Below are positions 1 to 40,017 of a stretch of DNA of 40,017 bases, piece by piece. This stretch comes from Gammaproteobacteria bacterium. GTDB taxonomy: Bacteria; Pseudomonadota; Gammaproteobacteria; Steroidobacterales; Steroidobacteraceae. The notes beneath the pieces were generated by a model. It had not been told where the DNA came from and did not search any database. It saw only the letters and a list, made by a program, of their open reading frames with translations. The translations under genes were made by a program, and so were the position numbers. Within the stretch, counting starts at the first letter, position 1. Every line of letters begins with the position of its first letter. The stretch spans positions 1 through 40,017 of the forward strand of contig VBNH01000075.1 of assembly GCA_005878095.1 (NCBI GenBank), written 5' to 3'.

Positions 1-529
1 TGGCGTGAATCGAGCGTCTGGCGCCGATCTCGAATCCCGCAAACTGGCGAACGCAGGGATTGCTGGCGATGAGCTCAAAGAGTCCCGGGTGAAACGTCCG
101 GCCTTCGGTCAGGTGAAATGCCGGATCAAACTCCTTCGTGAAGGCGCCGGTGATCCCAACCACTGGAAAGAAAATGCGCCTGTCCGTCAGACGCCGGCGA
201 GCCTCAATCAGCACTACGGCTGAAAACACCACGAGGGGCTTACCGTCACTGCCTTTCCTGATCCCCGGCAGGTTAAGCACGGTGTCGGCCTCGTCCCTCG
301 GGATGCTGCTGCCGATGCCCCGCGCGCCGAGGCTGCTGAGCACCACACGGTCGTCGCGTGCGTTGACCAACGCCTCACGTCGCGCCCCCGCACCCATCGA
401 CAACATCGAGACCAGTACCGCGACCGCACAGGTCACGCCGATGATGATTGTCAGGACCGAGCCGATGCGCTGAGCGAAGTCCGACAGGCTCATCGCGAGC
501 AGCGCGGCGAATTGTCGGGCGAAGCTCAT
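1..529 (-). CDS. ABC transporter permease, FtsX/MacB family (3' part beyond window edge)
   Basis: An open frame runs leftwards from ATG at 529 and is still open at base 1, so only about 176 N-terminal residues are visible. It starts MSFARQFAALLAMSL, followed by a hydrophobic segment at about residues 24-44 (VLTIIIGVTCAVAVLVSML). A long extracytoplasmic stretch comes next, as in the MacB periplasmic core domain. This order, one N-terminal membrane helix then a large periplasmic domain, is typical of FtsX/MacB permeases that move lipoproteins, peptides or drugs. The ATG overlaps the stop of the upstream permease by 4 bp (ATGA), so the two are translationally coupled and may form a heterodimer. 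No ATPase gene is visible; it may lie to the left. The substrate cannot be told. Confidence 0.8.
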   Translation of the reverse strand, partial: MSFARQFAALLAMSLSDFAQRIGSVLTIIIGVTCAVAVLVSMLSMGAGARREALVNARDDRVVLSSLGARGIGSSIPRDEADTVLNLPGIRKGSDGKPLVVFSAVVLIEARRRLTDRRIFFPVVGITGAFTKEFDPAFHLTEGRTFHPGLFELIASNPCVRQFAGFEIGARRSIHA

Positions 530-1545
530 GCCGCGCCGTGGCCGCCCAGTGCCGTAGCCACTCTCAGCCTCGCCGCGAGCGCCGCCGGGACGGCCGCACT
601 CACCAGCGCCATCAGCGCCCCGGACACGAGACCGATCACGACGACCACACCCGGCATCGAGAGTCCGAGTACGAATCTCGCTGCCAACGGCAGCGTGAGC
701 GTCGCCAGCGCAAGCCCGAGCGCGGCGCCTCCAAGGAAGATCACCAGCGCCTCGGCGAGTATGAGCAGGAACACCGCGTGATCGGTGAAGCCGAGGGTCT
801 TGATGACTGCGAGCTCCGGTGTGCGCTCGCGAGTCGACTGAATCATCATGGTGGTGGTCGCAAAGAGCAGTGCCACAAGCACCGCGCCCACCACTGCCTG
901 GAGCAGGAAGTCAAAGTCGCCGATGCGCTGCACGTTCGCCTGCGCCAGCTCGCGGAGCGACTCGGTCTTCGTTTCGTGGGACGAATTGGCGAATCGCCGG
1001 TCGATGGCATCGGCCACCGGTACGGCGAGCTTGGGATCGGAGACCGCGACGTTGAAATGATTCACGGTGGCCTTGCCGGCTGCGCGGGCCTCATCGAAGT
1101 AAGGAAAACTGATGAGGACGAATCGGGCCCGACCGACGCCGACGTCGCTGTCGGTGAAGGTGCCCACGACATCGAACGCCCAGTCGGTCGAGCCATTTTT
1201 CTGCGGGGACGGCCAGTCATCCTCCGGACTCACCGCCACGATGCCGATCCCCTCGGTGGGCTTCTGATAAGTGGCGCCGGTGAGCTCCACGGGGATGGCC
1301 ACCTTCACTCCCGGTACCGAGCGGATCTGATCGAGCAGGCCCAAGGGGAGCGGTTGGAGGATATAGCTTTCGCGGCTGTGGACGAGCAGCAGATCGGCGC
1401 GCGCGGCCGCGACCGCGTGTGCGACGCCGGTTTTCAGCCCCTGGAGCACGCCAAAGAGCGCAAAGGCGACGCTGACCTGGAGGAAGATCAGGATAGTCCG
1501 TCCGGGCTTGCGCCAGATGCCGGACCAGATGAGTGGCAGGAACTT
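526..1545 (-). CDS. ABC transporter permease, FtsX/MacB family
   Basis: 339 residues from the ATG at 1545 (MKFLPLIWSGIWRKPGRT). The frame is open for a further 22 codons upstream, but those residues look non-coding and the family normally begins at this basic, Trp-containing segment. A first membrane helix (about residues 20-40) precedes a periplasmic domain of roughly 180 residues. Three more helices fill the C-terminal part: LLQAVVGAVLVALLFATTTM, the LILAEALVIFLGGAALGLAL region, and VVVIGLVSGALMALVSAAV. This is the FtsX fold with one plus three helices. The motif TRERTPELAVIKTLGF is typical of FtsX domains. The gene is coupled by 4 bp to the next permease and is divergent from the Gfo/Idh/MocA gene. 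There is no evident link with the sugar genes. Confidence 0.88.
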   Translation of the reverse strand, partial: KFLPLIWSGIWRKPGRTILIFLQVSVAFALFGVLQGLKTGVAHAVAAARADLLLVHSRESYILQPLPLGLLDQIRSVPGVKVAIPVELTGATYQKPTEGIGIVAVSPEDDWPSPQKNGSTDWAFDVVGTFTDSDVGVGRARFVLISFPYFDEARAAGKATVNHFNVAVSDPKLAVPVADAIDRRFANSSHETKTESLRELAQANVQRIGDFDFLLQAVVGAVLVALLFATTTMMIQSTRERTPELAVIKTLGFTDHAVFLLILAEALVIFLGGAALGLALATLTLPLAARFVLGLSMPGVVVVIGLVSGALMALVSAAVPAALAARLRVATALGGHGAA

Positions 1546-1639
1546 CATGCGGCGGTCCGGGTCGGAGCGCCGGTCAGTGCCGACGGGCCCATGGTTTCGA
1601 CACACTAACAAAGGACCCCATGCACGTCATCTGCCGGGG

Positions 1640-1677
1640 CTATCGCATCCCGCCGGCCTGGCGCTTAGACTTCCCGC
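1640..1677 (+). promoter_or_regulatory. Shared 38-bp promoter/regulatory element, copy 1
   Basis: This block matches 22828-22865 in 34 of 38 positions without a gap. The 3' part, CGCTTAGACTTCC, is identical in both. TAGACT at 1666-1671 could be a -10 box (4 of 6 matches to TATAAT), which would place the start of transcription about 33 bases before the ATG at 1711. The -35 match is poor, so activation by a regulator, or use of another sigma factor, is likely if this is a promoter. The other copy lies upstream of the ABC sugar-binding protein gene. It could equally be an operator sequence rather than a core promoter. Confidence 0.6.
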
Positions 1678-1710
1678 GCGCCGTCCGCGGCGCCTGAGCG
1701 ATCGACTGCC

Positions 1711-2886
1711 ATGCCTCGCGATGCGTCCGATATGAGCAACGTTGCAACCCCTAAGCCATTGCGCCGCCTTCGTGCCGGTATGGTCGGTGGCGGGCGTGGC
1801 GCATTTATCGGATCGGTGCATCGCATTGCCGCCGAGCTCGACGGCCAGGCACAGATCGTCGCCGGTGCAATGTCTTCTCACCCTGAGATCGCCCGCGAAA
1901 GTGCCGCCGCCTGGTTTCTCGAGCGCACCTACACCTCCTATGCGGACATGGCCTCGAGCGAGGCAGCCGATCGGGAAGGCATCGACTTCGTCATCATCGC
2001 GACCCCGAATGATCTGCATTACCCGGTAGCGAGGGCCTTCCTCTCGGCAGGCATTCATGTCGTCTGTGACAAGCCCCTCGCTTTGACGCTCGCCGAGGGG
2101 GAGGAGCTGGTTCGCCTCGTTGAAGCCGGCCCGACGTTGTTCGCGCTCACGCACAACTACACGGGCTATCCCGCCGTGCGCCAGGCGCGTGACATGGTGC
2201 GTGCTGGGCAGCTGGGGGAGATCCGCAAGGTCATGGTCGAATACACCCAGGACTGGCTGATGGAGCCACTGGAGAGCCGCGGCAACAAGCAGGCCGCCTG
2301 GAGAACCGATCCGGCACGGGCCGGCCTCAGTGGTTGCGTGGGCGATATCGGTACCCACGCCCAGAATCTGCTCGAGTTCGTGACGGGCGGTCAGATCGAG
2401 GCCCTGTGTGCGGACCTGAGCTGCGTTGTAGCGGGCCGGCGGTTGGATGACGACGCCAGTATTCTGCTGAGACTGCGCGGCGGAGCCAAGGGAACGCTCA
2501 TCTGCTCGCAGGTCGCCTGCGGCGAGGAAAACAGGCTCTCGATTCGGGTTTACGGATCCCAGGCGGGGCTGGAGTGGCATCAGCAGGACCCGAGCACACT
2601 CATTTATAAGCGCGCTGGCAGTCCCTGGGAGCGGTTACGGACCGGACAGAGCTACTTGAGGCCGTCGGCCAAAGCCGTCACTCGAATGCCGGCCGGGCAT
2701 CCGGAGGGTTATCTCGAGGCTTTTGCGAACATCTACCGCGGCTTCATCGAGGACGTGCGCCGAGTCGGCCTGGGTCAGGCACCGGTGCGAGATTACCCCG
2801 GGGTACAGGAGGGCCTGCGCGGCTTGCGCTTCATCGCCCAGGCGGTCGCGAGCTCGCGGGCCGGGTCGGTCTGGCTGAACCTGTAG
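1711..2886 (+). CDS. Gfo/Idh/MocA family NAD(P)-dependent oxidoreductase
   Basis: 391 residues, no signal peptide, so cytoplasmic. The N-terminal Rossmann fold has a glycine-rich loop ([12 protein letters not shown], residues 23-34) and the conserved DKPL motif with K121. The C-terminal domain carries [10 protein letters not shown], giving D212 and H216. The Lys/Asp/His set matches the catalytic triad of inositol and sugar dehydrogenases of this family. Members oxidise or reduce ring hydroxyls of sugars, inositols or 3-keto-sugars. Which substrate applies here is not visible. ATG 1711 is used; ATG 1732 (MSNVATPK) is an equally plausible start, and neither has a strong ribosome binding site. 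The gene stands alone, but its upstream element is shared with the sugar ABC importer at 22878, which suggests a role in the same pathway, for example as a second inositol or keto-sugar dehydrogenase. Confidence 0.9.
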
Positions 2887-2929
2887 AGCGCGGCACGCCG
2901 TGTGGCGCGGCGGAATTCCTCGGCGCCGC

Positions 2930-3541
2930 TCAGAAGCGCCCGCCCGTCTCGACCGCCCACGTTTTGCCGTCGCCGGCCTGCGCGAGCGGCACGCAGGCGT
3001 GATAGGAGCCCGGTATGGCGACGTACTGCAGGACCTGAGTGGCACCGACTCGCGAGGTGAAGAAACCGAGCAATGCGAGCTCCTTGGTCATCAGGATGAA
3101 GGGCCGTCGCAAGGTGCGCGCGTGCGGCCCCGCCGCGCTCTCCTCGGCCAGCGCGATATCGTGGATCCGTTGCACGAGCGCCAGCCGCCGCGGCGCGTCG
3201 AGCCGCACAAACCCCTCGCCGTGCGCGGCCCGGGCGGCCGCATCGAATGCCTCGAGGCCGCTCAGATAACGCTCGCGATCCTCCCGCGGATAGGTATCTT
3301 TCAACATGGCGTCGATGAACGCCGGCACGCCGACATCCTTTGCGCCGGGCGTGGCCGTACGGGGAATCATGATTTCCGCGACTTCGGCCACCAGCTCCGC
3401 CTGCCCCTCGCTGAGGAATCGTGGCTTCCAGGTCGGATTTTCCGCCGCCCGGCAGCCGTCGAGCACGCCGAGCATTGCCGGCGCGGACAGCGTGCCGCCC
3501 ATCAGCCAGGCGACCTGTTGCAGCACTTCGCGGCGGTTCAC
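2930..3541 (-). CDS. Gluconate 2-dehydrogenase subunit 3 family protein (small subunit A)
   Basis: 203 residues, PF13618-like. The N-terminus MNRREVLQQVAWLMGG has a twin-arginine pair followed by a hydrophobic stretch, consistent with Tat export. The mature part has the typical EVAEIMIPRTATPGAKDVGV motif, where proline and glycine residues follow an acidic helix, and the family-type C-terminal region FTSRVGATQVLQYVAIPGS. In characterised FAD-linked dehydrogenases (glucose, gluconate and glucoside 3-dehydrogenases) such subunits stabilise the GMC catalytic subunit and carry it through the Tat system as a passenger. The gene begins 11 bp after the stop of the GMC gene at 3553 and is the last of the minus-strand module 6198-2930. 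A paralogue of identical length lies at 10818-11429. Confidence 0.9.
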   Translation of the reverse strand: MNRREVLQQVAWLMGGTLSAPAMLGVLDGCRAAENPTWKPRFLSEGQAELVAEVAEIMIPRTATPGAKDVGVPAFIDAMLKDTYPREDRERYLSGLEAFDAAARAAHGEGFVRLDAPRRLALVQRIHDIALAEESAAGPHARTLRRPFILMTKELALLGFFTSRVGATQVLQYVAIPGSYHACVPLAQAGDGKTWAVETGGRF

Positions 3542-3552
3542 GGTTGCACTCC

Positions 3553-5277
3553 TCAGATATTCATTCGCCTGAGCTCATCGACGGCGTGGTTCGCCGCGCG
3601 TGCCGTCAGCGCCATGTAAGTCAGGGAGGGGTTCTGGCACGCCGCGGAAGTCATGCAGGAGCCATCGGTGACGTAGACGTTCTTGCAGGCGTGCACCTGA
3701 TTCCACTCGTTCAGGACCGAGGTCTTCGGATCCCTGCCCATCCGCGCCGTGCCCATTTCGTGGATGCCGAGACCGAGGCCAATCTGCTGATCGAAGGGGC
3801 GTATGTCGCGGTAACCGGCCGCCTCCAGCATCTCGGCTGCGTCGTTCTTCATGTCCCTGCGCATGCGCAGCTCGTTCTCCTTCAGGCCGGCATCGAACGC
3901 CAGGACTGGCAGGCCGAACCTGTCCTTGTGAGTGCGATCGAGGGTGACGCGATTGGCGTGGTACGGAAGCACCTCGCCGAAGCCACCCATCCACACATAC
4001 CACGGTCCGGGCGCGGCGGCTTTGGCTTTCAGGCTCGCGCCGAGCGTCGCATCGTGCATGAGGCGGGTCCAGTCGAGCCGCGCCGCGCCGCCCTGGTAAC
4101 CGAAGCCGCGCAGGTAGTCGCGCCTGTCGGCGCCCAGGTTGCGATAACGCGGCACGTAGAAGCCGTTCGGACGGCGCCCGCTGTAGTAACGATCCTCGAA
4201 CCCGTCGACCCGCGCGCCGGCGCCGACATCGAGGTGATGGTCCATGATGTTGCAGCCGAGCTCGCCGCTGTCGTTGCCGAAGCCGTTCGGAAAGCGGCTG
4301 GAAACCGAATTCAGCAGTATGAAAGCCGAGCCGAAGGTCGAGGCGCACAGAAAGATCACGCGCGCCAGGTACTCGGTCTGCGCACCGCTCTGGGCATCGA
4401 GCACGCGCACGCCACGCGCCCGACCGCCTCTTGCGTCGTGCAGCAGCTCGTGCACGATCGCGTTGGGAACGAGCGTCATGTTGCCGGTGCGTTCGGCGGC
4501 CGGCAGCGTGCTGGAATTGCTGCTGAAGTAGGCGCCAAAGGGACAGCCGCGGATGCACAGGTTGCGGTACTGGCAGGTGCCGCGCTGCGGACTGTGTGCG
4601 AGCGGCGCGGTCAGGTGGGCCGCTCGCCCGATGGTGAGGGTGCGGCCGAATCTGTCCGCCAGCACGCGCCGCAAGCGCTGCTCCACGCAATTGAGCTCCA
4701 TCGGCGGCAGAAACTTCCCGTCCGGGAGCTGCGGCAGATTCTCGGCCTGACCGCTGACGCCGATGAAGCCCTCGACATGATCGTACCAGGGCGCGAGATC
4801 GTCATAGCGGATGGGCCAGTCGACCGCGATGCCGTCCCGCGCATTCGCCTCGAAATCCATCGGGCTCCAGCGATAACTCTGCCGGCCCCACATGATGGAG
4901 CGCCCGCCGACGTGGTAGCCGCGTATCCAGTCGAAGCGCTGAATCTCGATGTACGGATTGTCCAGGTCATCGACGAACCAGTGCTTGGAGGCCTGCGTGA
5001 TCACATTGCTGCGCGCGCCGATGGCGTGACGCCTGAGATCCTCCTGTGTGGCGCGGCCCCCGTAGGGCAGCTCCCAGGGATCCTTCATGGCGGTCGGATA
5101 GTCGCCATGCCGGACCATGCGCCCGCGATCGAGCACCAGGGTCTTCAGGCCCTTCTCGGTCAGCTCCTTGGCGGCCCAGCCGCCGCTGATGCCCGTACCG
5201 ACGACGATTGCATCGTAGGAGTGGTCGTCCACAAGCGCTCTCAACTGCCCTGAGCCTGCAGGGGTCGCATCGTGCAT
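3553..5277 (-). CDS. GMC family FAD oxidoreductase A, probable glycoside 3-dehydrogenase catalytic subunit
   Basis: 574 residues. The FAD-binding motif VVGTGISGGWAAKEL has its glycines at 27-33. The C-terminal GMC_oxred_C domain supplies the active-site pair H506 (GIHEMGTARMG) and N549 (CQNPSLTYMAL). Three cysteines at 235, 241 and 245 (CQYRNLCIRGC) fall where FAD-glucose dehydrogenase-type enzymes bind a 3Fe-4S cluster, which passes electrons outward. There is no signal peptide; export with the Tat-tagged subunit at 2930 is the expected route. With the neighbouring isomerase and subunit 3, the best assignment is a periplasmic sugar or glycoside dehydrogenase, probably oxidising C3 of a glycosyl unit. 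The exact substrate is inferred. No cytochrome c electron acceptor gene is in the window. It starts 9 bp after the isomerase stop, in the same operon. Confidence 0.88.
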   Translation of the reverse strand: MHDATPAGSGQLRALVDDHSYDAIVVGTGISGGWAAKELTEKGLKTLVLDRGRMVRHGDYPTAMKDPWELPYGGRATQEDLRRHAIGARSNVITQASKHWFVDDLDNPYIEIQRFDWIRGYHVGGRSIMWGRQSYRWSPMDFEANARDGIAVDWPIRYDDLAPWYDHVEGFIGVSGQAENLPQLPDGKFLPPMELNCVEQRLRRVLADRFGRTLTIGRAAHLTAPLAHSPQRGTCQYRNLCIRGCPFGAYFSSNSSTLPAAERTGNMTLVPNAIVHELLHDARGGRARGVRVLDAQSGAQTEYLARVIFLCASTFGSAFILLNSVSSRFPNGFGNDSGELGCNIMDHHLDVGAGARVDGFEDRYYSGRRPNGFYVPRYRNLGADRRDYLRGFGYQGGAARLDWTRLMHDATLGASLKAKAAAPGPWYVWMGGFGEVLPYHANRVTLDRTHKDRFGLPVLAFDAGLKENELRMRRDMKNDAAEMLEAAGYRDIRPFDQQIGLGLGIHEMGTARMGRDPKTSVLNEWNQVHACKNVYVTDGSCMTSAACQNPSLTYMALTARAANHAVDELRRMNI

Positions 5278-5286
5278 TGCAGCGGA

Positions 5287-6198
5287 TCAGCGGATGGCGC
5301 GCAAGTAGTCGTACGCCACCTGCGCGGCCTGCATCGGACCCACGTGGAACGGACCTTCCTCCTCGAAGAAGTAATGTCGGAGCCCCGCCTTTTCCGCGGC
5401 GGCGAAGATCGGCCCATAGTCCACCACGCCGCGACCGAGCTCCGCCCCGTGCATCGCGCCGAGCTTCGCACCCGCAGGGTCACTGTCGCGCAGAAAGTCC
5501 TTGACGTGAATCATCGGAAAGCGGTTCGGGTACTTGCTGAAATAGTCGACCGGATCGCGGCCCGCGAAAATCATCCAGCCACAGTCGATCTCGAATTGAA
5601 CCAGCCGCGCATCGGTTTCCCGCAGCAGCAGGTCGTAGCCGACGCCTGCGCCGCGTTCGGCGACGAATTCGAAGTCGTGATTGTGATAGACGTACTGAAG
5701 ACCGGCGCGCGCGGCTTGCTCGCCGATGCGGTTGGCGAGCTCGGCGGTGCGCTTCGCCTCATCCGCGCTCATGCCGGCCTGCGGCACGCCGCCCGGCGAT
5801 TGCGGATCGGCTGCCAGCGAGCGCAGCGATCCGCTGGCGGCGTATCTCGCGCCCAGGGCGTGCGCGTCGGCGAAGGCCGAATCCAGATTGCTCATGTCGA
5901 ACCGAAGATGCGCGCTGGGACATGTGAGACCCGCGTCGTCGAGCAATCGCCGGAACTGCCCGGCGGAGAGCTGACCGAACCCCGCGGTCTCGACTTCGCC
6001 AAACCCGATCCTTCGAAGCTGCCTGAGCGTAGCGGCGGGATCCCGCCCGATCTCGTCCTTGACGGTGTAAAGCTGGATTCCGACGGGTTTGCCGAGCGGT
6101 GTCGCACGGATCACTCGCGGCAGGCCGTTCAGGATGAGCGCGGCGGCAGCGTATCGACCCGTGTGTCCCAGGAAGCGTCTGCGAGTACACCTGGACAT
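5287..6198 (-). CDS. Tat-exported sugar phosphate isomerase/epimerase-like TIM-barrel protein
   Basis: 303 residues. The N-terminus (TRRRFLGHTGRYAAAALIL) is a clear Tat signal, so the protein should act folded in the periplasm. The remainder is an AP-endonuclease-2-type TIM barrel. Likely metal ligands sit in YVYHNHDFEF, FEIDCGW, MIHVKDF and the C-terminal YFFEEEGP segment, the usual Glu/Asp/His/Glu arrangement. Family members isomerise or epimerise sugars, and in published 3-keto-glycoside and C-glycoside pathways relatives catalyse elimination from 3-keto-glycosides. A periplasmic location makes a phosphorylated substrate unlikely. It is the first gene of the minus-strand module and sits downstream of the LacI-type operator near 6268. 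True function is not established. Confidence 0.87.
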   Translation of the reverse strand: MSRCTRRRFLGHTGRYAAAALILNGLPRVIRATPLGKPVGIQLYTVKDEIGRDPAATLRQLRRIGFGEVETAGFGQLSAGQFRRLLDDAGLTCPSAHLRFDMSNLDSAFADAHALGARYAASGSLRSLAADPQSPGGVPQAGMSADEAKRTAELANRIGEQAARAGLQYVYHNHDFEFVAERGAGVGYDLLLRETDARLVQFEIDCGWMIFAGRDPVDYFSKYPNRFPMIHVKDFLRDSDPAGAKLGAMHGAELGRGVVDYGPIFAAAEKAGLRHYFFEEEGPFHVGPMQAAQVAYDYLRAIR

Positions 6199-6260
6199 GG
6201 TCGTCCTTGTGAAGTCAGGGCGGCCGCACGTCAGCGGCAGCCCGGGGCTGTGCTACTCTA

Positions 6261-6276
6261 TCGCAATCGATTACTG
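6261..6276. promoter_or_regulatory. Putative LacI/GalR-type operator
   Basis: The sequence TCGCAATCGATTACTG has a perfect 8-bp core palindrome (AATCGATT, 6265-6272) with a central CpG, as in PurR/CytR/GalR-type sites. On the minus strand it lies about 60 bases upstream of the isomerase start, just before a TAGAGT box at 6253-6258 that could be a -10. On the plus strand it precedes the symporter operon. It could therefore control both divergent modules. The match is to a general family pattern, not to a known site. Confidence 0.5.
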
Positions 6277-6474
6277 AGAAAACCAGTCTGCATCGACCGC
6301 GAGCAGGGTTACCGAGTGGCGCTGCAGAAGTCGAACGCGCGATTCAACCCCGCGCTGACCGCGGTCGGCGACTTCTCCATCGAATCGGGGGAGCGCGCCA
6401 TCGAGTTGCTGCTCGCGCTGCAGCAGCGCTTCATCGCGGTCGTCTGCGCCAGCCACGAGATGGCGACCCGGTGA
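6271..6474 (+). pseudogene. Remnant of a LacI-family regulator gene (ligand-binding domain fragment)
   Basis: The frame ending at TGA 6472-6474 encodes about 67 residues that fit the middle of a LacI-family effector domain. REQGYRVAL resembles the conserved ExGYRxAL helix, GDFSIESGERAIELLLAL is a near-consensus LacI segment, and [14 protein letters not shown] matches the region normally reading TAVxxxNDxMAxG. The N-terminal helix-turn-helix and everything after this point are missing, and no good start codon is present, so it is not a working regulator. The stop overlaps the GTG start of the symporter. A complete LacI gene was probably deleted here, leaving its operator next to the fragment. 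I am fairly sure of the homology and less sure of the exact left boundary. Confidence 0.68.
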
Positions 6475-7715
6475 GCCGACTGATCCGAGTGCGTCTTTGC
6501 ACCATGATGTTCCTGGAGTTCTTCATCTGGGGCGGCTGGTTCGTCACGCTGGGCAGCTACCTGGCCTCGACCCTGCACGCCAGCGGCGCACAGACCGCGC
6601 TCGCTTATTCCACGCAATCCTGGGGCGCCATCATCGCCCCCTTCGTCGTCGGGCTCATCGCGGATCGCTACTTCAATGCCGAGCAGCTGCTCGGCGCCAT
6701 TCACATCGCAGGCGCCCTGCTGCTTTACGCGCTCTACAGCACGCGGCACTTCCAGGCCTTCTATCCCTGCGTGCTCGCGTACATGATTCTCTACATGCCG
6801 ACGCTGGCGCTGGTCAACACCATTTCCTTCCGCCAGATGGACGAGCCCGCCCGGCACTTCGGCGGCGTTCGCCTGTGGGGCACGATCGGCTGGATCGTCG
6901 CGGGGCTCCTGATCAGCTACGGCTTCGCCTGGGATTCGCATGGCGGCATCGCACGGGGCCTGCTCGCCAAGACGTTCCTCATGTCCGCGATTGCCTCCCT
7001 GGCGCTCGGCCTCTACAGCTTCACGCTGCCGCGCACGCCGCCGCTGCGGGAGCCTGGGCAACCGCCACGCCTCGCGCATCTCCTCGGCCTCGATGCACTG
7101 GCCCTGCTGCGACACAGGAACTTCGCCGTATTCTTCCTCGCCTCGATCCTGATCTGTATCCCGCTGGCCTTCTACTACCAGAACGCCAATCAATTTCTCA
7201 CCGAGATTCACGTTGCCAACGCGACGGGCAAGCAGACCATCGGGCAGATGTCGGAAGTTGCGTTCATGCTGTTGATCCCGGTGTTTCTGAAGACCTTCGG
7301 CATGAAGACCACGCTCCTGCTCGGCATGCTCGCGTGGGCTGCTCGGTATCTGCTGTTTGCGTTCGGCAATGCCCATGAGCTGGCGTTCATGCTGATCGTC
7401 GGGATTGCGCTGCACGGCGCCTGCTATGACTTTTTCTTCGTGTCCGGCCAGATTTACACCGATTCCAAGGCGGGCGCGCGGCACAAGGCCGCAGCCCAAG
7501 GCCTGATAACGCTGGCAACCTACGGTGTTGGCATGCTCATCGGGTTCTGGGCCGCCGGCCTCATCGACGACCGGTACGCCGCTGGCGGCGCGCACGACTG
7601 GCAGTCCATCTGGCTGTTCCCGGCCGGCTTTGCGGCCGTGGTGTTCGCGCTGTTCGCGGCGGCGTTCCGCAACGAGGCGCTCACCTACGCCCATGCACGG
7701 AGCACGCCATCTTGA
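6471..7715 (+). CDS. Nucleoside:H+ symporter-type MFS transporter
   Basis: 414 residues with about 12 membrane segments. The start [20 protein letters not shown] and the following TLGSYL align with the beginning of NupG-type nucleoside:H+ symporters, as do [13 protein letters not shown] and [13 protein letters not shown] at 6471 is chosen because the family begins a few residues before this first helix; ATG 6504 would cut into it. The protein sits in the inner membrane. In sugar-degradation clusters, members of this family often occur with isomerases and dehydrogenases and probably carry sugars or glycosides rather than nucleosides; that is inference. It opens the plus-strand module and overlaps the LacI remnant by 4 bp (GTGA). 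Confidence 0.87.
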
Positions 7716-7774
7716 TCGAACGCACAAGGTCACCAGAACCGCAATCGCCAGCGAGAGAGTTCAGGCCGACACCC

Positions 7775-8986
7775 ATGAGGCTCAGCATACTTACGGCCGC
7801 ATTACAGGAATTGACTCCGCGCGACCGGCGAGACGCCGACCCGGATCTGGCCATCGAGGAGTGGTTGGAGTTCGCCCGGCAGCTCGGTTGCCCCAATATC
7901 GAGCTCTCCGCTGCGCTGCACCCAACGCAAAGCGATGTCCCGGCCGCGGCACTTCTTGACCCTGTGGCCAACACCCTCGATCTGCGCCAGCCCTTCAGTG
8001 CGGCGCGCGCAGCGCGCGTGCGCCGCGCCATGCAATCCACGGGCGTCGGCCTGTCGGACCTCGCCTACTTCGACAATATGCTCGCCGCAGACGAATCAGT
8101 GCGCGCGAAGAAGCACGAGCTGATGCTGCGCGTCTTCGACGCCGCGGTGTTGCTCGGCACGGATGCCGTTACCGGCTTTGTAGGCCGAAATCCCCTGCTG
8201 GCAATGGACGCCAATTTGATGATGTTCGAAGAGGTGTTCGTGCCGCTGCTCGAGCAGGCCAAAGCCCGCGGGCTGACGTTTCGAGTCGAGCAGTGTCCCA
8301 TGCCGGGCTGGAACATCACCGACACCTGGCATAACAACATCGCCTATGCCCCGGGTCCATGGATTGCATTGCACCGGATCTGTGAACGGCACGGGGTCGG
8401 CGAGCAATTCCGCATCCACTATGACCCCTCGCATGCGATTCTGATGGGACAGGACTCGCGCTCGGTGTTCCAGTATCTGAAGGACACCGGCTACGACTTT
8501 CTGATCGGCGGCTTCCATGTCAAGGGCCAGGTCATCGATTCGCGCGGAATATCGGCGTGGGGGTATGGTGGGCAGACGATGCAGCGCGGCGACTGGCACG
8601 GGGACACCCCGAGCGCCGATCCGGCCGAGCAGCAGAACGCCTGGAAGAAGCAAACCGTGTTTTGTGAGCACGAGCTGCCGGGCACTGCGCGCCATGATCC
8701 GCTTGCGTATCTGCAGAATCGATCGGTGGATTGGCTGGATCATCAGCTCGCCGCGCGTGAGCTGCTGCGCATCGACCCGCAGAAGACCTTCCTGGTCGTG
8801 GAACATGAGTATCCCAAGGCTCGCGTACAGGACAAGGCGCGGCTGGCGCCGATTCTGGCCGGGTCACTCGCCTTTACGCGAGCGATCGACGAAGCCGCCG
8901 CGGCGATGTACGCCCTGCAGCACGAGGTGCTCGCCGCCCAGGGAATCCCCGTGCAGGGCATCGGTCGTCAGGAGTATCGCTCCTGA
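7775..8986 (+). CDS. Sugar phosphate isomerase/epimerase family TIM-barrel protein (cytoplasmic)
   Basis: 403 residues from ATG 7775 ([13 protein letters not shown]), which begins directly with the first barrel strand. An earlier TTG at 7712 overlaps the symporter stop but would add 21 residues without family character. Likely metal-binding positions are in [29 protein letters not shown] and VVEHEYP, the Glu/Asp/His/Glu set of xylose-isomerase-like barrels. It is longer than the Tat-exported homologue at 5287 and has no signal peptide, so it should act on the imported product. Candidate roles are isomerisation of a keto-sugar or cleavage of a 3-keto-glycoside. It lies between the symporter and GMC-B genes. 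Confidence 0.87.
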
Positions 8987-9015
8987 CCGCTCGAGCGGTG
9001 CAGCGGCTCAGCATC

Positions 9016-10818
9016 ATGCCCTTCGTGACGGCGAAATCCCAGAAGCACGACTACGATGTCATCGTGGTCGGCTCCGGAGCCGCCGGCGGACAATGCGCCT
9101 ATGCGCTGTGCATGGACGGCGCGAAGGTACTGATGCTCGAGGCGGGACGCCGGTACAACCCCGCAACCGAGACGCCCATGTTCCAGACGCCGGACCAGGC
9201 GCCGCTCGCGGGCGTCGGCACGCCGCAAAAGCCCTTTGGCTTCTACGACGCCACCGTGGACGGCGGCTGGGAGGTACCCGGAGAGCCCTATGTGCGCACG
9301 AGCGACGAGCCTGCGGGTCGCTTTGATTGGTGGCGGGCGCGCATGCTGGGTGGTCGCACGAATCACTGGGGGCGAATCTCGCTGCGCAACGGTCCCTACG
9401 ACTTCAAGCCCTGCAGTCGCGACGGGCTGGGGTTCGATTGGCCGATAGCTTACGAGGACGTCGCGCCCTACTACGACAGGGTCGAGTTGCTGATCGGCGT
9501 ATACGGCAGCAACGAGGGCCTGGAGAACACGCCGGACTCGCCACCGGGGTGCCTGCTGCCGCCGCCCAGGCCGCTGGTCAGCGACCTGCTGATGGCACAG
9601 CGGGCGAAGCGCCTCGGCATAGCGGCGATACCGGGCCATAAGGCGGTTCTGACCCGGCCGCTGGACTTCAGAAGCTCGCCGGCCCGCTTACATCCGGGCA
9701 ATGTCACCGCGCAAAGGATCCTCGCCGAGGACATGCGTGCCCGCGCGGTTTGTCTCTGGGCGACGCCGTGCGGGCGCGGCTGCTCCATCCGCGCAAACTA
9801 TCAGTCGACCACCGTGCATCTGCCGCCCGCGCTTGCGAGCGGCAATCTCGACATCACGACCGACGCGATGGCGTACGAGGTCACGCTCGGGCGCGACGGC
9901 CGGGCTAACGGCGTGAGCTTCATCGACCGGACCACCGGCAAGCCGCAGCACGCAAGCGCACGGGTAGTGATCCTCTCGGCCAGTGCCTGCGAGTCGGTGC
10001 GCATTCTGCTCAATTCCAAAAGCGCACAGTTCCCGAATGGACTCGCCAACTCGAGCGGCCGGGTCGGGCGATACTTGATGGATACGGTTGGCAGCAGCGC
10101 GAGCGGGCAGATTCCGCTCCTCGAGAGCCTGCCGCCGCTCAATGAGGACGCTGCCGATGGCGATCAGCTGTATGTTCCCTGGTGGCTCTACCGGGATCAG
10201 CACGCCGGCAAGCTGCCGTTCGCTCGCGGCTATCATATCGAGTTCGGCGGCGGCAAGCGGATGCCGGGATACGGAACCGGGGCGGCGATGGAATGGCTGA
10301 CCAGCGGCAGCTACGGAGTGAAGTTCAAGCAGGACGTGCGCCGCTACTTCGGATCCTTCGTCCACTTCGATGGGCGCGGGGAAATGATCCCCAACGAGCA
10401 CTCCTATTGTGAGATCGATCCGAGCCTCAAGGACAAGTGGGGCATCCCGGTACTTCGGTTTCATTGGCAATGGTCGGAGCACGAGCTGCGCCAGGCGGCG
10501 CATATGCAAAGGACCTTCGCGGAAATCGTCGACTCGATGGGCGGCCGCACGCGCGGGCCGGTGCAGAGCGACGGCGCCAAGGCCATCGCGCCCGGCGGCT
10601 CGATCATTCACGAAGTCGGTGGCGCGATCATGGGGTCCGATCCGAAGACTTCGGTGACCAATCGGTGGTGCCAGACCTGGGACGTGCCGAACCTTTTCGT
10701 CACCGACGGCGCCGTGTTCGCATCCAACGCGGACAAGAATCCGACCCTCACGATCATGGCCCTGGCGTGGCGCGCGGCGGACCACATCCTCGAGCGTATG
10801 CGGCGCAGGGAGTTGTGA
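9016..10818 (+). CDS. GMC family FAD oxidoreductase B, probable glycoside 3-dehydrogenase catalytic subunit
   Basis: 600 residues from ATG 9016; GTG 8998 would add six. Neither start has a good ribosome binding site. The FAD motif VIVVGSGAAGG lies near residues 15-25. The active-site His and Asn are in IIHEVGGAIMG (H532) and NADKNPTLTIMAL (N575). Cysteines in CLWATPCGRGC occupy the place of the iron-sulphur cysteines of FAD-glucose dehydrogenases, as in the paralogue at 3553. There is no signal peptide. The next gene, overlapping by one base (TGATG), encodes the Tat-tagged small subunit, so a periplasmic heterodimer is expected. Divergence from GMC-A suggests a different substrate or stereochemistry. 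Confidence 0.88.
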   Translation: MPFVTAKSQKHDYDVIVVGSGAAGGQCAYALCMDGAKVLMLEAGRRYNPATETPMFQTPDQAPLAGVGTPQKPFGFYDATVDGGWEVPGEPYVRTSDEPAGRFDWWRARMLGGRTNHWGRISLRNGPYDFKPCSRDGLGFDWPIAYEDVAPYYDRVELLIGVYGSNEGLENTPDSPPGCLLPPPRPLVSDLLMAQRAKRLGIAAIPGHKAVLTRPLDFRSSPARLHPGNVTAQRILAEDMRARAVCLWATPCGRGCSIRANYQSTTVHLPPALASGNLDITTDAMAYEVTLGRDGRANGVSFIDRTTGKPQHASARVVILSASACESVRILLNSKSAQFPNGLANSSGRVGRYLMDTVGSSASGQIPLLESLPPLNEDAADGDQLYVPWWLYRDQHAGKLPFARGYHIEFGGGKRMPGYGTGAAMEWLTSGSYGVKFKQDVRRYFGSFVHFDGRGEMIPNEHSYCEIDPSLKDKWGIPVLRFHWQWSEHELRQAAHMQRTFAEIVDSMGGRTRGPVQSDGAKAIAPGGSIIHEVGGAIMGSDPKTSVTNRWCQTWDVPNLFVTDGAVFASNADKNPTLTIMALAWRAADHILERMRRREL

Positions 10819-11429
10819 TGGATCGGCGCACGAGCATCAAATGGGTGCTGGCCGCGAGCGCGGCCTGGCCACTGTCGGGAAAGCACGCAGCGCGAGCCGA
10901 CCCGGCGCCGACGGGCCGAGGCTACGGGACCGACCCAAATCTTCTGGCGGTTTACCACCCCGGCGAGCTGTGGCCGCTGACCTTCACGGCCCCACAGCGG
11001 CGGCTCGCGGGGATCCTCGCGGACATCATCATTCCGGCCGACGAGCATTCGCCCAGCGCCTCGTCCGTCGGAGTGGTCGAGTTCATTGATGAGTGGGTGA
11101 GTGCACCGTATCCTGCCAGCCAGCGAGACCGGCCGATCGTGCTGGGCGGTTTCACGTGGCTGAACGAGGAGGCCGCGCGCCGCTGTGGCAAGGGGTTTTC
11201 CGATCTCGCCGCCACTGAGCAGAACGGCATTTGCGATGACATCTGTGAGGAATCGCGCTCGCGATGGCGTGATGCGGCGCGCTTCTTCGCGCTCTATCGC
11301 GACCTGACCGCCGGGGGGTTCTACTCATCTCCCGTCGGCCGTAAGGACCTGGGCTACATGGGCAATGTGCCGCTTGCAAGTTTCGACGGGCCCCCGCCCG
11401 AGCTGCTCAAGAAGTTGAACCTGCCGTAA
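10818..11429 (+). CDS. Gluconate 2-dehydrogenase subunit 3 family protein (small subunit B)
   Basis: 203 residues from the ATG that shares its A with the TGA of GMC-B. The N-terminus MDRRTSIKWVLAASAAW with a later AARA site is a Tat signal. The mature part has LAGILADIIIPADEHSPSAS, the standard PF13618 opening, and ends in the family-type FYSSPVGRKDLGYMGNVPL. It should pair with GMC-B in the periplasm and deliver it there. Identical in length to the paralogue at 2930 but clearly diverged in sequence, so the two pairs are an old duplication or separately acquired sets. Confidence 0.9.
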   Translation: MDRRTSIKWVLAASAAWPLSGKHAARADPAPTGRGYGTDPNLLAVYHPGELWPLTFTAPQRRLAGILADIIIPADEHSPSASSVGVVEFIDEWVSAPYPASQRDRPIVLGGFTWLNEEAARRCGKGFSDLAATEQNGICDDICEESRSRWRDAARFFALYRDLTAGGFYSSPVGRKDLGYMGNVPLASFDGPPPELLKKLNLP

Positions 11430-11454
11430 CAGGTGATCCGGGACTGAGTGAACC

Positions 11455-12141
11455 ATGAACAAGACTCATCCGTACGCCGCCATGCTGCTCCTTTCCTGCG
11501 GGGCGGTGCCGGCTGCAGCGCAACCGGCCAGCGCGCCCTCGGCACCCTGGCGTTCCCTCTTGCAGGACGACGGCGCGCCCGACTGGCGCGGCTGGAAAGA
11601 GCCCGGATTGCCGGCGGGCTGGCATGTCGCCGGCGGGGTGCTCTCCAAGGACGGGCCGGTCGACGATCTGGTCACCAAGGAGAGCTTCGGAAATTTCGAG
11701 CTCGAGCTCGAGTGGAAGATCGGCAAGGCTGGCAACAGCGGCATCTTCTACCGCGGCACACGCGAGTACGATCACATCTATTGGAGCGGCCCGGAATATC
11801 AGCTCCTCGATGACGAGAATGCGGCGGACGGCCGCAGCCGCCTCACCGCCGCCGCGGCCGCCTACGCGCTCTACGGCCCACCGGCCGGTGTCGTGCTGCC
11901 GTTCGATCATTGGAACAAGACGCGAATCGTCGTGAGGGGCCCTCATGTGGAGCATTGGCTCAATGGCCGCAAAGTGGTCGAATATGAGCTCAGGAGTGCC
12001 GACTGGAAGAGCCGGGTTGCCGCCAGCAAATTTGCGGAGTACCCGAATTACGGCCAGGCGACGGCGGGCCTGATCGGGCTGCAGGGCGATCACCCCGGAG
12101 CCCTGGCGATCCGCAACATCCGTATACGCGAGCTGCCTTGA
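11455..12141 (+). CDS. DUF1080 family protein (3-keto-disaccharide hydrolase-like), secreted
   Basis: 228 residues. A Sec signal peptide (MNKTHPYAAMLLLSCGAVPAAAQ, likely cut near residue 22) precedes a single DUF1080/PF06439 concanavalin-like domain. Family marks are DWRGW near the start, WKIGKAGNSGIFYRG, GPEYQLLDDE, HWNKTRIVV and the C-terminal IGLQGDHPGALAIRNIRIRE. The Pfam family is named for 3-keto-disaccharide hydrolysis, and relatives in recent work cleave 3-keto-glucosides made by GMC or Gfo/Idh/MocA enzymes. It is the last gene of the plus-strand module, 25 bp behind subunit B, which fits cleavage of the GMC-B product in the periplasm. The aglycone is unknown. Confidence 0.9.
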   Translation: MNKTHPYAAMLLLSCGAVPAAAQPASAPSAPWRSLLQDDGAPDWRGWKEPGLPAGWHVAGGVLSKDGPVDDLVTKESFGNFELELEWKIGKAGNSGIFYRGTREYDHIYWSGPEYQLLDDENAADGRSRLTAAAAAYALYGPPAGVVLPFDHWNKTRIVVRGPHVEHWLNGRKVVEYELRSADWKSRVAASKFAEYPNYGQATAGLIGLQGDHPGALAIRNIRIRELP

Positions 12142-12195
12142 AGGTTCGGGAGGACCGCGCGCACCATTGACCCACGGCGGAGGGCATGGATCCTG

Positions 12196-12882
12196 ATGGC
12201 TGGAAAATTCAATCTGACGTTCACACTCGGCAAAGGGGCGGAGACTCCCGCCGACCGACCGATCCCGATGGTCTCGCCCGAGCTCCGGTCGCACGACCTT
12301 TTCCCCACGAGGATCTGGCAGGCTGAGCTCGATCCGCTCGTGCCGTATCTGGATCGGTGGGTGAAGGACGTGCTCGCGATGCGGGCAGCCGCGCCTGAGC
12401 CAGCAGGCCGAACGGTTCGTCAGGGTTGGAACACTGTGGATATGGCCGTACTGGAGCAGCCCGGCTTCGCCCCCCTTCGCCACGCGATCCGCGCGGCCTG
12501 CGCGAGCGCGCTCGGCGAGATGGGTCAGGGCGAGCGTGAGTTCTACCTGCAGTCGTGGGTCAATCTGCACGATCGCGGCGGATTCAACTTCCTGCACATG
12601 CACGAGGGATCATTGCTCTCGGGCAGTTTTTATCTGCAGGTACCTCCCGGATCCGGCCAGTTCGTGTTCCGCGACCCGCGTCCCGGGGTGCTGCACGGGT
12701 TCATCAAGGGAGGCGTGCCCAACGGCCACGCCGACATCCATCTCACCCCGAGCGAGGGGCTCCTGGTGCTTTTCCCCTACTGGATGGAGCACTACGTCGA
12801 GCCCCACGGCAACGACGAGCCGCGCATCACGATCGCTTTCAACGCCAACGCGCTCGACAGCGATCCGGCCGCGAAGCGCTGA
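12196..12882 (+). CDS. Putative 2OG-Fe(II) oxygenase (PF13759/TIGR02466-like)
   Basis: 228 residues, cytoplasmic. The double-stranded beta-helix core is visible: FNFLHMHEGSLLSGSFYLQV supplies H134/H136, PYWMEHYVEPH supplies H199, and R210 in PRITIAFNAN is where the 2-oxoglutarate carboxylate would bind. This is the TIGR02466 pattern. HMHE replaces the more usual HxHP. A purine-rich GGAGGG (12179-12184) lies 11 bases before the ATG. Substrates of this family are unknown; genes of this kind are frequent next to TonB-dependent receptors in sphingomonads and Caulobacter relatives. It is 54 bp behind the DUF1080 gene and may be the end of that operon or a separate unit. Confidence 0.8.
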   Translation: MAGKFNLTFTLGKGAETPADRPIPMVSPELRSHDLFPTRIWQAELDPLVPYLDRWVKDVLAMRAAAPEPAGRTVRQGWNTVDMAVLEQPGFAPLRHAIRAACASALGEMGQGEREFYLQSWVNLHDRGGFNFLHMHEGSLLSGSFYLQVPPGSGQFVFRDPRPGVLHGFIKGGVPNGHADIHLTPSEGLLVLFPYWMEHYVEPHGNDEPRITIAFNANALDSDPAAKR

Positions 12883-12936
12883 GCGTCATCGATCGGTGCG
12901 CGTCCACCACTCGCTGAGGCTATCGACGGACAGAAC

Positions 12937-12955
12937 CCGCCATTGACGCTGGCGG
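12937..12955 (+). terminator. Weak hairpin after the oxygenase gene
   Basis: CCGCCA and TGGCGG form a 6-bp stem around a 7-base loop, 55 bases after the oxygenase stop. No run of T follows. It overlaps the -35 box of the next promoter, so it could be chance. It may end the oxygenase transcript only partly. Confidence 0.3.
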
Positions 12956-12970
12956 TTCGGAGTCTATGAT
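12943..12970 (+). promoter_or_regulatory. Sigma-70-type promoter of the small coiled-coil gene
   Basis: TTGACG (12943-12948, 5 of 6) and TATGAT (12965-12970, 5 of 6) are separated by 16 bases. This is the best sigma-70 match I found in the window. Transcription would start near 12977, two bases before ATG 12979, which would make the message nearly or fully leaderless. Confidence 0.6.
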
Positions 12971-12972
12971 CG

Positions 12973-13356
12973 ATGTTCATGCAAGCCGCCTCGCTCGAGG
13001 TACTGGAAAAGGCCAACCTGCCGGCCCCGCAGGCGCGCGCCATCGTGCAGGCGATCGAGATCGAAATCGCGGGCGCACGCGATGCGCTCGCGACGAAGCA
13101 GAACACGCTGCTGCTGAGTCAGGACACGGCGGAACTGGGGCATGCCCTGCGGAAGGAGATGTCCGAACTGGGACATGACCTGCGGCAGGAGATGGCGAAC
13201 ATGCGCCATGGACTGGAACTCAAGATCGAGGGCGTGCGTAGCGAGATCCATGCGAGTGCCAGCAGCATCTCGCGCCAGATGTACGCAGCGCTCCTCGGGC
13301 AGATGGCGGTGTTGCTGGGGATTGCCTACTTTTTCGTGGCACATGTCGGGCGTTGA
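12973..13356 (+). CDS. Small coiled-coil protein with C-terminal membrane anchor (DUF1640-like)
   Basis: 127 residues. The N-terminal part (LEVLEKANLPAPQARAIVQA) resembles the opening of DUF1640/CCDC90-type coiled-coil proteins. The middle is a long amphipathic helix with a repeated pattern (AELGHALRKEMSELGHDLRQ), and the C-terminus is one membrane helix (YAALLGQMAVLLGIAYFFVA). It is probably an oligomeric inner-membrane protein; bacterial function is unknown. ATG 12973 gives the longest frame, but the promoter at 12943-12970 would start transcription at about 12977, so ATG 12979 (MQAASLEVLEK) is more likely used. There is no ribosome binding site. It converges on the TPR-oxygenase gene and has no obvious part in sugar use. 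Confidence 0.75.
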   Translation: MFMQAASLEVLEKANLPAPQARAIVQAIEIEIAGARDALATKQNTLLLSQDTAELGHALRKEMSELGHDLRQEMANMRHGLELKIEGVRSEIHASASSISRQMYAALLGQMAVLLGIAYFFVAHVGR

Positions 13357-13385
13357 TTGAGCCGGGCGTCGCCGAACGGCGCTAG

Positions 13386-15209
13386 CTAGCGGTCAGGTAC
13401 GGCATCGAACGCGACGGTCAGGCGGGCCTGCTTGCTGCGAAACGGCACGGTCCCGTGCCAGAAATACGAGGGAAACAGCACCAGCAGGCCAACGCCGGGG
13501 CGTACCGAGTATTCGGCGGCCAGCGTCGGGGCGGTTGCAATACCCGGCTCGCCGAACGTGAGAATGCCATCCCGGGTCTGCGCATCGCTCATGCCGTCGG
13601 GTAGCTCGATGTAGCAGGCCGAGGAGATCCAGCCCCGCGGATGGACGTGGTTGGTGTGATAGCCCGAGCTGTGCAGTCGCACCGACCAGCTGCCGTTGAA
13701 ACGCCAGCGGCCCTTGTTACGGCGGCGCAGGGGATCGGAGCCCTGGCCGATGTGCCCGAGGTAGCGGCGGATTGGCGCCTCGAATGCGCTGAACAGCGCC
13801 CGAATCGCCGGATCGGCACTGCGAGTCAGATCCGAGGTCGTCTCCGTGCCATGGCGCAGCGATTGGAAGAGCAGCGCATGGCCCATGGGATCGTGCAGGC
13901 GGTTGAGGCTCACGCTGACGTCGGCGAGGAAACTGGCTAAGTCCCGCCACGGTGGCGGCACCTCGAGCTCGAACGGTACGACCAGACTCCGGTAGTCGCA
14001 GAGCTGTGCGTAGCGCTCGTCGCCGAGCAGCCGCCAGGCGGTGGTCTGCAGCGCGATGAGATATTGGTCATCGGGGGCGTCCGCCAGCAGCCTCTCGCAG
14101 TGGGTCAGAGCCGTGCGGGCGTCGCCGACGCCGAGCTGGGCCGCCGCCAGCAGGTTTCGGGCCGGCGTATTATCCGGCAGGAGCCGCAACGCCCGCTCGG
14201 CGAGACCGACCGCCGTCGCCGGATCGAACTCGAGCGCCGCGAGGCCTGCGCGGATGAGCAGCATCGGCGGAGCCTGCACGCGCGCAGCCGCGGGAGCGAG
14301 ACACGCGTAGGCCGCGCGCGCATCCCCGGCGCCCTGCAGGATGGCGGCCTTGGCTGCCCGGAGCGTGTCGTCGCCGGGGAAGCGCTGTAGGGCCTGATCG
14401 AGCGCCGCGGTCGCCTGCCCGAGGTCGCCAGCACGCATCCAAACCAGTTGCGCGAGGCTCGTTTGCGCCTCGATGAGCCGCGGCTCGAGCTCGAGGCACT
14501 CGCGGAGCGCCTCCTCGGCACGGTCGAGGGCGCCTTGCGCGATGAGGCTGCGGGCGTAGGTGTTATGAAGCGCCGCGCTCTGGTGCCCGCGCGCGAGCGT
14601 CCGCTGTGCGACCTGCGCGGCTTCAGCCGGCTGCCCGGCCGTATTCAGGGCAATGGCCAGCGCGTGGGCCGCGGCGAAATTGTCCGGCGCCGCGGACATG
14701 ATCCGCCGGTAAGCAGCGATCGCTTCCTCCTGGCGACCGAGCGCGGCGAGTGCGGCAATGTGCTGCGCCGCGAGCTCCGCGTCGGCCTTGCCACTCAGGC
14801 AGAGCGGTGCGGCCGCGGCAAGCGCCTCCCCCAGACGGCCCGTGTCGTTGTAATAGCGGGCGAGCAGCAGGGCCGCACGGGGATAGGGGTGCGGGCCCGC
14901 CGCCGCGCGCTGCAGCAGCGGCTCGGCCTCGCTGCCCCGACCGTTGCCGAGCAACAGCTCGCCGAGCGTGGTGAGCGTTGGCATCCAGTTCGGATCCAGC
15001 GCGAGTGCCCGGCGCAGGAGCGCCTCCGCCGCCGTGGGATCGCCCAGGGCCTGCTTGGCGCCGGCGAGGAGGCGCAGCGCTTCCACGAAGCTGGGGTTGG
15101 CCGCGACGATCGCCTCGAGCTCATCGTGTGCGGCGCGATAACTGCCCGTCTGCAGCAGCTCGCTAATGCGCCGCATCGCCTCGATGAGCGCGGGAGTCGT
15201 CACGGGCAT
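13386..15209 (-). CDS. TPR-repeat protein with C-terminal putative 2OG-Fe(II) oxygenase domain
   Basis: 607 residues. Residues 1 to about 410 are a string of TPR helices, with consensus pieces such as ALALDPNWMPTLTTLGELLL and AEEALRECLELEPRLIEAQ. The last 130 or so residues are a PF13759-like double-stranded beta-helix: GYHTNHVHPRGWISSACYIE gives H521/H523, SYFWHGTVPF gives H585, and R596 in ARLTVAFDA is the likely 2-oxoglutarate-binding Arg. The core matches the separate oxygenase at 12196. Proteins of this design often lie beside TonB-dependent receptors, and here the receptor gene is directly upstream on the same strand (135-bp gap). The TPR part suggests a protein substrate or partner, which is inference. 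No signal peptide. Confidence 0.85.
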   Translation of the reverse strand: MPVTTPALIEAMRRISELLQTGSYRAAHDELEAIVAANPSFVEALRLLAGAKQALGDPTAAEALLRRALALDPNWMPTLTTLGELLLGNGRGSEAEPLLQRAAAGPHPYPRAALLLARYYNDTGRLGEALAAAAPLCLSGKADAELAAQHIAALAALGRQEEAIAAYRRIMSAAPDNFAAAHALAIALNTAGQPAEAAQVAQRTLARGHQSAALHNTYARSLIAQGALDRAEEALRECLELEPRLIEAQTSLAQLVWMRAGDLGQATAALDQALQRFPGDDTLRAAKAAILQGAGDARAAYACLAPAAARVQAPPMLLIRAGLAALEFDPATAVGLAERALRLLPDNTPARNLLAAAQLGVGDARTALTHCERLLADAPDDQYLIALQTTAWRLLGDERYAQLCDYRSLVVPFELEVPPPWRDLASFLADVSVSLNRLHDPMGHALLFQSLRHGTETTSDLTRSADPAIRALFSAFEAPIRRYLGHIGQGSDPLRRRNKGRWRFNGSWSVRLHSSGYHTNHVHPRGWISSACYIELPDGMSDAQTRDGILTFGEPGIATAPTLAAEYSVRPGVGLLVLFPSYFWHGTVPFRSKQARLTVAFDAVPDR

Positions 15210-15301
15210 GTTCTGTCGGAGCCAGCAGGCCGCAATCAGGTCGCTGGATTCTCCCTCAATCGCCCTGAATACAGTAGCCGCCGCCCCGCACGGCCGCGCG
15301 A

Positions 15302-15329
15302 CCCCTTCGCGCCACAGGTGCGCGAGGGG
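15302..15329 (-). terminator. Hairpin after the TonB receptor gene
   Basis: A 10-bp GC-rich stem with one bulged base and a 7-base loop, about 16 bases past the receptor stop on the minus strand. No U-tract follows, so termination may be partial and let some transcription reach the TPR-oxygenase gene. Confidence 0.45.
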
Positions 15330-15344
15330 GCGTCTTATTAGCGA

Positions 15345-18020
15345 TCAGAACTTGTACTGGGCCGTGAAGTTGAGCTCGCGACCCTCAATCGGCCGAGCAA
15401 GCAGCACATTGCCGAGGCCAGTCGCCGCACCCAGCTTGCGGGCATTGCCTTCCGTGAGGCCGATCTGGTTGGTCAGGTTCGTGCCCTGGACGCGCAGCTC
15501 CCAGTTCTTCTGGAAGGTCGCGACGAGACCGGCCCCGAGCATGTAGTAGGTGCCGAGGGGTTGCCCGCCCACAATGTCCTCGTAGCGCTCGCCGACGTGC
15601 TCGTAAGTCACCCATCCGGTCACGTCTCCCCAGGGGAACGGTTGGATGTAGCTCGGCGTGACCCGGACCTGGAACTTCGGCTGGCGCTGCAGTGGCGCCC
15701 CGTTGGGCGAGGCGCAGGCAACCAGGTTGCCGAGGATGTCTCTGTACTGTAGACAACCATGGTAATCCGAGTAGGTGCCGTCCATGTAGTCGCCGACGAC
15801 CGTCAGTTTGAGATGCTCGATCGGCGTCAGGGTGCCGATGAAATCGATGCCCTTGGAGTCCGCGCCATAGATGCCTGTTTGGCCGGGCAACGGGTTACCA
15901 AACTGGTCGCTTGGCGTGTACTGCAGACCCGTGAATTGCTTTTTGTAGGCGCTGACGTCGAGGTACGCCATCGCGTTCTGGAACTTGAATCCGACTTCGT
16001 AATTGGTGATCGTCTGGGTCGGCGCAAAGTTGCCGTTGGCGCCACGGACGTTGTTGTCGAAGTCATTGAAATGCACGCCGGTGTTGGCGCGGACATACGC
16101 GCTCATATTGCTCGCGAACTCGTAGTTTGCGCCGCCGGTGAACGACGGTTTGGTCGTTTGATAGTGCTCGAAGTCCCACGTGCCGTTACAGAGCGGTACC
16201 GCATTGTCCCAGAGGTCGAATGCGGTTCCCATTTGCGTATTGGTCCGATTGCACGTGCGCTGGTGCACGTCGATCTTCTCGACTCGCGCCGAGGCATCGA
16301 AGATCCACCGGTTGACCTTCCACGAATCCGACAGGAAGCCGGCAACGTTCGTGGCGTTACCGTGCTGTAGAATGTTGTAGTTGTTGTTCGAGTCGATGAT
16401 GCCCTGCGGACTGGTTAGGTTGAAGGTGTTTCCGCCCTGTACGTAATTCAAAGTAATCCCCGTGGCATTGGGCGTGTTGGTCATCAGCATCTGGTTGCCG
16501 AGAGACCAGTTGTCGTCATCGCTGTAGCGCGCCAGGTAGACGCCACCCGTCACCGTGTTGCCCTCGAAGACCGTCCTGCTCACGCGAAACTCATCGACGA
16601 AGCTTTGGAGCTGCTTCTGGATATACCACCAGCCCTGCCGGATCACGCTCTGACCCCCCCCCACCGCGGCACCACTGCCAGCATAGGCTGACTGGACGTT
16701 GGTCGCGAGCGGCAGACCCTGTCCATCGACCCCGAGGTTGTTGTGATCTATCGCCCCGTTCGGGTAGAAGTTCCCGTTGACGGTGACCGGTCCGCAATAG
16801 CCCGCCGGCTGCAGCACCTGACAACCGTAGAGGTAGTAGCTCAAGGGCCGCGGATTGGGGCCCGAGAACAGCGCGTTGGTGTTGAGGTGCCCGCCGTCGA
16901 ACAGGAAGTTGTTGAGCACCGACCAATCGCCGAATTTCTGGTCCCACTTGATGCCGAAGTAGTACAGCTCTCCGCCGCGCCCGTTGGCGAGATCGGCATC
17001 CTCGAAACCGCCGCCCGGATTCGGGATCGTCACATGCTGGATGGCGTGGCTTCCATAGGAGCCAGTGAGCGGGTCGAAGCCCGGATAGGCGGAGAAGTCA
17101 CTGCCATTCTGAAGCACTGGGACCGGCACGATGAACTGATTCTTGTCGTCCAGTCCCCGGGCCCAGAACATGAGCGACCCCCCATCGAGATCGTGGGTCA
17201 GGGTCGCGGTGATCTGACCGCCCTCGTCCGCCTTGAATTGCGGTGAGCGGACCCCATCGGATGAGCGGTAGAAGCCGCCGACACTCGCGAGCCACCCGGG
17301 TGTGACCGGGAAGCCATAGAAGCCGTCGACCCGGATCAAGTGCTCGTTGCCGTACGTGACCCCTGCCTCGCCGCTCGGCTCGGCCGTGCCGCGCCTCAGG
17401 ATGAAGTTGGCCGTGGCGCCCATCTGTCCCGGACCGAACACAGCGCCCGGCCCGCCTTGCACGACTTCGACGCGCTGGATCGTGTTATCGAGACGGAACA
17501 ACGAGCTCGAGTCCATGAACGAAAGCGAGGGCATGCCATAGAGCGGCATCCCTTCGATCATGTTGGTGAAGTACGGCGCGTCGCCGCCGCCCGGAATGCC
17601 GGCGATCTCGATGTTGGCGCCGGTCTGGCCACCGGACGATTCCGGCCAGATTCCCGGCGACACCTTGAGGATGTCAGCCGTGCTCTTGGGGTTCGCCTCC
17701 CGGATCTGCTCGGCGTCCACAGCGACGACGTTGTAGCTCGCATCGAGTTTCTTCACGCCGGTCGCACTCGCAGTGACTACGACCTCCTGCAGCGCCTCGG
17801 CCGGCTCACCGCCCGCGGGAGCCGGTTCCTGCGCGTAGGCCGCGCCGCCGGTGCCCCAGAGAATCCCGGCCACTGCGGCGGCGATACTGCCTGCGCCGAC
17901 TCGCAGCCCCGGCCGTCGCAGGATCGATGCCTGCGCAGGCAGCGCAGCGACTGCTGACATGGACGCTCGTCGAGCCAGCCGCGCACTCCTGCGCAGCGCC
18001 TTGTTGCTTTTCACTCTCAT
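15345..18020 (-). CDS. TonB-dependent outer-membrane receptor
   Basis: 891 residues from ATG 18020, preceded by GGGGAGGGGG. An unusually long N-terminus of about 66 basic and hydrophobic residues ends in GGAAYAQ, a likely signal peptidase site. EALQEVVVTASATG serves as TonB-box-like start. The plug domain follows (VDAEQIREANPKSTADILKV, VEVVQGGPGAVFGPGQMG), then a beta-barrel of about 680 residues ending in GRELNFTAQYKF with a terminal Phe, as outer-membrane insertion requires. It takes up a ligand too large or scarce for porins; next to two periplasmic glycosidases this is most likely an oligosaccharide or glycoside. No SusD-like partner is present. Its own promoter and a palindromic operator lie at 18172-18221. 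Confidence 0.93.
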   Translation of the reverse strand: MRVKSNKALRRSARLARRASMSAVAALPAQASILRRPGLRVGAGSIAAAVAGILWGTGGAAYAQEPAPAGGEPAEALQEVVVTASATGVKKLDASYNVVAVDAEQIREANPKSTADILKVSPGIWPESSGGQTGANIEIAGIPGGGDAPYFTNMIEGMPLYGMPSLSFMDSSSLFRLDNTIQRVEVVQGGPGAVFGPGQMGATANFILRRGTAEPSGEAGVTYGNEHLIRVDGFYGFPVTPGWLASVGGFYRSSDGVRSPQFKADEGGQITATLTHDLDGGSLMFWARGLDDKNQFIVPVPVLQNGSDFSAYPGFDPLTGSYGSHAIQHVTIPNPGGGFEDADLANGRGGELYYFGIKWDQKFGDWSVLNNFLFDGGHLNTNALFSGPNPRPLSYYLYGCQVLQPAGYCGPVTVNGNFYPNGAIDHNNLGVDGQGLPLATNVQSAYAGSGAAVGGGQSVIRQGWWYIQKQLQSFVDEFRVSRTVFEGNTVTGGVYLARYSDDDNWSLGNQMLMTNTPNATGITLNYVQGGNTFNLTSPQGIIDSNNNYNILQHGNATNVAGFLSDSWKVNRWIFDASARVEKIDVHQRTCNRTNTQMGTAFDLWDNAVPLCNGTWDFEHYQTTKPSFTGGANYEFASNMSAYVRANTGVHFNDFDNNVRGANGNFAPTQTITNYEVGFKFQNAMAYLDVSAYKKQFTGLQYTPSDQFGNPLPGQTGIYGADSKGIDFIGTLTPIEHLKLTVVGDYMDGTYSDYHGCLQYRDILGNLVACASPNGAPLQRQPKFQVRVTPSYIQPFPWGDVTGWVTYEHVGERYEDIVGGQPLGTYYMLGAGLVATFQKNWELRVQGTNLTNQIGLTEGNARKLGAATGLGNVLLARPIEGRELNFTAQYKF

Positions 18021-18171
18021 GGAGATCCCCCTCCCCGAAATGCTGGTGGATAAAGCGAATCGGACCGGCAAGCCGCCGTAATTAAAGGAGTGCCGGCTGC
18101 TTGTGCTCTACGTCTTCCCCTCGATCGTCGCCGGACGTATGCGCGTCACCCGCCTTGGCACCTCGCGCGAA

Positions 18172-18200
18172 ACTCTAATTCGAATGATTGGCATTAACAA
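18172..18200 (-). promoter_or_regulatory. Promoter of the TonB receptor gene
   Basis: Read on the minus strand, TTGTTA (18200-18195) and TAGAGT (18177-18172) are separated by exactly 17 bases. Each matches the sigma-70 consensus at 4 of 6. Transcription would begin near 18165, leaving a leader of about 145 bases before the ATG. Confidence 0.5.
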
Positions 18201-18205
18201 GCTTT

Positions 18206-18221
18206 GTTGCGAATTTGCAAC
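18206..18221. promoter_or_regulatory. Palindromic operator upstream of the TonB receptor promoter
   Basis: GTTGCGAATTTGCAAC is a 16-bp near-perfect palindrome, with 5-bp arms GTTGC/GCAAC and only one mismatched pair inside. It ends five bases upstream of the -35 box. That position suits an activator, or a repressor acting by overlap. The regulator is not encoded in the window in complete form. Confidence 0.5.
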
Positions 18222-18387
18222 TAGGCTTGGCACAGCCCGGAGCCTGCATTGGGCGAGCCTTAGCACAGAGATCCGTCCCACCGACGCCGCGGTGCCACAT
18301 GCCGCGGGCGTCGGTGTGGTGAGCCCGGTTCAGCCACGGTTGGCTGCTGAGCGCAAGCCGTCTGCTGCCGAGTGCATGCGGCGTAGG
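18222..18387. terminator. Gene-free stretch with two hairpins between the GH65 and TonB receptor genes
   Basis: The non-coding stretch 18021-18387 is the longest in the window. Besides the promoter and operator it holds two inverted repeats downstream of the GH65 stop on the minus strand. CAGCCA/TGGCTG (18331-18346) is a 6-bp stem with a 4-base loop. 18281-18314 is a 12-bp GC-rich stem (CCGACGCCGCGG) with one bulge and a 9-base loop. Neither is followed by a U-tract. Together they probably separate the glycosidase operon from the receptor gene. Confidence 0.45.
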
Positions 18388-20652
18388 TCAATGCATCCGG
18401 CGCGTCAGCCGCACCACGCCGGCGGCATCGCGCGCGATGCGGATATCCATGCGCTGGCCGCGGAAGGTCAGATTGCGCAAGGTGAGCGAATTCCAGCCCG
18501 GCGGAAGGACGGGCGCATACGCCTCGATGAGCCCCGCCTCGCGGATGCGCAGTCCGCTGAAGCCGTAGATCAGACTCTGCAGATATCCGCCGGAGCCCGT
18601 CAGGAAGTACCCGACATTGTTACCGGCCGTCTCGGTGCGCACGTTGAACGGCGGCTTGAGCGTGCCGCCGGTGAAATTGGTGGCAAACCAGGCCACGGCA
18701 TCGGCCGCAGCACCGATCGTGTCGGCGGCGATCGACCGTGGTGCAATGGCCATGCTGGCCGCACCGACCCGCGCGACCGAACTCGGGCGAATGCCATACT
18801 CGTAATCATGGCGCCGCAACTCCGTGCCCATGGCGAGATCCAGCGAGGGCAGGAACAACAGCGCCATCGGGCCGCCTCCGAAGTCCTCGTCGCTGCGGTC
18901 GGCCATCACGGCGGGGTCGAACGGCAGGTGATGCTCCCCGCCCGGGGCGAGCGGGATGTACAACAGCCGGGCGATGCGGCTCCAGAGCGGGTCGGGGCGC
19001 TCGCCGAGCACGGCTGCGGCGGCCGTGGCGATGCTCAGCGCCTTGGCGGCCGATACATTCGTGAAGGTATCGTTCGCAATGTCCGTGTTCGACTCGGCCA
19101 CTGAATTGACGTGCGCGATCCCGTAGCGCTGCCCGCGCGGATCGTAGGTGGCGCGGCTCGCCCAGAAGCGGGCGACCTCGCGGATCACCGGCCAGCCGTG
19201 CGCTCGCAACCAATCGCGGTCGCGCGTGGCCAGATAGTATTGCCACTGCGCGATCGCGACGTCCGCGTTCACGTGAATCTCGGTTTCTCCCAGGACGTAG
19301 GCAGAGTGCGGCGTCTGTTCGCTGCCGTTCTCCGGGTCTGATTCCCAGGGGTACATGGCTCCGTCGAAGCCGCGCTGCCGCGCCCGCTGCCGTGCCGCGT
19401 CCAGGGTGCGCTCGCGGAACGCGACCATGGGTTTTGCGCGTTCGGGGTGCAGCAGCAACAACGCCGGAAATACCCAGGTGTCGGCGTCCCAGAACGCATG
19501 ACCGGCGTAACAGGTTGTAAGCCCGCAGGGGCCGACCGGCCACGCCGTATCGGCCGTCGCACTCGCCAGCAGGTAATACAACTCCGAGTGAGCAACCTGC
19601 TGAGCTCTCGCATCCCCCTCGATCAGGATGTCCGGCTGCCACAGCGCATCCCACGCCGCGCGATGCTCCTCCAGCAGGCGGGCGAATCCGCGGTCGCGGG
19701 CCTCGCGGGCCAGCGCGAGATCATCGGTTGCGTTGCCGCCCCACCCGGCGCGCGACACGGCGATGAACTTGGTGAAGTCATACGTCCGGGCCCGCTCGAC
19801 CTTGATGCTGACATCGAGCGCGAGCCGGTAGCGGTTACGGTGCAGGGTCACCGTTTCCGCCGGCACCCCCTCCGGCAGGGCTACCGCGGCGGCCATGGCC
19901 ATAGGCAGGCCCTGCTCGGCCTTGCCGTCGAGCCACAACGACAGCGAGCCCCCATCGCCCTCGCTCGCGCGCACCTCGGTGTAGCCGGGGTACCAGAGCG
20001 CCTCGCGGTCGGGCGTGGCGGGGGCGCGCGGCTCGAGCGACAAGCCATTCGCCGCCAGGGCCTCCTCCATCTCGGGACCGCTCATCTGCGCGAGCGGAAA
20101 CCGCGGAGCGTGCGGTGCCCACAGCATGAGCGCAAACGACAACTGCACCACCCCGTCATAATCCGGCGTGATCCTGAAACGACTCGCCGCCAGATGCGGG
20201 GATGCCTCGCTGACCAGCGTGGTGACCTCGACCGCGGTTTCCCGGCCGCGATCGAGGTAGCGATAACTCGTCGTCAACGTGGCCTCGTGCAGATCGAGGG
20301 TCTGCCGGTAGTCCCTGAAATCGCGCTCGTTCAGCGGGGCTCTGTTCATCCACGCCTGACCCGCTCCGGCGGGACTCGAGCTGAAGTCGATCTCGGTCCA
20401 CCCGGGAACGGCCGCCGGGCGCGAGATATCGCCCGCAGCGTAGTCCATGAATGCGACCAGGTAGGCCCGCGTGGCCTCGGTGCCCCGCGGCGCACTCAGG
20501 GTCGAGATGTAACCGTTGGCGAGATAAGCCGGGAAATAGGCGGGCAGATCCTCCAGCCCGGCGCTCAGGCGAAAGCTCGCATCGGTCTCGCCCCGGGCGC
20601 TCGCGGCGGCAACCAGGAGAAGCGCGGGCAGCAGAGCGCGCGCGGCCCTCAT
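18388..20652 (-). CDS. Secreted GH65-family glycoside hydrolase (kojibiase/PGGHG-like)
   Basis: 754 residues from ATG 20652. A Sec signal (MRAARALLPALLLVAAASA) is followed by an N-terminal beta-sandwich and the GH65 (alpha/alpha)6 barrel: AGHAFWDADTWVFPALLLLH, GAMYPWESDPENGSEQ and GETEIHVNADVAIAQ. In VNSVAESNTDIANDTFTN, E520 aligns with the general acid of GH65 enzymes (the SPDEY...NNSVYTN region of human PGGHG). Overall it resembles the hydrolase branch (PGGHG/ATHL1, bacterial kojibiase), which releases glucose from alpha-1,2-linked glucosides, more than the phosphorylases. Linkage is inferred. It overlaps the upstream glycosidase gene by 4 bp (ATGA), so the two are co-translated and both reach the periplasm. 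Confidence 0.87.
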   Translation of the reverse strand: MRAARALLPALLLVAAASARGETDASFRLSAGLEDLPAYFPAYLANGYISTLSAPRGTEATRAYLVAFMDYAAGDISRPAAVPGWTEIDFSSSPAGAGQAWMNRAPLNERDFRDYRQTLDLHEATLTTSYRYLDRGRETAVEVTTLVSEASPHLAASRFRITPDYDGVVQLSFALMLWAPHAPRFPLAQMSGPEMEEALAANGLSLEPRAPATPDREALWYPGYTEVRASEGDGGSLSLWLDGKAEQGLPMAMAAAVALPEGVPAETVTLHRNRYRLALDVSIKVERARTYDFTKFIAVSRAGWGGNATDDLALAREARDRGFARLLEEHRAAWDALWQPDILIEGDARAQQVAHSELYYLLASATADTAWPVGPCGLTTCYAGHAFWDADTWVFPALLLLHPERAKPMVAFRERTLDAARQRARQRGFDGAMYPWESDPENGSEQTPHSAYVLGETEIHVNADVAIAQWQYYLATRDRDWLRAHGWPVIREVARFWASRATYDPRGQRYGIAHVNSVAESNTDIANDTFTNVSAAKALSIATAAAAVLGERPDPLWSRIARLLYIPLAPGGEHHLPFDPAVMADRSDEDFGGGPMALLFLPSLDLAMGTELRRHDYEYGIRPSSVARVGAASMAIAPRSIAADTIGAAADAVAWFATNFTGGTLKPPFNVRTETAGNNVGYFLTGSGGYLQSLIYGFSGLRIREAGLIEAYAPVLPPGWNSLTLRNLTFRGQRMDIRIARDAAGVVRLTRRMH

Positions 20653-22730
20653 CGCGCACCGGCTGCTGCGTTCACCGCCACGTGCGGAGGCTTCACGGCC
20701 AGGTACACCGTGCTCCACAGCTGCGCTGCGTTGGACTCGTCTGCGTCCGCGGCGGCGGCCCCGAATGGCGCCACCCGATAGTGGCCGGCGTCGAACGACC
20801 ACGACCACAATTCGGAATTGTTGATGGAGCGGGTTGCGTTGATGGCCGACCACAGGACCTGCTGCGCCTCGAGGAGATGAGTGCGCACGGTGGGCCGCAG
20901 ATCGCGGCGCTGCAGTTGCCGCTCCAGCCCGGCGGCGAACAGGGCTTGCTGCCACGACCATACGACAGTGCCGTGGTAGGCGTTGCGGGTGAAGCGCGCC
21001 TGCAACGGCGGCGCGCAGAATGCGGGATTGGCGACCAGCATCCCTGCGTCGGTCATCAGGCCCGCGGGAAACGGACGCATCAGCACGGTGACGGCCCGGT
21101 CGACCTGCTTGGCATCCAGTTCTGCGAACAACAGCGCAAATCCCTCGTCCGAATGCATGACCGGGATCGGCTTTCCCGACGCGTCGAGCGCGATCGCATG
21201 GAAGCGCAGATCCTCAGGGCCCAGCGCTGCGAGGGCTGCCTGCGCCGCAATGGCCTGTGAGGCGGCATAGGCCTCGATGGCGCCGCCGGCCTGCTTGCGG
21301 GGGATGGCCACGTCGAACAGTTGCGGCGCCTTCGCGCGCCAGACGCTCGCCATCTGCGGGGCGCGAGCGAACAGCGCACGATCAGCCGCGTTCAGATACG
21401 GTGACAAGAGACCGCTGTCATTGAGCTGCGCGGCGGCCTCGAGGGCAGCCGGGACCAGCACCGCATCGACATCGTAGGGATAGCGGCCCCGCCCGATGCC
21501 GTCCTCGCTGTCGCGCCATTCGCCCACCGAGAACCCGGACTTCAGCCCGATGAGATGCGCGGTGCTCGGATCTGCGGCGAACGCCGACGCGCTTCCCAAC
21601 ACGAACCGCAGGTTGGCCACCAACGCCGCCCCGCGGGTGCCGCGGCCATCGCCCGGGCCGCCGGCGAGGGCGGCCAGGAACGCGGCGGCCCGCGCTCGCG
21701 CGCGTTGATGAACCAGCCAGGCGCTGGCCACCGGGGCGAGCAGATAGTCGCCGTCGATCATCTTGTAGTCGAATACCGGCGCCGCGGAGCGCGAGCCATC
21801 GGTTTGCAGATGATCCAGCACCGCGCGCTCGCCGATGTCCTCCTCATGCGCAACCTCTCCTTGCACCGACAGCCGCGCGAGCACCGAGGACAGTCCCGCC
21901 TCGACTGCCGTCGCACTCAGAACGGGCATCAGCAGGCGCACCGCCATCAGGGTATCCCGCCCGAAGTAAGTGTCGAAGCGCCACGAGCCGGCCAGCAGCT
22001 TTTCGCGATAGGCCAGGAATGTCAGCGTGTCACGAGCCGCGGCATCCGACCCGGCCGACTCGTTCAACAGCTGGCGGCCGAAGAGCGCAGTCAAGGGCGT
22101 CTCGCCCGTGAGGCCCGTGATCCGCAAACCGATCTTGCCGTCGGGGCCCGCGCGGATGTGTCCATCACTCAGCTGCCCCTGGGTGACTTCGAGCACCAGC
22201 CGATAGCCCGGCGCTGCGTCGAGCCGGTCGCGGGACCAGCTGACCGTGTGCCCGTGCTCGGTGGGGGTGGCTGCAAGGGCGGACGGCATGGTGCCGAGCA
22301 ACTGATAGTCGCGCAGCACGCGAATACTGGAGAGCACCGCCTGGCGGATTTGCAGGTCCTGGCCCTCGACGGTGGCGTCCGCCGAGATGCCGTACAGCAT
22401 GCGGCCGCGGCCGTCGGAGTCGTGGACGACCACCGGCGGACCGCGCAGCCTGAAGCTCACCCTGTCGGCATGGTGCACGAACCAGAGACCCACGCCGCTG
22501 TTGCCGGCAGGAAAGGCGATCACGATGCGCGGGTCGGTTCCGGAGCGCAGCAACAGATGCGCCGCAACCTTGCCTTCGCGCACGAAGCGGTTGAGGTTGA
22601 GACCTTCCTGAACTTCGAAGTCGAGCCGTGGCGCCGTCGGCTGCGGCGCCGCAGCTGTCATTGGCCCCGCGAAGACGGCAATGACAATAGCTATCTGTGC
22701 GTACGGAGGCGCCCGTCTGGTGAGCTGCAT
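20649..22730 (-). CDS. Secreted six-hairpin glycosidase-like protein, unclassified
   Basis: 693 residues. A signal peptide (AQIAIVIAVFAGPMTAAAP) is followed by an N-terminal beta-rich domain of about 210 residues and a helical barrel-like domain from about residue 230. SWRFDTYFGRDTLMAVRLL resembles the first barrel helix of amylo-alpha-1,6-glucosidase, GH15 and GH63-type enzymes. HEEDIGERAVLDHLQ, KMIDGDYLLAPVASAW and AYHGTVVWSWQQALFAAGLE look like successive active-site loops with candidate catalytic acids. I could not place it in a named GH family. It is translationally coupled to the GH65 gene, so the two probably act on the same glycoside. A possible -10 box (TACAAT on the minus strand, 22821-22816) lies about 85 bases upstream. 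Confidence 0.72.
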   Translation of the reverse strand: MQLTRRAPPYAQIAIVIAVFAGPMTAAAPQPTAPRLDFEVQEGLNLNRFVREGKVAAHLLLRSGTDPRIVIAFPAGNSGVGLWFVHHADRVSFRLRGPPVVVHDSDGRGRMLYGISADATVEGQDLQIRQAVLSSIRVLRDYQLLGTMPSALAATPTEHGHTVSWSRDRLDAAPGYRLVLEVTQGQLSDGHIRAGPDGKIGLRITGLTGETPLTALFGRQLLNESAGSDAAARDTLTFLAYREKLLAGSWRFDTYFGRDTLMAVRLLMPVLSATAVEAGLSSVLARLSVQGEVAHEEDIGERAVLDHLQTDGSRSAAPVFDYKMIDGDYLLAPVASAWLVHQRARARAAAFLAALAGGPGDGRGTRGAALVANLRFVLGSASAFAADPSTAHLIGLKSGFSVGEWRDSEDGIGRGRYPYDVDAVLVPAALEAAAQLNDSGLLSPYLNAADRALFARAPQMASVWRAKAPQLFDVAIPRKQAGGAIEAYAASQAIAAQAALAALGPEDLRFHAIALDASGKPIPVMHSDEGFALLFAELDAKQVDRAVTVLMRPFPAGLMTDAGMLVANPAFCAPPLQARFTRNAYHGTVVWSWQQALFAAGLERQLQRRDLRPTVRTHLLEAQQVLWSAINATRSINNSELWSWSFDAGHYRVAPFGAAAADADESNAAQLWSTVYLAVKPPHVAVNAAAGAR

Positions 22731-22827
22731 TTCACGCCGTGTGCATCACTTATTGGACTCCGCGGCTGCGGCCGTCGCCCGCCGGCTTTCGCACCGCAAA
22801 CCGAACGCGGCCGGGATTGTAGCGCGT

Positions 22828-22865
22828 CTATCGCATCCTGCCTGCCTGACGCTTAGACTTCCGGC
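22828..22865 (+). promoter_or_regulatory. Shared 38-bp promoter/regulatory element, copy 2
   Basis: Counterpart of 1640-1677 (34 of 38 identical, no gaps). It sits between the divergent glycosidase operon and the ABC importer. TAGACT at 22854-22859 is in the same place in the element as in copy 1 and would start transcription about 12 bases before ATG 22878. The minus-strand TACAAT box at 22816-22821 touches its left edge, so a protein bound here could control both directions. Confidence 0.6.
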
Positions 22866-22877
22866 AAGGATGCGGGG

Positions 22878-23804
22878 ATGAAGCGCATTGGTCTGGCGTT
22901 GCTCGCCGGCGTACTGCCGGCGCTGTCCGCGGCCCCGCACGCGGCCACGCTGGGCGTCTCCATGGCTTTGTTCGATGACAACTTCCTGACCGCGGTCCGC
23001 GCCAGCATGAAGGAGCGGGCGCAACAGCTGAGCGTCCCGATCCAGTTCGAAGACGCCCAGAACGACATCGGCAGACAGCTGAACCAGATCCAGAATTTCA
23101 TTGCGCAGAGAGTGGACGCAATCATCGTCAACCCCGTCGACACTGATGCGACGCCCAAAATGACTCGACTCGCGGTGCGCGCCGGCATACCGCTCGTGTA
23201 CGTGAACCGCATGCCCGCCGACAAGCAGTTGCCGCCCAAGGTCTCCTTCGTCGGTTCCGACGATGCTCAATCGGGCACTCTGCAAATGGCGGAGGTCTGC
23301 AGGCTCCTGCAAGGCAAGGGCGACATCGTCATCCTGGTCGGCGAGCTGACGAATCAGGCCGCCCGCCAGCGTACCCAGGACATCTATGACGTGATTGCCA
23401 GACCGCCGTGCCAGGGCATACGGGTTGTGGAGAAGCAGAGCGCCAACTGGAAGCGCACCGAGGCCGCCGACCTCATGACCAACTGGTTGAGCGCCGGCCT
23501 GCGTCCGCAGGCGGTGGTAGCCAACGACGATGAGATGGCCATCGGCGCCATCCAGTCCCTGAAGCAGGCGAAACTGCTGTCGCGAACGATCGTCGCGGGA
23601 ATCGATGCCACGCCCGATGCACTCGCCGCAATGAAGGCGGGAGATCTCAAGGCGACCGTATTTCAGAACGCCCCTGCCCAGGGAGCGGGAGCGGTTGATA
23701 CTGCGCTGCAGCTCGTCAGGGGTGAGAAGGTTGCGAGCTTCGTGTGGGTTCCGTTCGAGCTGGTGACGCCCGCAAATCTGACGAATTACCTGGGCAGGCA
23801 CTGA
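22878..23804 (+). CDS. Sugar ABC transporter substrate-binding protein (CUT2, inositol/ribose-type)
   Basis: 308 residues. A Sec signal (MKRIGLALLAGVLPALSAA, cleavage near AAPHAA) is followed by a Peripla_BP_4 domain. Typical pieces are TLGVSMALFDDNFLTAVRAS, QNFIAQRVDAIIVNPVDTDA and VVANDDEMAIGAIQSLKQA. The closest known types are ribose, inositol and galactose binding proteins of CUT2 systems. It is followed after 6 bp by the ATPase gene. Location beside iolD-E-B-G makes myo-inositol, or an inositol-containing product, the most likely ligand; this is from context. AAGGA at 22866-22870 is a possible ribosome binding site. Confidence 0.9.
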   Translation: MKRIGLALLAGVLPALSAAPHAATLGVSMALFDDNFLTAVRASMKERAQQLSVPIQFEDAQNDIGRQLNQIQNFIAQRVDAIIVNPVDTDATPKMTRLAVRAGIPLVYVNRMPADKQLPPKVSFVGSDDAQSGTLQMAEVCRLLQGKGDIVILVGELTNQAARQRTQDIYDVIARPPCQGIRVVEKQSANWKRTEAADLMTNWLSAGLRPQAVVANDDEMAIGAIQSLKQAKLLSRTIVAGIDATPDALAAMKAGDLKATVFQNAPAQGAGAVDTALQLVRGEKVASFVWVPFELVTPANLTNYLGRH

Positions 23805-23810
23805 GCGGCC

Positions 23811-25322
23811 ATGCGCAGCCTGGCCACCGACGCGCCGGATGGCTGCCTCCTGCAAGTCAGCAACCTCAGCAAGGCGTTCCCCGGAGTCGTGGCCCTGGAC
23901 GACGTCTCCCTTCGGGTCAAGCGCGGTACGGTGCACGCCCTCATCGGCGAAAACGGCGCCGGCAAGTCGACCCTGATGAAGATCATCGCGGGGGTTTACA
24001 CCCCGGATGCCGGAGAGCTGCGCCTGCGGGGCAATGCGGTGCACCTGAGCTCTCCACGGCAGGCACTGCAGAACGGCATCGCCATGATTCATCAGGAACT
24101 GAACCTGATGCCCTTCATGAGCGTGGCGGAGAATATCTGGATCGGACGCGAGCCGGTGAACGCCTGCGGGCTGGTCAGCCACCGCGAGCTGCGCCGCCGG
24201 ACGCGCGCCCTGCTGGAGCGCTTAGGTGTAGACATCGACCCGCAGGCCGAGGTGCGCACACTTTCGATCGCGCGCCGCCAGATGATCGAGATCGCAAAAG
24301 CCCTCTCGCATGAGTCCGAGCTGCTCATCATGGACGAGCCGACCTCGGCGCTCACCGAGAGGGACGCGGAGCACCTGTTCGCGATCATTCGCGAGCTGCA
24401 GGCGCAGGGGAAAAGCATTCTCTACATCACCCACAAGATGGACGAGCTGTTCGAGATCGCGGATGAGGTATCCGTGCTGCGCGACGGCAGATACATCGGC
24501 ACGGCAAGTCCCCTCGATCTCACCCGCGACGAGCTCATTCGCATGATGGTCGGCCGCGAGCTGTCGCAGGTCTTCCCGCGCGCGCCGGCGCGCGCGGGCG
24601 CGGTCGTGTTGTCGGCGCGCGCTCTGAGTCTCGAGCCGCAGTTTTACGACATCAGCTTCGACCTGCACGCGGGGGAGATCCTCGGAATTGCCGGGCTCAT
24701 CGGAGCCGGCCGTAGCCAGCTGGCGAAGGCGCTGTTCGGCCTCACTCCGGCGAGCTCCGGGCAGGTTTGGATGGAGGGGTGCGAAGTGAAGCTCGATTCG
24801 CCGCGGGCGGCGATGTCGCGCGGCATGGCTTTCGTCACCGAAGATCGCAAGGAGACGGGCTGCTTCCTCGGGCTCAGCGTGCTCGAGAATCTGGAGATCG
24901 CGGTACTCGAGGGCGACTTCGTGCGCTGCGGGTTCGTCCGCACGCGCGCCGTCACGCAGGCCTGCGCGGCGATGAGCCGGTTGCTGGGCGTCAAGACGCC
25001 CGATCTGCACGAGCGCATCGAGAATCTCTCGGGTGGCAATCAGCAGAAGGTGCTGCTCGGCCGCTGGCTGCTCACGCGCCCGAAGATTCTCATTCTCGAT
25101 GAGCCGACGCGCGGGGTCGACGTCGGCGCCAAGGCCGAGATCCACCAGCTCATCGCGCGGCTCGTCGCCGAAGGCACCGCGGTCCTGATGATCTCCTCGG
25201 AGATGCCCGAGATCCTGGGCATGAGCCACCGCATCATGGTGATGCACGAGGGGCGCGTGACCGGAATCCTCACCCGCGAGCAGGCGGATCAGGTGAAGAT
25301 CATGGACCTCGCCGCGCGCTAG
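23811..25322 (+). CDS. Sugar ABC transporter ATP-binding protein (CUT2, two ABC domains)
   Basis: 503 residues, two nucleotide-binding domains in tandem. Domain 1 has Walker [10 protein letters not shown] (residues 46-54) and Walker [12 protein letters not shown]. Domain 2 has a degenerate Walker A ([16 protein letters not shown]), signature [17 protein letters not shown] and Walker [13 protein letters not shown]. The degenerate second P-loop is normal for RbsA/MglA/IatA-type proteins. It powers import through the permease encoded 20 bp downstream. Confidence 0.93.
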
Positions 25323-25342
25323 GCACTACCGGAAGGCAAAGC

Positions 25343-26371
25343 ATGCCGCAGGCACTGGCACAGCGAACCGTCGATGCCCGCTCGGCAAGGCGCGCGCGAG
25401 GATTTCCGCCCGAGGCGAGCATCCTCCTCGTGCTCATCGGACTCGCGCTCACCTTCGAGCTGCTCGGCTGGATTCTCGTCAGGCAAAGCTTCCTGCTGAA
25501 CGAGCAGCGCCTGGTGGTCATGATCCTGCAGGTCTCGGTGATCGGCATCATTGCCGTCGGCGTGACCCAGGTGATCATCACCGGCGGCATCGACCTGTCC
25601 TCCGGGTCGGTGGTCGCGGTCACCGCGATGGTCGCGGCGAGCCTGGCTCAATCCTCGGATGCGGTCAGGGCCGTTTATCCCTCGCTGACCGACCTGCCGG
25701 TGCTCGTGCCGGTGATGGCGGGTCTGGCGGTCGGCGCTGCAGCGGGCCTCGCCAACGGCACGCTGATCGCCTACACCTCCATCCCGCCGTTCATCGCGAC
25801 CTTGGGTGTGATGGTGAGCGCCCGCGGCATCGCCAAGTGGTACACGCACGGACAGCCGGTCAGCATGCTCACCGATGCCTATGCCGACATTGGCGGCGGA
25901 GCGGTTCCGGTCATGATCTTTCTCGGAACTGCACTGATATTCCACATTGCGCTGCGGTACACGCGCTACGGCAAGTTCACCTATGCGATCGGCGCAAATC
26001 CGCAGGCGGCGCGGATTTCCGGCATCAACGTGGCCGGGCACCTGATCGTGGTCTATACCATCGCGGGAACGCTGTCGGGATTGGCCGGAATCGTCACCTC
26101 GGCGCGCGCCGTGTCAGGTCAGGCGGGCATGGGGATGATGTACGAGCTCGACGCCATTGCGGCGGCCGTGATCGGCGGCGCATCGCTCGCGGGCGGCGTC
26201 GGGCGCATCACCGGCACGGTCATCGGCACCCTGATCCTGGGTGTGGTGACCTCGGGATTCACCTTCCTGAGAATCGACGCGTACTACCAGGAGATCGTCA
26301 AAGGGGCCATCATCGTCGCGGCCGTGATCGCCGACCAGTACCGGCACCGGGCCAGCCGCAAGCGCGCGTGA
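25343..26371 (+). CDS. Sugar ABC transporter permease (CUT2)
   Basis: 342 residues with 8-10 membrane segments. GVTQVIITGGIDLSSGSVVA and IGANPQAARISGINV are hallmark segments of the ribose/inositol permease family (PF02653), and AAAVIGGASLAGGVGRITGT is the conserved late loop. Only one permease gene is present, so it should form a homodimer. The stop codon lies inside a 19-bp tandem duplication (26355-26391). It converges on iolG 47 bp away. Confidence 0.93.
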   Translation: MPQALAQRTVDARSARRARGFPPEASILLVLIGLALTFELLGWILVRQSFLLNEQRLVVMILQVSVIGIIAVGVTQVIITGGIDLSSGSVVAVTAMVAASLAQSSDAVRAVYPSLTDLPVLVPVMAGLAVGAAAGLANGTLIAYTSIPPFIATLGVMVSARGIAKWYTHGQPVSMLTDAYADIGGGAVPVMIFLGTALIFHIALRYTRYGKFTYAIGANPQAARISGINVAGHLIVVYTIAGTLSGLAGIVTSARAVSGQAGMGMMYELDAIAAAVIGGASLAGGVGRITGTVIGTLILGVVTSGFTFLRIDAYYQEIVKGAIIVAAVIADQYRHRASRKRA

Positions 26372-26391
26372 CGGCCGCAAGCGCGCCTGAC
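26355..26391 (+). repeat. 19-bp tandem duplication across the permease stop codon
   Basis: GCCGCAAGCGCGCGTGAC (26355-26372) is repeated as GCCGCAAGCGCGCCTGAC (26374-26391), with one mismatch in 18 bases. The first copy encodes the last residues and the stop of the permease; the second is non-coding and keeps a TGA. It probably arose by slippage. Confidence 0.8.
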
Positions 26392-26418
26392 AGCGGCGAG
26401 CGTGCCCGCGCGCTGCGC

Positions 26419-27426
26419 TCAGTCGAGGCCGACAACCGCGCCGGTTCGCAGACTCTCCTCGGCCGCCACGGCCAGCCGCAGCGCTGCCAGTCCGTCGGCG
26501 AAGTCCGGGCTCATGGGCCGCCCCTCCTCGAGCGAGGAGACGAACGCATCCACCTCGGAAGTGTAGGCTTCGCGATAGCGCTCGATGAAGAAGTTCAGCA
26601 CCGGCTCGCGCGCCCCCGTGCGCTCCGCGCTCCAGGACTCGACGGTTGTGGCGTACTGGTTGCCCGCCTGCAGCATGCCATTCGATCCGAATGCCTCGAT
26701 GCGCTGGTCATATCCATACACGCAGCGGCGGCTGTTGTTGATCTGTATGAGCGCGCCTGATTTCGCGCGCAGCGAGACGCTGCAGGTATCGATGTCGCCC
26801 AGCTTGCCGATGGCCGGATCGACGAGGTTCGCGCCGAAGGCGTGCACCTGCGCGATGTCGCCCGCCAGATAGCGCGCCATGTCGAAATCGTGAATGCTCA
26901 TGTCGCGCATGAGGCCGCCCGAGGCCTTGATATAGGTCGCCGGGGGCGGCGCGGGATCGCGGCTGGTGATGACTGCCAGCTCCAGAGTGCCGATTTCTCC
27001 GCGCTGCAGCCGCTCACGCAGTGCCCTGAAGGAGGCATCGAACCGCCGGTTGAAGCCGATCATCACCCGCGGCTTGCCGCCGGCGATCTCGCTCCAGCAC
27101 GCCTGCGCGCGCTCCAGATCCAGATCGACAGGCTTCTCACACAGCACCGCCTTGCCGGCCTTGACCGCGGACGCGATCAACGGCACGTGGGTATCGGTGG
27201 GAGTTGCCACCAGGACGCCGCCGACGTCGCCGGCGGACAGGACTTCATCCACGCTGCGGGCGATCTTCACGCCCAATTCCGCCGCCGTTTGCTGCGCGGC
27301 CTCGGCGAGGATGTCGAACACCATCAAGAGTCTGGCGCGCGGGTGCCGCGCCAGGTTCCGCGCATGCATTCGACCAATGCGGCCACAGCCGAGCACTGCC
27401 ATGCCAACCATCGGTGATCTCCGCAT
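26419..27426 (-). CDS. iolG: Inositol 2-dehydrogenase
   Basis: 335 residues, Gfo/Idh/MocA fold, cytoplasmic. The Rossmann loop is AVLGCGRIGRMHARNL (residues 10-25). K98 (CEKPV), D175 and H179 (MRDMSIHDFDMARYL) match the Lys/Asp/His triad known from Bacillus IolG (K97, D172, H176). It oxidises myo-inositol to 2-keto-myo-inositol with NAD+, the first step of the pathway. It is the last gene of the operon iolD-E-B-G, 5 bp behind iolB. It differs clearly from the dehydrogenase at 1711, so the two probably have different substrates. Confidence 0.9.
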   Translation of the reverse strand: MRRSPMVGMAVLGCGRIGRMHARNLARHPRARLLMVFDILAEAAQQTAAELGVKIARSVDEVLSAGDVGGVLVATPTDTHVPLIASAVKAGKAVLCEKPVDLDLERAQACWSEIAGGKPRVMIGFNRRFDASFRALRERLQRGEIGTLELAVITSRDPAPPPATYIKASGGLMRDMSIHDFDMARYLAGDIAQVHAFGANLVDPAIGKLGDIDTCSVSLRAKSGALIQINNSRRCVYGYDQRIEAFGSNGMLQAGNQYATTVESWSAERTGAREPVLNFFIERYREAYTSEVDAFVSSLEEGRPMSPDFADGLAALRLAVAAEESLRTGAVVGLD

Positions 27427-27431
27427 ACCGC

Positions 27432-28235
27432 TCAGGACCGACGGGTAAGAAATTCATAGCCGGGCGCGGTGGTGAATTGCCAGCGCCTCACCGGCCCTGC
27501 CATGACGTTCAGGTAATACAGGTCGAATCCATGTGCCGCGCTCACCGGGTGATAGCCGCGCGGCACCAGAACCACGTCGCGATCCTCCACGGTCATGGTC
27601 TCGTCCAGCGTCCGGTCGTCGGTGTAGACACGCTGAAAGGCGAAGCCACCCGGGCGCGCGAGGCGGTGATAGTAGATCTCTTCGAGTTGAGTCTCCCCGC
27701 CGTGATCGCTGTCGTGCTTGTGCGGTGGGTAACTCGACCAGTGCCCGCCCGGTGTGAGTACCTCGACGACGAGGAGCCGCTCGGCCGCCGCGCTCGCCGG
27801 CAGCACGTTGCGAACATAGCGGGTATTGGTGCCCGCGCCCCTCACCTCCTCGCCGACATCGTCCGGCCGGATCAGCCGCGGCGGGAACCGGCCTTCGGCC
27901 GGCGCCGAGCACACCGCCAGCTCGCAGCGGGTTTGCGCCTCGAGGATCAGCTGCGATCGCGCCGGCGCATAGACCGCAAACGGCTTGCCGTCGAAGGGAC
28001 TGCTCCGTGTGCCGATCGCGCCGAAGGCCTGACCATCGACGCTGACGGATGCGCGCCCGGAGAGCAGCACGAGACACTGCTCCCGCTCGGAGATCTCGCG
28101 CTCGAGCCTCTGGCGGGGATGCAGATCGAAAACCTCGAACCCGACATAGCGCCAGCCCGCGCTCTCGGGAGTGATGCGGTGCACCTGAGCGGCGGCGGGC
28201 GACAAGTCGGGTTTGACGAGCAGTGAAGCGGTCAT
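27432..28235 (-). CDS. iolB: 5-deoxy-glucuronate isomerase
   Basis: 267 residues, close to the usual 270. The bicupin shows the IolB mark WSSYPPHKHD followed by ETQLEEIYYHR, whose His and Glu residues bind the metal, then DVVLVPRGYHPVSAAHGFDL. It converts 5-deoxy-D-glucuronate to 5-dehydro-2-deoxy-D-gluconate in the cytoplasm. Its start overlaps the iolE stop by 4 bp. The next enzyme, the kinase IolC, is not in the window. Confidence 0.93.
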   Translation of the reverse strand: MTASLLVKPDLSPAAAQVHRITPESAGWRYVGFEVFDLHPRQRLEREISEREQCLVLLSGRASVSVDGQAFGAIGTRSSPFDGKPFAVYAPARSQLILEAQTRCELAVCSAPAEGRFPPRLIRPDDVGEEVRGAGTNTRYVRNVLPASAAAERLLVVEVLTPGGHWSSYPPHKHDSDHGGETQLEEIYYHRLARPGGFAFQRVYTDDRTLDETMTVEDRDVVLVPRGYHPVSAAHGFDLYYLNVMAGPVRRWQFTTAPGYEFLTRRS

Positions 28236-29113
28236 TGCACGTGCTCCGCGACCAGACGCCGCAGGTTCCTAAACCCCAGGGACGCATACGTCAGCGGATC
28301 GGCGATCCCGGGATCCTGCTCGGCTTCGAGAATCAGCCAGCCGGAATAATCGCGCAGCTCACGGAACACGCGCTCAAAGGCGACATTGCCGTCGCCGGGC
28401 ACGGTGAACACGCCCGCGAGCACGGCGCGCAGGAAGCTCCAATTCTCGGCCTTCGAGCGCTCGCACACCAGGGCGCGGACGTCCTTGGCGTGCAGGTGCC
28501 CTATTCTCGAGGCATAGCGGCGCGCCAGCAAAGCAGGATCGGCGCCCGCGAACGCCGCGTGTCCCGTATCGAGCAGCAACCCCACGTCGGCTCCCGTGGC
28601 ATCCATCAGAGTGTCGATGTCCTCTTCGCTCTGAACCACCGTGCCCATGTGATGGTGGTACGCCAGGCGGACGCCCTCCGCAGCCGTCATGGCGGCCAGC
28701 TCCGTGATGCGTCGGCCGAATTCACGCCATTCGTTCGCTTTCAGGCGCGGGCGCTGCGATAGCGGACGCTGCAAGTCACCGTGGATCGCGCCGCTGACCT
28801 CCGCGAACACCAGCACCGAGCTGCCGACGGCCTTGAGGAGATCGAGGTGTGGACGCAGGCAGATGAGCTCCGAGCGCGCATCCCGGGCGAGCAGCTGCGC
28901 CGAGTACCACCCCGACACGCACGCCAGCCCGAACCGGCCGAGTGTCGCGGCAAGCTCGCGCGGGTCGCGCGGAAATTTATGCCCGAGCTCCATGCCCTCG
29001 AAGCCGATCTGGCGAGCCTGGGTGAGGCAGGTCTCCAGCGGTGTCTCTGCGCCCAGCTCGCGCATATCGTCGTTGGACCAGATGATGGGATTCGCGCCCA
29101 GACGAATACGCAT
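28232..29113 (-). CDS. iolE: Inosose dehydratase
   Basis: 293 residues, TIM-barrel of the AP-endonuclease-2 type. The N-terminus LGANPIIWSNDDMRELG is the IolE signature. Metal-binding positions lie in the GMELGHKF, VRLAYHHHMGTVVQ, LLLDTGHAAF and IGHLHAKDV segments. It dehydrates 2-keto-myo-inositol to the trihydroxycyclohexanedione used by IolD. It starts 3 bp after the iolD stop and overlaps iolB, so the operon is tightly coupled. Confidence 0.94.
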   Translation of the reverse strand: MRIRLGANPIIWSNDDMRELGAETPLETCLTQARQIGFEGMELGHKFPRDPRELAATLGRFGLACVSGWYSAQLLARDARSELICLRPHLDLLKAVGSSVLVFAEVSGAIHGDLQRPLSQRPRLKANEWREFGRRITELAAMTAAEGVRLAYHHHMGTVVQSEEDIDTLMDATGADVGLLLDTGHAAFAGADPALLARRYASRIGHLHAKDVRALVCERSKAENWSFLRAVLAGVFTVPGDGNVAFERVFRELRDYSGWLILEAEQDPGIADPLTYASLGFRNLRRLVAEHVQ

Positions 29114-29116
29114 GGG

Positions 29117-30790
29117 TCAGTCATCGTCCGTGCGCAATTGCCGGGCAAGCGTGTAGCGCTCGCGAGCCGCTCTGACTTCTGCACGATCCGAGACCTCGGG
29201 CACCGCTACGTCCCACCAGTGTCCGCCCGCTGCGGTGCTGCGAGCCGGGTCGGTGTCGATGACCAGAACGCTCGTACGATCGGACTTGCGCGCCGCGGCG
29301 AGCGAGCCTGCGAGCTGCGCGATGCCCGTCACTTTGCTCGCCAGGGCCCCGAGGCTGCGCGCGTGCGCGACGAAGTCCAGCCCGTCCGGGGCGGCGTATG
29401 AGGATGCGCGCATGTTATTGAAGCTCGCGTTGCCGGTGGACCCCTGCAAGCGCTCGATGCAGCCGAAGCCACCGTTATCGAGCAGCACGATGATCAGTTT
29501 CAGGCCCATGCGTACCGAGGTGGCGATTTCGCTGTTGAGCATGAGATAGGACCCGTCACCGACCATCACGATGACTTCGCGCCGCGGATGGGCGAGTTTC
29601 ACGCCCAGCGCTCCGGCGATCTCGTAGCCCATGCAGGAGAAGCCGTACTCCAGGTGATAGCCCGCGGGCTGCTCCGCCTGCCAGTGCTTATGCAACTCCC
29701 CGGGCAAGCCCCCCGCGGCGCCGACCAGGATGTCGGATGCCTGCGCAGCTCGCTGCACGGCACCGATGACCTGGGCGTCCGATGGCAACGGCTGATCGCC
29801 CGCGGCAGTGAACGACTCCGCCGTCGCGCGCCAGCTGCTTCGCTCCGCATGAGCCCGCTGGGTCCACGCATCCGCAGCCCGCCAGCCACCGAGCGCCTCA
29901 CTCAACTGGCGCAACCCCTCCCGGGCGTCCGCGATCAGCGGCACTGCACCGTGCTTGCAGGTATCCAGCGGTTGCACGTTGAGCGCCAATATCCGGCAGC
30001 CCTTCGAGCGGAACAAGGTTGCCGAGCCTGTCGTGAAGTCCTGCAGACGCGTGCCCACTGCCAGCACCACGTCCGCATCTGCGGCCAGCGCATTGGCGGC
30101 GGCGGTCCCGGTCACGCCGATGCCGCCGAGATTCAGCGGATGGCTTGCCGGTAACGCGGACTTGCCGGCCTGCGTCTCGCCGCTCGGAATGCCATGCCGC
30201 TCGCAGAATTCGCGCAGCGCCGCGCCGGCCTCGGAATACAGCACCCCGCCCCCGCAAACGATCAGCGGCTGGCGCGACTGCATCGCGCGATTGAAGGCAA
30301 CCACCAGCTGCTCCGCTCGCGTGATGCGATCGAAGTACCGCGACAGCGGTCGCAGGCAATCGTTCGCCGTGAGGAGTCCGTCGCTGAAATCCTCGAGCTG
30401 CTGCAGCACCGGATCGGGCCCACGGGTCGCAAACACGTCTCCCGGCAACAGCAGCACGGGCAGCCGATTGACGTGGGCGACGGCCGCAGCCGTCGCCAGA
30501 TTCGTGGCTCCTGGCCCTATGGAGGTCGTACACGCCATCATGCGGCGGCGGTACGAAGCCTTGGCAAAGGCGACTGCCGCATGGCCCATCGCCTGCTCAT
30601 TATGGGCTCGCAGTGTGGGAAGGACATCGCGCGCGGCGTACAGCGCTTCGCCCAGTGCCGCCACGTTGCCATGCCCGAATATGGCCCAGACGCCGGCGAA
30701 CACCCGGCGGCGCTCGCCATCAACTTCGGTCCACTGCGCCGCCATGGCGCGCACCAGGGCCTGCGCCACGGTGAGCCGACTTGCCGTCAA
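29117..30790 (-). CDS. iolD: 3D-(3,5/4)-trihydroxycyclohexane-1,2-dione hydrolase, shortened form
   Basis: 557 residues from TTG 30790. The TTG is preceded by AAAGGAG at a spacing of 6 bases; an upstream ATG at 30835 lacks this, and its extra residues are not family-like. The catalytic Glu is E65 (HNEQAMGHAA). The C-terminal ThDP/Mg motif is GDGSYLMLNSEIATS, followed by NGGFGCIERLQ. IolD proteins usually have 610-640 residues. Here, RYFDRITRAEQL is followed after about 12 residues by QPLIVCGGGVLYS, where about 68 are normal, so the last strand of the PYR domain and the linker to the middle domain appear missing. The frame is intact. Whether the enzyme is active is uncertain. It is first in the iol operon. 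Confidence 0.9.
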   Translation of the reverse strand: MTASRLTVAQALVRAMAAQWTEVDGERRRVFAGVWAIFGHGNVAALGEALYAARDVLPTLRAHNEQAMGHAAVAFAKASYRRRMMACTTSIGPGATNLATAAAVAHVNRLPVLLLPGDVFATRGPDPVLQQLEDFSDGLLTANDCLRPLSRYFDRITRAEQLVVAFNRAMQSRQPLIVCGGGVLYSEAGAALREFCERHGIPSGETQAGKSALPASHPLNLGGIGVTGTAAANALAADADVVLAVGTRLQDFTTGSATLFRSKGCRILALNVQPLDTCKHGAVPLIADAREGLRQLSEALGGWRAADAWTQRAHAERSSWRATAESFTAAGDQPLPSDAQVIGAVQRAAQASDILVGAAGGLPGELHKHWQAEQPAGYHLEYGFSCMGYEIAGALGVKLAHPRREVIVMVGDGSYLMLNSEIATSVRMGLKLIIVLLDNGGFGCIERLQGSTGNASFNNMRASSYAAPDGLDFVAHARSLGALASKVTGIAQLAGSLAAARKSDRTSVLVIDTDPARSTAAGGHWWDVAVPEVSDRAEVRAARERYTLARQLRTDDD

Positions 30791-30796
30791 TTCGCG

Positions 30797-30803
30797 CTCC
30801 TTT
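30797..30803 (-). promoter_or_regulatory. Ribosome binding site that fixes the iolD TTG start
   Basis: AAAGGAG on the minus strand lies 6 bases before TTG 30790. It is the strongest Shine-Dalgarno match in the iol operon. It decides for the TTG over the ATG at 30835, which has no such site. Confidence 0.75.
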
Positions 30804-30967
30804 CCGGCCGATCGTACGCCCGACGGCGAACCCACGCACGATCGGACTCACCGCCGCCACCGCCAGTGAGCGAGTGAGCTCCTCCATCGCTGCACGCTCG
30901 TACCGCGCGAGTGCTACGCTGCGCACCACGCAAGCGCGGCGGCGCGCAGCCGGGTCGTGGGGTGAGC

Positions 30968-32719
30968 ATGACACTTCTCTGGTGGCGCAAGGCGTGTGCG
31001 GTGGCGGCCTCCGGCCTCCCCCTTCTGTCCGGGGCCGCGGCGGCCCACACCGCGCCCCCGTCTTCCCCTTCAACACCCGCCGCGGTCGCCGCGCCCGACC
31101 GCTACGGCGCCGACGCTGTGGCCGAGATCCTCGCCGCCGGCGGCAACGCGGTCGACGCCGCGGTAGCGGTCGGCTTCACCCTCGCGGTGACCTACCCGGA
31201 AGCCGGCAACCTCGGCGGCGGCGGCTTTGCCACCGTACTCTTCGATGGCAGGGCGTACTTCCTCGACTACCGCGAGTGCGCCCCTGGGAGCGCGAGCGCC
31301 GGCATGTACCTCGACGCGGCCGGCCAGCTCATCCAGGACGCAAGTACCATCGGCGCCGGCGCCGCCGGGGTCCCCGGCACGGTGGCGGGCCTGTGGCAGC
31401 TGCATCGGCGCTTCGGCCGGCTCCCCTGGCGCGCCGATCTCGCGCCCGCACTGCGCTATGCGCATGAGGGCTTTCGCGTCGATCGCCTGCTCATCGCGAG
31501 GCGCGACCAGTTCGCCGCCCGACTCCACGGGCGCACCAACTTCCTCGCCTACTTCGGCGCACTCGTGCCCGATGCGACGTTGCGCCAGACCGAGCTCGAA
31601 GCGACGCTGCGGCGGATCGCGGCCGCGGGTCCGCGCGGCTTCTACGCCGGGCGTACCGCGGAGCTCATCGCCGCCGAAATGGCGCGCAGCCACGGCCATA
31701 TCACACGTGCCGACCTTGCGGCCTATCGTCCCGTATGGCGCGAGCCGCTCGCCGGCGACTGGGCGGGCTACCGCGTCATCACCGCGCCGCTGCCGAGCTC
31801 CGGCGGCATTGCGCTGCTGTCGATGCTGGCGATGAAGGCCGACCTCGCCGCGGCGTTCGCGGGGGTGGGGCACAACTCGCCGCAGTACGTGCACCTGCTG
31901 GCCGAGATCGAGAAGCGCGTGTTTGCGGACCGCGCCACCTACCTTGGCGATCCCGACTTCCACCCGGGGCCGGTGGCGCAGCTCCTCGACCCGGCCTACC
32001 TCGCGCGGCGCGCGCGCGAGGTCAGCGCCGGGCGCCCGACACCGACCGGCGAGGTGCAGCCGGGGCTTGCCGGGCATCACGACACCACCCACTTCTCGAT
32101 TGTCGACCGCTGGGGCAACGCCGTGTCGAACACCTACACGCTGAACGACGACTTTGGCTCCGGTCAGGTCGTCAGCGGCGCGGGGTTTCTGCTGAACAAC
32201 GAGATGGACGACTTCTCCGCCAAGCCTGGCGCACCGAACATCTACGGCGTCGTCGGCGCCGATGCCAACGCGATCGCGCCCGGCAAGCGGCCGCTGTCGA
32301 CCATGACCCCGACGATCCTGACCGAGCACGGCCGCGTGGCGGTCGTGATCGGCACACTCGGCGGGTCACGCATCGCGACGTGGATATTCCAGGTGCTCAC
32401 CAACTGGCACGATTTCCACCTGCCACTCGAGGCTGCGGTGGCGGCGCCGCGCATCCACCACCAGCTCCTGCCGCCCGATACGCTCTTCGAGGAACCCTAC
32501 GCCACGCTCGACCCGGCGGCGCGCGCAGCGTTGAGCGCTCGCGGTTACAGCTTCGTGAACCAGGGGTGGAACGGGGACATCCAGGTGATCGTCGTCGGGG
32601 ATTCGGGCGCCACCGCGGTGGCCGACCCGCGCGGCCGCGGCGTGGCGCGCGTGCTGGCGCCGGGCAAGGCGCGCTCGCAACCGAGTCAGGCCCGCAGGCG
32701 CAGGTTGCCCGGATCGTAG
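30968..32719 (+). CDS. Gamma-glutamyltransferase family protein (GGT)
   Basis: 583 residues from ATG 30968; an in-frame ATG at 30911 lies before the signal peptide and is unlikely. The signal (WWRKACAVAASGLPLLSGAAAA) sends it to the periplasm. AVAVGFTLAVTYPEAGNLGG is the standard opening of the large subunit. DTTHFSIVDRWGNAVS contains the self-cleavage site and nucleophile, T373, at the new N-terminus of the small subunit. It transfers or hydrolyses gamma-glutamyl groups from glutathione and similar compounds. It is divergent from iolD across 177 bases in which I see no convincing promoter. Its 3' end overlaps the convergent flavoprotein gene by 34 bp. No link to the iol genes is visible. Confidence 0.9.
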   Translation: MTLLWWRKACAVAASGLPLLSGAAAAHTAPPSSPSTPAAVAAPDRYGADAVAEILAAGGNAVDAAVAVGFTLAVTYPEAGNLGGGGFATVLFDGRAYFLDYRECAPGSASAGMYLDAAGQLIQDASTIGAGAAGVPGTVAGLWQLHRRFGRLPWRADLAPALRYAHEGFRVDRLLIARRDQFAARLHGRTNFLAYFGALVPDATLRQTELEATLRRIAAAGPRGFYAGRTAELIAAEMARSHGHITRADLAAYRPVWREPLAGDWAGYRVITAPLPSSGGIALLSMLAMKADLAAAFAGVGHNSPQYVHLLAEIEKRVFADRATYLGDPDFHPGPVAQLLDPAYLARRAREVSAGRPTPTGEVQPGLAGHHDTTHFSIVDRWGNAVSNTYTLNDDFGSGQVVSGAGFLLNNEMDDFSAKPGAPNIYGVVGADANAIAPGKRPLSTMTPTILTEHGRVAVVIGTLGGSRIATWIFQVLTNWHDFHLPLEAAVAAPRIHHQLLPPDTLFEEPYATLDPAARAALSARGYSFVNQGWNGDIQVIVVGDSGATAVADPRGRGVARVLAPGKARSQPSQARRRRLPGS

Positions 32720-35112
32720 AGCGGCTCGCGCGCGACGACCGCCCGGCAGCGCTCGCCCAGAATCTCCACCTCGAGCTGCGTGCCTGGCGCGCTGAGATCG
32801 GTGCGCACGTAGGCAAGCGCGATGCTGCGGTTCAATCGGTAGCCATACCCGCCGGAGGTGACGAGCCCGACCACTTCGGTGCCACGATACACAATGGATA
32901 CCGCCGCCGCGTCCGCGTCTCTCGCATCGACGAGCAGCGGCACGAAGCGCTCCTTCGGGCCCGCGGCCGCTTGCCTGCGCAGCGCCTCGCGGCCGATGAA
33001 GTCAGCCTCCTTGTCGAGACGCACAAAACGCTCGAGCGAAGCCATGAAGGGGGTGTACTCGCTCGTCAGGTCGGCCTTCCAGCTGCGGTAGCACTTCTCG
33101 AGCCGCAGGCTCTCCATGGCATAGAGCCCGAAGTACGCGAGCGCGAATGCGCGGCCGGCGGTGACCAGCCGGTCGTGCACGGCCGGCAGATGCTCGCCCG
33201 GCACGTGCAGTTCCCAGCCGAGCTCGCCCACGTAGTTGACCCTCATGGCGAGGACCGCCGCGTCCGCGATGCGAATCGTACGCACCGCGAGCCACGGGAA
33301 AGCCGCGTTCGACAGATCCGCAGCGGTGACCGTGGCCAGCAACTCCCGCGAGCGTGGTCCCGCCACGACGAGCGAGCCGTAGCGGGCCGTGACGTTGGCG
33401 ATGCTGACCGGGCCATGGCGCTGCGACAGGTGGCTATGCAGCCAGTGCTCGTCGTGCCGTTCGCCGGCAGCGGCGCACATCAACCAGAAACGCCCATCCG
33501 GCAGGCGCGACACGGTCATCTCGCTCACGATGCCCCCGCGCGGTGAGCAGCACAGGCTGAGCGCCGTGCGGCCCTCGCGGGGCAGCCGGCCTGCGAGCAG
33601 GTGATCGAGCCACGCGGCGGCCCCCGCGCCCGCGATCTCGAACTTGCCAGAGCCGGGCAGATCCAGCACCGCGACGCCGTTGGCGACCGCGGCGCACTCG
33701 CGCTCGACGGCCCGATGCCAGTGCGGTCGGCGGAACGAGCGCTCCGGACCCGCCGGATCGTCGGGCCCCGCGTAATACACCGCGCGCTCCCAGCCGCCGC
33801 GCGCGCCGAACACCGCCCCGTGCGAACGCAGGTGATCGTAGAGGGGAGAAGTCTTCTCAGGACGGCCGGCCGGGCGCTCCTCCTGCGGGTAACAGACGCC
33901 GTATTCGCGCTGATACGTCTCGAGCGCCTTGGCGAGCACGTAGGTCCTGTTGACAGACTGAAGGTAACGGCGGCAATCGAGCGGCCACACATCCCAGTCC
34001 GGCTCGCCGTTCACGACCCATTCCGCCATGACCCGGCCGGCGCCGCCGGCTTGTGCGATCCCGAAAGTGAACGCGCAGCAGTGGAAGAAGTTGCGCGCAC
34101 CCGCGGCCGGACCCATGAGCGGATTGCCGTCCGGCGCATACGGGATCGGGCCGTTGATGACCCGCTTGACGCCCGCCGATGCGAGCAGCGGCACACGCGC
34201 GCACGCCGCCTCGATGTAGGTCTCTATACGTCCGAGATCGTCGCCGAAGAGCTGGTGGGCGAAGTCGCCCGGCAGACTCTCGAGCCAGCGAGCCCTGGCG
34301 TGCGACTCATATGGCCCGAGCAGCAGCCCGTGGCGCTCCTGTCGCAGGTAGTAGCTCACGTCCGGGTCGCGCACCAGTGGCAGGCGCGCCGACCCGCGCG
34401 CAACGAGCGCAGGGATGTCATCGGTGATCAGGTACTGGTGCGACAGTGTCACCATCGGCAGGTACTCGCCGATCATCGCGGCCACCTCCCCGCCGCGATA
34501 GCCCGCCGCGTTGATCACGTACTCGGTGTCGATCGATCCTGCCGGGGTCTCGACGCGCCAGCCGCCCGCGGGCAACTCGCGGATGGCGGTCACCCGGGTG
34601 TGCCGGTGGATGCTGGCGCCCAGATCGCGGGCGCCCTTGGCGAGCGCCTGCGTCAACTGCGCCGGGTCGATATCGCCGTCCCCGGGGTCCCAGAGGCCCA
34701 GGCGGATTCCGTCGAGCTCGAGGAACGGGTGTCGTGCCTTGATCTGCGACGGTGACAGGAGCTCGACGTCGAGGTGTTGTGCGCGCGCCTGTGATGCCAC
34801 ATGGCGAAACTCATCGACCCGGTCTGCGGTGTGCGCCAGGCGGATGCTGCCGGTCACGTGATAGTTGATGTCGTAGCCGACCTCCCGCGCGAGCCGCCCG
34901 TACAAGGTGGTCGAATACCGCTGCAGCTTGAGGATGCCCCAGGAGGTCGAGAAGTTGGGGCAATTGCCGGCCGCGTGCCAGGTGGAGCCTGCCGTGAGCT
35001 CGTCCCGCTCGAGCAGCACCACGTCCGTCCAACCGAGCCGGGCGAGGTGGTACAGCGCGCTGCAGCCGACCGCCCCGCCACCGATGACGACGACGCGTGC
35101 CTGGCTCTTCAT
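32686..35112 (-). CDS. FAD-dependent dimethylglycine/sarcosine dehydrogenase-like protein B
   Basis: 808 residues. The N-terminal DAO domain has the FAD motif VVVIGGGAVGCSALYHL and GSTWHAAGN, in which H46 matches the His that carries covalent FAD in mammalian dimethylglycine dehydrogenase. The C-terminal half is the GcvT-like folate-binding barrel, with YVGELGWELHVPGEHL, AMESLRLEKCYRSWK and PLYDPGNLRLRA. Such enzymes remove N-methyl groups from dimethylglycine, sarcosine or related amines, passing the one-carbon unit to tetrahydrofolate. It lies 61 bp behind a paralogue of the same design. Substrate unknown; the AGN in place of AGL after the His suggests a subfamily apart from the neighbour. 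Confidence 0.87.
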   Translation of the reverse strand: MKSQARVVVIGGGAVGCSALYHLARLGWTDVVLLERDELTAGSTWHAAGNCPNFSTSWGILKLQRYSTTLYGRLAREVGYDINYHVTGSIRLAHTADRVDEFRHVASQARAQHLDVELLSPSQIKARHPFLELDGIRLGLWDPGDGDIDPAQLTQALAKGARDLGASIHRHTRVTAIRELPAGGWRVETPAGSIDTEYVINAAGYRGGEVAAMIGEYLPMVTLSHQYLITDDIPALVARGSARLPLVRDPDVSYYLRQERHGLLLGPYESHARARWLESLPGDFAHQLFGDDLGRIETYIEAACARVPLLASAGVKRVINGPIPYAPDGNPLMGPAAGARNFFHCCAFTFGIAQAGGAGRVMAEWVVNGEPDWDVWPLDCRRYLQSVNRTYVLAKALETYQREYGVCYPQEERPAGRPEKTSPLYDHLRSHGAVFGARGGWERAVYYAGPDDPAGPERSFRRPHWHRAVERECAAVANGVAVLDLPGSGKFEIAGAGAAAWLDHLLAGRLPREGRTALSLCCSPRGGIVSEMTVSRLPDGRFWLMCAAAGERHDEHWLHSHLSQRHGPVSIANVTARYGSLVVAGPRSRELLATVTAADLSNAAFPWLAVRTIRIADAAVLAMRVNYVGELGWELHVPGEHLPAVHDRLVTAGRAFALAYFGLYAMESLRLEKCYRSWKADLTSEYTPFMASLERFVRLDKEADFIGREALRRQAAAGPKERFVPLLVDARDADAAAVSIVYRGTEVVGLVTSGGYGYRLNRSIALAYVRTDLSAPGTQLEVEILGERCRAVVAREPLYDPGNLRLRA

Positions 35113-35173
35113 GGAGCACCGTGTTGCGAGGCGCTGAGCGCGCCACGCGCCAGCGCCGGCCGGGGCGCCCGAT

Positions 35174-37639
35174 TCAACACTTCACCCGCGCGCTCGAGGG
35201 GTCATAGAAGGGCCGCAGCGAGACCCGCGCGGGAACGCGCTCGGAGGCGACCTCCACCTCGTATCGGCCCGCGGCGATCCACTCGGCACTCACCGGTGCG
35301 CCGCCGTTGGCGAGGTAGCCGAGACCGAGCGACGCACCGACGGTATGGCCGAACATCCCGGAGGAGATCCCCCCGACCAGCTCATCGTTCCGCCAGATCG
35401 GCTCGTTGTGATACAGCAGGCGATCCGCGCGCTCGAGCGCAATCGCCACGAGTCGCCGCCGCACGCCGGCCGCGCGCCGCTCGCTGAGCGCCTCGAGGCC
35501 GACGAAGCCGCCGGGCTTGTCCCAGGCGACCGCAAACTGCAGACCGGCCTCGAGCGGTGTGTCCTCGTCGCCGATGTCGTGGCCCCAGTGCCGATACGCC
35601 TTCTCCATGCGCAGGCTGTTGAGGGCATGGTAGCCCGCGAGACGCAATCCGACGGACTCACCCGCGCCGACGATCACGTCGTACACGGACTGCGCGAACT
35701 CGGTGGGGATGTACAGCTCGTAGCCCAGCTCGCCGACGTAAGTGATCCGGCTCGCCCGTACGCGCGCGTAACCGAGATCGATGATCTGGGAGGTGGCGAA
35801 CGGAAACGCGGCAGTGGACAGGTCCGCGTCGGTGAGCGTCGCGAGCAGCTCGCGGCTGCGCGGGCCCATGAGACCGAGCACCGCATACGCCGAGGACACG
35901 TCGAATGCGACGGCGCGGGCCTCCGGCGGAATGCTGCGGCAGAGCCAGCTGAAATCGCGCGCCTGCGTCGCGCATGAGGTGACGATGAGGAATGCGTCCT
36001 CGGCCTCGCGCGTTACCGTGAGGTCGGCCTCGATGCCGCCACGCTCGTTGAGCCACTGCGTATAGACGATCCTGCCGATCGGCACGTCGATGTCATTGGC
36101 GCAGACCCGGCCGAGCACCACCGCCGCATCGCGGCCCTTGAGCACGAACTTGGCGAACGAGGACTGATCGAACAGGCCCACCCGTTCACGCACCGCCTGG
36201 TGCTCGCCGGCCGCCTGCGCGAACCAGTTCTGGCGGCCGTAGCTGTACTCGTAACGCGGCCGCTCACCCGCGGCCGCGAACCAGTTGGGGCGCTCGAAGC
36301 CTGCCACTTCTCCGAAGCACGCCCCGGCTGCAGCGAGGCGCTCGTGCAACACGGACTTGCGCACCCCGCGTGCCGTCTCGGCCTGCCGGAACGGCCAATG
36401 CATTGCATAGAGCAGGCCGAGCGTCTCGACCGTGCGGTCGCGCAGGTAGCGCTTGTTGCGCTGGAACGGCGCGCAGCGGCGAATATCGACGTCCCACAGG
36501 TCAAAGGGCGGATGTCCGTCGATGATCCAGTCCGCCAGAACCTTGCCGGCCCCACCGGCCGACTGGATGCCGATCGAATTGAAGCCAGCCGCCACGTACA
36601 GACCGCGCATCTCCGGGGTCTCGCCCAGCAGATACCGGTCATCGGGCGTGAAGCTCTCCGGCCCGTTGAAGAACACCTGCACGCCTGCGGATTCGAGAGC
36701 CGGCACCCGCTGTATGGCGCTCGCAAACAGCGGCTCGATGTGGCCGAGGTCCGCGGGCAACTGCTCGAAGGCGAAGTCCTCGGGGATCCCGCCCTCGCCC
36801 CAGGGCTTCGCCCGGGGCTCGAACCATCCCACCAGAAGCTTGCCGGCGTCCTCCTTGAAGTAGGAGCGGGCATCGGCGTCACGCAGGATCGGCAGCCCGG
36901 GTGCCAGCCCGGGAATGGGCTGCGTCACGATGTAGAAGTGCTCGGCAGCGTGCAGCGGCACGCTGACATTCGCCCAACCGCCGACTTCCCGCGCCCACAT
37001 GCCGGCGCAGTTCACGACGACCTCCGCTCGAACCTCCCCCTGTTCGGTCGCAACACCCGTGACCGCCCCGCGCGCGGCGCGGATGGCCGTGACCTTGAGG
37101 TTCTCGACGATGCGAACGCCGGCGTTGCGCGCGCCCCTGGCGAGCGAGCGGGTCGTGTCGACCGGGTTGGTCTGCCCGTCCTGCGGCAGAAACACCGCGC
37201 CCACCAGGTCATCGGTCGAGAGCAGCGGCCAGCGCTCCCTGGCCGCACCCGGCGGCAGGATCTGTACCTCGAGGCCGAAGCAGCGCGCCATGGAGGCGCC
37301 GCGTTTCAACTCTTCGAAGCGCGCCTCGCTCGCCGCCACCGCGATGGAGCCGACCTGTCTGAAGCCGGTCGCCTGGCCGGTCTCGCGCTCGAGTCCCGCG
37401 TAGAGCTGCGTGGTGTACTGGGCGAGGCGTGTGAGGTTCTGGGTCGCGCGCAGCTGGCCGACCAGCCCCGCGGCGTGCCAGGTCGTGCCGCACGTCAGTT
37501 GCCTGCGCTCGAGCAGCAGCACGTCGCTGCAGCCGCGCTTGCCCAGATGGTAAGCGACACTGCAGCCGACGATGCCGCCGCCGATGATCACGACGCGTGC
37601 CTGGGACGGAATGCTCGGCACCGAATCTCCCCCGGCCAC
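35174..37639 (-). CDS. FAD-dependent dimethylglycine/sarcosine dehydrogenase-like protein A
   Basis: 821 residues. FAD motif VVIIGGGIVGCSVAYHL and GTTWHAAGLVGQLRATQNLT, with H55 as the likely covalent FAD attachment site. The DAO domain ends at about residue 400; a GcvT-type folate domain fills the rest, with YVGELGYELYIPTEF, ALNSLRMEKAYRHWGHDI and RPFYDPSSARVKC. GTTWHAAGL is the form seen in classical dimethylglycine and sarcosine dehydrogenases. It follows the aminotransferase gene by 46 bp and precedes its paralogue. The set suggests breakdown of an N-methylated amino acid or amine. ATG 37639 is used; a start nearer SQARVVII would resemble the paralogue's N-terminus. Confidence 0.9.
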   Translation of the reverse strand: MAGGDSVPSIPSQARVVIIGGGIVGCSVAYHLGKRGCSDVLLLERRQLTCGTTWHAAGLVGQLRATQNLTRLAQYTTQLYAGLERETGQATGFRQVGSIAVAASEARFEELKRGASMARCFGLEVQILPPGAARERWPLLSTDDLVGAVFLPQDGQTNPVDTTRSLARGARNAGVRIVENLKVTAIRAARGAVTGVATEQGEVRAEVVVNCAGMWAREVGGWANVSVPLHAAEHFYIVTQPIPGLAPGLPILRDADARSYFKEDAGKLLVGWFEPRAKPWGEGGIPEDFAFEQLPADLGHIEPLFASAIQRVPALESAGVQVFFNGPESFTPDDRYLLGETPEMRGLYVAAGFNSIGIQSAGGAGKVLADWIIDGHPPFDLWDVDIRRCAPFQRNKRYLRDRTVETLGLLYAMHWPFRQAETARGVRKSVLHERLAAAGACFGEVAGFERPNWFAAAGERPRYEYSYGRQNWFAQAAGEHQAVRERVGLFDQSSFAKFVLKGRDAAVVLGRVCANDIDVPIGRIVYTQWLNERGGIEADLTVTREAEDAFLIVTSCATQARDFSWLCRSIPPEARAVAFDVSSAYAVLGLMGPRSRELLATLTDADLSTAAFPFATSQIIDLGYARVRASRITYVGELGYELYIPTEFAQSVYDVIVGAGESVGLRLAGYHALNSLRMEKAYRHWGHDIGDEDTPLEAGLQFAVAWDKPGGFVGLEALSERRAAGVRRRLVAIALERADRLLYHNEPIWRNDELVGGISSGMFGHTVGASLGLGYLANGGAPVSAEWIAAGRYEVEVASERVPARVSLRPFYDPSSARVKC

Positions 37640-37685
37640 AGTTCACTGGATCCATCGGCCGCCGCAGGCGCAGCCGGGATACGGA

Positions 37686-38996
37686 TCAGTACTGCGCGAT
37701 CGCCTCGCGCAGCATCGAGCCCATCAGGTCGATATCGGCGCGGCTGGCGATGAAGGCCGGCGCCATGATCGCGACATCGCCGGTGGTCTTCACGTGCAGG
37801 CCGCGATCGAACAGCTTCGCCTGCAGCTCGTTGCCGCGCACGCCTGGAGCCTTGCCGGGTTTGATTTCAATACCCGCCAGCATGCCGAACCCGCGCACAT
37901 CGTTGACCGCGGGCAGGTCCTGCAATGCGAACATCGCGTCCAGGAAATAACCCGACAGCTCGCGGCCCTTGGCGAACAGCTGCTCGTTCCTGTAGATCTC
38001 GAGCGTGGCGAGAGCGGCCGCGCAGGCGGCCGGGTGCGCCGAATACGTGTAGCCGTGGAAGAATTCCGGTGCGCCATCGGGCGCAGCATCGACGATGGTG
38101 CGGTAGATGCCGGTGCGCACCGCGACCGCCCCCATCGGCTGGGCGCCGTTGGTGAGCGCCTTTGCCATGGTGATGATGTCGGGAGTCACGCCGAACGAGG
38201 TCGCGGCAAACGGCTCACCGGTGCGGCCAAAGCCGCAGATCACCTCATCGAACACCAACAGGATGCCGTAGCGAGTGCAGATCTCGCGCAGCCGCTCGAG
38301 GTAGCCGCGCGGCGGGACGATGACCCCGGTGGACCCGGCGATGGGCTCGACGAACACCGCGGCAATGCGCTTCTCACCCACGAGGTTCACGAAGCGCAAC
38401 AGGTCATCGGCGAGCTCGGCTCCCGTGCTGCCCATCCCACGGGTCAGACGATTTTCCGGCAGCAGCGTATGCCGCAGGTGCAATACCCCCGGCAGCAGCG
38501 CGCCGAACGCCTCGCGGTTGCGCACCATGCCGCTCAGCGCCGTGCCGCCGATGTTTACGCCGTGATAGGCGCGCTCGCGGGACACGAAATAGCCTCGCTG
38601 CCCCTCATTGCGGGCGAGGTGATAGGCCAGCGCGATCTTCATCGCCGTGTCGACCGCCTCGGAGCCGGAGTTGCAGAAGAACACATGATCCAGGCCCTGC
38701 GGCGTGAGCGCGGCGACGCCGTCGGCGAGTGCAAACGCACCGGGATGGCCGCGCATGAAGGACGGCGTGAAGTCGAGCGTCTGCAGCTGCTTGGCGACCG
38801 CAGCCGCGATCTCCGGTCGGCAATGGCCGGCCGCCGAGGTGAAGAGCCCGGAGCTGCCATCGAGAACCTTGCGGCCGGTGGCAGTCCAGTAGTGCATGCC
38901 ACTCGCGCGCACGAACAGGCGCGGCTCACGCTTGAACTCGCGGTTGCTCGTGAAGGGCATCCAATGGCGTTCCAGATTCTCCAGCGTCATTTCCAT
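37686..38996 (-). CDS. Class III (omega) aminotransferase, beta-alanine:pyruvate type
   Basis: 436 residues from ATG 38996, which has GGAG 6 bases upstream; the ATG 7 codons earlier lacks a site. HWMPFTSNREFKREPRL is the characteristic N-terminus of beta-alanine:pyruvate and related omega-transaminases. PLP is bound by K279 (IITMAKALTNG), with D250 in LLVFDEVICGFGRTG contacting the pyridine nitrogen. HVFFCNSGSEAVDTAMK is the phosphate-binding region. It transfers an amino group from an omega- or beta-amino compound to pyruvate. In this operon it may act before or after the two demethylating flavoproteins; the real amine donor is unknown. Confidence 0.9.
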   Translation of the reverse strand: MEMTLENLERHWMPFTSNREFKREPRLFVRASGMHYWTATGRKVLDGSSGLFTSAAGHCRPEIAAAVAKQLQTLDFTPSFMRGHPGAFALADGVAALTPQGLDHVFFCNSGSEAVDTAMKIALAYHLARNEGQRGYFVSRERAYHGVNIGGTALSGMVRNREAFGALLPGVLHLRHTLLPENRLTRGMGSTGAELADDLLRFVNLVGEKRIAAVFVEPIAGSTGVIVPPRGYLERLREICTRYGILLVFDEVICGFGRTGEPFAATSFGVTPDIITMAKALTNGAQPMGAVAVRTGIYRTIVDAAPDGAPEFFHGYTYSAHPAACAAALATLEIYRNEQLFAKGRELSGYFLDAMFALQDLPAVNDVRGFGMLAGIEIKPGKAPGVRGNELQAKLFDRGLHVKTTGDVAIMAPAFIASRADIDLMGSMLREAIAQY

Positions 38997-39056
38997 GTCG
39001 ATCTCCGCGCATGCCACAGCGCCCGCAGGCGCGCGCCGCGATGGGTAACCGTTCTG

Positions 39057-39854
39057 TCAGCCGAAAGTGGCTCCGATCTCGCTCGCCGCCGCCTGCAGCC
39101 GCGGTATGAACTCGATGGCGCGCATCAGCGGCAGCCGCGCGGTCGCTCCCTGCACGGCGATCGCGGCGATGACATCGCCGTGCCGGTTGCGCACCGGCAC
39201 CGCAACGCAGGCAACCCCGAGCACGTACTCCTCGTTGTCGACGGCGTAACCGACGCTCACGATGCGGTCCAACTCCGACTCCAGCACCGCCCGGTCCGTG
39301 ATGGTGCGCTCGGTGAAGCGCTCGAGCGGCATCAGCCCGAGCAGGCGCGCTCGCTCGGGTGCCGCCAGGTGAGCCAGCAGCAGCTTGCCGCTGGCGCACG
39401 AGTGCGGGGGCAGCCCACCGCCGCCCTCCGGCACGTGCAAGCGCAGTGGCCACGGCGCTTCGATGCGGTCGAGGTAGATGAGGGCGCCTTTCTTCAGTAC
39501 CGCGAGATTGCAGGTCTCGCTGATCTCACTGACCACGCGCCGCAATATCGTGCGGCGCTCGGCTGCGGCGCCATCGCTGCGCAGCACGTCGAGCGCAAAG
39601 CGCGACAGGCGCTCACCGATGATATAGGCGCGGCCGCCGGGCTCGCGGGCGAGAAAACCCGCCTCCTCGAACAGCGCAAGCGTGCGGTGCAGCGTGGGCT
39701 TCGGCAACTCCGTGGCCTGCATGAGCTCCGAGAGCGTGACGGCACGCCCCGCGCGCACCAGCACCTCGAGCACACCGAAGGCCTTGAGCGTCGAGGAGGT
39801 CTCGCTCGCGATTTCTGCGGTCTCGACCGGGAGTGACAGCACGCGGCCGGCCAT
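39057..39854 (-). CDS. IclR-family transcriptional regulator
   Basis: 265 residues, preceded by GGAGGG. Winged helix-turn-helix at about residues 22-75 (LSELMQATELPKPTLHRTLA), followed by the IclR effector domain, including LPPHSCASGKLLLAHL and ERFTERTITDR, the typical switch region. IclR proteins bind palindromes near their own promoter and control catabolic operons. It is the first gene of the minus-strand operon with the aminotransferase and flavoproteins (60-bp gap) and is divergent from the gene at 39996, so it probably controls both from the AT-rich gap at 39895-39960. Confidence 0.93.
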   Translation of the reverse strand: MAGRVLSLPVETAEIASETSSTLKAFGVLEVLVRAGRAVTLSELMQATELPKPTLHRTLALFEEAGFLAREPGGRAYIIGERLSRFALDVLRSDGAAAERRTILRRVVSEISETCNLAVLKKGALIYLDRIEAPWPLRLHVPEGGGGLPPHSCASGKLLLAHLAAPERARLLGLMPLERFTERTITDRAVLESELDRIVSVGYAVDNEEYVLGVACVAVPVRNRHGDVIAAIAVQGATARLPLMRAIEFIPRLQAAASEIGATFG

Positions 39855-39907
39855 CAGGCCCTCCGTTCCGATAAACAGGACGCAACAGGCGCCATAAAGA
39901 AATTATT

Positions 39908-39933
39908 TTGCCCTACTGGGAGACTATTATAAT
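39908..39933 (+). promoter_or_regulatory. AT-rich promoter region of the right-edge gene
   Basis: A perfect TATAAT at 39928-39933 lies in a strikingly AT-rich stretch within GC-rich surroundings. The nearest -35-like hexamer (TTGCCC, 39908-39913) is only 14 bases upstream, so an activator is likely. The region is shared with the divergent IclR gene. Confidence 0.45.
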
Positions 39934-39995
39934 ATACCGCTCCTGAAAGAGACAAATCATCTCATCTGAAGAAACCTTGTACAGGAGGCACGCCC

Positions 39996-40017
39996 GTGAC
40001 CCAGCCGCAGAAGATGG
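39996..40017 (+). CDS. Start of an unidentified gene, cut by window edge
   Basis: GTG 39996 opens a frame reading MTQPQKM before the window ends. AGGAGG (39983-39988) is 7 bases upstream, a near-ideal ribosome binding site, and a TATAAT box lies upstream. Too short to identify. By position opposite the IclR gene it is probably part of the same amine-degradation regulon. Confidence 0.5.

What the first reader, a model, noticed from the sequence alone, without database searches (positions are those of the whole stretch)
1711..30790. Candidate inositol-glycoside utilisation locus combining periplasmic 3-keto oxidation, hydrolysis and the iol pathway
Seen: a TonB receptor, two co-translated secreted glycosidases (one GH65), two GMC/subunit-3 pairs, two TIM-barrel isomerases, a DUF1080 protein, a symporter, a CUT2 importer, iolD-E-B-G and a second Gfo/Idh/MocA dehydrogenase within 29 kb. 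Known: GMC plus subunit 3 enzymes oxidise glycosides at C3, and DUF1080 and TIM-barrel relatives cleave 3-keto-glycosides; GH65 hydrolases act on alpha-glucosides. Inference: the cell takes up a glycosylated inositol, removes the sugar either hydrolytically or through a 3-keto intermediate, and burns the inositol. I know of no described system with all of these parts in one locus.
Basis: partly seen in the sequence, partly recalled or inferred. Interest (0 to 1): 0.7.

Follow-up and report, generated by a model that had tools for sequence, protein, structure and literature searches.

The report
Sugar-oxidation module beside incomplete inositol operon
A soil bacterium carries, side by side, enzymes that oxidise and split sugar compounds outside the cell membrane, enzymes that cut alpha-glucosides, and an inositol-burning operon that has lost one key gene; related species suggest that the first and last sets are used together, but not that they form one pathway here.

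Summary
The genes named are there, with small corrections. They fall into three modules: (1) a 3-keto-glycoside module, 1711-12141, of the known GMC/subunit-3, TIM-barrel, DUF1080 and Gfo type; (2) a TonB receptor with secreted GH65 and an unnamed GH-like partner, 13386-22730; (3) a CUT2 importer plus iolG-B-E-D, 22878-30796. Block 1711-22730 lies between the importer and macB, direct neighbours in two relatives. The iol part is incomplete: iolC-DUF2090, on iolD's contig in all 18 genomes that have it, is cut to a short remnant here and in the sister genome, and IolD has lost 57 residues. Module 2 shows no association with iol in the genus. Module 1 does: presence is correlated beyond shared descent, and two relatives carry iol genes, an RpiR regulator, a sugar porter and a TonB receptor beside the 3-keto module in another arrangement. 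A 3-keto/iol partnership is plausible, but an inositol glycoside as substrate is unproven, and here the inositol route has a gap. New variant of known kinds.

The parts
1711..2886 (+). Gfo/Idh/MocA oxidoreductase, probably 3-keto-sugar reductase (GfoA)
   Evidence: PF01408/PF22725; levoglucosan-dehydrogenase-like 105 bits, cut-off 650; PDB 3v5n 396 bits; a Gfo protein lies near TIMb in 52 of 73 loci, distant ones included
2930..3541 (-). GMC subunit 3 (first pair); twin-arginine leader and lipobox by eye
   Evidence: PF13618 115.9 bits
3553..5277 (-). GMC flavoprotein dehydrogenase (first pair)
   Evidence: PF05199/PF00732; best PDB fructose dehydrogenase large subunit
5287..6198 (-). secreted TIM-barrel enzyme, probably 3-keto-glycoside eliminase (TIMa)
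   Evidence: PF01261; PDB 8tcd, 8tcs, 8tct and AtOGE 8bvk, E 9.6e-20 to 1.9e-21; Tat-type leader by eye
6471..7715 (+). Nuc_H_symport MFS transporter
   Evidence: PF03825 377 bits
7775..8986 (+). cytoplasmic TIM-barrel enzyme of an unnamed, very conserved family (TIMb)
8998..10818 (+). GMC flavoprotein dehydrogenase (second pair)
   Evidence: PF05199/PF00732
10800..11429 (+). GMC subunit 3 (second pair), Tat-type leader by eye; start approximate
   Evidence: PF13618 80.6 bits
11455..12141 (+). DUF1080, 3-keto-disaccharide hydrolase family, signal peptide by eye
   Evidence: PF06439 138 bits
12196..12882 (+). 2OG-Fe(II) oxygenase, TIGR02466
   Evidence: PF13759; TIGR02466 71.3 over 62.5
13386..15209 (-). 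TPR plus 2OG-Fe(II) oxygenase, companion of the TonB receptor cassette
   Evidence: PF13759 and TPR; in 10 of 20 GHx loci
15345..18071 (-). TonB-dependent receptor
   Evidence: PF00593, PF07715; its tree clade mixes GH-linked and iol-linked receptors
18388..20652 (-). secreted GH65, probably an alpha-glucoside hydrolase
   Evidence: PF03632 149.6 bits; PDB 7fe3 (FjGH65A entry) 285.7 bits, then protein-glucosylgalactosylhydroxylysine glucosidase 9sd7
20649..22730 (-). secreted GH-like protein (GHx), no Pfam match, weak resemblance to amylo-alpha-1,6-glucosidase
   Evidence: profile against PDB: 7vma E 2.7e-4; GDE_C best E 0.033, 2 of 10 members match; ATGA overlap with GH65
22878..26371 (+). 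CUT2 importer: binding protein, ATPase, permease
   Evidence: PF13407, PF00005, PF02653; ribose/galactose types, none of the models listed is over its cut-off (lists cut at 25)
26419..27426 (-). iolG
   Evidence: TIGR04380 403.8 over 355
27432..28235 (-). iolB
   Evidence: TIGR04378 336.8 over 205
28232..29113 (-). iolE
   Evidence: TIGR04379 379.1 over 290
29117..30796 (-). iolD with a 57-codon in-frame deletion against the sister genome; start approximate
   Evidence: TIGR04377 784.7 over 715 (scanned as 29117-30835); alignment
30792..30896 (-). remnant of the DUF2090 end of iolC
   Evidence: PF09863 positions 245-279, 23.5 bits, below cut-off 27; matches residues 586-616 of the 659-aa IolC-DUF2090 of G046, E 4.5e-4, and in G040 residues 586-615, E 9.4e-6

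Best explanation
The locus is a mosaic of three sugar modules. Module 1 oxidises a glycoside at C3 in the periplasm (GMC/subunit 3), splits the 3-keto-glycoside there (DUF1080 hydrolase, or the secreted TIM barrel by beta-elimination), imports the 3-keto-sugar by the MFS carrier and restores a normal sugar in the cytoplasm (TIMb, Gfo reductase). Module 2 (TonB receptor, GH65, GHx) takes in and hydrolyses an alpha-glucoside. Module 3 (CUT2, iolGBED) handles inositol. Modules 1 and 2 came to lie between the importer and macB in the ancestor of the window and its sister. Modules 1 and 3 are co-selected in this genus, so they probably serve one food source; module 2 is independent of iol. In this lineage the inositol route lacks its kinase/aldolase gene. 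Shown: gene content, co-occurrence, order in relatives, the deletions. Inferred: all reactions, all substrates, direction of the rearrangement.
For: Families. The same set of functions is described in Caulobacter, Agrobacterium and Bacillus smithii. Module 1 without iol: iolD and iolB lie near TIMb in 1 of 73 loci, a Gfo protein in 52 (loci of unequal length). Module 2 without iol: no iol gene in 20 loci, one TPP enzyme at 26% apart. iol-CUT2-macB contiguous in G019 and G047. G051 has GHx then GGT, with no iol or CUT2 and no significant similarity in the gap. Co-occurrence of TIMb and IolD: 15 both, 3 TIMb only, 6 IolD only, 34 neither, of 58 genomes; with G039 counted as iol-bearing, 13, 1, 5, 29 of 48 in the tree, and the observed association is reached in 0 to 5 of 3000 simulations in each of 12 runs. 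GHx with iol: 807 to 1592 of 3000 in 6 runs. iolC loss.
Against: The co-occurrence test rests on a two-gene tree with weak deep nodes and on incomplete genomes. Six of the 21 IolD-bearing genomes of the genus lack TIMb. GHx and TIMb show a weak association in one of three subsets (15 and 23 of 3000), and module 1 genes share a contig with GHx in G053 and G051 too, so modules 1 and 2 may not be wholly independent. G051 gave an aberrant rpoB branch, so its assembly may be mixed. The iol genes keep dN/dS of 0.14 to 0.26 against G040, like their neighbours, which argues that iolGBED still work in spite of the missing iolC.
Confidence: 0.55

Rival explanations
1. One dedicated pathway for a glycosylated inositol: TonB uptake, sugar removed by GH65/GHx or by C3 oxidation and elimination, inositol imported by CUT2 and degraded by iol.
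For: Co-occurrence of the 3-keto module with iol beyond descent; iolG, RpiR regulator, sugar porter and TonB receptor beside the 3-keto module in G032 and G039; a TonB receptor of the same clade precedes an iol operon in G034; all parts in one row in the window, and in G040 on two contigs that meet in TIMb.
Against: GH65/GHx do not track iol; CUT2-iol stands beside macB without the rest in G019 and G047; G051 keeps the GH block without iol; iolC lost.
Confidence: 0.2
2. Pure juxtaposition: the modules only share a lifestyle (plant or fungal matter in soil) and neighbouring insertion sites.
For: iolD near TIMb in 1 of 73 loci; TIMb and IolD on different contigs in 12 of the 15 genomes of the genus with both, drafts mostly, but contigs of 167 and 655 kb in G010.
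Against: Association in all 12 simulation runs and a second adjacency that includes an iol-linked regulator.
Confidence: 0.2
3. Module 1 acts on cyclitols themselves: the GMC enzymes oxidise inositol in the periplasm and the secreted TIM barrel handles the inosose.
For: The secreted TIM barrel has a weak iolE match (50 bits against a cut-off of 290); a distant Gfo relative in the PDB list is named scyllo-inositol dehydrogenase (5ya8, 81 bits).
Against: Its best PDB relatives are the 8tc* chains and, among the six found, AtOGE (8bvk); DUF1080 and the ThuA and levoglucosan-dehydrogenase-like neighbours of TIMb elsewhere point to glycosides.
Confidence: 0.05

Closest known systems
Caulobacter crescentus lacABC/DUF1080 lactose cluster (PMC9007349, passages seen)
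   Different: two GMC/subunit-3 pairs here; no cytochrome gene among the window proteins scanned; TonB receptor, GH65 and iol nearby; substrate unknown
Agrobacterium tumefaciens GlycDH-AtOGE-AtHYD-Gfo operon (PMC10628242, passages and section 7 seen)
   Same: oxidation, elimination, hydration, reduction with two TIM-barrel type enzymes and a Gfo oxidoreductase; TIMa is a homologue of AtOGE, and the TIMb model matches AtHYD among others
   Different: TIMa carries a Tat-type leader here; DUF1080 present as well; TIMb has no sequence match to it at the thresholds used
Bacillus smithii levoglucosan operon lgdA-B1-B2-C (PMC7676230, abstract and outline seen)
   Same: same four-step logic; Gfo proteins resembling levoglucosan dehydrogenase (335 and 321 bits, cut-off 650) lie beside TIMb in two actinobacterial MAGs, L109 and L116
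   Different: GMC instead of Gfo as likely first dehydrogenase; Gram-negative with outer-membrane receptor
Flavobacterium johnsoniae dextran locus with GH65 kojibiose hydrolase FjGH65A (PMC10316084, passages seen)
   Same: secreted GH65 in a locus with an outer-membrane SusC homologue
   Different: its other enzymes are GH66, GH31 and GH97, none of them called for GHx; GH65 here is below the NCBIfam kojibiose hydrolase cut-off (352.7 against 800)
iol pathway with IolC-DUF2090 fusion (PMC9007349, passages seen)
   Same: iolG, B, E, D in one row; relatives have IolC-DUF2090 directly before iolD in 17 of 18 genomes
   Different: iolC deleted in the window and in G040; 57-residue gap in IolD of the window

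Membership tests
3-keto-glycoside pathway with GMC/subunit 3 | GMC flavoprotein with a gluconate-2-dehydrogenase subunit 3 partner | tested here: met
   two pairs
3-keto-glycoside pathway with GMC/subunit 3 | DUF1080 hydrolase or TIM-barrel eliminase by homology | tested here: met
   PF06439 138 bits; 8bvk E 9.6e-20; activity not shown
3-keto-glycoside pathway with GMC/subunit 3 | oxidation at C3 | not testable with these tools
   needs an enzyme assay
LacABC complex of Caulobacter | third component (recalled to be a cytochrome; one search says only that there are three) | tested here: inconclusive
   no cytochrome c family among the window proteins scanned; the rest of the genome was not searched
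Complete iol pathway | iolG, iolE, iolD, iolB over equivalog cut-offs | tested here: met
   IolD shortened
Complete iol pathway | iolC kinase and DUF2090 aldolase | tested here: not met
   TIGR04382 best 44.8 bits against 300 in the own genome, 94.7% complete; PF09863 only a 23.5-bit remnant
Complete iol pathway | IolJ as alternative aldolase | not tested
   no search made
Complete iol pathway | iolA methylmalonate-semialdehyde dehydrogenase | tested here: met
   TIGR01722 494.1 over 448.5 on contig C157, profile 1-361 of 477
GH65 kojibiose hydrolase (NF053734) | equivalog cut-off 800 | tested here: not met
   352.7 bits
GH65 hydrolase rather than phosphorylase | closest to hydrolases, with the Glu of the ECKGG region of 7fe3 conserved (its role as catalytic base is recalled) | tested here: inconclusive
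   best chains are hydrolases, Glu aligned; no assay
2-hydroxy-3-keto-glucal hydratase (AtHYD) for TIMb | fold and closest match | tested here: inconclusive

The most novel reading that the evidence does not exclude
In this genus the periplasmic 3-keto-glycoside module and the iol operon form one catabolic system for inositol-containing glycosides, brought in by a dedicated TonB receptor and, in G032 and G039, flanked by an RpiR regulator; the window lineage has lost iolC and ends the route by another kinase and aldolase.
Probability: 0.22. Interest if true: 0.65.

Novelty: new variant of a known kind. Interest (0 to 1): 0.38.

Why it matters
The 3-keto route is an alternative to glycoside hydrolases whose natural substrates are mostly unknown (general knowledge). 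A genus-wide association with inositol catabolism that survives a control for descent gives a concrete substrate class to test. TIMb, kept at about 70% identity or more among the relatives found in several phyla, often beside 3-keto genes, is an unnamed enzyme worth assaying. An iol operon under purifying selection without iolC poses a clear question about the lower inositol pathway.

Tried and rejected
GHx was folded alone and failed (pLDDT 33), so its fold is unknown; no fold search was made with it. TIMb found no PDB relative by sequence, alone or as a profile. Galactinol or glucosyl-inositol as substrate: nothing found for or against; the literature searches listed no paper whose title or abstract start describes a 3-keto plus iol locus (listings seen only; the library holds open-licence PMC papers, no preprints). 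The TonB receptor tree does not decide which module the receptor serves: its clade holds GH-linked (G031, G049, G051, G040) and iol-linked (G032, G039, G034) members. The idea that G032 and G039 carry an unknown 434/580-aa protein between receptor and regulator was wrong: it was the antisense of a sugar porter. rpoB alone was too patchy for a tree (34 of 58 genomes), so recA was added (42 of 58); 50 genomes entered the tree, and G051 and G010 were dropped for aberrant branches, leaving 48. In one search G039 was counted as lacking iol; iolB and iolG were then found on its contig, and repeats the test with it as iol-bearing. Presence sets for searches were read by me from the match lists (IolD: best segment about 44% identity or more, partial genes counted). 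Contig ends make the neighbour counts lower bounds. The scan finds close relatives only.
Full report
What is there. The window is a whole contig (C51, 40017 bases) of a 3.4 Mb draft genome that is 94.7% complete. ORF lists, codon statistics and family scans give this order: an FtsX permease gene and a MacB-like fragment (below cut-off) at the left end; Gfo oxidoreductase; subunit 3, GMC and a secreted TIM barrel on the minus strand; MFS carrier, second TIM barrel, GMC, subunit 3, DUF1080, a 2OG-Fe(II) oxygenase and a coiled-coil protein on the plus strand; TPR-2OG protein, TonB receptor, GH65 and an unnamed GH-like protein on the minus strand; a CUT2 importer; iolG-B-E-D; then GGT and an amine cluster. 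GH65 starts at 20652 with an ATGA overlap to the gene before it.

Module 2 is independent of inositol. The GH65 is closest to the FjGH65A entry 7fe3, a kojibiose hydrolase, then to protein-glucosylgalactosylhydroxylysine glucosidase, but is below the kojibiose hydrolase cut-off (352.7 against 800). GHx occurs in 42 of 119 genomes, the window's included. Of 20 GHx loci read (of 41 other genomes), GH65 is in 13, the TPR-2OG gene in 10, and iol genes in none (one distant TPP enzyme at 26% identity apart).

Module 3 is incomplete. Of 119 genomes, IolD with a best segment of about 44% identity or more is in 22 by my reading of the match list. DUF2090 is over its cut-off in 18, each time on the contig of iolD, directly before it in 17; in G034 iolE lies between. 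In the seven of these searched with TIGR04382 the IolC kinase domain lies directly in front of DUF2090, over its cut-off. The four IolD genomes without DUF2090 over cut-off are the window's, G040, G009 (63% complete) and G010. In the window and G040 the gene has been deleted between GGT and iolD; in both, about 30 residues resembling positions 586-616 of IolC remain, and no IolC over cut-off is found elsewhere in either. IolD of the window has also lost 171 nucleotides in frame. Yet between the window and G040 dN/dS is 0.26, 0.23, 0.14 and 0.14 for iolG, B, E and D, within the range of the other genes (0.07 to 0.47). As the iolC loss is shared by the two, the four genes seem to have stayed useful after it. 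How the lower pathway ends is unexplained; iolA is present; IolJ was not searched.

How the locus arose. In G047 and G019 the order iolD-E-B-G, CUT2, macB is unbroken; the contig of G046 ends inside the importer. In the window the 21-kb block 1711-22730 lies between CUT2 and macB, and G040 shows the same on two contigs that meet in TIMb. In G051 (82-96% identical proteins) the block is followed at once by GGT, with no iol, no CUT2 and no significant similarity to them in the gap; G051 had an aberrant rpoB branch, so its assembly may be mixed. So the whole locus is a lineage-specific assembly. Insertion is simpler than two losses, but I did not polarise it formally.

Are the modules linked at all? 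Over 58 genomes of the genus, TIMb and IolD are both present in 15, TIMb alone in 3, IolD alone in 6, neither in 34 (Fisher 9.7e-7); GHx and IolD show nothing (p 0.77). Against simulations on a recA/rpoB tree, with three subsets of tips and iolB/iolG-bearing G039 counted as iol-positive, the TIMb/iol association is reached in 0 to 5 of 3000 simulations in each of 12 runs; GHx/iol in 807 to 1592 of 3000 (6 runs); GHx/TIMb in 15 to 517 of 3000 (6 runs), the low values in one subset. In G032, iolC-D-E-B, iolG, an RpiR regulator, a sugar-porter MFS gene and a TonB receptor directly precede MFS-TIMb-GMC-subunit 3-DUF1080; G039 has iolB, iolG, the same regulator, porter and receptor, then Gfo and the same module. 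The regulator's relatives (E up to 1e-20) lie on the contig of iol genes, close by, in 6 of the 6 genomes of 58 that have one. In G034 a receptor of the same clade precedes the iol operon. Same-contig linkage of module 1 and iol is seen in the window, G040, G032 and G039, out of 16 genomes of the genus with both; most of the others are too fragmented to tell, but G010 has them on contigs of 167 and 655 kb.

Verdict. The GH65 half does not, the inositol-glycoside substrate is a guess, and in this very genome the inositol route has a gap. I rate it a new variant of known kinds, of moderate interest.

Noticed in passing
window 7775-8986; L059-L131: Unnamed TIM-barrel family (TIMb), 403 aa, 70% or more identical to the relatives aligned from several phyla, often beside Gfo proteins; no NCBIfam match and no PDB relative by sequence.
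   Followed up: partly
window 12196-12882: The 2OG-Fe(II) oxygenase gene has dS 0.68 against G040 and 0.67 against G051, while most neighbours are at 0.1 to 0.3: probably exchanged by recombination.
   Followed up: no
window 29117-30896: 171-nt in-frame deletion in iolD against G040, and loss of iolC with a short remnant, while iol genes keep low dN/dS.
   Followed up: partly
window 30911-39854: GGT, two FAD/GcvT-domain dehydrogenase-like proteins, an aminotransferase over the AptA cut-off and an IclR regulator: a separate amine cluster.
   Followed up: no
window 20649-22730 and L139-L158: GHx, a secreted protein family with no Pfam match over cut-off and weak resemblance to amylo-alpha-1,6-glucosidases, together with GH65 in 13 of 20 loci: a possible new glycoside hydrolase family.
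   Followed up: partly
G000 contig C166, L002: A second DUF1080 protein in the genome (92.4 bits).
   Followed up: no
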